The position numbers and the translations under genes are program-made. A stretch of DNA of 64,000 bases, from positions 2,232,001 to 2,296,000 of the forward strand of contig NZ_AP019373.1 in the NCBI RefSeq assembly GCF_004323595.1, written 5' to 3'. Below are positions 1-64,000 of this stretch, in pieces. The notes beneath the pieces were generated by a model. It saw only the letters and a program-made list of their open reading frames with translations, was not told where the DNA came from and made no database searches. Within the stretch, counting starts at the first letter, position 1, and each line of letters starts with the position of its first letter. The stretch comes from Sulfuricystis thermophila. GTDB lineage: Bacteria > Pseudomonadota > Gammaproteobacteria > Burkholderiales > Rhodocyclaceae.

Positions 1-23
1 GATTCGAGGGTATTTCGCTGTGA
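1..23 (+). CDS. mraZ: End of MraZ (partial)
   Basis: Only the last codons are in the window. In frame 3 they read FEGISL followed by TGA at 21-23. The end of mraZ is expected immediately upstream of rsmH in a dcw cluster, and the 9-base gap to the rsmH start fits. MraZ is the DNA-binding transcriptional regulator of the dcw operon. The call rests mostly on position, since six residues cannot identify a family. Confidence 0.5.
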
Positions 24-32
24 GCGGCTTCG

Positions 33-965
33 ATGAGCGCGCCAACGTCAGCGCAGCACCAGCCGGTGCTGCTTGCCGAAGCCGTCGCCGCCCTGGCCAT
101 CCGGCCGGACGGCCTCTATGTGGATGGCACCTTCGGGCGCGGCGGCCACAGCCGCGCGATTCTCGCGCGACTCGGGCCACAGGGGCGGCTCGTCGCGCTG
201 GATCGCGATCCGCAGGCGGTCGCGGCGGGCAGGGAGATCGCCGATCCGCGCTTGACGCTCGTCCATGCCGCTTTCAGCCGCTTGGGCGACGTCTTGGATG
301 CCTTGGGCATCGCTCGGGTCAATGGGATTCTGCTCGATCTGGGCGTGTCCTCGCCGCAGCTGGACGATCCGGCGCGCGGCATGAGTTTTCGTTTCGATGC
401 GCCGCTGGACATGCGCATGGATACGACGCAGGGGGAAACCGCGGCGGAGTTTCTGGCGCGGGCCGATCAATCGGAAATCGAGGAGGTGATTCGTGAGTAT
501 GGCGAAGAACGGTTTGCTCATGCGCTTGCAAAGGCGCTTGTTGCTGCTCGGCAGCGGGAACGTATTTCATCCACAGGACAACTTGCCGCGCTCGTGGCGC
601 AGGTCGTGCGCACGCGCGAGCCTGGCCAGCATCCGGCGACGCGCACCTTCCAGGCTCTACGGATTCACGTCAATCGGGAGCTTGAGGAGCTCTCGCTAGC
701 CCTGCCCCAGGCGCTCGATCGTTTGCAGCCGGGCGGAAGGCTCGCCGTGATCAGTTTCCATTCGCTCGAAGACCGCATCGTCAAGCGCTTTCTGCGCCAT
801 GCGGCGCAGCCGCCGCAACCGCCGAAAGGCGTGCCGGTGCGGGCTGCCGAGCTGCCAGCGCCGAGTCTGCGCCTGATCGGCAAGCCGATCCGCCCCGGCG
901 CTGCGGAAATCGCCCGCAATCCCCGTGCCCGGAGCGCGGTGCTGCGAGTCGCGGAGAAGTGCTGA
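33..965 (+). CDS. rsmH: 16S rRNA (cytosine(1402)-N4)-methyltransferase RsmH
   Basis: This enzyme uses S-adenosylmethionine to methylate N4 of C1402 in the P-site of 16S rRNA. The protein has 310 residues, the normal length. The SAM-binding loop [10 protein letters not shown] lies at residues 31-40, followed by LVALDRDP, whose acidic residue should bind the ribose. [13 protein letters not shown] and [14 protein letters not shown] are further family signatures. It is the first complete gene of the dcw cluster, and its TGA overlaps the ftsL ATG. Codons near 844-868 carry a copy of the dispersed 25-base repeat, read as ELPAPSLR. Confidence 0.97.
844..868 (+). repeat. Dispersed 25-base repeat, copy 1 (rsmH)
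   Basis: Contains CTGCCAGCGCCGAGT. The left part has GA in place of the consensus TC. Read in rsmH as ELPAPSL. Confidence 0.55.
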
Positions 966-1225
966 TGGCAAAGCTCAATTTCGTCCTGATCCTCGCCGTG
1001 CTGGTCTCGGCGCTGGCGGTCGTCTCGACCAACCACCGGGCGCGGCGGCTGATCAGCGAATTCGAGCGCCAACAGGAACGCATGCGCGCGCTGGAGGTCG
1101 AATGGGGCCAGCTGCAGCTCGAACAGAGCACCTGGGCCGCCCATGCGCGCATCGCGCAGATCGCCCGCGACAAACTCGGCATGCATGCGCCCCGGCCGCA
1201 GCAGATCGTCAACATCCGCGAATGA
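965..1225 (+). CDS. ftsL: Cell division protein FtsL
   Basis: An 86-residue bitopic membrane protein of the FtsQLB subcomplex, which relays the signal that activates FtsWI septal synthesis. It has a short cytoplasmic start (MAKLN), one membrane segment at about residues 5-21, then a charged, heptad-like stretch (RRLISEFERQQERMRALEVE) typical of the periplasmic coiled coil. FtsL is poorly conserved, so size, topology and position between rsmH and ftsI support the call. A GTG at 959 is possible, but the ATG at 965 lies 8 bases after GGAG and overlaps the rsmH stop (TGATG). Confidence 0.9.
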   Translation: MAKLNFVLILAVLVSALAVVSTNHRARRLISEFERQQERMRALEVEWGQLQLEQSTWAAHARIAQIARDKLGMHAPRPQQIVNIRE

Positions 1226-2949
1226 AACTCGCCAAGAGCCCCCTCCTCGTCGACCGCCTGCCGATCTGGCGTTCCCGGCTCGTGCTCGCGCTGCTGCTCG
1301 CCGGCTCGGCGGCGCTGATCGGGCGCGCCTTCTACCTGCAGGGCATCCACAAGGACTTCCTGATCGGCAAGGGCGAATCGCGCTATGAGCGCGTGATCGA
1401 GATCCCGGCCACCCGCGGCCGTATCCTCGATCGCAATGGCACCGTGCTGGCGGTATCGACGCCGGTCAAGTCGGTCTGGGCGATCCCGGAGGATGCCCGG
1501 CTCGCGCCTGCCGAGGCTCGTCAGCTGGCCGGTCTGCTGCGCATGGAGGTGAATGATCTCGTCAGGAAACTCGCCGCCGCACGTGATTTCGTCTTCCTGA
1601 AACGCCAGATTCCGCCGGATGTCGCCGCCCGGGTGGCAGAGCTCAAGCTGCCCGGCATCCATTTCCAGAACGAATATCGCCGCTACTATCCCGCCGGCGA
1701 GGTCACCGCCCATCTGCTCGGCTTCACCGGCGCGGAGGATGCCGGCCAGGAAGGCATCGAGCTCGCCCTCGACAAGGCGCTTGCCGGCAAGGCCGGCTCG
1801 CGGCGCGTGATCAAGGACCGCCGCGGCCAGATCGTCGAAGATGTCGAGTCGATCCGCGCACCGCAAGAGGGCAAGGACGTCACGCTTTCCATCGACGCCA
1901 AGCTGCAGTATCTCGCCTACTCGCAGCTCAAACAGGCGGTGACGGAAAATCGCGCCAAGGCCGGCGGCATCGTCGTGCTCGATGCGAAGAGCGGCGAAAT
2001 CCTCGCGCTCGCCAACCTGCCCGCCTACAACCCGAACAACCGTGCCCGACTCTCCGGCGCACAGCTGAGAAATCGCGCCTTCACCGATACCTTCGAGCCG
2101 GGCTCGACCTTCAAGCCCTTCGCCGTCGCGCTGGCGCTCGACAAGGGTCAGGTGCGCTTCGACACGCCGATCCAGACCGCGCCGGGCAAGCTCACCATCG
2201 GCCCGGCGACGATCCACGATGCCCATCCCCATGGCATGCTGACGGTCGCGCAGGTGATCCAGAAGTCTTCCAACGTCGGCGTCTCGAAAATGGCGCTCAA
2301 TCTGCCGGCCGAGGAGATGTGGGCGATGTTCGACAAGCTCGGCTTCGGCCAGCCGACCCGCATCGGCTTTCCTGGTGAGGCCGGCGGCCGGTTGCGCCCC
2401 TGGAAGCACTGGCGGCCGATCGAGCAGGCGACGATGTCTTACGGCCACGGTATTTCGGTGACGCTGATCCAGCTCGCGCGCGCCTATCAGGTGTTCGCCC
2501 GCAACGGCGATCTCGTGCCGCTGTCGCTCACCCGCGTCGATGTGCCGCCCGCCGTCGGCCTGCGAGTGTTCTCCGAACAGACCGCCAAGGAAATGCGCGC
2601 GATGCTCGAAATGGTGGTGCAGCCCGGCGGCACGGCCGTGAAGGCGCAGGTGCCCGGCTATCGTGTCGCCGGCAAGACCGGCACCGCGGTCAAGCTCGAA
2701 GGCGGGACCTATGTGAACAAGTACGTCGCGGCCTTCGTCGGCTTCGCGCCGGTGTCCGATCCGCGGCTGATCGTCGCGGTGATGATCGACGAACCTTCGG
2801 CCGGCAAGTATTACGGCGGCGATGTCGCCGCCCCGGTGTTTTCCAGTGTGATGTCGAGCGCCTTGCGTGCGCTCGGCGTTGCCCCCGATGACGCGCCACG
2901 GCTGTTGACGGTGGCGAAAAGCGAAACGTCCGCCCCGGAGGAGATGTGA
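1222..2949 (+). CDS. ftsI: Peptidoglycan D,D-transpeptidase FtsI (PBP3)
   Basis: The septal transpeptidase (class B PBP, 575 residues) that cross-links peptidoglycan at the division site with FtsW. A short cytoplasmic tail is followed by a membrane anchor (LVLALLLAGSAALIG, about residues 16-32). A PBP dimer domain precedes the transpeptidase domain. The active-site motifs are all visible: STFK at residues 295-298 (catalytic Ser295), SSN at 349-351 and KTGT at 485-488. The ATG overlaps the ftsL stop (ATGA). Confidence 0.97.
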   Translation: MKLAKSPLLVDRLPIWRSRLVLALLLAGSAALIGRAFYLQGIHKDFLIGKGESRYERVIEIPATRGRILDRNGTVLAVSTPVKSVWAIPEDARLAPAEARQLAGLLRMEVNDLVRKLAAARDFVFLKRQIPPDVAARVAELKLPGIHFQNEYRRYYPAGEVTAHLLGFTGAEDAGQEGIELALDKALAGKAGSRRVIKDRRGQIVEDVESIRAPQEGKDVTLSIDAKLQYLAYSQLKQAVTENRAKAGGIVVLDAKSGEILALANLPAYNPNNRARLSGAQLRNRAFTDTFEPGSTFKPFAVALALDKGQVRFDTPIQTAPGKLTIGPATIHDAHPHGMLTVAQVIQKSSNVGVSKMALNLPAEEMWAMFDKLGFGQPTRIGFPGEAGGRLRPWKHWRPIEQATMSYGHGISVTLIQLARAYQVFARNGDLVPLSLTRVDVPPAVGLRVFSEQTAKEMRAMLEMVVQPGGTAVKAQVPGYRVAGKTGTAVKLEGGTYVNKYVAAFVGFAPVSDPRLIVAVMIDEPSAGKYYGGDVAAPVFSSVMSSALRALGVAPDDAPRLLTVAKSETSAPEEM

Positions 2950-4130
2950 TCCAGCCCGCCTTCATGGTCGGTGTCACCGGCACCAACGGCAAGACCTCGG
3001 TGACGCAATGGATCGCCCAGGCGCTCACCCTGTGCGGCCGCAAATGCGCGATCGTCGGCACGCTGGGCAACGGCTTTCCGGGCGCGCTGGTGCCGGGACC
3101 GAACACCACGCCGGGCGCGCACGTGCTGCGCGAGTTCCTGCCGGAGAGCGTTCGCCAGGGTGCCCAAGCCTGTGCGATGGAGGTCTCGTCGATCGGCTTG
3201 CATCAGAACCGCGTCGCGGGCGTGCGTTTCGATGTCGCGGTATTCACGAATCTGACCCGCGACCATCTCGAATACCACGGCACGATGGCCGCCTACGCCG
3301 CCGAAAAGGCGAAGCTGTTCGACTGGCCTGGCTTGCGCTCTGCGGTGTTGAACCTCGACGATCCCTTCGGTCGCGAACTCGCGGCGAAACTCGCTGGCCG
3401 TGTGCCGACGATCGGCTACACGCTGGGCGACGAGAGCGGTGCAGACCGTGTGCTGCACGCGACAGGGCTCGCGGCAACCGCGACGGGGCTGAGCTTCACC
3501 GTCGATGGCGTCGCCATCTCCGCGCCAGTAATCGGCCGCTTCAATGCATCCAACCTGCTCGCGGTGATCGGCACGCTGCTCGCCGGCGGCGAGCGGCTCG
3601 AAACCATCGCCGCGGTATTGACCCGGATCGTCGCCCCGCCCGGCCGCATGCAGCCGCTCGGCGGCGGAGAGGACGAGCCGTTGGTGATCGTCGATTACGC
3701 CCACTCGCCCGATGCGTTGGCAAAGGTGCTGACCACCCTGCGCGGTACGGCCAGTGCCCGCGGCGGCCGGCTCGTCTGCGTCTTCGGTTGCGGCGGCGAG
3801 CGCGATCCCGGCAAGCGGCCGCAGATGGGCGCGATCGCAGAAGCGGCTGCCGACCAGGTCGTCGTCACCAGCGACAATCCACGCGGCGAGGCGCCGCAGG
3901 CGATCATCGATCAGATCCTGGCCGGCATGCGATCGAAGCCAATCGTCGAGCCCGACCGTGCCCGCGCGGTGGAGGCGACGATCGCTGCCGCCGCGCCCAA
4001 CGATGTGATCCTGCTCGCCGGCAAGGGCCACGAACCCTATCAGGAAATCGCCGGCGTGCGCATTCCCTATTCGGACGTCGAGACCGCAAAGTCGGCGCTG
4101 GCAAGACGGCACGAGGTGCTCAAATGCTGA
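2946..4130 (+). CDS. murE: UDP-MurNAc-tripeptide synthetase MurE, lacking the N-terminal domain
   Basis: Adds meso-diaminopimelate to UDP-MurNAc-L-Ala-D-Glu in the cytoplasm. The central ATPase domain (GTNGKTS at residues 12-18, VIDYAHSPDAL) and the C-terminal domain with the meso-DAP signature DNPR (310-313) are intact. The open frame gives 394 residues against about 490 for the family. Residues before the P-loop number about 11 instead of about 110, so the N-terminal domain that binds the UDP moiety is absent. The GTG start overlaps the ftsI TGA (GTGA), leaving no room upstream. The C-terminus reads a dispersed-repeat copy (KSALARRH). Confidence 0.9.
   Translation: MIQPAFMVGVTGTNGKTSVTQWIAQALTLCGRKCAIVGTLGNGFPGALVPGPNTTPGAHVLREFLPESVRQGAQACAMEVSSIGLHQNRVAGVRFDVAVFTNLTRDHLEYHGTMAAYAAEKAKLFDWPGLRSAVLNLDDPFGRELAAKLAGRVPTIGYTLGDESGADRVLHATGLAATATGLSFTVDGVAISAPVIGRFNASNLLAVIGTLLAGGERLETIAAVLTRIVAPPGRMQPLGGGEDEPLVIVDYAHSPDALAKVLTTLRGTASARGGRLVCVFGCGGERDPGKRPQMGAIAEAAADQVVVTSDNPRGEAPQAIIDQILAGMRSKPIVEPDRARAVEATIAAAAPNDVILLAGKGHEPYQEIAGVRIPYSDVETAKSALARRHEVLKC
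4088..4112 (-). repeat. Dispersed 25-base repeat, copy 2 (murE 3' end)
   Basis: On the plus strand it reads AAAGTCGGCGCTGGC then AAGACGGCAC, one substitution from consensus. It encodes KSALARRH near the MurE C-terminus. Confidence 0.8.
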
Positions 4131-5524
4131 CTCTTTCCGCAACGGCGCTGATCCTCAACGGCATCCAGACCGGCCGGGATGTCGAGTTCACCAGCGTCGG
4201 CACCGATTCGCGCGCGATCACGCCGGGCATGCTGTTCGTCGCGCTGACCGGCGAGCGTTTCGATGGTCACGACTACGTCGAACAGGCCCTGGCCGCTGGC
4301 GCGAGCTCGGCGCTGGTGCGCAGCGACTGGGCAGCGGCACATCCCCATCTGCCGCTGGTCGGCGTCAATGACACGCGCCGTGCGCTTGGCCAGCTCGCCG
4401 CCCACTGGCGCAGCCGCTTCCACATCCCGCTGATCGGCATCACCGGCAGCAACGGCAAGACCACCGTCAAGGAAATGTGCGCGGCGATCCTGCGCGCCGA
4501 CTTCGGCCAGCATGCGGTGCTGGCGACGAGCGGCAACCTCAACAACGACATCGGCATGCCGCTCACCTTGCTCAAACTCCATGCGCCACATCGCGCGGCG
4601 GTGATCGAGATGGGCATGAATCACCCCGGCGAGATCGCCTATCTGACGCAGATTGCGAAACCGACCGTCGCCGTCGTCACCAATGCCCAGCGTGCGCATC
4701 TGGGCGGACTCGGTTCCGTGGCCGAGATCGCCCGCGCCAAGGGCGAGATCTTCGCCGGGCTCAGCGATGACGGCGTGGCCATCATCAATGCCGACGATCC
4801 GCAGGCCGAATACTGGCGCGGCCTCAATGCCGGCCGGCGCATCGTCACCTTCGGCTTTTCGCCCGAGGCCACCGTGCATGGCCGCTGGCGGCCGTTCGGG
4901 CGTGGCGGCGAGCTCGATCTCGTCACACCGCGGGGTGATGCGCACATCATGCTGCCGCTGGCCGGCGAGCACAATGGCCGCAATGCGCTCGCCGCCGCTG
5001 CCGCCTGCTTTGCCCTCGGCGTGCCGCTGGCACCGATCGTGCGCGGCCTGTCGGGCTGCACCGGCACCGCCGGCCGCCTGCAACACAAGCGTGGTCTGCG
5101 AGGCGCCTGTGTGATCGACGACAGCTACAATGCCAATCCCGATTCGATGCGCGCGGCGATCGACGTGCTGGCAAGCTTGCCCGGCAAGCGCATCTTCGTG
5201 ATGGGCGACATGGGCGAGGTCGGCGAGATGGCCGGACAGCTGCACAGCGAAGTCGGCGGCTACGCCAAGAGCCAAGGCATCGACCTCCTGTTCGCGCTGG
5301 GCGAGAAGAGCGCAGCCGCGGTGCATGACTTCGGCAGTGGCGGACGGCACTTCACCGGCGTCGATGCCCTGGTGCGCGCGCTCAAACCGTTGCTGGACCC
5401 GGACACCACCGTGCTCGTCAAGGGCTCGCGCTTCATGAAGATGGAGCGCGTCGTCGAACGCATCGTCGAAGGGGCTGCCCCTGAATCGCCCCGCACGGCG
5501 GAGGAGGACGGCGATGCTCCTTGA
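4124..5524 (+). CDS. murF: UDP-MurNAc-tripeptide:D-Ala-D-Ala ligase MurF
   Basis: Adds D-Ala-D-Ala to complete the UDP-MurNAc-pentapeptide. The 466-residue protein is full length, with an intact N-terminal domain ([15 protein letters not shown]), unlike MurE just upstream. The P-loop [11 protein letters not shown] begins at residue 108. [19 protein letters not shown] and [11 protein letters not shown] are typical MurF motifs. The ATG overlaps the end of murE by 7 bases. Confidence 0.97.
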
Positions 5525-6683
5525 ACTGTTCCAATGGCTGGCGCAGGACATCCGCGCCTTCAACGTCTTCAACTACATCACGCTGCGCGCGGTGCTGGCG
5601 ACGCTGACGGCGCTGACGATCTCGTTCGTCTTCGGCCCGGCGGTGATCCGTTGGCTGACCGCGAAGAAGATCGGCCAGGCGGTGCGCATCGATGGGCCGC
5701 AGACCCATCTGGCCAAATCCGGCACGCCGACGATGGGCGGCGCGCTGATCCTGCTCTCGCTGGGCGTCTCGACGCTGTTGTGGGCGGATCTCACCAACCG
5801 TTTCGTCTGGATCGTGCTGATCGTCACTTTCGGCTATGGCGCGATCGGCTGGGTCGACGACTGGCGCAAGGTGGTCTATCGCAATCCGAAAGGCCTGTCG
5901 GCGAAGGCGAAGTTCTTCTGGCAGACGGTGATCGGCATCGTCGCCGCCCTCTGGGTCGCGTTTTCGATCTCCGCGCCTTCCAGCGAAAAGGCCCTGCAGC
6001 TGTTCCTGCAATGGGCCGGCAGCGGCTTTGCCACGGCGTTGCCGACGCGCACCGATCTGATCGTGCCCTTCTTCAAGAGTGTTTCCTATCCGCTCGGCAT
6101 CGTCGGTTTCATCGTCCTCACCTATCTGGTCATCGTCGGCGCCAGCAACGCGGTGAATCTGACCGACGGCCTCGACGGTCTGGCGATCCTGCCCACCGTG
6201 ATGGTCGGAGCAGCACTGGGCATCTTCGCCTATGTCGCGGGCCATGCCGGTTTTTCGAAATACCTGCTGCTGCCCTACGTGCCGGGCGCCGGCGAGCTCA
6301 CGGTGTTCTGCGGCGCGCTGGCCGGCGCGGGTCTGGGCTTCCTGTGGTTCAACGCCTATCCGGCCGAGGTCTTCATGGGCGATGTCGGCGCATTGGCGCT
6401 CGGCGCCGCGCTCGGCACGGTGGCGGTGATCGTGCGGCAGGAGATCGTGTTTTTCATCATGGGCGGGGTGTTCGTCGCCGAGACCGTCTCGGTGATGCTG
6501 CAGGTCGGCTGGTTCAAGTTCACCAAGTGGAAGACCGGCACCGGCCAGCGCATCCTGCTGATGGCGCCGCTGCACCACCATTACGAGCAGGTCGGCTGGA
6601 AAGAGACCCAGGTCGTCGTGCGTTTCTGGATCATCACCATCCTCCTGGTGCTGATCGGTCTGTCGACATTGAAGATCCGATGA
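5514..6683 (+). CDS. mraY: Phospho-MurNAc-pentapeptide transferase MraY
   Basis: Integral membrane enzyme that transfers phospho-MurNAc-pentapeptide to undecaprenyl phosphate, forming lipid I. At 389 residues with about ten hydrophobic segments, it has the longer form usual in betaproteobacteria. Catalytic and Mg-binding motifs are present: DDWRK at residues 115-119, [10 protein letters not shown] at 215-224 and the histidine loop HHHYE at 354-358. The start overlaps the end of murF by 11 bases. Confidence 0.97.
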
Positions 6684-8056
6684 ATCTCGCCGGCAAACAC
6701 GTGCTGATCCTCGGCCTGGGTGAATCGGGCCTGGCGGCCGCCCGCTGGTGCGACCGCCAGGGCGCGCGGCTGCGCATCGCCGACACACGGACGAATCCGC
6801 CGGGCCTCGAGGCCCTGCAGTGCCGTCTCGCCAGCGCCGAGTTTCGTGCCGGCGAATTCGACAAGACGCTGCTCGACGGCATCGATCTCGTCGTGCTCTC
6901 GCCGGGCCTGTCGCCCGGCATGCTGGTGGTGATCCATGCCCGCGCCCGGGGCATTCCGGTGGTCGGCGAGATCGAGCTGTTCGCCCAGGCGCTGCGCGCG
7001 CTCGCGCAGCACGTGCCGGTGATCGCGATCACCGGCACCAACGGCAAGACGACGACGACCGCGCTCACCGGCCATCTGCTCGCCGCCAGCGGCCGCACGG
7101 TGGGCGTGGCCGGCAACATTTCGCCGGCCGCGCTCGATGCCCTGATGGACTTTCAGGACCAAGGCGCCCTGCCCGAGGCCTGGGTGCTGGAACTGTCGAG
7201 CTTCCAGCTCGAAACCACCGAAACGCTCGACGCCACCGCGGCGACGGTGCTCAACGTCTCGGACGACCACCTCGACCGCTACATCGATCTGGACGACTAC
7301 GCCAGCGCCAAGGCGCGCATCTTCCGCGGCACGGGCACCCAGGTGCTCAACCGCGACGATCCACGAGTGAAACGCATGGCGATTCCCGGCCGCAAGCTGA
7401 TCACCTTCGGCCTCGATGCGCCTGCCGATGCCAACGACTTCGGCCTGCGCGAAAACCGCAACGAGCCCTGGCTGGTGCAGGGCGACCGTTTCCTGCTGCC
7501 GGTCGGCGCACTGCCGCTCGCCGGTCTGCACAATGCCGCGAACGTGCTGGCGGCATTGGCGCTGTGCACCGCGATCGGCCTCGAGCCGGTCAAGCTCTTG
7601 CCGGCGCTGCGGACATTCCGCGGCCTGCCGCACCGCGTCGAGAAAGTGACGACGATCGGCGGCGTGACCTTCTACGACGATTCGAAGGGCACCAACGTCG
7701 GCGCCACCGTCGCCGCGCTCCGAGGACTGGGGACGAAGTCCGTCGTCATCCTCGGCGGCGATGGCAAGGGACAGGATTTTTCTCAGCTTGTGCCCGCCGT
7801 CGCCCAGCACGCCCGCGCCGTGGTGCTGATCGGCCGTGACGCGCCGCTGATCGAGCAGGCCATCGCCGGCTGCGGCGTGCCGCTGAGGAACGCGACCGAC
7901 ATGGCCGATGCGGTGCGCACCGCGGCCAGACTGGCGCAGACCGGCGATGCGGTGCTGCTCTCACCGGCCTGCGCGAGCTTCGACATGTTCAAGAATTACG
8001 CACACCGCGCCGAAGTATTTCGGGCGGCGGTCGCCGAACTGGAGGCCCGGGCATGA
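6680..8056 (+). CDS. murD: UDP-MurNAc-L-alanine:D-glutamate ligase MurD
   Basis: Adds D-glutamate to UDP-MurNAc-L-Ala. The protein has 458 residues with all three Mur domains: an N-terminal nucleotide-binding fold ([16 protein letters not shown]), the ATPase loop GTNGKTTTT from residue 119, and a C-terminal domain with FYDDSKGTN and [11 protein letters not shown]. Codons 48-56 (CRLASAEFR) coincide with a copy of the dispersed 25-base repeat. The start overlaps the mraY stop (ATGA). Confidence 0.97.
6821..6845 (+). repeat. Dispersed 25-base repeat, copy 3 (murD)
   Basis: TGCCGTCTCGCCAGC then GCCGAGTTTC. Read in murD as CRLASAEF. Confidence 0.8.
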
Positions 8057-9225
8057 ACACCGCCGTGCTCGGCCGCCGTGTTGGCGGCGCCTCCACCGCC
8101 AACGAAATCGACCCGCTGCTGCTTTGGCCGGCGCTCGCGCTGCTCCTGACTGGCCTGGTGATGGTGTATTCGGCCTCGATCGCCACCGCCGAGGGTTCGG
8201 CCTTCAGCGGCCATACGCCGACCTACTTTCTGGTACGCCATACCGCCTTCCTGCTGATCGGGCTGGTCTGGGCGCTGATCGTCTTCCAGATTCCGCTGCG
8301 CATCTGGCAGCAGCTGGCGCCCTGGCTGTTCCTCGCCGGCGTGGTGTTGCTGGCGGTCGTGCTGATCCCCGGCATCGGCAGGTCGGTCAATGGCGCGCAG
8401 CGCTGGATCGGGCTCGGCCCTATCAATGTCCAGCCCTCGGAGTTCATGAAGCTCGCCGCCGTGCTCTATGCGGCGGACTACACGGCAAGAAAGCTCACCG
8501 AGATGGGCAGCTTCCGACGCGGCTTCGTGCCGCTGGCGGCGGTGATGATCGTCGTCGCCGCACTGCTCTTGCGCGAGCCGGATTTCGGCGCCTTCGTCGT
8601 CATCATCGGCATCGCGATGGGCATCCTGTTCCTCGGCGGCATGAACGGCCGGCTGTTCGCCTTCCTGATCGTCGCCATGGCCATCGCCTTCGCGCTCTTG
8701 ATCATCTCTTCGCCTTACCGCTGGGAACGCATCATCAGCTACATGGACCCCTGGCGCGACGCCTTCGGCAAAGGCTACCAGCTCTCGCACGCGCTGATCG
8801 CCTTCGGGCGCGGCGAGTGGTTCGGCGTCGGTCTGGGCGCTTCGGTCGAGAAGCTGTTTTATCTCCCCGAGGCGCACACCGATTTCCTGCTCGCGGTGAT
8901 CGCCGAGGAGCTCGGCTTCGTCGGCGTCGTGGCGGTCGTCCTGCTGTTCGCGCTGCTCACCTGGCGATCCTTCATGGTCGGCCGCCAGGCCCTGCTGCTC
9001 GACCGCGTCTACGCCAGTCTCGTCGCGCAGGGCATCGGCATCTGGCTCGGCTTGCAGAGCTTCATCAACATGGGCGTCAATATGGGGCTGTTGCCCACCA
9101 AGGGGCTGACGCTGCCGTTGATGAGCTTCGGCGGTTCCGGCATCGTCGCCAACTGTGTCGCGCTCGCTGTGCTGCTGCGCGTGGACTTCGAGAACAGAAG
9201 ATTGATGAGGGGATTGCCGGCATGA
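8053..9225 (+). CDS. ftsW: Septal peptidoglycan glycosyltransferase FtsW
   Basis: SEDS-family glycosyltransferase that polymerises lipid II at the septum with FtsI. The 390-residue protein is almost wholly hydrophobic with about ten membrane segments. Signatures include YSASIATAE early on, [21 protein letters not shown] in the middle, and the C-terminal [18 protein letters not shown] and MSFGGSGI. The ATG overlaps the murD stop (ATGA). It is followed by an 85-base repeat-containing gap, the only sizeable gap in the cluster before ftsA-ftsZ. Confidence 0.97.
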
Positions 9226-9310
9226 AAATAATGGCCCCCCACGCTCGTAAAACCAACTCGCTGCCCCCCACAGGGGGGCGCATGCTGCCTTGGGGCAGCC
9301 CGGCGGCAGC
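9226..9310. repeat. GC-rich double-hairpin element between ftsW and murG
   Basis: This 85-base gap interrupts an otherwise gapless cluster. It contains a perfect hairpin with a 7-base stem (GCCCCCC 9263-9269, loop ACA, GGGGGGC 9273-9279). A second hairpin has a 6-base stem (GCTGCC 9284-9289, loop TTGG, GGCAGC 9294-9299). The end TTGGGGCAGCCCGGC resembles the end of the element between hemC and hemD (TTGGGGCGGCCCGGC), so both look like members of one extragenic repeat family. No T-run follows, so a classical terminator is unlikely. It may pause transcription or stabilise mRNA. Confidence 0.6.
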
Positions 9311-10362
9311 ATGAAGACCATCGTCATCATGGCGGGAGGCACCGGCGGTCACATCATGCCCGGTCTCGCGGTCGCCGACCGGTTGCGCGATGCCGGCTGG
9401 AAAGTGGTCTGGATGGGCAACCCGGATGGCATGGAGGCGAAGCTCGTGCCGCCGCGTCATTACGAAATGGCCTGGGTGCGCTTTTCCGCCTTGCGCGGCA
9501 AGGGGCTCAAGCGCCAGCTGCTGCTGCCCTTCAACCTGCTCACCGCCTTCTGGCAGGCCTGGCGCGCCTTTGGAAAGATTCGTCCGGACGTCGTGCTGGG
9601 CATGGGCGGCTTCATCAGCTTTCCCGGCGGGATGATGGCCAGCCTGCGCGGCATCCCGCTGGTGCTGCACGAGCAGAATTCGATCCCCGGCTTGGCCAAC
9701 AAAGTGCTCGCCCATGTCGCCGATCGCGTGCTGACCGGTTTTCCCGATACATTCAGGAAAGGCCGCTGGGTCGGCAATCCGGTACGGCCGGAGATCGCCG
9801 CGTTGCCACCGCCCGCCGAGCGCTATGGCGCGCGCAGCGGCCGGCTGCAAGTGCTGGTGCTCGGCGGCAGCCTCGGCGCTGCGGCGCTCAACGAAACCGT
9901 GCCGAAGGCCCTCGCATTGTTGCCGGAGGACGAACGTCCCGAGGTCGTGCATCAGTCGGGCGAAAAGCATCTCGACGCGTTGCGCGCCGCCTATGCCGCC
10001 GCCGGCGTCCATGCACACACCGTGGCCTTCATCGCCGACATGGCGGGCGCCTATGAATGGGCGGACCTGGTGATCTGCCGCGCCGGCGCGGCGACGATCG
10101 CCGAGCTTGCCGCCGCGGGCGTGGCGAGCATCCTGGTGCCTTTCCCGCATGCGGTCGACGACCATCAGACCGCGAACGCGCGCTTCCTCGCCCAGGCGGG
10201 TGCGGCGATCCTGCTGCCCCAGAGCGAGCTGACGCCGGAGCGCCTCGCGCTGATCCGCGCTCTGAAACGCCCGCAACTGATCGAGATGGCGGAGAAGGCG
10301 CGCGCGCTGGCGATGCCCGAAGCAACCGCCGCCGTGGCGGCCACCTGTGAAGAGGTCTGCAA

Positions 10363-10366
<4 letters not shown>
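9311..10366 (+). CDS. murG: Lipid II synthase MurG
   Basis: Transfers GlcNAc from UDP-GlcNAc to lipid I on the inner face of the membrane (GT28 family). The 351-residue protein begins [18 protein letters not shown], containing the conserved glycine-rich loop. Other signatures are [23 protein letters not shown], the mid-protein VLGGSLGA and the donor-binding [15 protein letters not shown]. The frame extends upstream to 9290 (MGQPGGS), but that extension lies in repeat DNA and the ATG at 9311 matches the family start. Confidence 0.97.
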
Positions 10367-11750
<1,384 letters not shown>

Positions 11751-11751
<1 letters not shown>

Positions 11752-12626
11752 TGGAACTGCGAGCCAGTGAGCCGATGGCCAAACACGTCACCTGGCGCGC
11801 CGGCGGCCGCGTCGCCAAGGCCTGCTTTCCGCACGACCTCGAAGATCTCGCCCACTTCCTGGCCGGGCTGCGTTGCGACGAGCCGCTGCTGATGGTAGGG
11901 CTGGGATCGAACCTGTTGATCCGCGATGGCGGCTTTGACGGCACGGCGATCTTCACCCACGGCGCGCTGAAGGCCCTGCGTCTGACGGCTGACGGCTCGA
12001 TCTATGTCGAGGCCGGGGTCGCCGCACCGAAGCTGGCGCGCTTCGCCGCCACCCACGGCTTCGCCGGCGCCGAGTTCCTCGCCGGCATTCCCGGCACGAT
12101 CGGCGGCGCACTGGCGATGAACGCCGGCTGCTACGGCAGTGAAATCTGGCAGTTCGTCGACCGCGTGTGCATGCTGAACCGCAAGGGCGAAACGATCGAG
12201 CGCACGCCGGCGGATTTCGCGCTCGGTTACCGGCATTGCGGCTTGAAACAGGCCAGCGACGAAATCTTCGCCGCCGCCTGGCTGCGCTTCCCCGCCGGGG
12301 ACGCCGCAGTGGCGCGCGCGAGGATCCGCGAGCTGCTCGCCCGCCGTGTCGCGACCCAGCCCTTGCAGCTGCCGAATGCCGGCTCGGTGTTCAGAAACCC
12401 GCCGGGCGACCACGCCGCACGCCTGATCGAAGCCGCTGGCCTGAAGGGTCTGGAGCTCGGCGGCGCAAGGGTGTCCGAAAAGCATGCGAATTTCATCGTT
12501 AATCCGGGGGGCGTGGCCAGCGCTTCCGCGATAGAAAGCTTAATCGGCCGCATTCAGGCCGAAGTGCAGGAAAAGTTCGGCGTGACACTGGTGCGCGAGG
12601 TGCGCATTCTCGGAGCAAGATGCTGA
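11751..12626 (+). CDS. murB: UDP-N-acetylenolpyruvoylglucosamine reductase MurB
   Basis: FAD- and NADPH-dependent enzyme that makes UDP-MurNAc. The 291-residue protein is a short, type II-like MurB. Visible signatures are HVTWRAGGRV, VGLGSNLLIRDGG, FAGAEFLAGIPGTIGGALAMNAGCYG, and the C-terminal NAGSVFRNPPGDHAARLIEAAGLKG region carrying the Ser proton donor. The ATG shares its A with the murC TGA (TGATG). Confidence 0.96.
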
Positions 12627-13552
12627 TGGCAGGCAGGTTTGGTAAGGTGGCGGTGTTGATGGGCGGCGATTCCGCCGAGCGCGAGATCTCGCTGATCTCG
12701 GGTAAGGCGGTGCTCGAGGCGCTGCTCGCCGCCGGTGTCGATGCCTATGCCTTCGATCCGGCCAAGCAGCCGATCTGGACGCTCGCCGAACAGCGGCCGG
12801 AGCGCGCCTTCATCGTCCTGCACGGCGGGGCGGGCGAAAACGGCACGGTGCAAGCCGCACTCGATCTGCTGAAGATCCCCTATACCGGCAGCGGCGTGCT
12901 CGCCTCGGCGCTGGCGATGGACAAGCGCCGCACGACCTTGCTCTGGCAGGCCTGCGGCCTGCCGGTGCCGCGCTCGCGTCTCGTCACTGCGGGCAATGAA
13001 GGGCCCGCCGTGATTGCCGAGCTCGGGCTGCCGCTGATCATAAAGCCGGTGCGCGAAGGTTCTTCGATCGGTGTCACGAAGGTGATGCGCGCGGAAGAAT
13101 TCGCCGCTGCCTTCGCCGCTGCCGCGACCTTGCCCGATGGCCGTCACGAGGAAGTCATGGCCGAGGAATTCGTCGCCGGCACCGAGCTCACCGCTGCCGT
13201 TCTCGGAGAGCGGGTACTGCCGCTGGTGCGGATCGAGGCGCCCGAAGGCCGCTACGACTACCAGAACAAGTATTTCACCGATGTCGTGAAGTATCACTGC
13301 CCGGCCGGCATCGATGCCGCCAAAGAAGCCGAGATCGCCCGCACGGTGCTGGCGGCATTCGACGCCCTCGGCTGTCGCGGCTGGGGACGCGCCGATCTGA
13401 TCCTGCGCGATGACGGCAGTTTCCGCCTGCTGGAAATGAACACCGCACCCGGTATGACCAGCCATTCGCTGGTGCCGATGGCGGCCAAGGCTGCCGGCAT
13501 CGATTTCACCGCCCTGGTGCTGACGATCCTGGCGGAGGCGCGCTGTGGCTAG
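12620..13552 (+). CDS. ddlB: D-alanine:D-alanine ligase Ddl
   Basis: ATP-grasp enzyme that makes D-Ala-D-Ala, the MurF substrate. It has about 310 residues. Motifs: VLMGGDSAEREISL, HGGAGENGTVQAALDLL, PLIIKPVREGSSIGV and the C-terminal metal site LLEMNTAPGMTSHSL. Two starts are possible: ATG 12620, 4 bases after GGAG, and ATG 12626, which overlaps the murB stop and is 10 bases after it. Confidence 0.96.
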   Translation: MLMAGRFGKVAVLMGGDSAEREISLISGKAVLEALLAAGVDAYAFDPAKQPIWTLAEQRPERAFIVLHGGAGENGTVQAALDLLKIPYTGSGVLASALAMDKRRTTLLWQACGLPVPRSRLVTAGNEGPAVIAELGLPLIIKPVREGSSIGVTKVMRAEEFAAAFAAAATLPDGRHEEVMAEEFVAGTELTAAVLGERVLPLVRIEAPEGRYDYQNKYFTDVVKYHCPAGIDAAKEAEIARTVLAAFDALGCRGWGRADLILRDDGSFRLLEMNTAPGMTSHSLVPMAAKAAGIDFTALVLTILAEARCG

Positions 13553-14366
13553 CACACGCGGCAAACCGCGCAACGCGCCTGCCGAGCCGGCCGGGCTGTG
13601 GCATCAGCCGGCGCTGCTCGATCTGATCGCCGACGTGCTGTTCGCACTGGGCATCGTCGGTCTGGGCTGGGCGGCGCTGATCGGCCTGCAGCGCCTGCCG
13701 GCGTTTCCGCTCCGCGAAGTGGTACTCGCCTCGCCCCCGCAGCATGTCAGCCCGGCGCAGATCGCCCATGCAGTGCGCACCACGGTCAGCGGCAATTTCT
13801 TCACCGTCGATCTCGCCGCAATACAGGCGGGCATCGAGGCGCTGCCCTGGGTGCGGCGCGCCGCGGTGCGCCGGCAATGGCCGGATGGCCTCACGGTGAC
13901 GCTCGAAGAGCACGAGGCCGTGGCGCAGTGGCGCCACCTGAACGGCGAGAAAGGACTGGTCAACACATTCGGCGAGGTGTTCGATGCCGAGCCGCCCGAG
14001 GATGGGTCTCCTCTGCCGCTGCTCAGCGGTCCGCCGGATACGGCCGCCGAAATCCTCCAGCGCCAGGCCGCATTCGACGACCAGCTCGCGCCGCTGGGCC
14101 GGCATGTCACCGCGCTCACTCTCTCGCCGCGTCGCGCCTGGCATCTCGAGCTCGACGACGGCGTGGCGATCGAACTGGGCCGCGACGAAGAACGTCAGCC
14201 ACTCAACGCACGGCTGGCGCGCTTCGTCGCCCACTATCCAGACATCAAGGCGCATTTCGGCAACATCCGTGGCGCCGACATGCGTTACCCGAACGGTTTC
14301 GTGCTCACCGGCGCCGGGCGCCCGGTCGAGCCACTGCCTCCGGTAAAGGCAGGGAAGCAGTCATGA
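13545..14366 (+). CDS. ftsQ: Cell division protein FtsQ
   Basis: Bitopic scaffold protein of the divisome, 273 residues. A cytoplasmic N-terminus is followed by one membrane segment (about residues 25-48, VLFALGIVGLGWAALIGL). The POTRA domain (FPLREVVL ... NFFTVDLAAIQAGIEALPWVRRAAV) and the FtsQ C-terminal domain follow. The GTG start overlaps the end of ddlB by 8 bases. Confidence 0.95.
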   Translation: MASTRGKPRNAPAEPAGLWHQPALLDLIADVLFALGIVGLGWAALIGLQRLPAFPLREVVLASPPQHVSPAQIAHAVRTTVSGNFFTVDLAAIQAGIEALPWVRRAAVRRQWPDGLTVTLEEHEAVAQWRHLNGEKGLVNTFGEVFDAEPPEDGSPLPLLSGPPDTAAEILQRQAAFDDQLAPLGRHVTALTLSPRRAWHLELDDGVAIELGRDEERQPLNARLARFVAHYPDIKAHFGNIRGADMRYPNGFVLTGAGRPVEPLPPVKAGKQS

Positions 14367-15601
14367 GCAAGGACAAGAATCGCGAACTGATCGCCGGTCT
14401 CGACATCGGCACCTCGAAGATCGTCGCCATCGTCGCCGAAGTGAATGACGAGGGGCAGCTTGCCATCCTCGGTCTCGGCACGCAGGACACCCAGGAATCG
14501 CGCGGTCTCAGGAAGGGTGTGGTGGTCAATATCGAGGCCACCGTCAACAACATCTCGAAGGCGATCGCCGAGGTGCAGATGGTCGCCGGCTGCAAGATCA
14601 AGGAAGTGTATACCGGCATCGCCGGCAGCCACATCAAGAGCAAGGATTCCAACGGCATGACGGTGGTGAAGGATCGCGAGGTCACGCAATACGACGTCGC
14701 GCGCGCCATCGAGGCGGCGAATGCCACGCCGATCTCGGCCGACGACCAGATCCTGCACACGCTGGTGCAGGAATTCATCGTCGACGGCCAGGATGGCGTC
14801 AAGGAACCGATCGGCATGGACGCCCGCCGCCTCGAAGTGAAGGTGCATCTGGTCACCGGCGCGGTCACCGCGGTGCAGAACATCGTCAAGTGCGTGCGCC
14901 GCTGCGGCCTGGAAGTGGTCGATCTGGTGCTGCAGCCGCTCGCTTCGGGCAATGCCGTGCTCACCGACGACGAGAAGGATGTCGGCGTCTGCCTCGTGGA
15001 CATCGGCGGCGGCACCACCGATGTCGCCGTGTTCAGCCAGGGGGCGATCCGCCACACCGCGGTGATCCCGATCGCCGGCGACCAGATCACCAATGACATC
15101 GCCATCGCGCTGCGCACCTCGACCCAGGATGCCGAAGAGATCAAGCTGCGCTACGGCGTGGCGCTCTCCCAGTTCGCCGATCCGGAGGAAATGCTCGAAG
15201 TACCGGGGGTCGGCGACCGTCCGGCGACGACACTGTCGCGCGCGACGCTGGCCGGCTTCATCCAGCCGCGCGTCGAGGAGATCTTCCAGAAGGTGCAGGA
15301 GGAGCTGATCAAAAGCGGCTATGCACGCCTGCTACGCGCCGGCATCGTGCTCACCGGCGGCGCCGCGCAGATGCCGGGCATGGCCGAACTCGGCGAGGAA
15401 ATCTTCCACAACACGGTGAAGGTCGGCGTGCCGAGTTACGACGGGCCGCTGGCCGATTTCGTGAGAAATCCGCGCTATGCCACCGCGATGGGGCTGTTGC
15501 TGGAGGGTCTGGCACAGCGGCAGCGCGGCGGCAAGGAACCCCCTTTGACTCTCGGGCAGGTGTTCGGGCGCATGCGCGCCTGGTTTGCCCGCAATCTGTG
15601 A
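14363..15601 (+). CDS. ftsA: Cell division protein FtsA
   Basis: Actin-fold membrane tether for FtsZ, 412 residues. Nucleotide-binding motifs: IAGLDIGTSKIVAIVAEV at the N-terminus, VDIGGGTTDVAVF in the second lobe and IVLTGGAAQMPGM. The final residues, FGRMRAWFARNL, form the amphipathic membrane-targeting helix. The ATG overlaps the ftsQ stop (ATGA). Confidence 0.97.
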   Translation: MSKDKNRELIAGLDIGTSKIVAIVAEVNDEGQLAILGLGTQDTQESRGLRKGVVVNIEATVNNISKAIAEVQMVAGCKIKEVYTGIAGSHIKSKDSNGMTVVKDREVTQYDVARAIEAANATPISADDQILHTLVQEFIVDGQDGVKEPIGMDARRLEVKVHLVTGAVTAVQNIVKCVRRCGLEVVDLVLQPLASGNAVLTDDEKDVGVCLVDIGGGTTDVAVFSQGAIRHTAVIPIAGDQITNDIAIALRTSTQDAEEIKLRYGVALSQFADPEEMLEVPGVGDRPATTLSRATLAGFIQPRVEEIFQKVQEELIKSGYARLLRAGIVLTGGAAQMPGMAELGEEIFHNTVKVGVPSYDGPLADFVRNPRYATAMGLLLEGLAQRQRGGKEPPLTLGQVFGRMRAWFARNL

Positions 15602-15639
15602 TTTTTCGGTAACGCATTGGCAACGACAGGAGAGGCGAA

Positions 15640-16842
15640 ATGTTCGAAATCATCGATCGAGAAGCAAACGACACCATCATCAAGGTGATCGGCGTCGGCG
15701 GCGCCGGCGGCAATGCCGTCGAACACATGATCCGCGAGGGCGTCGGCGGCGTGGAATTCATCTGCGCAAACACCGACGCGCAGGCGCTGAAAACTTCCTC
15801 GGCCGGCGTCAAGCTGCAGCTCGGCCCGGGGCTGGGCGCCGGCGGCAAACCGGAGCGCGCACGCCAGCACGCGCAAACCGAGCGCGAGCGCATCGCCGAG
15901 ATGCTCGCCGGTGCGCACATGTGCTTCATCACCGCCGGCATGGGCGGCGGCACCGGCACCGGCGCCGCGCCAGTGATCGCCGAAGTGGCACGCGAGCTGG
16001 GCATCCTCACCGTGGCGGTGGTCACCAAACCGTTCAGCTTCGAAGGGCGGCGCGGCAAGGTCGCCGAAGAAGGCATCGCCGAACTCTCGCAGCATGTCGA
16101 CTCGCTGATCGTCATCCTCAACGAAAAACTGATGGAAGTCCTCGGCGAGGAGGTCAGCATGCTGGATGCCTTCAAGGCCGCCGACGACGTGTTGAAGAAT
16201 GCCGTCGGCGGCATCTCCGAGATCATCAACGTGCCGGGCCTGGTCAACGTCGATTTCGAGGACGTGCGCACCGTGATGGGCGAAATGGGCAAGGCGATGA
16301 TGGGCTCGGCCACCGCCGCCGGCGTCGATCGCGCGCGCCTGGCCGCCGAACAGGCGGTCGCCAGCCCCTTGCTCGAAGGCATCGAGCTTTCCGGCGCCAA
16401 GGGCGTGCTGGTCAATATCACTGCCAGCAGCTCGCTCGGCCTCAAGGAGTATCAGGAAGTGATGGCCACCATCCACAATTACACGGCGCCGGAGGCCACG
16501 GTGATCTGCGGCGCGGTGTTCGACGATGCGATGGAAGATCGGCTGCGCGTCACCGTGGTGGCCACCGGCCTCGGCACCAAGGCCAAGGCGCAGCCGAAAC
16601 TGGTCTATGGCGAAGGCCGCGGCCAGCGCACCGGCACCTACGATCTGCCGCCCTCGCCAGCGATGATCGAACCCGCGGCCGGAGTGATGAACATCGCCGG
16701 CAGCAATACGCCGGCCGGCAGTCTCGACGACTTCTTCACACCGAATCCGCGCGGCCATCGCGACAACCGCGCCCGCGACATGGCCGACGTGGGGCTCAGC
16801 AACATCGATATCCCTGCCTTCCTGCGCAAGCAAGCGGACTGA
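15640..16842 (+). CDS. ftsZ: Cell division GTPase FtsZ
   Basis: Tubulin homologue that forms the Z-ring, 400 residues. The GTP-binding signature GGGTGTG is at residues 102-108, preceded by IKVIGVGGAGGNAV near the N-terminus. The extreme C-terminus, NIDIPAFLRKQAD, is the conserved peptide that binds FtsA and ZipA. The gap after ftsA is 38 bases and holds a strong ribosome-binding site (ACAGGAGA). Unlike in many relatives, lpxC does not follow. The next gene is rsmA on the opposite strand. Confidence 0.98.
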   Translation: MFEIIDREANDTIIKVIGVGGAGGNAVEHMIREGVGGVEFICANTDAQALKTSSAGVKLQLGPGLGAGGKPERARQHAQTERERIAEMLAGAHMCFITAGMGGGTGTGAAPVIAEVARELGILTVAVVTKPFSFEGRRGKVAEEGIAELSQHVDSLIVILNEKLMEVLGEEVSMLDAFKAADDVLKNAVGGISEIINVPGLVNVDFEDVRTVMGEMGKAMMGSATAAGVDRARLAAEQAVASPLLEGIELSGAKGVLVNITASSSLGLKEYQEVMATIHNYTAPEATVICGAVFDDAMEDRLRVTVVATGLGTKAKAQPKLVYGEGRGQRTGTYDLPPSPAMIEPAAGVMNIAGSNTPAGSLDDFFTPNPRGHRDNRARDMADVGLSNIDIPAFLRKQAD

Positions 16843-16860
16843 TCGGCTCGCACCACGATC

Positions 16861-16895
16861 AACGCCCGGGGTTTCGCCTCCCCCGGGCGTTTTTC
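16861..16895 (+). terminator. Rho-independent terminator after ftsZ
   Basis: Perfect 9-base stem CGCCCGGGG (16863-16871) and CCCCGGGCG (16881-16889) with a 9-base loop, followed by five T. It lies 19 bases after the ftsZ stop and closes the dcw cluster. The T-run overlaps the stop codon of rsmA on the other strand. No T-run faces the minus strand. Confidence 0.88.
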
Positions 16896-17676
16896 ATTGA
16901 GCTGCCAGCGCGTTGGCCAGCCGCACATAATCGGCGACGGACAGTTCCTCTGCCCGCGCCGTCGGCGCGATGCCCTGCGCGGCGAGCAAAGTCTCGCCGC
17001 CGAATTCCCTCAGCGTGTTGCGCAGCATCTTGCGCCGCTGGGAAAATGCCGCCGTCACGAGCCGGGAAAACAGGGTTTCGTCTCGTGCCGTCCCGCCAGC
17101 GCCGAGTTTGCGTGGGATCATGCGCACCACGGCCGAGTCGACCTTCGGCGCCGGATCGAACGCGCCCGGCGGCACGATGAACAGCCGCTCCATGTAGAAG
17201 CGGTATTGCAGCATCACCGACAGCCGCCCATAAGCGCCCGTTCCCGGCTCGGCGACCATCCGGTCGACGACTTCCTTCTGCAACATGAAATGCATTTCGG
17301 CGATCCGGTCGGCGAATCGCGTCAAATGGAACAGCAAGGGACTCGAGATGTTGTAAGGCAGGTTGCCGACGATCTTCAGCGGTCCCTCGCCCTTCAGGGA
17401 ACCGAAATCGAATTGCAATGCATCGCCTTCATGGATCGTCAGCCGTTCGGGTGGAAAGCGCGTCCGCAGCCGAATGATCAGGTCGCGGTCGATCTCGACG
17501 ACGTGCAGGTGGTCGACGTGTTCAAGCAAAGGTTCGGTCAGCGCGCCCAGGCCCGGGCCGATCTCGACGACGGTATCGCCCGGCTGGGGCGCGATCGCGG
17601 CGATGATCTTGCGGATGATGCCGGGCGAGACGAGGAAATGCTGCCCGAAGCGCTTCCTCGGCAGGTGCGCTTTCAT
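16894..17676 (-). CDS. rsmA: 16S rRNA (adenine(1518/1519)-N6)-dimethyltransferase RsmA (KsgA)
   Basis: Dimethylates two adjacent adenines in helix 45 of 16S rRNA. About 260 residues, starting [15 protein letters not shown], the usual KsgA start. SAM-binding motifs are [16 protein letters not shown] and [10 protein letters not shown]. The catalytic motif is [14 protein letters not shown]. The ATG overlaps the pdxA TGA (ATGA). A start at 17691 would add five residues. Residues [12 protein letters not shown] are encoded by a copy of the dispersed repeat. Confidence 0.96.
17085..17109 (+). repeat. Dispersed 25-base repeat, copy 4 (rsmA)
   Basis: GTGCCGTCCCGCCAGC then GCCGAGTTT, a full consensus match. 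Read from the minus strand in rsmA as KLGAGGTAR. Confidence 0.85.
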
Positions 17677-18632
17677 GAACGGCGCCGGCACATTGCGATC
17701 GCCGCATCGACCGCCGCAAACAGGCTGGTCGGCGAGGCTTTCCCGCTGCCGGCGAGATCCAGCGCCGTGCCGTGATCGACCGAGGTGCGGATGATCGGCA
17801 GGCCCAGCGTCACATTGATGCCTGCGTCGAAGGCGGCGTATTTGAGCACCGCCAGGCCCTGGTCGTGATACATCGCCAGCTCTGCATCGGCGCCGGCGAG
17901 CACGTTCTTGGTGAATAGCGTGTCGGCCGGCAAGGGGCCGACGAGGTCCATGCCCTCGCCGCGCAGCTTGTCGAGCACCGGGGTGATGGCTTCGATCTCC
18001 TCGCGGCCCAGATGTCCCCCCTCACCGGCGTGCGGGTTGAGTCCAGCGACGAGGATGCGCGGTCGAGCGATGCCGAACTTGGTTTGCAAATCCGCGTGCA
18101 GGATACGGATCGTCGTTTCGAGCTCGGGGGGCGTGATCGCTGCGGGCACGTCTTTCAGCGGCAGATGGGTCGTCGCCAGCGCGACGCGCAGGCCGCCCCC
18201 GGCGAGCATCATCACGACGCGCGGAGTGCCGGTCTTTTCGGCGAGATATTCGGTATGCCCAGTGAATGAAATGCCGGCGTCGTTGATGACGCCTTTGTGC
18301 ACCGGCGCGGTGACCAGCGCCGCATACTCGCCGTTCCTGCAGCCCTCGAGCGCGGCGTCGATCAGGTCGAGCACGTAACGCGCATTGGCCGGATCGAGCC
18401 GTCCCGCCAGCGCCGGTTTTTTGAGCGGGATGTGGCGAATCTCGAGCGCGCCGATCGCGCGCCCCAGCTGGCGCGCGCGCTGTTCGAAAAGATCGCGATC
18501 GCCGAGCACGACGAGCCGTGCCTCGAACGAACGGTCGGCCAGCGCCAGACAGATGTCCGGGCCGATGCCGGCCGGCTCGCCGCTGGTCACGGCGATGACC
18601 GGTTTATCTGTCTTCGAGCCGGTATTCGACAT
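17673..18632 (-). CDS. pdxA: 4-hydroxythreonine-4-phosphate dehydrogenase PdxA
   Basis: NAD-dependent enzyme of DXP-dependent pyridoxal 5'-phosphate synthesis, about 319 residues. The N-terminus [18 protein letters not shown] and the metal-binding histidine motifs ([33 protein letters not shown]) are visible. [14 protein letters not shown] follows near the end. The chosen ATG lies inside surA (29-base overlap). The surA-pdxA-rsmA order is common in proteobacteria. A dispersed-repeat copy is read here as KPALAGRL. Confidence 0.95.
18398..18420 (+). repeat. Dispersed 25-base repeat, copy 5 (pdxA)
   Basis: GCCGTCCCGCCAGC then GCCGGTTTT, missing the A before the final T-run. Read in pdxA as KPALAGRL. 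Confidence 0.7.
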
Positions 18633-19896
18633 AGGCACGGTCGCGCAGCTGGCGCAACCAGTCCTCGTAGGCCTCGTCGGACTTGCGCTCGCGCAACGCC
18701 TGGCGCGCCAGGATGCGCCGGCGCTCGTCGCCCACTGCGGCATTCTTGCGTTCCAGCACCTGGATCAGGTGCCAGCCGAACGGCGATTGCACCGGTTGGC
18801 TGACTTCGCCGACTTGCAGCGCATCCATCGCCCGCTCGAACTCCGGCACGGTATCGCCCGGATAGAGCCAGCCGAGATCGCCACCCTTCGCCGCCGAGAG
18901 ATCGTTGGAATACAGCCGTGCCAGCTCGGCGAAGTCGGCGCCATGGTCGAGGCGTTCCTTGAGACCGACGAGTTTGTGACGTGCCTCGTCGGACGAGGTG
19001 AGCTCATTGACCTTGATCAGGATGTGCCGCGCATGCGTCTGGCGGATCAGCCCCTCGCCGACGCTGCCGCCCTTGCGCTCGATCAGCTTGACGATGTGAA
19101 AGCCGGCCGGGCTCCTCAGGATGTCGCTGACCTCGCCGGGTTGCAGTTTGGCGATCGCCTCGGCATACAGCGTCGGCAGACGATCGGCGGGCCGCGGTTC
19201 GAGGATGCCGCCGGCCAGGGCGTCGGGCGCTTCGGAGTAGCTCGCCGCCACCTGGCTGAAATCCTGTCCGGCCTTGATGCGGGCGAGCGCCTCTTCGGCG
19301 CGGTTGCGCAATTGCGCCAGACGCGTCGCGTCGATCTGCTCGGGCACGCGGATGATGATGTGGCCGAGGGTGACGAGCGCGTTCTGGTCCGCCTGTTCGG
19401 GATGGGCCAGGTAATTATCGATCTCGCCGTCGGAAACGACGATGCGGCTGTCGACCTCGCGCTCACGCAGGCGGGCGATGATCATCTCGCCGCGGATGTC
19501 CTCACGAAAGCGTTGCCAGTCGATGCCATCCCTTTCCAGTGCGGCACGGAACTCGGCAAGCGACAGGCGGTTGTTTTGGGCGATGCGGCGCAATGCGCCA
19601 TCGAGCTCGGCATCGGCGATGCGCAGGCCCGTTTCCTTGGCGAACTGCAGCTGCAGACGATCGACGATCAGGCGTTCGAGGATCTGCTTTTCGAGCACCT
19701 CCGGCGGCGGCAGCGGTGTGCCGCGCGCGCGCAGCTGACGGGTGACGGCGCTTAGGCGGTCGCGCAACTCGTTGAGGGTGATCGCCTCGTCATTGACGAC
19801 GGCGACGACGCGATCGAGCGCGATCGGCTGGCGTGGTTGGGCGAATGCCAGCAGCGGCAGCAATACCAGCAGGGCGAACAGGGATGCAGGTTTCAT
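18604..19896 (-). CDS. surA: Periplasmic chaperone / peptidyl-prolyl isomerase SurA
   Basis: Chaperone for outer-membrane proteins such as LptD, 430 residues. A signal peptide ([19 protein letters not shown]) precedes the SurA N-terminal domain ([18 protein letters not shown]). Two parvulin domains follow: [14 protein letters not shown]...GGILEPR, and [12 protein letters not shown]...[10 protein letters not shown]. It lies 5 bases downstream of lptD, its best-known client, and probably shares its transcript. Confidence 0.95.
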
Positions 19897-19901
19897 AAAT
19901 T

Positions 19902-22532
19902 TTAATTCTCGGCAAACACCGGGTCCGCGGTCGGCTGGTTGATCACGCCATAGCCCGGGATGCTGCGGCGCAGGAGTTGCAGCGGGTTCGAGCCGATGCG
20001 CGAAAAATCGTTCAATTCGAGCTGGAAGAACAGCGCCGTGGTCGGCTGATCGGCGATGGTCGCCAGACGCTGCACGACGAAGCGCCCGACCCAGCAGCCG
20101 GCCTCGTACTCGAGGCCGCCGATGGTTTCGATGACGCGCCGCTCCTTGGTCGAATAATTGTAGCGCCCCACCCCATGCCAGCCGCCGAACAACGGCCATT
20201 GCGCCGAGACGTCGATCTGACCGAGCAGATCTCGGCTGTAGCGGTAGGTGACGTTGAGCACCTTGCCCGCCTCGGGTCGGTAGCGTCCGCCGAGATTCAG
20301 GCGTTCGGTACGCCCATCGCGCGGATTGTATTGCCAGCCGATGTCGGCATAGGTGCGCGGCCAAATCTGGCCGGCGAGCGTGGCGAGGATGTCGGCGGCG
20401 CGGTCGGTGCGGGCCTTTTCCCCCGGCAGCGTCACGGACTGGTCGGTGAAGTAATGACGCGTGCCCACCGTCGCGCGCAACAGATCGGCACCGCTTCTCG
20501 GGTCGATCAGCCGTGAGGTGACGGCGAGCGTCAGCTCGTTGGCATCGCCGATACGGTCGCCGCCGGCATAGCGGTTTTCGGAAAACATCTGGGCGAAATT
20601 GAAGTCGGCGATGCCGCTGTCGAACACCGGGATCTGGTTCTGGTCGCGCTTGGGCACGAACACGTAATAGGCGCGTGGTTCGAGCGTCTGTAGCAGCGTC
20701 TTGCCGAACCAGTCCGTGTTGCGCTCCAGCACCGCGCTGCCGTCGAGACTGAAGATCGGTAGAGCCCGGTTCTGGCTGGCCGGCACGGCGCTCCAGGCCG
20801 CCGCCGCGGGGCGGTCGAGACCCGCGAGCTCGTAGTGGGTCACATGCACGCCGATCTTCGGCGTCAGCGAGAGCGCGGATGTGGCCAGCGGCCAGGACAA
20901 TTGCGGATAGACGATGGTGCGCTTGCCGAGCACATTGGTCGGATGATCGAAATTCACATATTCCGCATTCAGGTTGAACGCGAGACCGAACGGCAGGTCG
21001 TAACGGAAGGCGCTGCCCGTGAGCTGGGGCAGGCGCTGGTAGGGCTTGGCGAGATTCTGCAGGGTCTGGAAGCCCTGCAGATTGAGCGAGGCGGCATACC
21101 ACGGGCCGGCGTAGTTCAGCACCCCCTGGCGCAACAGATTGCCCTGCGAGACCTGTGAGACGCGCGTCGACAGGTCGCTGAAATAGTTGTCATCGGAAAC
21201 GCCGTTGAGGTTCAGCGCGGCGGAAAAGCCGTTGCCCAGGGTCTGGGTGTGGATCAGCGCGAAGCCGTAGCGGTCGCGCTCGGCCAAGCGGTCGCCGGGC
21301 AGATATTCGATGCGCACCTGGCCCTTGTCGGGCATGCCCGCCTGGGTGCGGTTCGCTTCGGTGTCGAGCAGGTAGCGGAACTCGCCGTTCAGCTGCACGC
21401 CGCGGCGCGTCATCAGACGCGGCGTGAGCGTCGCGTCCATGTTCGGCGCGATGTTCCAGTACCACGGCGCGGCCACTTCGAAACCACTCTTGCTGGTCGA
21501 ACCGACCGTCGGCGGTAGAAAGCCGCTCTTCCTCTGGTTATTGAGCGAAAAATTCATCCAGGGCAGATAAAGCAGCGGCACATCCTTGAAGCGCACCGTC
21601 GCATGGCGTCCGCTCCCCTCTTCGTGCACATAGTCGAGGTCCAGCGTATCGACATAGATTTCCCAGTCGCGCTTGCCCGGCGCGCAAGTGCTGAAGGTGG
21701 CTTCCGAGAGCCGGTACTGATCCTTGCCGCGGAACTCGAGCTGCGCCGCGCTGCCACTGCCGGTCACCGGCGGACGCTGGAGCATGCGGCCCGATTGCAC
21801 GACCACGTTGCCGCTCTCGTCCATCGCCGGCAGTCCCAGCAATGTCAGCGCCGGCTCCGGTACCGGCGGACGGGGATGGCGGATCGTGTATTCCGGTTTC
21901 TCGAACTCGCCGGTGCTCGCTTCGAGACGCATCTTGAGCCGCGGGCCGTTCATCGTCGTGTTGGGTGAGGTAAGACGCACGTTACCGGTGGCCTCGACCT
22001 CGTCATCGAGCTGCCGATAGACGAGGCGATCGGCGCGCAGCGTATCGCCGCCCCGCTCGACCAGCACATTGCCCTCGGCCACGACTTCCTGCTCATTGAT
22101 GCCCTCGATCCGGTCGGCGGTGACCGTGGTCGGCGCGGCAGTCTTGTCGGTGCGGGAAAAGGGCGTCGTCGGCAGCCGCGGCACGCTGCCAGCCTGGGCG
22201 GGCGCCATGCCGGCCGATGCGGGCCCCTCGGCGGCGCGGGTGGACGGTTCCGCCACGGGCGCGGCAGGCGCGAGAAGCGCAGGGGCAGCCGCTGGCGCGG
22301 CTGAGGCCGGGGACATCGGCACGGCGGATGGTGAAGGCGCCGGGGTTGCCGGTTGCGCAATGGATTTGTCGGGCGCGGGCTTGGCAGGCGCAGGCGCGCC
22401 ACCCAGGAGCGCCGGATCGACGCGCAAGGGCGGCAGACCGACGGCCGCGATGGCAGGCATCCCGGCGAGCGCGAGCGTGAGCCCACTCATGGCCCAGCCC
22501 GCCCGCCTCCATCCTTTCCTATCGAACGTCAT
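19902..22532 (-). CDS. lptD: LPS-assembly protein LptD
   Basis: Outer-membrane beta-barrel that inserts lipopolysaccharide with LptE. The 876-residue protein is long for the family. The extra length is an Ala/Pro-rich linker at about residues 45-125, between the signal peptide (ends MPAIAA) and the OstA-like domain (TADRIEGINEQEVVAEGNVLV). The barrel domain carries motifs such as YLPWMNFSLNNQRKSGFLPP. Starts are divergent from amgK. Confidence 0.95.
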   Translation of the reverse strand: MTFDRKGWRRAGWAMSGLTLALAGMPAIAAVGLPPLRVDPALLGGAPAPAKPAPDKSIAQPATPAPSPSAVPMSPASAAPAAAPALLAPAAPVAEPSTRAAEGPASAGMAPAQAGSVPRLPTTPFSRTDKTAAPTTVTADRIEGINEQEVVAEGNVLVERGGDTLRADRLVYRQLDDEVEATGNVRLTSPNTTMNGPRLKMRLEASTGEFEKPEYTIRHPRPPVPEPALTLLGLPAMDESGNVVVQSGRMLQRPPVTGSGSAAQLEFRGKDQYRLSEATFSTCAPGKRDWEIYVDTLDLDYVHEEGSGRHATVRFKDVPLLYLPWMNFSLNNQRKSGFLPPTVGSTSKSGFEVAAPWYWNIAPNMDATLTPRLMTRRGVQLNGEFRYLLDTEANRTQAGMPDKGQVRIEYLPGDRLAERDRYGFALIHTQTLGNGFSAALNLNGVSDDNYFSDLSTRVSQVSQGNLLRQGVLNYAGPWYAASLNLQGFQTLQNLAKPYQRLPQLTGSAFRYDLPFGLAFNLNAEYVNFDHPTNVLGKRTIVYPQLSWPLATSALSLTPKIGVHVTHYELAGLDRPAAAAWSAVPASQNRALPIFSLDGSAVLERNTDWFGKTLLQTLEPRAYYVFVPKRDQNQIPVFDSGIADFNFAQMFSENRYAGGDRIGDANELTLAVTSRLIDPRSGADLLRATVGTRHYFTDQSVTLPGEKARTDRAADILATLAGQIWPRTYADIGWQYNPRDGRTERLNLGGRYRPEAGKVLNVTYRYSRDLLGQIDVSAQWPLFGGWHGVGRYNYSTKERRVIETIGGLEYEAGCWVGRFVVQRLATIADQPTTALFFQLELNDFSRIGSNPLQLLRRSIPGYGVINQPTADPVFAEN

Positions 22533-22588
22533 CGCAATCGTTGGTCGTCGTCAGCGCCAGCGGCGCCAGGCGCATTGCATGCCGATGT

Positions 22589-22606
22589 TAGAATCGAGCG
22601 ATTCTA
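22589..22606. promoter_or_regulatory. 18-base palindrome between lptD and amgK
   Basis: TAGAATCG and CGATTCTA flank a 2-base AG centre, a perfect inverted repeat in the 95-base gap between the divergent lptD and amgK starts. Each arm presents TAGAAT, which resembles a -10 box on its own strand. No good -35 hexamer is seen at the right spacing, so it may be overlapping -10 elements or a dimeric repressor operator. Confidence 0.35.
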
Positions 22607-22627
22607 CCTTGCGCTGGAAGGGATTGC

Positions 22628-23626
22628 GTGGAGCGGATCGAAGCGATCGAGGACTGGCTGGCCGAGCATTTCACCGGGCGGCGTTTCACGCTCGCGCCGG
22701 CCTCGGCCGACGCCAGCTTCCGCCGCTATTTTCGCGTCACCCTGGACGATGGCGCCACCTACATCGTCATGGATGCGCCGCCCGCGCATGAGGACGTGCG
22801 TCCGTGGCTACACGTCCAGCGGCTGTTTCGCGCTGCCGGCGCGCATGTGCCCGAAGTACTGGCAGAGGATCTGGCACGAGGCTTTCTGCTCATCGCCGAT
22901 CTGGGTTCGACCACCTATCTCGCTGCATTGGCGGCAGGCGCCGATGCCGATTTCCTCTACCGTGCCGCGCTCGAGACACTGCTCGACATCCAGCGCGCGA
23001 GCCGTCCCGACGCGTTACCGGCCTATGATCGCACGCTGCTCAAACGCGAGCTCGATCTGTTTCCCGAATGGTATGTCGCGCGGCATCTCGCCGTCGAACT
23101 CGATTCCGCCGAGCGGAACATGCTCGAGGCGGTGTTCGAGAAAATCCTCGCCGTCAATCTCGCCGAGCCCAGCGTATTCGTGCATCGCGATTACCACTCG
23201 CGCAATCTGATGGTCGACGGCGCGCGCCCCGGGGTGATCGATTTCCAGGACGCCGTCTTCGGCCCGATCAGCTACGACCTCGTTTCGCTCTTCAAGGACG
23301 CCTATGTCGACTGGCCCGAGGAGCAGACCCTCGACTGGCTGGCGCGCTACTGGGAAAAGGCGAAGCGTGCGGGCTTGCCGGTGCGCGCCGACTTCGGCGA
23401 ATTCTTCCGCGACTACGAGTGGATGGGGGTGCAGCGGCATCTCAAGGTGCTCGGCATCTTTGCGCGCCTTTACCACCGCGATGGCAAAGCGGGCTACCTC
23501 AAGGACATGCCGCGCGTCGCGCGCTATCTGCGCCGCGCCTGCGAGCGATATGGCGAGCTGACTGGGCTGCTGCGCCTGATCGACAAACTCGAAAACCGAC
23601 AGATTCAGGTGGGGTATACGTTTTGA
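22628..23626 (+). CDS. amgK: N-acetylmuramate/N-acetylglucosamine kinase AmgK
   Basis: Anomeric sugar kinase of the aminoglycoside-phosphotransferase fold. It phosphorylates MurNAc at C1 in the peptidoglycan recycling shortcut. The 332 residues include the catalytic loop VFVHRDYHSRNLMV and the metal-binding VIDFQDAVFGPISYDL, both typical of the AmgK branch. The GTG start follows GGAAGG. Its stop overlaps the murU start, and the amgK-murU pairing is the main support for the exact function. Confidence 0.9.
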   Translation: MERIEAIEDWLAEHFTGRRFTLAPASADASFRRYFRVTLDDGATYIVMDAPPAHEDVRPWLHVQRLFRAAGAHVPEVLAEDLARGFLLIADLGSTTYLAALAAGADADFLYRAALETLLDIQRASRPDALPAYDRTLLKRELDLFPEWYVARHLAVELDSAERNMLEAVFEKILAVNLAEPSVFVHRDYHSRNLMVDGARPGVIDFQDAVFGPISYDLVSLFKDAYVDWPEEQTLDWLARYWEKAKRAGLPVRADFGEFFRDYEWMGVQRHLKVLGIFARLYHRDGKAGYLKDMPRVARYLRRACERYGELTGLLRLIDKLENRQIQVGYTF

Positions 23627-24303
23627 AAGTGATGATTCTTGCCGCCGGCCGCGGCGAACGCATGCGGCCGCTCACCGACCGAACGCCGAAACCCTTGCTG
23701 CCGGTGGCCGGCAAGCCGCTGATCGTCTGGCATCTCGAGCGCCTGGCGCGCGCCGGCTTTCGGGACATCGTCATCAACCACGCCCATCTCGGCGATGAGA
23801 TCGAAGCCTTGCTCGGCGATGGCGATGCCTGGAATGTGACGATCCATTACTCCGCCGAGCCCGCCGGCGCACTGGAGACGGCGGGCGGCATCGCCAATGC
23901 GCTGCCGCTTCTGGGCCATGCCCCGTTTCTCGTCGTCAATGGCGACATCTTCTGCGACTGGGATTTCAACCGCGCCCGCGGTGCGCTGGCAGAGGATCGA
24001 CTCGCCCACCTCGTGCTGGTCGACAACCCACCGCATCATCCGCACGGCGACTTCGCCTTCGACGGTGCCAAACTCGGCGCTGGCAGGACGGCACCGAGGC
24101 TGACCTACGGCGGCATCGGCATCTTCCGCCCGGAACTGTTCGCCGACATCCCGCGCGGCACGATCGCCCCGCTGGCGCCCTTGCTCCATGACGCCATCGC
24201 CGCCGGGCAAGTCAGTGGCGAACACCACCGCGGCCGCTGGGTCGATGTCGGCACACCCGAGCGCCTCACTGCGCTGGACATCGACCTGCGACATGCGTGC
24301 TAG
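23623..24303 (+). CDS. murU: N-acetylmuramate-1-phosphate uridylyltransferase MurU
   Basis: Nucleotidyltransferase that makes UDP-MurNAc from MurNAc-1-P, bypassing the fosfomycin-sensitive MurA/MurB route. The 226 residues begin with the NTP-binding signature ILAAGRGERMRPLTD followed by TPKPLLPV. NGDIFCDWDF holds the metal-binding acid. The start is a TTG overlapping the amgK stop (TTGA), giving the family-typical MKVMILAAG. Residues KLGAGRTAP are a full copy of the dispersed repeat. Confidence 0.9.
   Translation: MKVMILAAGRGERMRPLTDRTPKPLLPVAGKPLIVWHLERLARAGFRDIVINHAHLGDEIEALLGDGDAWNVTIHYSAEPAGALETAGGIANALPLLGHAPFLVVNGDIFCDWDFNRARGALAEDRLAHLVLVDNPPHHPHGDFAFDGAKLGAGRTAPRLTYGGIGIFRPELFADIPRGTIAPLAPLLHDAIAAGQVSGEHHRGRWVDVGTPERLTALDIDLRHAC
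24070..24094 (-). repeat. Dispersed 25-base repeat, copy 6 (murU)
   Basis: On the plus strand AAACTCGGCGCTGGC then AGGACGGCAC, a full consensus match. Read in murU as KLGAGRTA. Confidence 0.85.
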
Positions 24304-24312
24304 CATTTTCCG

Positions 24313-25620
24313 ATGGATCCCCTTCCCTTCCGCAACCGTCGTTTGCGCCTGCTCGACCACATGGCGGCCGCCGGCGGCGGTGTGGCCATCATCCCCACTG
24401 CCCCGGAACGCATCCGCAATCGCGACACGACCTATCCCTACCGCGCCGACAGTTACTTTCATTACCTGACCGGTTTTCCGGAGCCCGAAGCGGTGCTTGC
24501 GCTGATCGCCGGCCCGTCGCCGCAGGCCATCCTGTTCTGTCGCGAAAAGGATGCGGAGAAGGAGATCTGGGACGGCTTCCGCTACGGCCCGGCAGCAGCG
24601 CGCGAAATCTTCGCTTTCGATGCCGCCCATTCGATCGCCGAGTTCGAGGCAAAACTCCCCGACCTTTTGGCCGACCAGCCGGCGTTGTGGTATTCGCTCG
24701 GCCACGATGCCGATTGGGATGCCCGCATCGTCAAGGCGATGAATGCCGTGCGGGCGCAAACGCGTGCCGGCAAGCGCGCACCGAGCGTCACGCATGATGT
24801 GCGCGCCGTGCTCGACGCGATGCGCCTCGTCAAGGACGACCACGAGATCACGCTGATGCGCCGTGCCGCGCAAATCGCCGCCAGCGCTCACCGGCGCGCG
24901 ATGCTCGCCACTGCTCCCGGCAAATACGAATACGAGATCGAGGCCGAGTTCCTGCACGAGTTTCGCCGCCATGGCTGTCAGGCGCCGGCCTATCCGCCGA
25001 TCGTCGCCGGCGGCGCGAACGCCTGCATCCTGCACTATGTCGCCAACAACCAACCGCTCGAAGATGGCAAGCTGATCCTGATCGATGCCGGCTGCGAACT
25101 CGACGGCTACGCCAGCGACATCACGCGCAGCTTTCCGGTCAATGGCCGCTTCAGCGGCCCGCAGGCCGACCTCTATCAGCTGGTGCTCGACGCGCAGACC
25201 GCGGCGATCGCGGCGGTCAAACCCGGGGTGGGCTTTCTTGCCCCCCACGAGGCGGCGCTGCGCGTGCTGGTGCAGGGCATGATCGACCTCAAACTGCTCG
25301 TCGGCAGTCGGGATGGCCTCATCGAATCGGAAGCCTACAAGCGCTTCTACATGCACCGTACCGGCCATTGGCTGGGGCTGGACGTGCATGACGCCGGCGA
25401 ATATCGACAGAACGAAACCTGGACGACACTCCAAGCGGGAATGACGCTCACCGTCGAGCCGGGTCTCTATGTGCGAGCCGCCGACGATGTGCCAGCAGCC
25501 TTCCACGACATCGGCATCCGCATCGAGGACGACGTGCTGGTCACGGCGCATGGCTGTGAAGTGCTCTCGTGCGATGCGCCGAAGACCATCGCCGCAATCG
25601 AGGCGGAGATGAAACGATGA
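24313..25620 (+). CDS. pepP: Xaa-Pro aminopeptidase PepP
   Basis: Metallopeptidase (M24B) that removes N-terminal residues preceding proline. At 435 residues it has the AMP N-terminal domain (RNRDTTYPYRADSYFHYLTGF) and the pita-bread catalytic domain. Metal ligands appear in LIDAGCELDGYASDITRSFP, RTGHWLGLDVHD, TVEPGLYV and GIRIEDDVLV. The gene overlaps ubiH, the same pairing as in E. coli. Confidence 0.95.
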   Translation: MDPLPFRNRRLRLLDHMAAAGGGVAIIPTAPERIRNRDTTYPYRADSYFHYLTGFPEPEAVLALIAGPSPQAILFCREKDAEKEIWDGFRYGPAAAREIFAFDAAHSIAEFEAKLPDLLADQPALWYSLGHDADWDARIVKAMNAVRAQTRAGKRAPSVTHDVRAVLDAMRLVKDDHEITLMRRAAQIAASAHRRAMLATAPGKYEYEIEAEFLHEFRRHGCQAPAYPPIVAGGANACILHYVANNQPLEDGKLILIDAGCELDGYASDITRSFPVNGRFSGPQADLYQLVLDAQTAAIAAVKPGVGFLAPHEAALRVLVQGMIDLKLLVGSRDGLIESEAYKRFYMHRTGHWLGLDVHDAGEYRQNETWTTLQAGMTLTVEPGLYVRAADDVPAAFHDIGIRIEDDVLVTAHGCEVLSCDAPKTIAAIEAEMKR

Positions 25621-26696
25621 ACGCGCCCGTCCTGATCATCGGCGGCGGACCGGCCGGCATGGCGCTCGCCCTCGCCCTCTTTCGTAATGGCGTGGGCAGC
25701 CGCATCGTCGATATCCGTCCGCGCGGCGCGGCGAAGCTCGATGCCCGCATCCTCGCCCTCTCGCATGGCTCGCGGCTGATTCTCGAAGCGCTGGGCGTCT
25801 GGCTGGACATCCCGCATACGCCGATCGCGACCATCCACGTCTCGCATGCCGGCGGCTTGGGCCGCACGCTCATCAGCGCCGATGAGGAGGGCGTGCCGGC
25901 GCTGGGCTATGTGCTCTCTGCCGGGCAGCTCGCCACCGCGCTCGATGCGGCCATCAGCCGCGTCGGCATCGACTATGCCGAAGAAACGCCGGCGCCGGCC
26001 ACCACGGATGCCCTGCTCACCGTCCATGCCGAGGGCCGCATCGATGATGGCGCCGATCTCGTCGTGCGCGACTACGGCCAGCATGCGGTGATTTGTCTCG
26101 CCAAGGGACTGACGCCGCACGGCGACATCGCCTGGGAGCGCTTCACCACAGAAGGCCCGGTCGCGCTGTTGCCATTCGCCGACGGTTATGCCGTCGTGCT
26201 GACCTGCCCGGCCGCCGACAGCGAGCGCATTGCGGCGCTGAACGATGCCGACTTCCTCACGCTGTTCGAGAGACGTTTCGGCCCACGGGTGAAACTTGCC
26301 GGCGTCGGTCCCCGCCAGGTCTATCCGCTGGGCCTGCGCATGCGCCGGCAGGTGATCGCCGAACGCGCTGTCTGGATCGGCAACGCGGCGCAAACGCTGC
26401 ACCCGGTCGCCGGACAAGGCTTCAATCTCGCGCTGCGCGACATCGCCGAGCTCGCCGACACGCTCAAGGGCGCCGCTGACCCGGGTGATGCCATGCTGCT
26501 CTCACGCTACGCGCGCGGCCGCTGGCTCGACCGCCTGGCCACCGTGGAATTCACCAGTGGGCTGGTGCGGCTGTTCTCGAACGATTTTGGCCCGCTCAAG
26601 CACCTGCGCGGCGCCGGCCTGTTGGCACTCGATCTCTGTCCCCCGGCACGCAGCTTCCTCGCACGGCGCATGATGTTCGGCGCAAGGGCCTGGTAG
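25617..26696 (+). CDS. ubiH: FAD-dependent ubiquinone-biosynthesis hydroxylase (UbiH/UbiF family)
   Basis: Flavoprotein monooxygenase that hydroxylates the ubiquinone ring, 359 residues. The Rossmann FAD motif GGGPAGMALALAL is at the N-terminus. The second FAD motif, WIGNAAQTLHPVAGQGFNLA, contains the UbiH/F/L signature. Which ring position it modifies cannot be read from sequence. UbiH is inferred from the pepP neighbour. The ATG overlaps the pepP stop. Confidence 0.85.
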   Translation: MNAPVLIIGGGPAGMALALALFRNGVGSRIVDIRPRGAAKLDARILALSHGSRLILEALGVWLDIPHTPIATIHVSHAGGLGRTLISADEEGVPALGYVLSAGQLATALDAAISRVGIDYAEETPAPATTDALLTVHAEGRIDDGADLVVRDYGQHAVICLAKGLTPHGDIAWERFTTEGPVALLPFADGYAVVLTCPAADSERIAALNDADFLTLFERRFGPRVKLAGVGPRQVYPLGLRMRRQVIAERAVWIGNAAQTLHPVAGQGFNLALRDIAELADTLKGAADPGDAMLLSRYARGRWLDRLATVEFTSGLVRLFSNDFGPLKHLRGAGLLALDLCPPARSFLARRMMFGARAW

Positions 26697-26699
26697 GGG

Positions 26700-26720
26700 T
26701 TAAAATCCGCTCCCCCGTAT
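26700..26720 (+). promoter_or_regulatory. Possible dusB-fis promoter -10 with GC-rich discriminator
   Basis: TTAAAAT at 26700-26706 is followed by CCGCTCCCCC, upstream of the dusB start at 26742. A GC-rich discriminator after the -10 box is the known feature of stringently controlled fis operon promoters in enterobacteria. No clear -35 box is seen, so this is tentative. Confidence 0.3.
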
Positions 26721-26741
26721 CCACTGCCCTGCCCTCCGCTC

Positions 26742-27743
26742 ATGAACTACCTCGGCTTCCAGCTGCGCAACAATCTGTTCGTCGCGCCGATGGCCGGGGT
26801 GACGGACCGCCCGTTCCGCCAGCTATGCAAGCGGCTCGGTGCCGGACTCGCGGTTTCCGAGATGGTGACCTCGAATTCGCTGCTCTACGGCAGCGCCAAG
26901 ACGCGCCGGCGCGCCGATCACACCGGCGAGGTGGAGCCGATCGTCGTGCAGATCGCCGGCGCCGATCCCGAAATGCTCGCCGCCGCGGCGCGTTACAACG
27001 TCGAGCGCGGCGCGCAGATCATCGACATCAACATGGGCTGCCCGGCCAAGAAGGTCTGCAACGTGATGGCCGGCTCGGCGCTGATGCAGAACGAGCCGCT
27101 GGTGGCGCGGATTCTCGAGGCCGTCGTCAAGGCGGTGCCCGAGGTGCCCGTCACGCTCAAATTCCGCACCGGCTGGAATCGCGACAACAAAAACGCGCCG
27201 ACCATCGCGCGCATCGCTGAAGAATCCGGCGTGCGCGCGATCGCCATCCACGGTCGCACGCGGGCGGACCAGTATCAGGGACAGGCCGAATACGACACCA
27301 TCGCGCTGGTGAAGACGCTGGTGAACATCCCGGTGATCGCCAACGGCGACATCGACACCCCCGCAAAGGCCAAGTTCGTGCTCGACTACACACAGGCCGA
27401 TGGCGTGATGATCGGCCGCGCGGCCCAGGGACGTCCCTGGCTGTTCCGCGAGATCGAGCATTACCTGAAGACGGGTGCCGTCCTGCCAGCGCCGACTTTC
27501 CATGAAATCCACACCATCCTGCGCGAACACCTCACCGACCTCTACGCCTTCTATGGCGAGGAGACCGGCATCAAGATCGCCCGCAAGCACATCGGCTGGT
27601 ATACCAAGGGCATTCCTGGGGCGGCGCGCTTTCGACATGCAATGAACCAGCTCGACAGCGTCACGGCGCAACTGGCCGCCACCGACGAATTCTTCCTCGG
27701 CCAGATGGCCGGCAATCAGCCGATTTACGCGGAGGCGGCATGA
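26742..27743 (+). CDS. dusB: tRNA-dihydrouridine synthase DusB
   Basis: FMN enzyme that reduces uridine to dihydrouridine in the tRNA D-loop, 333 residues. VAPMAGVTDRPFR is the N-terminal flavin motif. NMGCPAKKV carries the catalytic cysteine, and IHGRTRADQYQG and NGDIDTP follow. It precedes fis with a 4-base overlap, the classic dusB-fis operon. A near-perfect copy of the dispersed repeat (27475-27500) is read as GAVLPAPTF. Confidence 0.96.
   Translation: MNYLGFQLRNNLFVAPMAGVTDRPFRQLCKRLGAGLAVSEMVTSNSLLYGSAKTRRRADHTGEVEPIVVQIAGADPEMLAAAARYNVERGAQIIDINMGCPAKKVCNVMAGSALMQNEPLVARILEAVVKAVPEVPVTLKFRTGWNRDNKNAPTIARIAEESGVRAIAIHGRTRADQYQGQAEYDTIALVKTLVNIPVIANGDIDTPAKAKFVLDYTQADGVMIGRAAQGRPWLFREIEHYLKTGAVLPAPTFHEIHTILREHLTDLYAFYGEETGIKIARKHIGWYTKGIPGAARFRHAMNQLDSVTAQLAATDEFFLGQMAGNQPIYAEAA
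27476..27500 (+). repeat. Dispersed 25-base repeat, copy 7 (dusB)
   Basis: TGCCGTCCTGCCAGC then GCCGACTTTC, with G at 27475 completing the consensus. Read in dusB as AVLPAPTF. Confidence 0.85.
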
Positions 27744-27979
27744 GCACCGACATCGCCGACTGTGTGCGCCGCAGCCTCAACCGCTATTTCCGTGATCTCG
27801 ACGGCGAGACGCCGCATGCGATCTACGACATGGTGATCGGTTGCGTCGAAAAGCCTATGCTCGAAGTGGTGATGAAACAGGCGGGGGGCAATCAGACCGT
27901 CGCGGCGGAAATGCTCGGCTTGAGCCGCAGCACACTGAGAAGGAAACTCGCCCAATACCAGCTGGATCAATCGTCTTGA
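27740..27979 (+). CDS. fis: Nucleoid-associated DNA-binding protein Fis
   Basis: Small homodimeric DNA-bending protein, 79 residues, shorter at the N-terminus than E. coli Fis (98). The C-terminal helix-turn-helix ([22 protein letters not shown]) is complete, and [18 protein letters not shown] matches the core helices. The ATG overlaps the dusB stop. Betaproteobacterial Fis proteins are commonly this short. Confidence 0.93.
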
Positions 27980-27989
27980 GGGGAATTCC

Positions 27990-29573
27990 ATGAAAGTCAG
28001 CCAAGCACTCATCAGCGTTTCCGACAAGCACGGCGTCGTCGATTTCGCGCGCGAGCTTGCCGCCCTCGGCGTCAAGCTGCTCTCCACCGGCGGCACCGCG
28101 AAACTGTTGCGCGAGGCCGGCCTCGCCGTCACGGACGTATCGGACTACACGGGCTTCCCCGAGATGCTCGACGGCCGCGTGAAGACCCTGCACCCGAAGG
28201 TGCACGCGGGCATCCTCGCCATCCGCGGCAATGCCGCGCACGAGGCGACCTTGCAACAGCACGGCATCCCGACCATCGATCTCGTCGTCGTCAATCTCTA
28301 TCCGTTCCAGCAGACCGTCGCCAAGAAAGATTGCACCCTGGAAGATGCGATCGAGAACATCGACATCGGCGGCCCGACCATGGTGCGCGCCGCGGCGAAG
28401 AATCACGGCGACGAGAACGGCGGTTGCGCGGTGGTCGTCGACCCGGCCGACTATCCGGCCATCGTCGCCGAACTGAAGGCCAATGGCGGCGCGATCTCCT
28501 ACGCGACGCGCTTCGCGCTGGCGAAGAAAGCCTTCGTGCATACCGCGCGCTACGACTCGGCCATCGCCAACTGGCTCACCAGCCTCGATGCCGACAACCG
28601 GCCAGGCACCTTTCCCGAGCGCCTGCAACTCGCTTTCGACAAGGTCGACACGATGCGCTATGGCGAGAATCCGCACCAGCAGGCGGCCTTCTACCGCGAG
28701 CCGCAGCCGGTGGCCGGCAGCATTGCCTCCTATCAGCAGCTGCAAGGCAAGGAACTCTCCTACAACAACATCGCCGACTCGGATGCCGCCTGGGAATGCG
28801 TCAAGGCCTTCGATAGCCGTGACGCCAATGCCGCCTGCGTGATCGTCAAACATGCCAATCCCTGCGGCGTGGCGCTCGGCAAGACGGCCGAGGAAGCCTA
28901 TCGCCGCGCCTTCAAGACCGACCCGGTCTCGGCCTTCGGCGGCATCATCGCCTTCAACTGTCCGATCGACAAGGCGGCGGCCGAGGCGATCTCCGGCCAG
29001 TTCGCCGAAGTCGTCATCGCACCGGAGATCACTCCTGAAGCGCGCGCCGTGTTTGCCGCCAAGCAAAACTTGCGCGTGCTCATCGTGCCGCTGGGCAGGA
29101 GCGCCGGCCAGCTCGATTTCAAGCGCGTCGGCGGGGGGCTGTTGGTGCAGACCGCGGACGAGGCGCGCATCACCCGAGCCGATCTCAAGGTGGTGACGAA
29201 GCGTGTGCCGACGGAAGCAGAGATGCGCGACCTGCTGTTTGCCTGGCGGGTCGCCAAGTACGTCAAGTCCAACGCCATCGTCTATTGCAAGGACGAGATG
29301 ACGGTCGGCGTCGGCGCCGGACAGATGAGCCGCGTCGATTCGGCGCGCATCGCCGCGATCAAGGCCGAGAACAACGGCCTCACCGTCAAGGGCTCGGTGG
29401 TGGCCTCCGACGCCTTCTTCCCGTTCCGCGACGGCCTCGACGTGCTGGCGCAGGCGGGCGCCACGGCGGTGATCCAGCCCGGCGGCTCGGTGCGCGACGC
29501 GGAAGTGATCGCCGCGGCCGACGAGCAGAACGTGGCGATGGTATTCACGGGTTATCGCCATTTCAGGCACTGA
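27990..29573 (+). CDS. purH: Bifunctional AICAR formyltransferase / IMP cyclohydrolase PurH
   Basis: Catalyses the last two steps of IMP synthesis, 527 residues. The N-terminal IMP cyclohydrolase (MGS-like) domain begins [20 protein letters not shown] and contains [11 protein letters not shown] and [11 protein letters not shown]. The C-terminal formyltransferase domain carries the KHANPCG motif. A GAGGGG ribosome-binding site lies 7 bases before the ATG. Position after dusB-fis and before purD is typical of betaproteobacteria. Confidence 0.97.
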
Positions 29574-29577
29574 GAAC

Positions 29578-30846
29578 ATGAAACTCCTCGTCATCGGTTC
29601 CGGTGGCCGCGAGCATGCACTGGCTTGGCGGCTGGCGCAGTCCGACAAGGTGCAGAAGGTCTATGTCGCCCCCGGCAACGCCGGCACGGCGCACGAGGAC
29701 GGGCTGGAAAACCTGCCGCTCACTGCGATCCACGATCTGGTCGCCTTCGCGCGCGACCAGCAGATTCATGCCACCGTAGTCGGGCCTGAGGCGCCGCTGG
29801 CGGCCGGCATCGTCGACGCCTTCCGCGCCGCCGACCTTCGCATCTTCGGCCCGACCCAGGCGGCTGCGCAACTGGAGAGCTCGAAGGATTTCGCCAAACG
29901 TTTCATGGCGCGGCATGGCATCCCGACGGCGAAATTCCAGACCTTCACCGAGGCATCCGCCGCACACGCTTATGTCGACCAAGAAGGTGCGCCGATCGTC
30001 GTCAAGGCCGATGGCCTGGCCGCCGGCAAGGGCGTAGTGGTGGCGATGACGCTTCCTGAAGCCCATCGGGCAATCGACGAGATGCTCGCCGGCAACAAAT
30101 TGGGCGAAGCGGGACACCGCGTCGTCATCGAGGAATTCCTCGACGGCGAGGAGGCGAGCTTCATCGTCATGGCCGATGGCCATCATGCGCTGCCACTGGC
30201 GACCAGCCAGGATCACAAGCGCCTGAAGGACTACGACCAGGGCCCCAATACCGGCGGCATGGGCGCCTATTCGCCGGCGCCGGTCGTGACCCCCGCTGTG
30301 CACGCGCGCGCGATGCGCGAGGTGATCCTGCCGACCTTGCGCGGCATGGAACAGGAGGGGCTGCTCTACACCGGCTTTCTCTACGCCGGCCTGATGGTTC
30401 GGCCGGATGGCACGATCCGCGTGCTCGAATTCAACTGCCGCATGGGCGATCCGGAAACGCAGCCGATCATGCTGCGCTTGAAGAGCGACCTCGTCGACCT
30501 CGTCGATGCGGCGATCGACGGCCGGCTCGATGAGGTCGAGGCGGAATGGGATCGTCGCGTGGCGCTCGGCGTGGTGCTCGCCGCCCATGGCTATCCCGAC
30601 CAGCCGAAAAAGGGCGACATCATCCACGGCCTGCCGCGCGCGCTGCCAGATGCCCATGTGTTCCATGCCGGCACTGCGGAAAAGGACGGGCACATCGTCA
30701 CTGCCGGCGGCCGGGTATTGTGCGTCACGGCGCTGGGCGAGACGGTCAAGCTCGCGCAGAAGCGCGCCTATGAGATCGTCGATGCGATCCGTTTCGATGG
30801 CATGCAGTTCCGCCGCGACATTGGATTTCGGGCGATCCGGCACTGA
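29578..30846 (+). CDS. purD: Phosphoribosylamine-glycine ligase PurD
   Basis: GAR synthetase, an ATP-grasp enzyme for the second step of purine synthesis, 422 residues. The N-terminus [16 protein letters not shown] is diagnostic. ATP-grasp elements [36 protein letters not shown] and [12 protein letters not shown] are intact. It lies 4 bases after purH, and its stop overlaps the hemF ATG. Confidence 0.97.
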
Positions 30847-31766
30847 TGGACGCACCCGCGGTCAAAGGCTTCTTCACCGGGCTGCAGGAACGCATCGTCG
30901 CCGGCCTCGCAGCCTTCGACGGCAAATCCTTCCGGCGTGATGCCTGGACGCGCCCGCAGGGTGGCGGCGGCATCTCGATGCTGATCGAAGCAGGCAATTT
31001 CTTCGAGCGCGGCGGCGTCAATTTTTCCCACGTCACCGGGGAAGCCCTGCCCGCTTCCGCGACCGCGCATCGCCCCGAACTCGCCGGCCGCCGCTGGGAA
31101 GCGCTGGGCGTCTCGCTGGTGCTGCACCCGCAGAATCCCTACTGCCCGACCTCGCACATGAACGTGCGCTGCTTCATCGCCTACCCTCCCGAAAGCGCAG
31201 GGCCCACAGCGCAGCCGATCTGGTGGTTCGGTGGTGGCATGGATCTCACCCCCTACTACGGCTTTGCCGAAGACTGCGTGCATTTCCACCGCACCTGCCA
31301 CGACGCGCTCGCTCCTTTCGGTGACGATCTGTATGCACGTTACAAGCAATGGTGCGACGAGTATTTCTTCCTCAAGCACCGCAACGAGCCGCGCGGCATC
31401 GGCGGCATCTTCTTCGACGATTTGAACGCAGGGGGATTCGAGCGCTGCTTTGCGCTCACCCGCAGCGTCGGCGATAGTTTCCTGACCGCCTATCTGCCGA
31501 TCTGCGAAAAACGCCGCAATCTCCCCTATGGCGAGCGCGAGCGCGATTTCCAGCTCTACCGGCGCGGCCGCTATGTCGAATTCAATCTGGTCTGGGACCG
31601 CGGCACCTTGTTCGGTCTGCAGTCAAACGGACGCAGCGAGGCGATCCTGATGTCGCTACCGCCGGTCGTCAAATGGCGCTACGACTGGCATCCCGAGCCG
31701 GGATCGCCGGAAGAAAAGCTCTACACGGACTTTCTGCCGCCGCGCGATTGGCTGGCGGCGTCCTGA
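30846..31766 (+). CDS. hemF: Oxygen-dependent coproporphyrinogen III oxidase HemF
   Basis: Oxidatively decarboxylates coproporphyrinogen III to protoporphyrinogen IX in aerobic haem synthesis, 306 residues. HMNVRCF, the active-site [12 protein letters not shown] and [11 protein letters not shown] are family signatures. The start shares a base with the purD stop (TGATG). Its 3' end overlaps the convergent hemY-like gene by 46 bases. Confidence 0.96.
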
Positions 31767-32971
31767 CAGTCTGCCGCTGCCCGATAGTGGCGATTGGCCT
31801 CATCCACCCATTCCAGACGATCGAACAGGCGCGCGAGCTCCAGATGCGCCTCGCAGCTCGGCGTGACGGCGAGCGCGGCCTCCAGATAGCTTTGCGCCTT
31901 GCCCCACAGCTCATGCCTGAAGCATAGCCGGCCCAGCGCCAAGAGCAGCTCGGCATCCTGCGGATGCGCGGCGAGCCACTTCTCGCAGTGGGCGATGCGG
32001 CCGAGGACATCTCCCCCTGGGCAGGCGGCATAGTCTTTGATCAACGCCGGTTCCCAGGTCTCATCGAGGAATTCTTCGACGAGTTCGGCGCATTCGGCAC
32101 AGGCGCTGGCGGCCGCCAAGAGGCGGCTCGCCTTGAGGGCCAGCTGCACATCGCGCCGCTCCTCCGCCGTCATGCCGCGCCAGTGGCGCATCAGTTGCGC
32201 CGGATCATCGGCACATGCCTCGATCAGGCGACGCTGAGCCGCCAATCGCAACGAGCGCGCCTGTTCGGTATTGAGCGCATGGTGCTTTTCCAGCAGGCGT
32301 GTGATGCGCAGCACTTCAGCCCAGTTGCCTTCCTCCTGCGCCAGGCGCAAGGCGAGGCGTTGTGCGGAAACCTGCCGGCGTTCCTTTGGTCCGAGTTGTT
32401 CGAGCGCCGCGCGCGCGGCACCGAAGTCGCGGCCATCGAGCGCGATGCGCATTTCCGCCATCAGCCGCGCCGTGCGCCAGCCGGCATCGTCGAGCGCCGC
32501 AGCGCGCGACTGCCAATGGGCGCTGCGCTGCGGATCGTGCAGCGCGTGGGCCGCCTCCAGGGCAACCAGCGCAACGATGCCCGCAGTGACGGTTTCACCA
32601 CGCCCCGATGCCGTACCGTCAGCGCCGATTTTTTCACGGGAGAACTTGTCGGCGAGCTTCAGCACCTGGCTGTAGCGGCCTTCCCAGAACAGGCGCAGCA
32701 TCTCACTCGCCGTCCTTTCCCGACGGGCACGGGCGCGCCGCGCCCGGTAGGCGGCAACGACGCCGGGCAGACGCAGCGTGTTGATGATCAGGCGCAGCAG
32801 CAGGTAGACGACCAGCAGGATCGCCAGCTGCAGCAGGACGAACAGGTTGAACGAGAGCTCGACGCGCCAGGGCGGCAGCACCCAGAGCACATAGCCGTCG
32901 GTCAGGCGGCCAAGCAGCGTGACGCCGATCGCCAGCGCCGCCAGGGTCAGGAACCAGAACAGGGTGCGCAT
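31721..32971 (-). CDS. hemY: HemY-like TPR membrane protein
   Basis: 416-residue inner-membrane protein of the HemY family (not the HemY/HemG protoporphyrinogen oxidase). It has two N-terminal membrane segments ([17 protein letters not shown] and [19 protein letters not shown]). A soluble helical TPR-like region follows, with repeats near the end such as [18 protein letters not shown] and [12 protein letters not shown]. Its function is unresolved, though it usually follows hem[10 protein letters not shown] is a copy of the dispersed repeat. The 3' end overlaps hemF. Confidence 0.88.
32609..32633 (+). repeat. Dispersed 25-base repeat, copy 8 (hemY-like gene)
   Basis: TGCCGTACCGTCAGC then GCCGATTTTT. 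Read from the minus strand as KIGADGTA. Confidence 0.7.
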
Positions 32972-32978
32972 CGTCGGG

Positions 32979-34148
32979 CTATTTCGCCGTGCCGCGCTCG
33001 CGGCCGAGCTTGAAATTGCGCAGTGCGGCGAGCGTCTCGTTGATATCCGCCGGCGCCCGCATCACGTCGAGCTTCTCCAGTCCACGTAGCGTGGCGAGCG
33101 CCTCCTGCACGACCGGGGTGCGCGTATCGAAATATCGCTCGAGCCAGGTGGCGGCCTGCTGCACGTCATTGCGGAAGCCATGCGCGTCACGTGCGAGCAG
33201 CGCCAGACGCGCCGACAGCAGGCGCAGGCGCAGGTTCTCGCGCAGGAAGAACGCCTCGCGCGGCGAAAGGAGCCCGGGATCGGGCGTATCGATGCGTTCG
33301 ATGCGCACCAGCTGGCGCAGCTCGTGCCAGACCTCCTGCAGCCATGCAGACAGCATGCCCTGCCAGCCGGGAGCCGCCAGGGCAGTTTCTCCGGCGCCGG
33401 CAGCGGCATCAGGCGCCGTCGGCGCTGCGTCGGCCGCGGCGGGCGCGCGGCGCGTGGGGGCACGTGGCGGCTTGGCGGCGGGCAGAGGACGCCGCTCGAA
33501 GGCGAGCGGCAGGTTCGGCACCGCATTGATCAGGCCGTCGAGTTTGAGGGCGATGCCGGCGACATCGGCACTGGGCAGCGCCTTCAAGCGCTCGATGTCG
33601 CGGTTGATCAGTTTGCGCAGCGGCAGGAACTGCGGCTGGGCGCTTTGCGCCAGGCGCGCCTCGGCGCCCGAGAGGGCGATCAGCGCCGCCTCGACGTTGC
33701 CGGCGAGCTGCAGCTGTTGTTGAGCGATGCTCACTGCCTGCTCGACCTCCGCCAGCAGCCGGTCTTCGCGACTCCGCGACAGTTCCTGATAGATCGTCTG
33801 CAGTGCGATCTGTTGGCTCTGCATCTCGGCGAGCTGCGCTTCGAGCGCGCCCACCTTGGCCTGCAGCGCGTCGAGCGTCTCGCGGTTGCCCCGGGCGCTG
33901 GCGAGCACCTCGCCCAGCCGCGTATCGCTCTCGGCTAGGCGCCGCGCCAGCTCTGCGCGCGTCGCCTCGACGCGTTGCTCGACACGCCAGGCGAACCAGC
34001 CGGTCGCCAAGAGGCCCAAGAGGGCCAGCAGCGCGAGCCACAGCGCCCAGGGCAAGGGCCTGCGCACCTCCGGATGCGCTCGTCGTTCCACCTGCCGTTC
34101 AGCGGGCGGAGGGGCGGTGAGGGCGGGAGTCTCGGTCTGATCGTTCAT
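32979..34148 (-). CDS. hemX: HemX-like membrane protein
   Basis: 389-residue protein with a Pro/charged cytoplasmic head, one membrane segment at about residues 36-52 (LWLALLALLGLLATGWFAW) and a long coiled-coil region (about 55-130). A periplasmic domain with YFDTRTPVVQEALATL near the end follows. The family is often labelled uroporphyrinogen-III C-methyltransferase, but no methylase domain is present, so enzyme activity is unlikely. An Ala/Pro-rich linker lies at about residues 225-260. Its ATG overlaps the hemD stop. Confidence 0.87.
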   Translation of the reverse strand: MNDQTETPALTAPPPAERQVERRAHPEVRRPLPWALWLALLALLGLLATGWFAWRVEQRVEATRAELARRLAESDTRLGEVLASARGNRETLDALQAKVGALEAQLAEMQSQQIALQTIYQELSRSREDRLLAEVEQAVSIAQQQLQLAGNVEAALIALSGAEARLAQSAQPQFLPLRKLINRDIERLKALPSADVAGIALKLDGLINAVPNLPLAFERRPLPAAKPPRAPTRRAPAAADAAPTAPDAAAGAGETALAAPGWQGMLSAWLQEVWHELRQLVRIERIDTPDPGLLSPREAFFLRENLRLRLLSARLALLARDAHGFRNDVQQAATWLERYFDTRTPVVQEALATLRGLEKLDVMRAPADINETLAALRNFKLGRERGTAK

Positions 34149-34975
34149 GAGCGTGAATAATAGTCGGTCAAACCGGCGAGCAATCCCGCGTCGGCGGGGC
34201 CGGTCAGGATCACATTATGCAAGCCGAGCGCGCGCGCCTGTTCGGCGATGCGGGCGTGGGGCACGAAAGTCGGCGTCTTTTTTAGCCAACTCTGACCGAG
34301 CTTGCCGATCATCTCCCAGAGGTTGCGCAGCCCCTCACTGCTGGTCACGGTGATGGCGTCGAGCCGGCCTTCCTCCCACAGGCGCAAGAGCGGCGCCGGG
34401 TCGAGCGCGGGTTTGACGCGGCGGTAACAGGTGACGTAATCGACCGTGGCGCCACGGGACTTCAAGCTGTCACCAAACAGATCGCGCCCGCCATCGCCGC
34501 GGAAGATGACGACGCGGCATCCCGCGACAGCGGCGAATTCGGGCAGCGCCAGCAATGCCTCGGAATCGAAGCGCTCCTGCGGCGCAACGACATCGGTGAT
34601 GCCATGCGCCGCCAGCGCCTGTTCGCTGCTCTTGCCGACGGTGGCGACGCGCACGCCGGCGGGCCAGGGGCGTTCGGCGAGGATCACGGCGAGCGCCTTG
34701 TCGACGGCATTGGGGCTGACGAACACCGCCCAGTCGTAGCCATCGAGCCGAATCGCCGCGTCGAGGATCGGCGTCGGATCGTCGATCTCCTCGATCGCCA
34801 GCACCGGAAACAGCACCGGATGAGCGCCGAGCGCGGTCAGCATTTCGGCCAGATGCGCCGCCTGGCCGGCCGGGCGCGTGACGACGATGTGCCGTCCTGC
34901 CAGCGCGGACTTTTGCCCGTCCCCCTTCGCCCCCCTCCCGGGGGGTTCCTGCTTGCTCGCTACGCTCGATATCAC
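34145..34975 (-). CDS. hemD: Uroporphyrinogen-III synthase HemD
   Basis: Cyclises hydroxymethylbilane to uroporphyrinogen III. The conserved protein begins at about LAGRHIVVTRPAGQ and continues through FVSPNAVDKAL, VATVGKSSEQAL and DAITVTSSEGLRNL, about 250 residues. The only canonical in-frame start after the hemC stop is GTG at 34975, 6 bases after GGAG. Both GTG and GGAG lie inside a GC-rich repeat element, so about 28 N-terminal residues are repeat-encoded. The real start is uncertain. Confidence 0.85.
   Translation of the reverse strand: MISSVASKQEPPGRGAKGDGQKSALAGRHIVVTRPAGQAAHLAEMLTALGAHPVLFPVLAIEEIDDPTPILDAAIRLDGYDWAVFVSPNAVDKALAVILAERPWPAGVRVATVGKSSEQALAAHGITDVVAPQERFDSEALLALPEFAAVAGCRVVIFRGDGGRDLFGDSLKSRGATVDYVTCYRRVKPALDPAPLLRLWEEGRLDAITVTSSEGLRNLWEMIGKLGQSWLKKTPTFVPHARIAEQARALGLHNVILTGPADAGLLAGLTDYYSRS
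34890..34914 (+). repeat. Dispersed 25-base repeat, copy 9 (hemD 5' end)
   Basis: TGCCGTCCTGCCAGC then GCGGACTTTT, adjoining the larger hemC-hemD element. Read in hemD as KSALAGRH, just before the conserved protein starts. Confidence 0.8.
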
Positions 34976-35062
34976 GGGCGTCTCCGTATCACTATCGAAG
35001 CGGTTTGCGGCTTCGCCGCGTGCCGCGTTGGCTTGGGGCGGCCCGGCGCAAACGCTGCGTTG
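34916..35062. repeat. GC-rich repeat element between hemC and hemD
   Basis: About 150 bases separate two genes that usually abut. The hairpin CCCCCC (34930-34935), loop TCCC, GGGGGG (34940-34945) sits in a CCCCCTTCGCCCCCC context that also occurs, reversed, in the element after grxD (about 46621-46652). The far end, TTGGGGCGGCCCGGCG, matches the end of the ftsW-murG element. A copy of the 25-base repeat abuts its left edge. Confidence 0.6.
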
Positions 35063-35063
35063 T

Positions 35064-35993
35064 TCACGGCAGGGCAGCGAGGATCTCATCGGCACCCTGC
35101 GCGCGCAGATCGGCAACGATCGCAAGACCCAAGCCTTCCGGATCGGCCGCCGGCCCGCTGCGCTCGGCGCGCGCGACGCGGGTGCCATCGGGGGTCGCCA
35201 CCAGAGCACGCAGCCGCAGCGTGCCAGCGTCGAATTCGGCAAAGGCGCCGAGCGGCACTTCGCAGCTGCCGGCCAGCGCACGCGAGACGGCGCGTTCGGA
35301 GCGCACGCAGGCCGCCGTGGCGGGATCGTTCAAGGGCGAGAGCCAAGCGGCAATCTCGGGACGGGAGGACAGCGCCTCGATCCCTAACGCCCCCTGTCCC
35401 GCCGCGGGCAGCGAAAACTCGGCCGGGATCGTCGAGCGGATGCGCGTTCCAAGGCCGAGGCGCTTGAGCCCGGCGGCAGCGAGGATGATGGCATCGTATT
35501 GGCCCTCGTCGAGCTTTCTGAGCCGCGTATCCAGGTTGCCCCGCAACGACGAGACCGCCAGATACGGATACTGGGCGCGCAGCTGCGCTTCGCGCCGCAG
35601 GCTGGAAGTGCCGACCACCGCGCCCGGCGGCAGGTCTTCGAGGCGCTCGAATTTGTTGGAGACGAAGGCATCCAAAGGCAGCTCGCGGGGGCCGATCGCG
35701 ACCAGCGCAAATTCGGGCGCGAGCACCATCGGCACGTCCTTCATCGAATGCACGGCGATGTCGGCACGACCGTCGAGCAGCGCAGTTTCCAGCTCCTTGA
35801 CGAACAAGCCCTTGCCGCCCACCTTGGCGAGCGGTTTGTCGAGGATCTGGTCACCGCGCGTGGTCATGCCGAGGAGTTCGATGTGACAGGCCGGATATAA
35901 TTGCTGCAAAAGGCTGCGCACGTGTTCCGCCTGCCACAGGGCCAGGCGCGATTCACGGGTAGCGATAACGATGCGTTCAGGGGTAGTGGTCAC
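35064..35993 (-). CDS. hemC: Hydroxymethylbilane synthase HemC
   Basis: Porphobilinogen deaminase, about 309 residues. [18 protein letters not shown] is the N-terminus. [19 protein letters not shown] and [19 protein letters not shown] form the active-site region. The cysteine that binds the dipyrromethane cofactor is in [12 protein letters not shown]. The GTG at 35993 is preferred. An ATG at 36020 would add nine residues but would overlap the likely ppc start. Confidence 0.95.
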
Positions 35994-36018
35994 TTGATTT
36001 TCGATGATGGATAAGACC

Positions 36019-38808
36019 ATGAACGATTCAGCCGCAGCCAAATCTCCGCTTGGCGAAAATTCTAGCATTCGCCCGACATCCGCCCCCGCCGACAAGGACG
36101 CGCCGCTGATTGCCGACATCCGCCTGCTCGGCAGGCTCCTCGGCGAGGTGATCCGCGACCAGGAAGGCGAAGAGATGTTCGCCATCGTCGAGAAGATCCG
36201 CAGCCTGTCGGTGCGGCTCCACCGAAGCTGTGAGGCAGCGACCCGGGCCGAGCTCCAAACCCTGCTCGACGGTCTTTCGCGCGAACAGACCAATCTGGTC
36301 GTGCGCGCCTTCAGTTATTTCTCGCATCTGGCCAACATCGCCGAGGACCAGCATCACATCCGGCGCGCACGCGCGCATCAGCTTTCCGGCTCGCCACCGC
36401 GCGAAGGCAGCATCGCTCATGCGATGACGCGCGCAGCCGCCTTGGGCATCGGTGAAGACAAGCTCGCCGGCTTTTTCGCCACCGCCTTCGTCTCACCGGT
36501 GCTCACCGCGCATCCCACCGAGGTGCAGAGAAAGAGCATCCTCGACCGCGAGTGGACGATCGCCCGGCTGCTCGACGCGCGCGACCGTCAGCCGCTCACC
36601 CCCGAGGAGCTCGCCGAGAACGAGGAGTCCTTGCGACGCGCGATCCTGATCCTCTGGCAGACGCGCATGCTGCGCCCCGCGAAGCTTTCGGTGATGGACG
36701 AGGTCAACAACGCGCTGTCGTTCTACGACCTCACCTTCCTCGCCGTCCTGCCGCGGCTGCACAACGGCATCGAGGATAGTCTGGGATTGCCCCTGCCCGC
36801 TTTCCTGAAGCCCGGCTCGTGGATCGGCGGCGACCGCGACGGCAATCCCTTCGTCACCGCCGAAATCCTCAAAAGCGCGCTGAACGCCCAAAGCCGCAAG
36901 GTCTTTACCTATTACCTCGAACAGGTGCACCGGCTGGGCGGCGAGTTGTCCTGTTCCGAGCTGCTGGTGAATGTCTCGCCCGATCTCGCCGCACTGGCCG
37001 CCGCCTCGCCCGACCGCAACCCGCACCGTGACGACGAACCCTACCGGCGCGCGCTGATCGGCATCTACGCACGGCTGGCCGCGACCGCCCGCAGCCTCGA
37101 CCACATGGAGGCGCTGCGCCATCCGGTGGCCGAGGTGCCCCCGTACGCCGATTGTGCCGAATTCGCCGCCGATCTCGACGTCATCGACCGTTCGCTGAAG
37201 GCCAACCGTTCGACGCTGCTGGCGCGCGGCCGCCTGCGCCGCCTGCGACGAGCCGTCGACATCTTCGGCTTTCATCTCGCGCCGCTCGATCTGCGGCAGA
37301 ACTCGGAAGTGCATCTGCGCACCGTCCATGAGCTCTTCGAGACCGCGCGGCCCGGCACCGACTACGCCGGCCGCAGCGAAGAGGGCAAGATCGCGCTGCT
37401 GCTCGCGGAGCTCGCCACGCCGCGACTCCTCGCCTCGCCTTATTTCGCCTATTCCGCGGAGACCGCCAGCGAACTGGCGATCTTCCATGCCGCGCGCGAG
37501 ATGCAGCGCCGCTATGGCCAGGCGGCGATCCAGAACGTCATCATCTCGAAGTCCGAGGGCGTCTCCGACATCCTCGAAGTGGCGCTGCTCCTCAAGGAAG
37601 CGGGCCTGCTGCGGCCGCGCGAAGGCGAGCTCGACGTCAATATCGTGCCGCTGTTCGAGACCATCGGCGATTTGGAGCGCTGCGGCGCCGTCATGGATCG
37701 CCTCTTCTCGCTGCCGGCCTACCAGCGGCTCTTGGATTCCCGCGGCCGGCTGCAGGAGGTGATGCTCGGCTACTCGGACAGCAACAAGGACGGCGGCTTT
37801 TTGATGTCGAACTGGGCGCTCTACCGCGCCGAGATCACGCTCGTCGAGGTGTTCCGCATGCGCGGCGTGAAATTGCGCCTGTTCCATGGCCGGGGCGGCA
37901 CCGTCGGTCGCGGCGGCGGCCCCAGCTACCAGGCGATCCTCGCCCAGCCGGCCGGCGCGGTGCAAGGGTCGATCCGCATCACCGAACAGGGCGAGGTGAT
38001 CGCCTCGAAATATGCCAATCCGGAACTGGGCAGGCGCAATCTCGAAGTGCTGGTCGCCGCCACCCTCGAAGCGACACTGCTGCCGCGCGAGCACGACGAC
38101 CCGCAGCCGGAATGCCTGGCCGCGATGGCGGAACTCGCCGAGAGCGCCTTCGCCGCCTACCGCGCCCTGGTCTACGAGACGCCGGGCTTCGAGGACTACT
38201 TCTGGGAATCGACCGTGATCGGCGAAATCGCCCAGCTCAATATCGGCAGCCGGCCGGCCTCACGCAAACAGACACGCGCCATCGAGGACCTGCGCGCGAT
38301 TCCCTGGGTGTTCTCGTGGTCGCAATGCCGCCTGATGCTGCCCGGCTGGTATGGCTTCGGTAGCGCTTTTCGCGCCTTTCAGGAACAGCGCGCTGGCAAC
38401 GGCCTGCCGCTCCTACAGCGCATGTATCGCGAGTGGGGGTTCTTCCGCACCCTGCTGTCGAACATGGACATGCTGCTCGCCAAGACCGACATCGCGCTCG
38501 CCGAACACTATGCGGCCTTGGTGCGCGACGAAACCCTGCGCACGACGATCTTTGGCCGCATCAAGGCCGAGTGGCAGCAAACCGTCGCGGCGCTCCTCGC
38601 CATCACCGGCCAGCGGGAACTGCTCGACGGCAACCCGCTGCTCAAACGCTCGCTCGCCAACCGTCGGCCCTACATCGATCCGCTCAATCACTTGCAGGTC
38701 GAACTGCTGCGCCGCTACCGCGCCGGACAAAACGAGGATGCGCGCGTCAAGAGCGGCATCCATCTCACCATCAACGGCATCGCCGCGGGCTTGCGCAACA
38801 GCGGCTAG
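36019..38808 (+). CDS. ppc: Phosphoenolpyruvate carboxylase Ppc
   Basis: Anaplerotic enzyme forming oxaloacetate from PEP and bicarbonate, about 929 residues. Catalytic His is in [14 protein letters not shown] (about residue 165). [16 protein letters not shown] is the second signature, with [20 protein letters not shown] following. The C-terminus [12 protein letters not shown] is complete. ATGs at 36004, 36007 and 36019 are all possible. The last has GGA at 9 bases and avoids hemC. Confidence 0.96.
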
Positions 38809-38812
38809 TCTG

Positions 38813-39026
38813 TTCAACCCGGATTGCCCATTAGACCGTCCTGTAACCCGATGGGCGAGAGCTGGTCTCGTGATGTCGGACTGCGCGGGTGCTTTCGGTC
38901 TGCGGGCGGGCTCTTCGCGCCCGCGCTCCTCGCCAATAGACACGGTTATTGGCTCGTCGCGCGGACGCAAATCGCCTCGCCCTCGCCACGAAATCGCCTC
39001 GCGCCCCAATGAACAATCCGGGTTCA
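38813..39026. repeat. Inverted-repeat-bounded element between ppc and pyc
   Basis: About 214 bases bounded by imperfect 21-base inverted repeats. The left end is TTCAACCCGGATTGCCCATTA (38813-38833) and the right end contains CAATCCGGGTT (39014-39024). Inside are two hairpins: GCGGGC/GCCCGC (38906-38924) and GCCAATA/TATTGGC (38932-38953). A 12-base direct repeat AAATCGCCTCGC occurs at 38969-38980 and 38991-39002. No credible gene lies within. It looks like a small non-autonomous element, or a structured 3' region of ppc and pyc. Confidence 0.55.
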
Positions 39027-39051
39027 AAAGTCGGCGCTGACTGGACGGCAC
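39027..39051 (-). repeat. Dispersed 25-base repeat, copy 10 (between ppc and pyc)
   Basis: AAAGTCGGCGCTGAC then TGGACGGCAC, fused to the right inverted repeat of the ppc-pyc element and 7 bases from the pyc stop. Intergenic. Confidence 0.8.
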
Positions 39052-39058
39052 CCCGCCG

Positions 39059-42000
39059 TCATTCCAGCTCGATCAACAGGTCCTTGGCATTGACGGTCTC
39101 GCCATGGCGGCAATGCACCGCCTTGACGATGCCATCGCGCTCGGCCGTCAGCATGGTTTCCATCTTCATCGCCTCGATCGAAACGAGCGGATCCCCACGC
39201 TTGACTTTCTGGCCGGCGTGAGCGGCGACGGTGACGATGGTGCCGGGCATCGGCGCACCGACATGCTTCGGATTGCCCTCTTCCACCTGGGGCTTGGCTC
39301 GCGCACTGGCCAGCCCGGCCTTGGGCACCCGCAGCACGCGCGACTGGCCGTTCAATTCGAAGAACACCTTGACCATCCCCTCCTGGTCCGGACCGGCCAT
39401 GCCCTGCTGCGAGACGATCAGGCTCTTGCCACGCTCGAGATCGACGGTGATCTCCTCGGTACCGGTCAGACCATAGAAAAAGGCCGGCGTCGGCAACAGC
39501 GAAACGTCGCCGAAGCGGGCGCGATGGGCGGCATAGTCCTTGAACACCTTCGGATACATCAGATAGGAAGCGAGCTCGTTATCGTCGATCTGCCGGCCGC
39601 AGGCTTTTTCGGCTTCGAGACGCTTGGCTTCGAGGTCGACCGGCGGCAGATGAGCGCCGGCACGCCCCTCGAGCGGTGCCTCGCCTTTGAGCACCTTCTT
39701 CTGCAACGCCGGGGGAAAACCGTCGGGCGGAAAACCCAGCTCACCTTTCATCAGCGCGATGACCGAATCGGGGAAGGCGATCTCGCGCGCCGGGTTTTCG
39801 ATGTCCTCGGCGGTGAGATTGTTGGCGACCATGAACAGGGCCAGGTCGCCGACGACCTTCGAGGTCGGCGTGACCTTGACGATGTCGCCGAACAGCAAGT
39901 TGACTTCGGCATAGGCCTTGGCGACCTCGCCCCAGCGGTGTTCGATGCCCATCGCGCGCGCCTGTTCGCGCAGGTTGGTGTATTGCCCGCCGGGCATCTC
40001 GTGGCGATAGACGTCGGCGGTGCCGGCGCGGATGTCGGCCTCGAAGGGCGCATACTGGCGGCGCACGCCTTCCCAGTAATGCGACAGGGATTGCAGCGCA
40101 TCGAAATCGACACCCGGATCGCGCTCGCTGCCGGAAAGCGCCGCGGCGATGGCGGAAAGATTCGGCTGCGAGGTGAGCCCGCTCATGCTGTCGAGCGCGC
40201 CATCGACCGCATCACAGCCGGCCTCCACCGCCGCCAGCACCGAGGCAGCACTGATGCCGCTGGTATCGTGGGTATGGAAATGGATCGGCAAACCGGTCTC
40301 CTCTTTCAGCACCCGCACCAGCTCGCGCGCCGCACGCGGCCGGCACACGCCCGCCATGTCCTTGATGGCGAGGATGTGCGCACCGGCCTTTTCGAGCTGC
40401 TTCGCCAGAGCGACGTAATACTTCAGGTCGTACTTGGGCCGCCGGGCATCGAACAGATCGCCGGTATAGCAGATCGCCGCCTCGCACACGGCGCCGGCTT
40501 CGAGCACCGCATCCATCGCCACGCGCATGTTGTCGACCCAGTTGAGCGAATCGAAGACGCGGAATACGTCGATGCCGGCCTTGGCCGCCTGTTGCACGAA
40601 GTAGCGCACGACGTTGTCGGCATAGCTGGTGTAGCCCACCGCATTCGCGCCGCGCAGGAGCATCTGGAACAGGATGTTGGGCACCGCATCCCGCAGGCGC
40701 GCCAGACGCTCCCAGGGATCTTCCTGCAAAAAGCGCATCGCCACGTCAAAGGTGGCGCCACCCCAGCATTCGAGCGAGAAGAGCTGCGGCAGCAGACGCG
40801 CGTAATACGGCGCGATCTCGACCATGTCATAGGTGCGCATGCGCGTGGCGAAGAGGCTCTGATGGGCATCGCGCATCGTCGTGTCGGTGAGCAGCACCCG
40901 CTTCTCGTCCCGCAGCCATTCGCAGAACTTTTTCGCGCCGAGCTGCTTGAAGAGGTCGCGCGTGCCCGGCGGCGGCGCGACGGAAAGATCGACACCGGCC
41001 GGCTTGATGGGCTTGGCCAGCGGCAGCGCCGGCAAGCTGCGGCCCTTCATCTCCGGATTGCCATTGACCATCACGTCGCCGAGGAAATTCAAGAGCCTGG
41101 TGGCCCGATCACGGCGCTTCTGGAACTTGAACAGCTCCGGCGTTTCGTCGATGAAACGCGTGGTGCACTCACCGGAGCGGAACAGCGGGTGGCGAATGAC
41201 GTTTTCGAGGAACAGCAGGTTGGTGGCGAGTCCGCGCACGCGGAACTCGCGCAGCGCGCGATCCATGCGGTGTGCCGCCTCGTCGGGGGTATGTCCCCAG
41301 GCGGTGACCTTGACGAGCAGCGAGTCGTAATAGGGCGTGATAACCGCGCCGGTATAGGCCGTGCCACCGTCGAGCCGAATGCCGAAGCCGGCCGGGCTGC
41401 GATAGGCGGCGATGCGCCCATAGTCGGGCGTGAAGTTGTTTTCCGGATCTTCGGTGGTGATGCGGCATTGCAGCGCATGGCCGTTGAGCTTCACCTCTTC
41501 CTGGCGCGGCACGTAGGAATCCTCATCGCCGATCCGTGCGCCTTCGGAGATGCGGATCTGCGCCTTGACGATGTCGACACCGGTCACCTGCTCGGTGACG
41601 GTGTGCTCGACCTGGATGCGCGGATTGACCTCGATGAAGTAAAACTGGCCGCTATCGGCATCCATCAGGAACTCGACCGTGCCGGCATGCGTGTAGTTCG
41701 CCGCTTTGGCGAGCCTGAGCGCCGCGGCGCACAGCTCGGCACGCTGCGCTTCCGAAAGATAAGGCGCCGGTGCGCGTTCGACCACCTTCTGATTGCGCCG
41801 CTGCACCGAGCAATCGCGCTCATAGAGATGCACGAGATTGCCGTGGCTGTCGCCGATCACCTGCACCTCGACATGGCGCGCGCGGCGCACCAGTTTTTCC
41901 AGATACACCTCGTCGTTGCCGAAAGCGGCCGCCGCCTCACGGCGCGCGACCTCCATCGCCGGACCGAGATCGGCCTCGCTCTCGATGACCCGCATGCCAC

Positions 42001-42505
42001 GACCGCCGCCGCCCCAGCTCGCCTTGAGCATCAGCGGGTAGCCGACGCTGGCGGCGAGCCGTTTCGCTTCGCCCAGATCGCGCGGCAGTGCGCCGGTGGC
42101 CGGCACCACCGGCACACCGGCCTGCTCGGCCAGCGCACGCGCCGAGACCTTGTTGCCCAACAGGCGCATCACCTCCGGTTTCGGGCCGATGAAGACGATG
42201 CCGGCCCGCACGCAGGCTTCGGCGAAGTCAGGGTTCTCCGACAGGAAACCGTAACCGGGATGGATCGCATCGACATGCGCTTCTTTGGCGATGCGGATGA
42301 TGTCGTCGATGTCGAGATAGGCCGCGATCGGCTTCTTGCCCGCGCCGACGAGATAGGACTCGTCGGCTTTGAAGCGGTGCAGCGCGAAACGGTCCTCATT
42401 GGAAAAGATCGCGACGGTGCGAATGTCCAGCTCGCTGGCAGCACGCAACACTCGGATGGCGATTTCGGAACGGTTGGCGACCAGCAGGCTGCGGATTTTT
42501 TTCAT
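39059..42505 (-). CDS. pyc: Pyruvate carboxylase (single-chain)
   Basis: Biotin enzyme that carboxylates pyruvate to oxaloacetate. The 1148 residues comprise a biotin carboxylase domain (about 1-450, LLVANRSEIAIRVLRAASEL, HPGYGFLSEN), a carboxyltransferase domain (about 530-830, DTTMRDAHQSLFATRMRT) and a C-terminal biotinyl domain. The biotinylated lysine is in EAMKMET (about residue 1114). All modules are in one chain, as in true pyruvate carboxylases. It converges on ppc. Confidence 0.95.
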   Translation of the reverse strand: MKKIRSLLVANRSEIAIRVLRAASELDIRTVAIFSNEDRFALHRFKADESYLVGAGKKPIAAYLDIDDIIRIAKEAHVDAIHPGYGFLSENPDFAEACVRAGIVFIGPKPEVMRLLGNKVSARALAEQAGVPVVPATGALPRDLGEAKRLAASVGYPLMLKASWGGGGRGMRVIESEADLGPAMEVARREAAAAFGNDEVYLEKLVRRARHVEVQVIGDSHGNLVHLYERDCSVQRRNQKVVERAPAPYLSEAQRAELCAAALRLAKAANYTHAGTVEFLMDADSGQFYFIEVNPRIQVEHTVTEQVTGVDIVKAQIRISEGARIGDEDSYVPRQEEVKLNGHALQCRITTEDPENNFTPDYGRIAAYRSPAGFGIRLDGGTAYTGAVITPYYDSLLVKVTAWGHTPDEAAHRMDRALREFRVRGLATNLLFLENVIRHPLFRSGECTTRFIDETPELFKFQKRRDRATRLLNFLGDVMVNGNPEMKGRSLPALPLAKPIKPAGVDLSVAPPPGTRDLFKQLGAKKFCEWLRDEKRVLLTDTTMRDAHQSLFATRMRTYDMVEIAPYYARLLPQLFSLECWGGATFDVAMRFLQEDPWERLARLRDAVPNILFQMLLRGANAVGYTSYADNVVRYFVQQAAKAGIDVFRVFDSLNWVDNMRVAMDAVLEAGAVCEAAICYTGDLFDARRPKYDLKYYVALAKQLEKAGAHILAIKDMAGVCRPRAARELVRVLKEETGLPIHFHTHDTSGISAASVLAAVEAGCDAVDGALDSMSGLTSQPNLSAIAAALSGSERDPGVDFDALQSLSHYWEGVRRQYAPFEADIRAGTADVYRHEMPGGQYTNLREQARAMGIEHRWGEVAKAYAEVNLLFGDIVKVTPTSKVVGDLALFMVANNLTAEDIENPAREIAFPDSVIALMKGELGFPPDGFPPALQKKVLKGEAPLEGRAGAHLPPVDLEAKRLEAEKACGRQIDDNELASYLMYPKVFKDYAAHRARFGDVSLLPTPAFFYGLTGTEEITVDLERGKSLIVSQQGMAGPDQEGMVKVFFELNGQSRVLRVPKAGLASARAKPQVEEGNPKHVGAPMPGTIVTVAAHAGQKVKRGDPLVSIEAMKMETMLTAERDGIVKAVHCRHGETVNAKDLLIELE

Positions 42506-42570
42506 GATGGGAAGCGCCGAAAAAGTGAAATAACCACGATTCTAATATTGCATTGCAGCAGGCGCGGCAT

Positions 42571-42596
42571 GTGCCGTCCCGCCAGCGCCGACTTTC
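42571..42596 (+). repeat. Dispersed 25-base repeat, copy 11 (after algR)
   Basis: GTGCCGTCCCGCCAGC then GCCGACTTTC, a full consensus match. Its last bases overlap the algR stop codon. Confidence 0.85.
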
Positions 42597-43347
42597 ACAA
42601 TCCGAGCCGCTCTTTGACTTGCGGCCACTGCCGGCGGCTCACCGGCAGACGTTCCGTCACGCCTTTCACGGTCAGCACCCAGTGCGCCTCGCCGTGTTCG
42701 TCGTCCGCTACGCGGGTCGCGCCGGCGACGGCATCGACGGCGACGAGACAATTGCGATGGATACGCACGAAGCGCGCCGTGAACTCGGCTTCCAGATGGG
42801 CGAGCGATTCCTCGAGCAGATATTCGCGCTCTGCGGTGCGTGCCGCGACGTATTTCTGCTCGGCGCGCAGAAAGAGGATCTCGGCGACCGGCACGAGCAG
42901 CACGTGGCCACGCTCGACGACACGCAGACGTGTCCGCGCGGCGGGCATCAGCGGCTCGAGATCGGCGGCGAGCAAGCGGCGCGCCTTGCCCAGCGCTTCG
43001 AGCAGCCTTGGCGCACGCACTGGCTTCAGCAGATAATCGACCGCTGCGAGATCGAAGGCGGTGAGCGCGAATTCGTCATAGGCGGTGACGAAGACGATCG
43101 CCGGCGGGTGAGGCGAGCCCGCGAGCTGGCGGGCGAGCTCGATGCCATCCATGCGCGGCATGCGGATGTCACACAGGACGATGTCGGCAGGCCGTTGTGC
43201 CAGTTGCTCTAGCGCAGCCACGCCGTCGCCGGCCTCGCCGACGATGGCATGCGGGAATTGCGGTGCGATGTCTGCGAGCAGGTGGCGCAAGCGCTGCCGC
43301 GCCGGCGCTTCGTCATCGACGAGAAGGATGTGCGGGGCCGCGTTCAT
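42595..43347 (-). CDS. algR: LytTR-family response regulator (AlgR-like)
   Basis: 250-residue response regulator with a receiver domain (ILLVDDE; phosphoacceptor Asp60 in LCDIRMPRMDG) and a C-terminal LytTR DNA-binding domain (ILFLRAEQKYVAARTAEREYLLEE...FVRIHRNCLVAVDAV). Its ATG overlaps the algZ stop, so it pairs with that kinase. Homologues control alginate and type IV pilus genes in pseudomonads, but the targets here are unknown. A dispersed-repeat copy abuts its stop codon. Confidence 0.9.
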   Translation of the reverse strand: MNAAPHILLVDDEAPARQRLRHLLADIAPQFPHAIVGEAGDGVAALEQLAQRPADIVLCDIRMPRMDGIELARQLAGSPHPPAIVFVTAYDEFALTAFDLAAVDYLLKPVRAPRLLEALGKARRLLAADLEPLMPAARTRLRVVERGHVLLVPVAEILFLRAEQKYVAARTAEREYLLEESLAHLEAEFTARFVRIHRNCLVAVDAVAGATRVADDEHGEAHWVLTVKGVTERLPVSRRQWPQVKERLGL

Positions 43348-44345
43348 GATGATGTCCTGCATGGCAGATCGACGCTGACCCGATAGCGACCCGCATGCTC
43401 GCCGCTTTCGAGGCGCGCTTCGAGATCGTAAAACAGCATCAGTCGTTCGCGCAGGTTGGCGAGCGCCATACGATTGCCGGGACGCTGTGCGGTGGATGCC
43501 GCCAGCGGATTGTCGATTTCGATGTGCACGCCGTCACGACGGGCAGCGATGCGCACGACGATTTCGCCGGGCTCGCTGGCCGTCTCACAGCCGTGATAGA
43601 CGGCGTTCTCCAGCAAGGGCTGCAACAGCAAGGGCGGCGCGAGCGTGTCGGGCGGGCAGTCGCTCATTTCCCAGCGCACCTGCAGGCGCTCGCCGAGCCG
43701 CAGCTTCTCGATCGTCAGATACTTGCGCGCCAGCGCGATTTCCTCCGACAGCGGCACCAGCTCTCGATTGTCACGCAGCAAGACACGGAACAGTTCGGCG
43801 AGTTCCTCGAGCGCATGTTCGGCGCGGCGCGGATCGTCGCGGATCACGCCGAGGATCGCATTCAGGCTGTTGAACAGGAAATGCGGGCGGATCCGGGCAT
43901 TGAGCGCGGCCAGGCGCGCTTCGGCGAGTGCCGGCGCCTGGGCCTGGGCGCGCAGGCCGAACCATGCCAGGAGCAATGCAGCGCCCGCACCGCCCGCCAA
44001 ACCGGCGCGCCAGCCGGGCGGCGTGCCGAAGGACGCAGTCAACAACGCATCGATCGCCGTAAAAGCCGCCGCCGACCAGGCAATGACCACGCCGAGCGCG
44101 AGCGCCCGCCGCTGCCGCCCAAGCCAGGAGGAAAGCACGAACAGCCCAATCAGGGTGAGCAGCAACGCCGGTTCGCCGAGCGCAGAGAGATCGAGCAGCT
44201 CGTCGGGCAGTCGCGCCAGATCACGGTTGCGCGCCAACGCCACGAGCAACAACAAGCCGTTCGCCGCCAGCAGGAGCCGCAGCCAGATGCCCTGGTTGCG
44301 GAAGTCCGGCAGGCCGATGGCGGAAGACGGCGAGGGTATACTCAT
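43344..44345 (-). CDS. algZ: LytS/AlgZ-type sensor histidine kinase
   Basis: About 333-residue membrane histidine kinase with four hydrophobic segments ([17 protein letters not shown] through [14 protein letters not shown]). The His_kinase domain of the LytS class has the phospho-acceptor box [19 protein letters not shown] and ATPase motif [19 protein letters not shown] 44345 is favoured. ATG 44372 is also open and would bring it to within a few bases of the divergent argH start. Confidence 0.88.
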
Positions 44346-44373
44346 GGTTTCGCGAAAATTTCCCTTCTTCATT

Positions 44374-45759
44374 ATGTCAGAGAGTTCCGCCAAGGTCTGG
44401 TCGGGGCGCTTTAGCGAACCCGTTGCCGACCTCGTCAAACGTTACACCGCCTCGGTCTTTTTCGACCGACGCATGGCTGCCCAGGACATCCGTGGCTCGC
44501 TCGCTCACGCCCGGATGCTGGCACGGCAAAAAATCATTTCCGGGGAGGATCTCGCTGCGATCGAACGCGGTCTGTCCCAGATCGCCGGCGAGATCGAGCG
44601 CGGCGAATTCGCCTGGAACCTCGACGACGAGGACGTGCATCTGAACATCGAGAAGCGGCTCACCGCACTGGTGGGCGATGCCGGCAAGCGTCTGCATACC
44701 GGCCGCTCGCGCAATGACCAGGTGGCCACCGACATCCGCCTCTGGCTGCGCGATGCGATCGACGCCATCGACATGCGTCTGGTGGCGCTGATGCGCGCGC
44801 TGCTCGACATGGCCGAGGCCCATGCGGCGACGCCGATGCCCGGCTTCACCCATCTGCAGGTGGCCCAGCCGGTCACCTTCGGCCACCACCTGATGGCCTA
44901 CGTCGAGATGTTTTCCCGCGACCGCGAACGCTTCGCCGATTGCCGGAAACGCGTCAATCGCCTGCCGCTCGGCGCGGCGGCGCTCGCCGGCACGACCTTC
45001 CCGATCGATCGCGCGTTCGTAGCCCAGGAACTCGGCTTCGACGGCATCTGCGCCAACTCGCTCGACGCCGTCTCCGACCGTGACTTTGCCATCGAATTCT
45101 GTGCCGCCGCGTCGCTGACGATGGTGCACATCTCCCGCTTTTCCGAAGAGCTGATCCTGTGGATGAGCCCGCGCATCGGCTTCATCGATCTGGCCGACCG
45201 TTTCTGCACCGGTTCTTCGATCATGCCGCAGAAGAAGAATCCGGACGTGCCGGAACTGGCGCGCGGCAAGAGCGGTCGCGTCTTCGGCCACCTGATGGGG
45301 CTCTTGACGCTGATGAAGGCTCAGCCGCTCGCCTACAACAAGGACAACCAGGAAGACAAGGAGCCGCTGTTCGATACCGCCGACACCTTGCTCGACACGC
45401 TGACGATCTTCGCCGACCTGGTCACGGGTATCCGCGTCAAGGCGGAGGCGATGGCTGCGGCGCTCAAGCAGGGCTTTGCGACGGCGACCGATCTGGCCGA
45501 CTATCTCGTCAAGAAGGGTCTGCCGTTCCGCGATGCCCATGAGGCCGTCGCACGTGCGGTGCGAGCCGCCGAGACGCGCGGCTGCGATCTGGCCGACCTG
45601 CCGCTGACCGAGTTGCGGAGTTTTTCACCCCTCATCGACGAAGACGTCTTCAGCGTGTTGACCGTCGCCGGCTCGCTCGCTGCGCGCAGTCATGTTGGCG
45701 GCACCGCACCAGAACAGGTGAAGGCGGCCATCGAACGGGTGCGCAAGACCCTGGAATGA
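44374..45759 (+). CDS. argH: Argininosuccinate lyase ArgH
   Basis: Last step of arginine synthesis, 461 residues. [20 protein letters not shown] at the start, [13 protein letters not shown] and the fumarase/lyase signature [12 protein letters not shown] are all present. It is divergent from algZ with a very short gap, and its stop overlaps the next gene (ATGA). Confidence 0.97.
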
Positions 45760-46532
45760 GGCGTTTCAGGAAGAGCGGCACGGCAGACCGGCTGGCGATG
45801 TTCGAGGCCGAAGTCGAGGGCCTCGCCGCTCTGCGCGCCACGCAAACGGTGCGCGTTCCCGACGTCTTCGGCACCGGCATCGACGCTGACGGCACGGCCT
45901 GGATCGAGCTGGAGTATCTCGAGCTGGCGCCCCTTTCGCCGCAGGCCGGCGCCCGGCTCGGCGAGCGGCTCGCCGCGCTGCACTGGCGTACCGGCCATGA
46001 AGCTGACGCCCGCTATGGCTGGCCGCGCGACAATTTCATCGGCGACTCGCCGCAATCGAACCGGACGCACACAAGCTGGGCAAACTTTTTTGCCATTGAA
46101 CGCCTGCAGCCGCAACTGGCGCGCGCCCAGGCCAACGGCATGCCGCGCGCGGTGGTTTCCCAAGGCGAGCGGCTGATCGAGGGCGTCGGCGCCTTCTTTC
46201 TCGATGTCCGGCCGCAGCCCTGCCTGCTGCACGGCGACCTGTGGGCCGGCAACGCCGGGCAGTTACCGGATGGCACGCCGGTGATCTTCGATCCGGCCGT
46301 CTATCGGGGCGACCGCGAGACCGATCTGGCGATGGCGGAGCTCTTCGGCGGCTTTCCCGAGGCGTTCTACGCCGCCTATCGGACTACCTGGCCGCTCGAT
46401 CCAGGCTTCGAGACGCGCAAGACGCTCTACAACCTGTATCACATCCTTAACCACTTCAACCTGTTCGGTGCCGGCTACCTGAACCAGGCGCGGCGCATGA
46501 TCGAGCGCTTGGTCGCCGAGCTGCGCGGCTGA
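45756..46532 (+). CDS. Fructosamine kinase-like protein, N-terminally short
   Basis: 258-residue protein of the fructosamine/ketosamine kinase family, which phosphorylates glycated amines in protein deglycation. The catalytic part is intact: [38 protein letters not shown] and the metal site [25 protein letters not shown]. Family members are about 290 residues. The first 30 or so, including the glycine-rich GGDI segment before the ATP-binding lysine strand, are missing. It starts at the argH stop (ATGA). Confidence 0.82.
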
Positions 46533-46542
46533 CGATTAATGA

Positions 46543-46709
46543 GAAATACAAAGCAAAAAGTGCACCGCCCAGCGTTTCCTTGACGGCAGCCAATACTTGC
46601 GGCAACGCCGCGCAAATGGGAACCCCCCGAGAGGGGGGGCGAAGGGGGGCGGGTGTTTGCGCATGGGGTTTTCATCCTCTGCGGGTGCCGATTGCCGGCA
46701 TGCGCGTTA
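46543..46709. repeat. Copy A of a long extragenic repeat, ending at the grxD stop
   Basis: Near-identical in its outer parts to copy B at 52134-52311. The left block (GAAATACAAAGCAAAAAG, then CGTTTCCTTGACGGCAGCC) and right block (GCGGGTGTTT, GCGCATGGGGTTTTCATCC, then GATTGCCGGCATGCGCG) are shared. The middle differs and is a GC hairpin region. The last three bases are the grxD stop codon. Spurious minus-strand frames starting MKTPCA run through it. Confidence 0.8.
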
Positions 46710-47027
46710 GGCAGGCTGCTTCATCAGGTCGCCGAGCTTGGCCTGCAGCTCACCGGCCTGATACATCTCGGTCATGATGTCGCAGCCACCGATGAATTCG
46801 CCGCGGATGTAGAGCACGGGAATGGTCGGCCAGTCGGCATATTCGCGCAGCTCCGGCACGGTGTCCGGCTCGGCGAGCACATTGACATCGACGAAATCGA
46901 CGTTGCAGCGCTTGAGGATTTCCGCGGCGCGGCCGGAAAAACCGCAGCGCGGAAACTGCTTCGTGCCTTTCATGAACAGCACGACGGGATGTTGAGTGAC
47001 GAGTTGGTGGATCTGTGCCTTGTTCAT
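46707..47027 (-). CDS. grxD: Monothiol glutaredoxin GrxD
   Basis: Grx4-type glutaredoxin that binds a 2Fe-2S cluster with glutathione and helps cluster delivery, 106 residues. The monothiol active site is CGFS (RCGFSGRAAEIL), preceded by VVLFMKGTKQFPR. WPTIPVLYIRGEFIGGCDI forms the glutathione site. Its TAA is also the end of long repeat copy A. Confidence 0.96.
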   Translation of the reverse strand: MNKAQIHQLVTQHPVVLFMKGTKQFPRCGFSGRAAEILKRCNVDFVDVNVLAEPDTVPELREYADWPTIPVLYIRGEFIGGCDIMTEMYQAGELQAKLGDLMKQPA

Positions 47028-47111
47028 CGCGGTTTCCTCGAATAGTTGATTTTTTTACTCGGACAATTTTAGTGGGCATGACGACACCGGTCAAGCCATC
47101 AGCGTGACGTA

Positions 47112-47615
47112 TCAGCGTGACGTTTGGAACTGCTCGAAGCTCATCCGCTGCCAGTGTCCTTCAGCGACGTATCGGCCCAGCGCGAGAAAGGTCTCGGCAT
47201 CGCGTGTCGCGCCGGTGTAGCGGGCCATCTCCCGGCCATCGGCGGCAAAGAAAACGAAAGTCGGCGTGCCCTTGAATTTGAGGCTACGGGCAAAAGCTTT
47301 CTCGGTCATCTCCTTTCCCTCGGGAGTCGTCACCGTAATGCTGCCATTGACATCGAGGCTGAAGACGACGAAGTGACGATGGAAGTATTCGCGCACCTCG
47401 GGCCGGCTCATGATCTGTTCGCGCATGCGCTTGCAGAACGGGCAGCCTTCCGCTTCCAGCACCAGCAGGATGCCGCGCTTGCCCTGCGCCTTGGCCGTCT
47501 TCAACTCGGCGGCGAAGTCGCCGAGCGTGGTGTCGAAAAAATCTTCGCCGGGCGCCGCGTGGGCGAGCGCCAGCCAGGCGAAACAAAGAACGAAGAAACG
47601 CAACAGCATGCCCAT
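47112..47615 (-). CDS. Periplasmic thioredoxin-fold protein (SoxW-like)
   Basis: 167 residues with a signal peptide (LLRFFVLCFAWLALAHA) and a thioredoxin-like domain whose active site is CPFC (LEAEGCPFCKRM). The cis-proline motif is KGTPTFVFFAADG. It resembles the SoxW/DsbE-like thiol reductases. No sox genes are nearby, so the role is open. A 13-base tandem duplication covers its stop codon. Confidence 0.8.
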   Translation of the reverse strand: MGMLLRFFVLCFAWLALAHAAPGEDFFDTTLGDFAAELKTAKAQGKRGILLVLEAEGCPFCKRMREQIMSRPEVREYFHRHFVVFSLDVNGSITVTTPEGKEMTEKAFARSLKFKGTPTFVFFAADGREMARYTGATRDAETFLALGRYVAEGHWQRMSFEQFQTSR

Positions 47616-47645
47616 GGCCCCTCCTCCTCGATGAATGCCGCGATT

Positions 47646-48458
47646 CTACCGGCGTAACACCGCAGGCAATTCGGCGGTGACGAGCGCGCCGACGAGAATC
47701 ACCGACCAGGAAAGATACAGCCAGAGCAGAAAGATCGGTATCGCCGAGAATGCCCCGTAGATCAGCGTATAGGTCGGCAGTTTGACGATGTAGAGCGCGA
47801 ACAGCCGCTGCATGCCGACGAAGGCGAGCGCCGTCAGTCCCCCTGACAGGAAGGCATGTGAGCGCGCCACCGGTCGGTTGGGCAAGGCCCAGTAGAGCAC
47901 CCCGAACAACGCAGCGAGAAAGAGCAACGGCAGGGCTTCGGCAAAAGCGAGGCGCACCCAGCGCGGCTCGTCGATCCAACCGAATGATACCGTCGCCAGA
48001 TAGGTGGTACTGGCCAGTGCGCCGCCGAACACCAGCGGGCCGAGCATGAGGGCCAGCAAGTGTAGCCCCAGCCGTTTGATGAACGGACGCGGCTTCTTGA
48101 CCTTCCAGATTGCGGCGAAGCTGCGCTCGATGGTCAACATCTGCAACAGTGCCGTCGCTGCCAGGAAGGCAAGCCCGATCCAGGTCAGCCGATGGGCGCG
48201 CTGGGCGAAATCGCCCAGGTAATTGGCGATCACCTTGCCAGCCTTTTCCGGCAGCAACGTGGTCAAGAGAAACTGTTCGAGCGCCGCGGAAAGCTTGATG
48301 CCGAAAGGCAGCGACTCGATCAGCGTGGCACCGACCACGACCATCGGCACCAGGCCGAGCAGCGTCGCAAACGACAGCGCGGCTGCCGTCTGGGCGTAAT
48401 GCTCGGCGTTGAAACGCTTGACGACGTTGATCAGCAGGCGAACAGGGATGAGCACCAT
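47646..48458 (-). CDS. YihY-family inner-membrane protein
   Basis: About 270 residues with six membrane segments, family YihY/virulence factor BrkB. FNAEHYAQTAAALSFATLLGLVPM is the conserved N-terminal region, and the C-terminus includes FSAIPIFLLWLYLSWSVILVGA. It was once called ribonuclease BN in error, and its true function is unknown. The ATG at 48458 gives the usual start (MVLIPVRLLINVVKRF). The longer open frame runs into the DUF2069 gene on the other strand. Confidence 0.87.
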   Translation of the reverse strand: MVLIPVRLLINVVKRFNAEHYAQTAAALSFATLLGLVPMVVVGATLIESLPFGIKLSAALEQFLLTTLLPEKAGKVIANYLGDFAQRAHRLTWIGLAFLAATALLQMLTIERSFAAIWKVKKPRPFIKRLGLHLLALMLGPLVFGGALASTTYLATVSFGWIDEPRWVRLAFAEALPLLFLAALFGVLYWALPNRPVARSHAFLSGGLTALAFVGMQRLFALYIVKLPTYTLIYGAFSAIPIFLLWLYLSWSVILVGALVTAELPAVLRR

Positions 48459-48492
48459 ATAATGCGGCGATTGTAATGAAGGGGCACCGTTC

Positions 48493-48900
48493 ATGTCCGC
48501 TGCGTGCCGTCCTGCCAGCGCCGAGTTTCGCCGCCTCCATCGTCTGACCCTGATCGCCAGCGCCAGCCTGATCGCATTGATCGCCCTCTGCCTCGCCTGG
48601 GAGCTGTGGCTCGCTCCGTTGCGCCCCGGCGGTTCCTGGCTTGCGCTGAAGGCGCTGCCGTTGCTGCTGCCGCTGTTCGGCATCCTGCACGGCCGGCGCA
48701 CCACCCATCAATGGGCGAGCCTGCTGATCCTGTTGTATCTGCTCGAAGGGTTGACGCGGCTCATCAGCGATGCCGGCACGAGCCGCTGGCTGGCCGCCGG
48801 CGAGACCCTGCTCGCCGGCATTTTTTTCGCCGCCGCGCTGGCTTTTGCGCGCCTGTCTGCGCCCGCGCGACGAAAAGCCGCGATCACAGCTGCGGATTGA
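48493..48900 (+). CDS. DUF2069 membrane protein
   Basis: 135-residue protein with about four hydrophobic segments ([66 protein letters not shown]), matching DUF2069. No function is known. The ATG follows GAAGGGG. Residues 4-13 (CRPASAEFR) are encoded by a copy of the dispersed repeat at 48504-48530, so this N-terminus is probably not ancestral. The end overlaps leuA by 17 bases. Confidence 0.82.
48504..48529 (+). repeat. Dispersed 25-base repeat, copy 12 (DUF2069 gene)
   Basis: GTGCCGTCCTGCCAGC then GCCGAGTTTC, a full consensus match, 11 bases after the ATG. Read as CRPASAEF. Confidence 0.85.
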
Positions 48901-50422
48901 CCCGCTCGGCGCCGGCGTAGAGCTTGTTGAGGGCGTTCAGATAGGCTTTCGCCGAGGCGACGATGATGTCGGTATCCGCCCCCTGGCCATTGACGATGCG
49001 GCCTTCCTTCGCCAGGCGTACGGTCACCTCGCCCTGGGCATCGGTGCCGGTGGTGATCGCATTCACCGAATAGAGCAACAGTTCGGCACCGCTATCCACC
49101 ACCGACTCGATCGCGCGGAAGGTGGCATCCACCGGTCCGCTGCCGGTGGCCTGCGCGCGCTTCTCGACCCCGCCGATCGCCAGGGTCAGTTCGGCGCTGG
49201 GCGCTTCCCCGGTTTCGGAATGGAAGCGCGAAGCGACCAGCTTGTAATGCTCGACCTCGGGCGTGACCATCTCGTCGGAGACGATGGCATGCAGGTCCTC
49301 GTCGAAGATTTCGCGTTTCTTGTCGGCCAGCTCCTTGAAACGCGCAAACGCGGCATTCAGCGCCTCCTCGCTCTCGAGCTGGATGCCGAGCTCGGCGAGC
49401 TTGGTGCGGAAGGCATTGCGACCTGAAAGTTTGCCGAGCGAGATCCGATTGGCATTCCAGCCGACGTCTTCGGCGCGCATGATCTCGTAGGTCTCGCGAT
49501 GCTTGAGCACGCCGTCCTGATGGATGCCCGACTCGTGCGCGAAGGCGTTCGCGCCGACGATCGCCTTGTTCGGCTGCACGACGTAACCGGTGATCTGCGA
49601 GACGAGGCGCGAGGCCGCGACGATCTGCGTCGTGTCGATGCGCGTCTCGACCGGGAACAGGTCCTTGCGCGTGCGCACCGCCATCACCACCTCTTCGAGC
49701 GCGGCATTGCCGGCACGTTCGCCCAGGCCGTTGATCGTACATTCGACCTGGCGCGCGCCATTGAGCACCGCAGCGAGCGAATTGGCGACGGCGAGGCCGA
49801 GGTCGTTATGGCAGTGGGTCGACCAGATCACCTTGTCGGAATCGGGCACGTTCTCGATCAGCGCACGCATACGCTCGCCCCACTCTGCCGGAATGCTGTA
49901 ACCGACGGTGTCGGGTACGTTGATGGTCTTGGCCCCCGCCTTGATCACCGCGTCGAAAACGCGGCATAGAAAATCGAAGTCCGAACGCACCGCATCCTCG
50001 GCGGAAAACTCGACGTCGTCCGTGTATTCGCGTGCCCACTTGACCGCCTGCACCGCCGCCGCGACGACTTCGTCGGGCTTCATGCGCAGCTTCTTCTCCA
50101 TGTGGATCGGCGAAGTGGCGATGAAGGTGTGGATGCGGCCGCGTGCCGCCGGCCGGATCGCCTCGCCGGCGCGGCGCACGTCCTTCTCGTTGGCGCGCGC
50201 CAGCGAACACACCGTCGAATCCTTGATCACTTCGGCGATTGCCCGGATCGCCTCGTAATCGCCGGGGCTGGCGGCCGCGAAGCCCGCCTCGATCACATCC
50301 ACCCGCATCCGCTCCAACTGCCGGGCGATGCGCATCTTCTCCTCGCGCGTCATGGCCGCGCCCGGGCTCTGTTCGCCATCGCGCAAGGTGGTGTCGAAAA
50401 TCAACAACTGTGGTTTGCTCAT
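48884..50422 (-). CDS. leuA: 2-isopropylmalate synthase LeuA
   Basis: First committed step of leucine synthesis, 512 residues. The catalytic TIM barrel has [14 protein letters not shown], the metal-binding [14 protein letters not shown] and [15 protein letters not shown]. The C-terminal LeuA regulatory dimer domain (leucine feedback) is present from about residue 390. It ends the ilv-psd-pssA-leuA series on the minus strand. Confidence 0.97.
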
Positions 50423-50512
50423 TTCATTCTCCGCTGGAATGTCCGATGCTCATGACAACCCGCCGCCGAGGGGTCGCGGGATGCGTAACTCGAATTGTGG
50501 GGAAGGGGGTAT

Positions 50513-50626
50513 TCAGCGCGCGCGGCGCAGCAGCGGGCGCAGCTTGGTGAACAGCGACGCACGCACCGCCATCAGGGCGGTGAGGCTGAGATAGGCGGCA
50601 GAGAGGCCGAGCAGCGTCGCAGTCAT
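50513..50626 (-). CDS. Possible 37-residue membrane miniprotein
   Basis: Minus-strand ATG at 50626 opens a 37-residue frame with an N-terminal hydrophobic segment (TATLLGLSAAYLSLTALM) and a basic tail (KLRPLLRRAR). It fills most of the 221-base gap between pssA and leuA. No strong ribosome-binding site is seen. It may be a real small membrane protein or chance. Confidence 0.35.
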   Translation of the reverse strand: MTATLLGLSAAYLSLTALMAVRASLFTKLRPLLRRAR

Positions 50627-50643
50627 GACGCAACTATAACAAA

Positions 50644-51411
50644 CTATTCGCCCGGTGCAAGCTTTTTGCGCTTCGACAGCCAGTCGAGTGCGGCAAGGAG
50701 GTAGCCGGACAAGGCATAGACGAGAAACAGCGCGAACAGCACGCCGGGTGGATAGCTCGACACCAGCGCGAAACCGAGCGCCACGGCGACGACGATGATG
50801 AACGGCACGCTCTTTCTCAAGTTGATGTTCTTGCCGGAGTAGTAGCGCAGATTGGTCACCATCGTCACCCCGGCGAAAATGGTCAGGCTACAGGCATACC
50901 AACGCGCCTCCTGGCCACTCCATTCATTGTCGATCAGCACCCAGACGAGGCCAGACACCAGCGCGGCAGCCGCCGGGCTTGGCAAGCCCTGGAACCAGCG
51001 TTTGTCCACCACCTCGATATTGGTGTTGAAACGCGCCAGACGCAGCGCGGCGCCGACGCAATAGATGAAGGCGGCAATCCAGCCGAGTTTACCGAGGTCC
51101 TTGAGCGCCCATTCATACACCACCAGCGCCGGCGCTGCCCCGAAAGAGACCATGTCGGAAAGCGAATCGTATTCGGCGCCGAAAGCGCTTTGCGTGTGCG
51201 TCAGCCGCGCGACGCGGCCATCGAGTCCATCGAACACCATCGCGATGAAGATCGCCACCGCCGCGACCTCGAACTTGCCGTTCATCGCCTGGACGATCGC
51301 ATAGAAACCCGAAAACAGCGCCGCCGTGGTAAACAGGTTGGGCAGGATGTAAATACCCCGCCGGCGCAGTTCCGGATTGAACAAGGTCTTGCGGGGGCGG
51401 TAATCGGCCAT
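50644..51411 (-). CDS. pssA: CDP-diacylglycerol-serine O-phosphatidyltransferase PssA
   Basis: Integral membrane enzyme making phosphatidylserine, 255 residues. The CDP-alcohol phosphotransferase signature is complete (DGLDGRVAR, then GAEYDSLSD). About seven hydrophobic segments follow the N-terminal GIYILPNLFTT. It lies just downstream of psd, giving both steps of phosphatidylethanolamine synthesis. Confidence 0.96.
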   Translation of the reverse strand: MADYRPRKTLFNPELRRRGIYILPNLFTTAALFSGFYAIVQAMNGKFEVAAVAIFIAMVFDGLDGRVARLTHTQSAFGAEYDSLSDMVSFGAAPALVVYEWALKDLGKLGWIAAFIYCVGAALRLARFNTNIEVVDKRWFQGLPSPAAAALVSGLVWVLIDNEWSGQEARWYACSLTIFAGVTMVTNLRYYSGKNINLRKSVPFIIVVAVALGFALVSSYPPGVLFALFLVYALSGYLLAALDWLSKRKKLAPGE

Positions 51412-51470
51412 GGGTGCGCGACGGCTGAAAGGATGCGCTCAATTGTAACCGCGCGCCGGTTGCGCAGGGA

Positions 51471-52118
51471 TTACGGCAGAAGGGCGAGGATCGTCGTCGT
51501 GGCGCGCACCTTTTCGCCCACGACGACTTTCACCTGCACCCCCTTCGGCAGATAGAGATCGACACGCGAGCCGAAACGGATGAAACCGTAGCGCTGGCCG
51601 CGCACGAGTTTGTCTCCCGGTGCGACGTAACAGAGAATGCGTCGTGCGATGAGTCCTGCCACCTGCACGCAGGTGATGTCCTGGCCGTCGAGGCTCCGCA
51701 GATGCAGGGAATTGCGCTCGTTTTCCGTCGATGCCTTGTCGAGATCGGCATTCAGGAATTTGCCCGGATGATACCAACGGCTCACGACCTCGCCGTCGAT
51801 CGGACTGCGGTTCGAATGCACGTTGAAGACATTCATGAACACGCTGATCTTCAACGCCTCGCGCTCGAGCCACGGATCCGTCACCGGCTCGATGGCGACG
51901 ATGCGGCCATCGGCCGGAGAGAGCACGCTCTTCGCATCTCCCGGCACCACGCGCGGCGGATCGCGGAAGAACTGCAGGACGAACAGCGCGACCAGCCAGA
52001 ACGGCACGGACCAGACGAGCGGCGCGCCACCGAAGGTCACCAACAGCGCCAGAGCGATGGCCGCGCCAAGGAAGGGCCAGCCTTCCCGAGCGATGATGGG
52101 GTGCGGATAGTGCTGCAA
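51471..52118 (-). CDS. psd: Phosphatidylserine decarboxylase (short form)
   Basis: Pyruvoyl-dependent enzyme converting phosphatidylserine to phosphatidylethanolamine, 215 residues, the short (type II-like) form. Two N-terminal hydrophobic segments are followed by [15 protein letters not shown] and [13 protein letters not shown]. The self-cleavage site that generates the pyruvoyl group is the Gly-Ser pair in [11 protein letters not shown]. Confidence 0.95.
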
Positions 52119-52133
52119 CTTAGTTCTTAACGT

Positions 52134-52308
52134 GAAATACAGAGCAAAAAGAGCGCCGCCATTCGTTTCCTTGACGGCAGCCTACCTTCGCGGCGCAAGC
52201 CGCGCTGATAGTCTCCCCTCCCGCGAGGGAGGGGCTGGGGGAGGGCGGGTGTTTATTTTTGCGCATGGGGTTTTCATCCTCTGCGGGTGCCGATTGCCGG
52301 CATGCGCG

Positions 52309-52311
<3 letters not shown>
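52134..52311. repeat. Copy B of the long extragenic repeat, ending at the ilvC stop
   Basis: Shares both outer blocks with copy A (46543-46709), with the same polarity relative to the adjacent minus-strand gene. The last three bases are the ilvC stop codon. The centre holds the hairpin CCCCTCCC, loop GCGA, GGGAGGGG (52215-52234). It separates ilvC from psd inside what is otherwise one operon. Confidence 0.8.
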
Positions 52312-53343
<1,032 letters not shown>

Positions 53344-53835
53344 TCAGACTTTGAGGATGCGATCGCCGCGGCCGATGCCGCAGACACCGGTACGCACGGT
53401 TTCCAGGATCAACGAGCGGTCGATGGCGTTGAGGAAGGCATCGAGCTTGGCGCCGTCGCCGGTCAGCTCGATGACATAGGAAGATTCGGTGACGTCGATG
53501 ATATGGCCGCGGAAGATGTCGGCGACGCGCTTCATTTCCTCGCGGTCCTTGCCGGTGGCGCGCACCTTGACGAGCATCAGCTCGCGTTCGATGTGTGGCG
53601 CCTCGGACAGATCGACCACCTTGACGACGTCGATCAGCTTGTTGAGCTGCTTGGTGATCTGTTCGATGATGTCGTCAGAGCCGATGCTGACGATGGTCAT
53701 GCGCGACAGCGACGGATCCTCGGTCGGGGCGACGGTCAGCGAATCGATGTTGTAGCCGCGCGCGGAAAACAGACCCGAGACACGCGACAGGGCGCCAGCC
53801 TCGTTTTCGATCAGGATGGAGATGATGTGGCGCAT
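53344..53835 (-). CDS. ilvH: Acetolactate synthase small subunit
   Basis: Regulatory subunit that confers valine feedback inhibition, 163 residues. The ACT domain starts RHIISILIENEAGALSRVSG and includes YNIDSLTVAPTED. The C-terminal domain contains RTGVCGIGRG. It lies 2 bases after ilvB and 18 before ilvC. Confidence 0.96.
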   Translation of the reverse strand: MRHIISILIENEAGALSRVSGLFSARGYNIDSLTVAPTEDPSLSRMTIVSIGSDDIIEQITKQLNKLIDVVKVVDLSEAPHIERELMLVKVRATGKDREEMKRVADIFRGHIIDVTESSYVIELTGDGAKLDAFLNAIDRSLILETVRTGVCGIGRGDRILKV

Positions 53836-53837
53836 GT

Positions 53838-55547
53838 TCACAGCTCCTCGGCCAGGATCATTTCGGACAGCCCCTTGCCGGCAGCGACCATCGGGAACAC
53901 GTTGGCGGTCTTGTCGGTCAAGAAGTCGAGGAACACCAGCTGGTTCTTGTGCTTGACGAAGGCTTCCTTGAGCGCCGGCTCGACGTCGGCCGGCTTCTCG
54001 ATGCGCAGGCCGACATGGCCATAGGCCTCGGCGAGCTTGACGAAGTCCGGCAGCGCATCGACGTAGGATTCGGCATAACGGTTGCCATGGAACATCTGCT
54101 GCCACTGGCGCACCATGCCGAGATAGCCGTTGTTGAGACAAAGGATCTTGATCGGTAAGTGGAACTGCTTGCAGGTCGACAGCTCCTGGATGTTCATCTG
54201 GATGGAGCCTTCACCGGTAATGCAGGCCACCGTGGCATCGGGATTGGCGAAGCGCACCCCCATCGCCGCCGGCAGGCCGAAACCCATCGTGCCCAAGCCA
54301 CCGGAATTGATCCAGCGGCGCGGCTTGTCGAACTTGTAATACTGCGCCGCCCACATCTGGTGCTGGCCGACGTCGGAGGTGACGAAGGCATCGCCACCGG
54401 TCACCTCGTAGAGCTTCTCGACGACGTACTGCGGCATGATCAGCTCGCTGCCCATCTTGTACTTGAGGCACTGCTTGCCACGCCAGCCTTCGATTTTCTC
54501 CCACCACGCCGCGAGATGCTTGGCATCGGGCTTGCCTTCGCTGGCTTCCAGCTGGCGGATGATCTCGTCGATCACGTCGGGCACGTTGCCGACGATCGGC
54601 ACATCGACCTTGACGCGCTTGGAGATCGACGACGGATCGATATCGACGTGGATGATCTTGCGCGGATTGCGCGCGAAGTGCTCCGGATTACCGATCACGC
54701 GATCGTCGAAACGCGCGCCGATCGCCAGCAGCACGTCGCATTCCTGCACCGCCATGTTGGCTTCATAGGTACCGTGCATGCCCAGCATGCCGAGGAACTG
54801 TCGGTCGGTGGCCGGATAGCCACCCAACCCCATCAGGGTCTGGGTGATCGGAAAACCGAGCATGCGCGTGAGTTTGGTCAGCTTCTCGGCGGCGTTCGAG
54901 AGGATCACCCCACCGCCGGTATAGATCATCGGCCGCTTCGCCTCCAGCAACAGCTGGACCGCCTTCTTGATCTGGCCGGTGTGTCCTTTGACCACCGGGT
55001 TGTAAGAACGCATCGAGATGGTCTTCGGATAGTGGAACTCGGTCTTCTGGATCGTGATGTCCTTCGGGATGTCGACCAGCACCGGGCCGGGACGGCCGGT
55101 CTTGGCGAGATAGAACGCTTTCTTGATCGTGACGGCGAGATCCTTGACGTCCTTGACGAGGAAATTGTGCTTGACGCAGGGACGGGTGATGCCGACCGTA
55201 TCCGCCTCCTGGAAGGCGTCCTGGCCGATGTAGGCAGTGGGCACCTGGCCGGTGAGCACCACCAGCGGAATCGAATCCATGTAGGCGGTGGCGATACCGG
55301 TCACCGCGTTGGTCACCCCCGGTCCGGAGGTGACGAGACAGACGCCTACCTTGTCCGACGAACGGGAATAGGCATCGGCTGCATGCACCGCCGCCTGCTC
55401 GTGGCGCACCAGCACGTGCTTGACTTGATCCTGCTTGAACAGCTCATCGTAAATGAACAACACCGAGCCGCCAGGGTAGCCGAACACATAGTCGACCTTT
55501 TCTTCCTGGAGACACCTGATTACAATCTCCGCGCCTGTCAAATGCAT
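53838..55547 (-). CDS. ilvB: Acetolactate synthase large subunit
   Basis: Thiamine-diphosphate enzyme of branched-chain amino acid synthesis, 569 residues. GAEIVIRCLQEEKVDYVFGYPGG at the N-terminus, the catalytic Glu in VRHEQAAVHAADAYSR, and the ThDP motif GEGSIQMNIQELSTC are present. ATG 55547 follows GGAA at a good distance. A GTG at 55577 would add ten residues unlike the family. Confidence 0.96.
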   Translation of the reverse strand: MHLTGAEIVIRCLQEEKVDYVFGYPGGSVLFIYDELFKQDQVKHVLVRHEQAAVHAADAYSRSSDKVGVCLVTSGPGVTNAVTGIATAYMDSIPLVVLTGQVPTAYIGQDAFQEADTVGITRPCVKHNFLVKDVKDLAVTIKKAFYLAKTGRPGPVLVDIPKDITIQKTEFHYPKTISMRSYNPVVKGHTGQIKKAVQLLLEAKRPMIYTGGGVILSNAAEKLTKLTRMLGFPITQTLMGLGGYPATDRQFLGMLGMHGTYEANMAVQECDVLLAIGARFDDRVIGNPEHFARNPRKIIHVDIDPSSISKRVKVDVPIVGNVPDVIDEIIRQLEASEGKPDAKHLAAWWEKIEGWRGKQCLKYKMGSELIMPQYVVEKLYEVTGGDAFVTSDVGQHQMWAAQYYKFDKPRRWINSGGLGTMGFGLPAAMGVRFANPDATVACITGEGSIQMNIQELSTCKQFHLPIKILCLNNGYLGMVRQWQQMFHGNRYAESYVDALPDFVKLAEAYGHVGLRIEKPADVEPALKEAFVKHKNQLVFLDFLTDKTANVFPMVAAGKGLSEMILAEEL

Positions 55548-55671
55548 TTTTTTCGTTCCATCGTTGTCGTGGGTCACGTCCGAAACATGGAACGATACTT
55601 GACAGCAATAGGCGTGGTCAAGGCTTCCCGGGCGACCATATTCATTTTTCAGTCACGATTCGGCTTCATCC

Positions 55672-56235
55672 TTGGCTTCCCGCGCCGAGCTCTCCAACTT
55701 TCTCGCCAGCGTCGAACGCCGCGCTTACAAGCAGGCGCTGTTCGCCGTGCGCGACGAGGAGGTGGCGCTCGACATCGTCCAGGACTGCATGATGCGCATC
55801 GCGGAAAAATACGGCGACCGACCGGCCGAGGAATTGCCGCCACTTTTCCAGCGCATCCTGCAAAATGCGATCCGCGACCATTACCGGCGCAGCCGCACCC
55901 ATGCGGAACGATTCACCTCGCTGTCGGCCTTCGAGGGCGATGAGGAGAATCCCGCCGATGCCCTGGAGACCCTGGAAACCGACGAGGATGCCAACCCTTT
56001 TGCCGGGCCGCTCGATGCGCTGCTCCAAGCGGAAACCCTGAATCTGGTGGAGGAAGCCTTGCAAAACCTGCCGCCCCGTCAACGCGAAGCCTTCCTGCTG
56101 CGTTATTGGGAAGGATTGGACATCGCCGAAACCGCTGCCGTCATGGGTTGCACGGAAGGCAGCGTCAAGACCCATTGTTCGCGCGCCACCCATGCCCTGG
56201 CGGCCGCGCTCGAGGCAAAAGGAATCAGACCATGA
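55672..56235 (+). CDS. ECF-like RNA polymerase sigma factor
   Basis: 187 residues with sigma-70 region 2 (YKQALFAVRDEEVALDIVQDCMMRI...LFQRILQNAIRDHYRR) and region 4 (LPPRQREAFLLRYWEGLDIAETAAVMG, then SVKTHCSRATHAL). TTG at 55672 is the only canonical start after the preceding in-frame stop. The next two genes encode small membrane/exported proteins, but neither shows a typical zinc anti-sigma motif. Confidence 0.85.
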   Translation: MASRAELSNFLASVERRAYKQALFAVRDEEVALDIVQDCMMRIAEKYGDRPAEELPPLFQRILQNAIRDHYRRSRTHAERFTSLSAFEGDEENPADALETLETDEDANPFAGPLDALLQAETLNLVEEALQNLPPRQREAFLLRYWEGLDIAETAAVMGCTEGSVKTHCSRATHALAAALEAKGIRP

Positions 56236-56624
56236 ACCAGGAAGAACTGTTTGCCCGCCAAGTGTGCCGCGTCCTCGACCGGGGGACGCTGAATCTCGAC
56301 CACGAGATCGTCGAGCGTCTGCGCGCCGCGCGCGAGCGCGCCTTGCAGCATCAGCGCGTCCTCGTCCACAAGACCGTCTTGGTCGGCGCTGACGGCACGG
56401 CACTCATGGATGGCGATGAGGAAAGGCACCCGCTGCGTACCTGGCTGGCGATGCTGGCGCTGTTGCTCGGCGTCAGCCTCGCCTATGTCTGGAACGGCTA
56501 CACCGCGGCCACCGAAAACGAGGAAATCGATAGCGCCCTGCTTGCCGACGACCTGCCGCCCCACGCTTACCTGGACAAAGGTTTTCAGGCATGGCTCGAA
56601 AAAGATCCTTCTTCCGGGGACTGA
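56232..56624 (+). CDS. DUF3619 membrane protein
   Basis: 130 residues with a cytoplasmic N-terminal part rich in Arg/Glu, one membrane segment (WLAMLALLLGVSLAYVW) and a short acidic periplasmic tail, matching DUF3619. It follows the sigma gene with an ATGA overlap, so the two are probably co-translated. A role as a regulator of that sigma factor is a guess from context. A dispersed-repeat copy is read as LVGADGTAL. Confidence 0.78.
   Translation: MNQEELFARQVCRVLDRGTLNLDHEIVERLRAARERALQHQRVLVHKTVLVGADGTALMDGDEERHPLRTWLAMLALLLGVSLAYVWNGYTAATENEEIDSALLADDLPPHAYLDKGFQAWLEKDPSSGD
56379..56403 (-). repeat. Dispersed 25-base repeat, copy 13 (DUF3619 gene)
   Basis: GTCGGCGCTGACGG then CACGGCAC, diverged at the AAA end. 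Read as VGADGTA. Confidence 0.6.
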
Positions 56625-57274
56625 TCCGCCTGCTTCTGGTTGCCGGCCTACTGGTCGGCAGCGGCGTCCAGGCCGCACTGCCGCGCTTCGAACAGCCCGA
56701 ATGGTTCCAACTCACCCCCGAGCAGCGCGCGATCCTCGCTCCCCTGGCAAAGGAATGGGGGGAAATGGATGCCTTTCGCCGCAAGAAATGGATCGGCATT
56801 GCCGAGCGTTTCCCTTCCATGACCCCGGCCGAACAGGAGAGCATCCAGCGCAACATGCGCGAATGGGCTCGACTCGCCCCGGAAGAGCGCCGCATCGCGC
56901 GTGAAAAATACAAATCCCTGCTGCGCATCGCCCCCGAGGAACGTGAGGCGATCAAGCAGAAGTGGCAAGAATATTCGGCGCTCAGCGAACAGGAAAAAGA
57001 ACACTTGCGCAGCAAGGCACCAGCGCAACCCAAGGTCAAGACACCCAAGAAGCCGCCGAAAGTGGCACCCAAACAGATCGAGCGCATCGCGACGCCGACG
57101 CTGCCCGCGCCCAGTTCGCCGATCTCGCCTTTGAAACCGCCCAAAAACCTGCTGCGGCCGAATGCCACCACTCCCTTGCAGCCGGCGCCCAAACCGCCTG
57201 CCGAAGAAGTCCCCCCGGTCGTCGCCTCCGATGCCGTGCCGGCTACCAGCGCAGTCGGCCCCAGCGGCGAGTGA
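56591..57274 (+). CDS. DUF3106 exported protein
   Basis: 227 residues. A signal peptide (LIRLLLVAGLLVGSGVQA) is followed by a helical domain with repeated WxxLTPEQR-like units (WFQLTPEQRAIL, RFPSMTPAEQESI, WARLAPEERRI, LLRIAPEEREAI), typical of DUF3106. A Lys/Pro-rich tail of about 90 residues follows. No function is established. It overlaps the DUF3619 gene by 34 bases. Confidence 0.8.
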   Translation: MARKRSFFRGLIRLLLVAGLLVGSGVQAALPRFEQPEWFQLTPEQRAILAPLAKEWGEMDAFRRKKWIGIAERFPSMTPAEQESIQRNMREWARLAPEERRIAREKYKSLLRIAPEEREAIKQKWQEYSALSEQEKEHLRSKAPAQPKVKTPKKPPKVAPKQIERIATPTLPAPSSPISPLKPPKNLLRPNATTPLQPAPKPPAEEVPPVVASDAVPATSAVGPSGE

Positions 57275-57741
57275 ATTCCAGAACGGTGACACCCCTTCCG
57301 CGCGCCAGCCTGCGGCGCCGCTTGGCCAGCCTGTTTTACGAAACCCTGCTGCTCGCCGGCGTGCTGCTCGTCGCCTTCCTGCTGCCGCAACTCGCGCTTG
57401 GCATGGCGTTCGGCATCGTCGCGCCCGGACCGTTGCTGATCGCTCATGTCTGCATCGTCGTCCTCGTTTATTTCGTCTGGCAATGGCGGCACGGCGGTCA
57501 GACGCTGGCGATGAAGACCTGGCGGCTGCGCCTCGTCGGCATCGACGGCACGCCGCCCTCCTTGGGCCAACTATTGCTGCGCCAGATCCTGAGCTGGCCC
57601 AGCGTGCTGTTTTACGGCGCGGGACTGCTCTGGGCGTTTTTCGACCGCGACCGGCAATTCCTGCACGACCGGCTGGCGGGCACGCGCATCATCTTCGTTC
57701 CACCCACCACAGCAGCGAACCCGCCGCCCACAGGAACATGA
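57271..57741 (+). CDS. RDD-domain membrane protein
   Basis: 156 residues with three membrane segments. The RDD hallmark is RRRLASLFYETLLLAGVLL, with the GGQTLAMKTWRLRLV region following. The GTG start overlaps the DUF3106 stop (GTGA). A GTG at 57286 is an alternative. It ends the sigma-factor gene set and overlaps the convergent lptG by 53 bases. Confidence 0.8.
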   Translation: MNSRTVTPLPRASLRRRLASLFYETLLLAGVLLVAFLLPQLALGMAFGIVAPGPLLIAHVCIVVLVYFVWQWRHGGQTLAMKTWRLRLVGIDGTPPSLGQLLLRQILSWPSVLFYGAGLLWAFFDRDRQFLHDRLAGTRIIFVPPTTAANPPPTGT

Positions 57742-58762
57742 CGCTCGGCGCCACGGCGGCGACCCACGGTGTCCAGTGATTGATGATGCCCAGGTGCGCA
57801 AACAGGCCGTTGAGCATGTAAAAGACGATGCCCAGCATCACGCCGGCGAACACCTTGGCGCTCACCGCCACCGTACGCTCGTGGATATACGCGAACGGCA
57901 GGGCGAGCGCCATCATCACCAACGCGGCCAAGGGATAGACCAGCTTCTTCCACAGCGCGATCTCATAGCGTTCGGTTTTCTGTCGGTTCTCGCTCAAATG
58001 GCGGATGTACTGGTAGAGATTGACCAGCGACATACGATCCGGCTGGACGAGCAGCACGGCGAGAATGTCGGGATTGAGCGCGGATTGCCAATCGACGGTG
58101 GGCTGCCGCACCACGCTGGCTTTCTCGTCCTCGAACAGGGTCTGCGCGACATTGTCCAGGCGCCACTGGCCCGAAGGCAGATAAACGCCCTCTTCGGCCT
58201 CGCTGATCGAACGCAGGCGAAATTCGTCATCGAAGGAATAGACCCGGATGCCGCGCAGGCGGGTATCCGGCAATACCTCGCGGACATTGATGAACGAACG
58301 GCCATCCTTGACCCACAGCCCGGAACGGAAAGCCTGGCCCACCACGCTGCTCTTGGCGGTCAATTGCAGCTGCCGGGCCATGCGCTCGGTCTGTGGGGCG
58401 ACGAACTCGCCCAGCAGCAGCGTCAGGACGACGAAGAGGCTGCCGATCTTCGCCAGCGTGAGCAACAACTCGCCGGTGGCCAAGCCCGAAGCCCGCAGGA
58501 CGGTGATTTCCGAATGATGTGCCAACAAGGTCAGGCCATAGAGCGTGCCGATCAGCACGGCGATCGGCAGGATCTCGTAGGCACGCCCCGGCAGGCTCAA
58601 CGTGACGAAGGCGAGCGCATGATGCAGCGCATAGCCGCCCTTGCCGACCGACTCCAGCTCGTGGATCAGATCGAAAAAAGCGAACAGCGCGAGGAATGCC
58701 GCCAGCACGAGCAACACATCGCCGTAGATCTCGCGGGCCAGATGACGCTCATAGACCTGCAT
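57689..58762 (-). CDS. lptG: LPS export permease LptG
   Basis: Inner-membrane component of the LptB2FG transporter that extracts LPS. The 357 residues have the YjgP/YjgQ architecture: three N-terminal and three C-terminal membrane segments flanking a periplasmic jellyroll domain. VYERHLAREIYGDVLLVLAAF is the start, and LPIAVLIGTLYGLTLLAHHSEI is a family signature. It lies 1 base after lptF. Confidence 0.94.
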   Translation of the reverse strand: MQVYERHLAREIYGDVLLVLAAFLALFAFFDLIHELESVGKGGYALHHALAFVTLSLPGRAYEILPIAVLIGTLYGLTLLAHHSEITVLRASGLATGELLLTLAKIGSLFVVLTLLLGEFVAPQTERMARQLQLTAKSSVVGQAFRSGLWVKDGRSFINVREVLPDTRLRGIRVYSFDDEFRLRSISEAEEGVYLPSGQWRLDNVAQTLFEDEKASVVRQPTVDWQSALNPDILAVLLVQPDRMSLVNLYQYIRHLSENRQKTERYEIALWKKLVYPLAALVMMALALPFAYIHERTVAVSAKVFAGVMLGIVFYMLNGLFAHLGIINHWTPWVAAVAPSVMFLWAAGSLLWWVERR

Positions 58763-58763
58763 T

Positions 58764-59858
58764 TCAACCCCGCAGCAGACGCCAGGGCGAAAACACCGCC
58801 AGGCGTTTCCAGAACGACGCGATCAGCAGGACGAGCATCAGCACATGCACCGTCCAGGCGCCGGCGGCGAAGGAAATGCGCCCTTGCGCCACCCAGGCCT
58901 GACTGACCGAGAGCAGGTTGTTGTAAATCATGAAGGTCAGCAAGGCGAAGATCAGGTTGTTCGTACGCCCGGCACGCGGATTGACGAAGGATAGTGGAAT
59001 CGCCAGCAAGGCTAGCACCAGCGCCGACAGAGGTTGGCCGATCCGCCACACCAGCTCGCCCAGGTTGGCGGCGCTGGGCTCCTGCAGCAGCGCCCAGGTC
59101 GACAGGCTCCTGGCCGATTTCTCGATGCGGCCCGAATCCTCCGCGGCCTCGATGCGCACCGCATAGCGGTCGAAGGCCATCAGGCGATATTCCGCTTGTC
59201 CGGCGGTGCCTTCATAGCGCCGGCCACGAGTGAGGACGATGAACTTGTCGCCGTTTTCCGCGACCTCGACATGACCCTGCGCAGCCGCCACGACGCCCTG
59301 CCGACCATGTTGCACCAAACTGATGAAGATATTCCTGACCTGATCCGGCTGACCGTCGGTCTCCGGAACCGATTCGACGAAAAACACCCGGTCGCCGCGC
59401 GCCGATTCATTGAAAGCGCCCGGTGTGACACGCGCCAGATCGTCGCGCCGATCCATGCGCTGCACGTATTCCGAGCGCTTGTCGATCGCCCAGGGGGCCA
59501 GGAACAACGCCAACACGGCGATCACCAACGTCACCGGCAAGGCGAAACGCAGTACCGGTCTTACCCAGGCCGTCAGCGGCACGCCGGAAGAAAACCAGAT
59601 CACCATCTCGGAATCACGATAACCCCGCGATAGGGTGAGCAAAATCGACACGAACAGCGTCAGCGACAACACCACGGGCAGGTATTGCAGCGCACCGAAA
59701 CCGAGCAGCGCGGCGACGGCCTCGGAAGCCGTGCCACCGCTCGCGGCGGTTTTGAGCAAGCGGATCAGCTGGACGGAGAGAAGAATGGCGAAAAGGGCGA
59801 CAAAAACCGCGCTGGCGGTTTGCGCAAACTCGCGTTGGGCGGCTCGCCGGAAAATCAT
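58764..59858 (-). CDS. lptF: LPS export permease LptF
   Basis: Partner of LptG, 364 residues with the same six-helix plus periplasmic-domain layout. [24 protein letters not shown] is at the N-terminus, and [24 protein letters not shown] is the conserved second region. It is divergent from pepA across 101 bases. Together with lptD in this window, three Lpt components are present but at separate loci. Confidence 0.94.
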
Positions 59859-59959
59859 TGCTGCGGATCGAGGGGGAAATTTGCGGATCTTCGTTCTTGG
59901 CGCCGAAAATGCCGGAAAATTGCTTAAACTTCGCTTTTTTCCATTTCCAGGAGCCTACG

Positions 59960-61501
59960 GTGGAATTTAGCATAAAGAGCGGAAACCCGGAAAAGCAGCG
60001 TACGGCCTGTGTCGTCGTCGGGGTTTTCGAGCCTCGCAAGCTTTCCCTGCCCGCGGAATTGATCGACAACGCGGCCCGCGGCTATCTTTCCGAACTGTTG
60101 CGGCGCGGTGACATGGAAGGCAAGGCGGGCACGACGCTGCTGCTGCACAAGGTGCCGGGCACGGAGGCCGACCGCGTGCTGCTCGTCGGTCTGGGCAAGG
60201 AACGCGAATTCCGTGAAAAAGAATATCGCAACGCCATCACCACGGCGGTGCGCACCCTGAATGAAACCGGCGGTTTCGACGGCACGCTGTACTTGACCGA
60301 GCTGGCGGTCAAAAAACGTGATGTCGCCTGGCGCGTGCGTCAGGCGGTGATGGCCGTCGAAGAGACGCTCTATCGCTTCGACCAGATGAAGTCGAAAAAA
60401 GACGAAGTTCGCCGACCGCTGCGCAAACTGACTTTCTGCGTCGAACGGCGCAGCGAACTCGCCGCCGCTGAACAAGCCCTGCTCGAAGGGCAAGCCATCG
60501 CCGCCGCGATGCAATTGATGAAAAACCTCGCCAATCTGCCGGGCAATGTCTGCACGCCGACTTACCTTGCCGAGCAGGCGCGAACCCTGGCCGGCGAGCA
60601 CGGGCTGGAAATCGAGGTGCTCGGCCGCGAAGAGATGGAACGGCTCGGCATGAATGCGCTCCTGGCGGTGGCCAAGGGCTCGAAGGAGCCGCCGCAGTTC
60701 ATCGTCCTGAAATACCACGGCGGCAAGGCGAACGACAAGCCGATCGTGCTGGTCGGCAAGGGGGTCACCTTCGATACCGGCGGCATTTCGCTCAAGCCGC
60801 CGCAGGACATGGACGAGATGAAGTTCGACATGTCGGGCGCCGCCAGCGTGCTGGCCACGATCAAGGCCGCGGCGCAGATGAAACTGCCGCTCAACGTCAT
60901 CGCCGTGGTGCCCACCGTCGAGAACATGCCGGGCGGCGGCGCGAGCCGTCCGGGCGACATCGTCACCTCGATGTCCGGCCAGACCATCGAGATCCTCAAT
61001 ACCGATGCCGAAGGGCGCCTGATCCTCTGCGATGCGCTGACCTACGTCGAACGCTTCGAACCCGACTGCGTGATCGACGTCGCCACGCTCACCGGCGCCT
61101 GCGTGATCGCGCTCGGCCACGTCGTCAGCGGACTGCTCGCCAACCACGACAGCCTGGCGCACGAACTCATCGATGCCGGCAATGCCGCCTGGGATCGCGC
61201 CTGGCAGCTCCCCTTGTTCGAGGATTATCAGGAGCAGTTGAAGAGCAACTTCGCCGACATGGGCAACATCGGCGGCCGACCCGCCGGCACCATCACCGCC
61301 GCCTGTTTCCTGTCGCGCTTCACGAAGAAATACGACTGGGCACACCTCGACATCGCCGGCACTGCCTACAAGAGCGGCAAGGAAAAGGGTTCGACCGGTC
61401 GGCCGGTGCCGCTGCTGACCCATTTCCTGCTGGAACGGGCGGCGAAAGCCGAGACTGGCGGCTCACGGAAAGTCGGCGCTGACGGGACGGCACGGAAGTA
61501 G
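59960..61501 (+). CDS. pepA: Leucyl aminopeptidase PepA
   Basis: M17 di-zinc aminopeptidase, 513 residues. Metal and catalytic motifs: [27 protein letters not shown] and [10 protein letters not shown]. The GTG start is preceded by AGGAG. The family usually ends shortly after [14 protein letters not shown]. Here an extra tail ([14 protein letters not shown]) is encoded by the dispersed repeat at 61468-61493. Confidence 0.95.
61468..61493 (-). repeat. Dispersed 25-base repeat, copy 14 (pepA 3' end)
   Basis: GAAAGTCGGCGCTGAC then GGGACGGCAC. Read as KVGADGTA in the last residues of PepA, 8 bases before the end of the stop codon. Confidence 0.85.
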
Positions 61502-61512
61502 CCGATCAGGCG

Positions 61513-61980
61513 ATGACACGCATCTTCTTCCTGCACGGCGCGGCCGATCGCATCCAGTCGACCGCGCAATGGCTGCAGCGCGTCTGGACGGAGCGCGCCA
61601 TAGCGCCGGCTGCCCGCCCGGCGGTGCTCGTCTATGCCCCCGCGGTCGAGGATGCCGAGCGGCTCGACCGCCTGCTATGGACGCAACCGGCACTTTCCTT
61701 CGTGCCGCATTGTCGTGCCGATTCGTCGCTCGCAGGCGAGACCCCGATCCTGATCGCCGAGCGGCTCGACGACCCGCCATTCGATACCTGCCTCGTCAAT
61801 CTGAGCAACGAGCTGCCAGCGGCGTTTTCGCGCTTCGACTTTCTCGTCGAGGTCGTTTCGACTGCCGATGCGGACCGCCTGCCGGCGCGGGAACGCTTCA
61901 AGTTTTACCGCGACCGCGGTTATCCGATCGAGAACCACGACGTTTCCACGGGAATGCAATGCGCGCCGATGATGATCTGA
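61513..61980 (+). CDS. holC: DNA polymerase III chi subunit HolC
   Basis: Clamp-loader accessory subunit that links the replicase to SSB. The 155 residues show the HolC features RIFFLHGAADR, RLDRLLWTQPALSFVPH and PILIAERLDDPPFDTCLVNLS near the SSB-binding region. The pepA-holC-valS order is widespread in proteobacteria. Confidence 0.92.
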   Translation: MTRIFFLHGAADRIQSTAQWLQRVWTERAIAPAARPAVLVYAPAVEDAERLDRLLWTQPALSFVPHCRADSSLAGETPILIAERLDDPPFDTCLVNLSNELPAAFSRFDFLVEVVSTADADRLPARERFKFYRDRGYPIENHDVSTGMQCAPMMI

Positions 61981-62336
61981 TCACGCAGGCCGATGCGTTG
62001 ATGCGGCGTTACCGCAGCTTCGTCGCCCGGCCGGTGAGTCCACCGCCTGCAGAACCCGCCCCAGTTTCTGCCGCCGAGACAGCCGAAACCATTCCGCTGC
62101 TGACGGAGGTCGTTTCCGATACCGCCACCGGCCCGCTGGATCCCGACGCCTTGTTGGCGCCCTTGCAAGGCGAACTGGAAACCGCGCTCGCCGCCTGGCT
62201 CGACCAGGCCCTGCCCACGGCGCTCGCCGCAGCCACCCCGCAGCTCCTCGCCGCGCTGGAGGCCGACGCACGCCAGACCCTGTTGCCGAATTTGCTCGAA
62301 ACACTGAAACATGGAATCACTCGCCAAAAGCTTTGA
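61959..62336 (+). CDS. Hypothetical protein between holC and valS
   Basis: 125-residue frame starting [21 protein letters not shown], then an Ala/Pro-rich linker and a helical, Leu/Ala-rich C-terminus ([21 protein letters not shown]). No domain is recognised. It overlaps holC by 22 bases and valS by 26, which supports translation from the same mRNA. Such small genes occur at this position in other betaproteobacteria. Confidence 0.65.
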
Positions 62337-64000
62337 ACCCGCCGGCATCGAACGCCGCTGGTATCCGCTCTGGGAGTCGCGCGGCTACTTCGCCGCCGGC
62401 CTCGACACCACCAAGAAAGACAATTTCTGCATCCTGCTGCCGCCGCCCAATGTCACCGGCACGCTGCACATGGGACATGGCTTCAACCAGTCGATCATGG
62501 ACTGTCTGGTGCGCTACCACCGCATGCGCGGCGCCAACACCCTCTGGCAGCCGGGCACCGACCATGCCGGCATCGCGACGCAAATCGTCGTCGAGCGGCA
62601 ACTGGACGCACAGGGCATCTCGCGCCACGATCTGGGTCGCGAGAAGTTCCTCGAAAAGGTCTGGGAATGGAAAGCCTATTCGGGCGGCACGATCACGCAG
62701 CAGATGCGGCGGCTCGGCGCTTCGTGCGACTGGGGCCGCGAGCGCTTCACGATGGACGCGGGGCTCTCCAAGATCGTCACCGAGACCTTCGTGCGCCTCT
62801 ACCGCGAAGGACTGATCTACCGCGGCAAACGGCTGGTCAACTGGGACCCGAAGCTGCTCACCGCGGTCTCCGATCTCGAAGTCGTCAGCGAGGAAGAAGA
62901 CGGCTTCATGTGGGAGATTCGTTATCCGTTCGTCGAGGGTGAAGGCGCGCTGGTCGTCGCCACGACGCGGCCGGAAACCCTGCTCGGCGACGTCGCCGTT
63001 GCCGTGCATCCCGAAGACGAACGTTACCGGCGCCTCATCGGCAAACAGGTGCATCTGCCGCTCACCGGCCGGACGATCCCGATCATCGCCGACGCCTACG
63101 TCGACCGCGAATTCGGCACCGGCTGTGTGAAGATCACCCCGGCGCACGACTTCAACGACTGGCAGGTCGGCCACCGGCACGGGCTCGTGCCGATCAACAT
63201 CTTCACGCTCGATGCGCGCATCAACGAGCACGGTCCAGAAAAGTATCGCGGCCTGGACCGTTACGCAGCCCGTCAGGCCATCGTCGCCGACCTCGAAACG
63301 GCAGGCCTGTTGGTCTCGGTGAAACCCCACAGGCTGATGGTGCCCAGAGGTGACCGCACCGGCGCGGTGATCGAGCCGATGCTCACCGACCAGTGGTTCG
63401 TCGCCATGACGAAGCCCACGGCGGATGGCAGGAGCATCGCGCAGAAGGCGCTCGACTGTGTCGCCAGCGGCGAGATCAAGTTCGTGCCCGAGAACTGGGT
63501 GAATACCTACAACCAGTGGCTGACCAACATCCAGGACTGGTGTATTTCAAGGCAGCTGTGGTGGGGCCATCAGATTCCCGCCTGGTATGGCGACGATGGC
63601 CGCATCTGGGTCGCGCATGACGAGGATGAAGCCTACCGGCTCGCCCGCGCCGAGGGTTACGACGGCGGACTGACGCGCGATCCCGACGTGCTCGATACCT
63701 GGTATTCATCGGCCTTGTGGCCGTTTTCGACGCTCGACTGGACGCCCGAGTATCCGGCCAAGTCGAATCCGGCGCTCGATCTGTATCTGCCCTCCTCGGT
63801 GCTGGTCACCGGCTTCGACATCATCTTCTTCTGGGTCGCGCGCATGGTGATGATGACCAAGCACATCACCGGCAAGATTCCCTTCAAGCACGTCTATGTG
63901 CATGGCCTGATCCGCGATGCCGAAGGCCAGAAGATGAGCAAGAGCAAAGGCAACGTGCTCGACCCGATCGACCTCGTCGACGGCATCGATCTGGAAACCC
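62311..64000 (+). CDS. valS: Valyl-tRNA synthetase ValS (5' part)
   Basis: Class I aminoacyl-tRNA synthetase, with the first 563 codons in the window and running off the end. ATG 62311 gives [20 protein letters not shown]. The HIGH motif appears as HMGH in [15 protein letters not shown], and the KMSKS loop as [11 protein letters not shown] near 63930. The editing domain lies between ([17 protein letters not shown] comes after it). No stop interrupts the frame. Confidence 0.97.

Follow-up and report, generated by a model that had tools for sequence, protein, structure and literature searches.

A dispersed, rigid 24–25-bp word with dialects in Sulfuricystis thermophila and its relatives as a probable DNA uptake sequence

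Introduction

As of 2006, DNA uptake sequences were known only from the Pasteurellaceae and Neisseriaceae, according to passages of PMC1626085, and passages of later papers (PMC7811141, PMC12616744) name only the same two families. Those of the Neisseriaceae (DUS) are 10–12-mers, for which section 6 of PMC3630211 gives eight dialects that all keep CTG and one A. Those of the Pasteurellaceae (USS) have a 9-bp core with AT-rich flanks, and ComN/PpdA is described as a candidate receptor in part of PMC12616744. Both USS and DUS occur at roughly one per kb, as stated in passages of PMC1626085. Here, we describe a motif in the Rhodocyclaceae bacterium Sulfuricystis thermophila, GTGCCGTNYYGYCAGCGCCGASTTT, which is a rigid word of 24–25 bp, built of two blocks and ending in TTT.

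The motif resembles the DUS in being a short sequence in great excess, with many coding copies, a family-wide occurrence and dialects that keep an inner core. In contrast to the DUS, it is 24–25 bp long and belongs to another family, it occurs about once per 5 kb and is thus five times sparser, it has no close inverted pairs in our sample, and its consensus is not a 10–12-mer with the constant CTG and A of the Neisseriaceae definition, as given in part of PMC3630211. With the USS, as portrayed in sections of PMC1626085, PMC7811141 and PMC12616744, it shares an origin by point mutation, a spacing more regular than random, a preference for non-coding DNA, a scarcity in acquired segments and constrained genes, and the existence of dialects, of which the USS has two types. 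It differs from the USS, which is denser and found in another class of bacteria, in its unrelated sequence, its rigid two-block form with the TTT end and its host of 65% GC. Overall, the motif matches most of the features listed for DUS and USS in parts of PMC1626085 and PMC7811141; three marks are absent, namely a density of about one per kb, close inverted pairs and an excess of perfect over single-mismatch copies.

Copies of the motif in the window

The window is a stretch of 64,000 nucleotides (contig NZ_AP019373.1, positions 2,232,001 to 2,296,000) for which an initial annotation, made from the letters alone, had listed 14 places bearing the motif. The motif is present at all 14, with nine copies reading forward (+) and five in reverse (−). 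A search of the window with at most three mismatches returned 14 copies, whereas 100 dinucleotide shuffles gave 0.02 on average; the 14 comprise 13 of the annotated copies and one that had been overlooked, at 11242. The annotated copy at 56379 does carry the motif, but with four mismatches it lies beyond this cut-off. By the gene positions of a simple purpose-made gene caller, 12 of the 14 annotated copies fall within called genes, as had been stated, or 13 of 15 when all window copies are counted.

Exact copies lie at 4088–4111 (−), in the final codons of a Mur ligase gene (2946–4130; peptide KSALARR); at 6821–6844 (+), within gene 6680–8056 (CRLASAEF); at 17086–17109 (+), antisense within an rRNA adenine dimethylase gene (KLGAGGTA); at 24070–24093 (−), within gene 23605–25551, which has no Pfam match (CRPASAEF); at 27476–27499 (+), within a dihydrouridine synthase gene (AVLPAPT); at 48505–48528 (+), in the opening codons of a DUF2069 gene; and at 61469–61492 (−), in the final codons of an M17 aminopeptidase gene (KVGADGTA). 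Also exact are the intergenic copies at 39027–39050 (−), as judged by the pattern used for the window shuffles, and at 42572–42595 (+), which shares a single base with gene 42595–43362 (−) at its stop end. The copy at 34890–34913 (+), antisense about 20 codons into a hemD-like gene (KSALAGR), has one mismatch. Two mismatches are found at 32609–32632 (+), antisense within a hemY-like gene (KIGADGTA), and in the overlooked copy at 11242–11265 (−), antisense in gene 10363–11751, which we take to be murC (EVGAGDTA). Three mismatches are found at 845–868 (+), within an MraW-methylase gene (66–965; AELPAPS), and in a decayed copy at 18397–18420 (+), antisense within a pdxA-like gene, where three relatives have better copies at the same place. 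The weak copy at 56379–56402 (−), with four or three mismatches depending on the pattern, is antisense within gene 56232–56624 (LVGADGTA).

Abundance and structure of the word

Across the 2.74-Mb genome, 536 copies are found with at most three mismatches, or one per 5.1 kb, against 1 for a reversed control. The copies divide into 268 forward and 268 reverse, showing no orientation bias, and adjacent copies share a strand in 34 of 66 cases in the window and sampled stretches. The sites hold about 33 bits of information over 25 positions, an overestimate because they were chosen with at most three mismatches, and their flanks are nearly flat.

The two blocks form one unit. After 99 exact left halves, the right half (at most one mismatch) follows at offset 0 in 54 cases and at none of the nine other offsets tried. 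Conversely, the exact right half occurs 44 times, against 0 in the reversed control, and 41 of these occurrences are paired with a left half carrying 0–2 mismatches. Binding to half-sites was considered and rejected: of the 99 left halves, against 48 in the control, those without a right half (at least five mismatches) number 35, fewer than in the control. In a sample consisting of the window and 20 further stretches of 20 kb (464 kb in all, holding 85 copies), a 24-base pattern gave 29 perfect matches and 33 with a single mismatch, followed by 14 with two mismatches, 9 with three and 7 with four. Perfect copies therefore do not exceed single-mismatch copies, unlike in known DUS and USS, a comparison that is not strict because the present word is far longer than the 9–10-mers of the original statement.

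Copies occur in all six reading frames and are read as many different peptides; for the window, the initial annotation had likewise reported unrelated peptides in several frames. When synonymous codons were permuted so as to keep every peptide, a mean of 3.5 of the 14 window copies was left, of which two lay outside the shuffled genes; none of the 200 shuffles left more than 6. As so few copies outlast this shuffle, it is the DNA word that is kept, and not the peptides. A genome-wide count and a codon-keeping shuffle had both been proposed as checks on the initial finding, which stands after each, the shuffle having been run on the window. Conserved proteins, or codon or base composition, might still have produced the motif as a by-product, and about 1.5 in-gene copies do survive or arise per synonymous shuffle on average; moreover, the peptide EVGAGDTA of the 11242 copy is partly retained in a motif-free congener (G006), and protein constraint may thus account in part for this copy. 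The expectation of 0.02 copies in the window under dinucleotide shuffling, the genome count of 536 against 1, the codon shuffle and the different peptides in six frames nevertheless refute this reading, to which we assign practically no probability.

Origin by substitution

Like the motif, the palindromic elements of Rickettsia and the REP and BOX sequences have many dispersed copies, some within genes, but they are insertions that carry hairpins. The initial annotation had raised the possibility of insertion into genes, as in Rickettsia. We compared 494 orthologue pairs across 11 genomes; the pairs, which cover 86 sites, are not independent of one another. In none of the 494 does the partner lack at least 15 of the 24 bases, compared with 6 of 7,985 at random places. 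Relatives have, at the same place, point-mutated or unrelated bases without a gap, and in the 243 gap-free pairs the motif core is 88.5% identical against 76.9% for the flanks, figures that stand without a matched random control.

A small mobile or copied element would account for many near-identical copies, some of them in genes in several frames, and the sites do lie in indel-prone places: a gap occurs within 30 bp of the site in 51% of orthologue pairs, against 24–25% at random places, and at the 42572 copy an 18-base gap in the relative G002 takes out about half of the motif. We explain the nearby gaps by the motif being putatively tolerated in variable protein segments. The absence of empty partners in all 494 comparisons, the substitutions seen in gap-free alignments, the dissimilar and almost information-free flanks, and dialects that differ at particular positions contradict insertion. 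This explanation was rejected on the orthologue gaps and gap-free identities, and we regard its chance of being correct as vanishingly small.

Distribution along the chromosome

The 85 copies of the 464-kb sample comprise 58 inside genes, 19 in intergenic DNA (22%) and 8 at gene edges, whereas non-coding DNA makes up 10% of the bases. The copies thus prefer non-coding DNA, yet many are in genes. A few window copies do lie near gene ends (4088, 42572, 48505 and 61469), but the clustering at gene ends that these had suggested is not borne out by the larger sample, in which 15 codons or fewer separate 2 of 58 copies from a start and 4 of 58 from a stop, with about 2.7 expected for each.

Copies are spaced more evenly than by chance (coefficient of variation 0.67 versus 0.87 simulated; 0.4% of simulations were as low), with 1 spacing below 500 bp against 7 expected. 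The smallest of 66 spacings is 494 bp, and the sample contains no closely spaced inverted pairs; an Rfam search of the window gave no match. A hairpin or terminator role was rejected on these two grounds. Copies are present in 19 of the 21 stretches (the window and the 20 sampled). Of the two sampled stretches free of them, one is the rpoBC-fusA-tuf-ribosomal cluster, and the other is an element that carries both a phage-type primase and an integrase. DNA below 60% GC holds 1 copy in 57 kb, compared with 84 in 407 kb elsewhere (p = 0.0004). In this small sample, the motif is therefore scarce both in foreign-looking DNA and in strongly constrained genes.

Relatives and dialects

In the genus, 18 of 19 genomes carry 380–755 copies. 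Among the 249 genomes of the family, 41 carry at least 40 copies, spread over 10 of 68 genera and in differing dialects; in the other families of the order, the maximum among 291 genomes is 17. Motif-poor genomes stand beside motif-rich ones within genera, some of the genomes being single-contig, and on a MurG tree the motif-rich label requires five changes, with the placement of G006 unsure because of its very long branch. By record titles, lakes, groundwater and similar habitats are the main sources of the named members of the family.

About eight dialects share a common skeleton. They were found with a relaxed pattern, de novo counting of 11-mers in sets of 13–100 kb being too weak, and each string was read by eye from some 4 to 15 sites; that of g47 was unreadable from its one stretch. 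The dialect of S. thermophila shares TGCCGTC with the meningococcal form of the DUS; as the other dialects here mostly lack this string, the likeness is probably fortuitous.

A binding site for an evenly spread protein of chromosome organisation, replication, segregation or repair, with dialects that drifted along with the protein, would be in keeping with the even spacing, the equal use of both strands, the occurrence in 19 of 21 stretches and the dialects themselves. Such an organiser would, however, be expected to cover the rpoBC-ribosomal cluster and foreign-looking DNA at least between genes, and the motif is missing from the former, as sampled, and scarce in the latter. Chi and KOPS are strand-biased 8-mers and HIP1 is a palindromic 8-mer; all are dispersed, non-mobile and kept at the DNA level, as the motif is. 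In contrast, the motif is a non-palindrome of 24–25 bp with no overall strand preference, counted irrespective of origin and terminus, and it has more sequence information than chromosome-organiser sites usually have. We consider this reading unlikely.

If a defence or restriction-like system read the motif as a mark of self, this would suit its absence from the sole integrase-bearing element sampled, as well as the occurrence of the exact S. thermophila dialect in only 25 stretches of a viral collection. One copy per 5 kb would nonetheless be too sparse for piecewise protection of DNA, and the word is longer than known modification sites. As for a dispersed regulatory site, copies inside genes in all frames and orientations do not suit a regulator. 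A role of either kind seems very improbable.

Competence genes and candidate receptors

A ComEC gene is present in 18 of the 19 genomes of the genus and in 55 of 61 genomes overall, DprA is present in 18 of the 19, and the S. thermophila genome has 17 N-methyl pilin-like matches. ComEC-bearing genomes outside the genus are mostly motif-free, and G006 retains ComEC, DprA and 15 pilin-like genes, indicating that the motif was lost without a visible loss of machinery. ComEC and DprA are widespread, neither discriminates motif-rich from motif-free genomes, and pilins occur in motif-free genomes too.

When the 17 pilin-like proteins were compared with 8 other genomes, none was confined to the motif-rich ones. 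A lone pilin, at 2537939 of the genome, was promising against these 8 genomes and failed in 61: its similarity in motif-free relatives (61–64% in G030, G035 and G057) equals that in motif-rich ones, and it falls to only 45–49% in motif-rich G007, G009, G011 and G015. An alignment of FimT-like and PilE-like pilins from nine genomes, inspected by eye, showed no feature separating motif-rich from motif-free genomes, and PDB sequence searches with two S. thermophila pilins gave no molecule named ComP among the matches listed.

Discussion

Among the roles that the initial annotation had proposed, an uptake or recognition sequence fits most of the tests, the mobile element is refuted, and a chromosome-organising site is less likely. 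On the sequence comparisons made here, the motif is probably a new DNA uptake sequence, longer and sparser than those described and with dialects of its own. Literature searches, with subscription papers mostly outside their scope, found no report of an uptake sequence for Rhodocyclaceae or Sulfuritalea and no uptake experiment for these bacteria. By titles and the starts of abstracts, the string GCCAGCGCCGA led to nothing on the subject, and the matches listed included no uptake sequences outside the Pasteurellaceae and Neisseriaceae.

We infer that the motif is read during DNA uptake; the nature of its reader, and competence itself in these bacteria, are inferred likewise. In the mechanism that we propose, a cell-surface receptor that reads the sequence, most likely a putative minor pilin of a type IV pilus, would preferentially bind free DNA carrying GTGCCGTNYYGYCAGCGCCGASTTT, and the bound DNA would be pulled in and then recombined into the chromosome. 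If uptake favours fragments with good copies over those with poor ones, it would, together with homologous recombination, cause copies to build up through point mutation at any place where the host sequence can bear them. Lineages may then have shifted the preferred sequence, giving rise to the dialects.

A more far-reaching form of this proposal is possible, and we put it forward tentatively, with somewhat more doubt than belief: the motif may represent a third, independently evolved self-DNA code, a rigid word of 24–25 bp that has some eight dialects in Rhodocyclaceae-type bacteria. Its reader would be a surface receptor with no relation to ComP or ComN, and dialect shifts and losses would mark barriers to gene exchange between lineages.

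If the uptake reading is true, a further family with dialects would be available for comparing how uptake codes arise, shift and die. The motif would predict which of these bacteria exchange DNA by transformation, and co-variation with the dialects would offer a handle on a new DNA receptor. It would also provide a tag that might aid the laboratory transformation of strains of the group.

A rigid word maintained as DNA

The window holds 14 copies of TGCCGTCNNGNCAGCGCCGASTTT at up to three mismatches, against 0.02 expected from 100 shuffles. The word is present at every one of the 14 places listed in the initial annotation, the copy at 56379 having four mismatches; our scan also includes a copy at 11242 that was overlooked there. 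Over the whole genome (2,737,315 bases, a single contig) we counted 268 copies per strand, compared with one match for the reversed pattern. When synonymous codons were permuted inside the window genes, leaving all proteins unchanged, a mean of 3.5 copies was left (maximum 6, n = 200 shuffles), of which two lie in DNA that the shuffle did not touch. Because so few copies survive this protein-preserving shuffle, the word is maintained at the DNA level, as the initial annotation had proposed. Separately, the window contains a stretch duplicated roughly 5.6 kb apart (46536–46710 and 52127–52312; families D13 and D10), with 68 bp at 81% and 76 bp at 87% identity.

To describe its form, we used a 464-kb sample consisting of the window and 20 stretches spread over the genome. 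A first scan yielded 84 copies with the consensus GTGCCGTNYYGYCAGCGCCGASTTT and flanks that are nearly flat over 20 bases on each side; the information content of about 33 bits is an overestimate, since sites were selected at three mismatches or fewer. The right half, at up to one mismatch, lies at one single distance from 54 of 99 exact left halves and at none of nine alternative distances; it occurs 44 times, with no occurrence in the reversed sequence. The word is therefore one rigid unit. A 24-base pattern gives 29, 33, 14, 9 and 7 copies at zero to four mismatches, and its reversed control gives none over the same range.

Origin of copies

We compared orthologous regions from 11 congeners. 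In 243 gap-free comparisons, identity was 88.5% in the word versus 76.9% in its flanks (30 bases per side), and the partner of the word had 0–3 mismatches in 184 and 4–11 in 59. Were the word an inserted element, as the mobile-element proposal of the initial annotation holds, some orthologues should lack it. At least 15 of its 24 bases were absent from the partner in 0 of 494 pairs (86 sites in 11 word-bearing genomes, so that pairs are not independent) and in 6 of 7,985 pairs at random places (three draws), and insertion is refuted. Two observations count against an origin by substitution: at the intergenic copy at 42572, an 18-base gap in the congener G002 takes away about half of the word, and a gap lies within 30 bp of the word site in 51% of pairs, compared with 24–25% at random places, marking these sites as more variable. 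At 18397, our genome has a decayed copy and three congeners (G001, G009 and G013) have better ones, while G010 and G006 carry unrelated bases with no net gap. On balance, copies are gained and lost through substitutions where the local sequence tolerates them.

Distribution and dialects

Within the genus, 18 of 19 genomes carry 380–755 copies; the exception, G006, has one. A looser pattern gives at least 40 copies in 41 of the 249 genomes drawn from the family, belonging to 10 of 68 genera, and those below 40 reach a maximum of 25. Four genera (g1, g11, g47 and g90) mix rich and poor genomes, which suggests losses or dialect shifts. In an order-wide draw of 300 genomes of at least 80% completeness, none of the 291 from other families exceeded 17 copies. 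Among 50 named genomes (out of 80 loci), some of which are probably identical to members of the congener set (L033, L034 and L035 to G005, G015 and G007), ten carry 341–712 copies, a Sulfuritalea hydrogenivorans MAG 171 and one other 58; the remainder have 25 or fewer, the reversed control reaching 12, and the Azonexus, Dechloromonas, Accumulibacter, Propionivibrio and Zoogloea genomes tested gave background counts only. In a MurG tree (58 rows), the rich genomes fall into the genus and a Sulfuritalea-like clade, and beside this clade stand two second-dialect genomes and one motif-free genome (support 85/67, moderate).

The motif-free congener G006 (stretches L131 and L219–L224) sits on a very long branch of this tree and is a possible loss of the code. 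G389 (family f38), G375 (family f22), G147 (genus g80) and G036 (genus g19) have a few copies, some exact, in otherwise word-free genomes; these may be imported DNA, assembly contamination or weak relict use.

Read by eye, the dialects are TGCCGTCYYGYCAGCGCCGASTTT in the own genus, CGCCGTCYCGYCAGCRCCGACTTT in g9, CGCCGTNYCGCCAGCGCCGACTTT in g62, CGCCGTRYCGYCAGCRCCGACTTT in g2, NGSCGTNCCGCCRGCGCCGACTTT in g70, NGSCGTRTCACCAGCGCCGACTTT in g88, NGCCGTRTCGCCAGCGTCGACTTT in g69, NGGCGTNYCRCCRYGGCTGACTTT in g90, G066 and G109, and CGCCGTRYCGSSGAGACTGACTTT in g11; we count about eight, as the g9, g62 and g2 strings are nearly alike. All keep CGT near the left, then a pyrimidine, and GACTTT at the right, and vary in the middle and at the left end. 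In the stretch L042, a repeat around GAGGCGCAGAG is prominent in 11-mer counts.

Placement and word-free DNA

A slightly different pattern (three mismatches or fewer) placed 85 sample copies, 58 inside called genes, 19 intergenic and 8 straddling a gene edge, the coding share being 90% by a simple purpose-made gene caller. Copies in genes use all six reading frames unequally: KVGAGGTA-type (23 copies), AVLPAPT-type (14), CRPASADF-type (10), KSALAGR-type (5) and two arginine-rich readings (3 each). The clustering at gene ends first reported did not hold up in this sample: against about 2.7 expected in either case, 2 of 58 copies lie within 15 codons of a start and 4 of 58 within 15 codons of a stop. 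The copies are spaced more evenly than chance would give (coefficient of variation 0.67 versus 0.87 simulated, 0.4% of simulations being as low), with one spacing below 500 bp versus seven expected, and 34 of 66 adjacent pairs share a strand.

Of the 20 sampled stretches, two are free of the word. One holds rpoB, rpoC, fusA, tuf and ribosomal protein genes. The other (L125, G000:1850001–1870000) matches a phage-type primase, an integrase, a Cas4-domain exonuclease, a Holliday-junction (RuvC-like) resolvase, a recombinase and an M78 peptidase; its integrase, probably of the serine type, also matches the DNA invertase family, and by its primase, integrase, exonuclease and resolvase we take the stretch to be an acquired element. 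L123 (G000:1590001–1610000) includes a polysaccharide island of low GC content, roughly 14 kb long (3000–17000), and none of the five copies of this stretch falls within it. The island encodes glycosyltransferase, flippase-like, O-antigen-ligase-like, heparinase-like and asparagine synthase domains. Across the sample, a single copy falls in the 57 kb of DNA below 60% GC (2-kb average) versus 84 in the other 407 kb (P = 0.0004). This counts as one test rather than several, as the low-GC class combines the ribosomal cluster with islands and the word is itself rich in GC. A chromosome-organising site would account for the even spacing and the dialects, but explains the word less well, being a poorer fit to its scarcity in foreign DNA and in the ribosomal cluster.

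Competence genes and likeness to uptake sequences

Of the 19 congeners, 18 carry ComEC and 18 carry DprA; over the full set of 61 genomes, ComEC is present in 55. Among the 17 pilin-like matches of our genome is a PilE/FimT-like cluster, named from our own reading of the sequences. Motif-free genomes also carry ComEC and pilins, and G006 keeps ComEC, DprA and 15 pilin-like genes. In a search for a receptor, none of the own-genome pilins tracked the word when compared with those of eight other genomes, nor did a single pilin candidate checked in 61 genomes; this negative result is where the uptake reading is weakest.

A viral contig with tail-like open reading frames by eye (L308, IMGVR_UViG_3300009945_000063, 629–2290) contains a tandem array of a 316-bp unit (4.7 copies at 629–2123, TRF). 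Successive distances between the five word copies of this stretch are 316, 316, 316 and 385 bp; each unit has one, and the last falls just past the array. By eye, GCCTAAC...GTTAGGC bounds the units and resembles integron attC sites; if so, these would be gene cassettes bearing a putative uptake tag.

Compared with the features described for the DNA uptake sequence (DUS) of Neisseriaceae and the uptake signal sequence (USS) of Pasteurellaceae (PMC1626085, PMC7811141), the word is likewise overrepresented, without orientation bias and more regularly spaced than random, favours non-coding DNA without being confined there, is common to relatives, arises by point mutation, and is scarce in acquired DNA and constrained genes; like DUS, it has dialects (PMC3630211). 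Unlike them, it does not approach a density of one per kb, lacks the close inverted pairs of which some are expected, and has perfect copies no more numerous than singly mismatched ones, a comparison that is not strict, given the greater length of this word. Little speaks for a defence mark or a regulator. Weighing the features shared and not shared, we consider that the word most likely acts as an uptake sequence. Searches of an open-access library gave no paper describing such sequences in this group, and the word would most likely represent an uptake sequence of new form, outside the Neisseriaceae and Pasteurellaceae sets.
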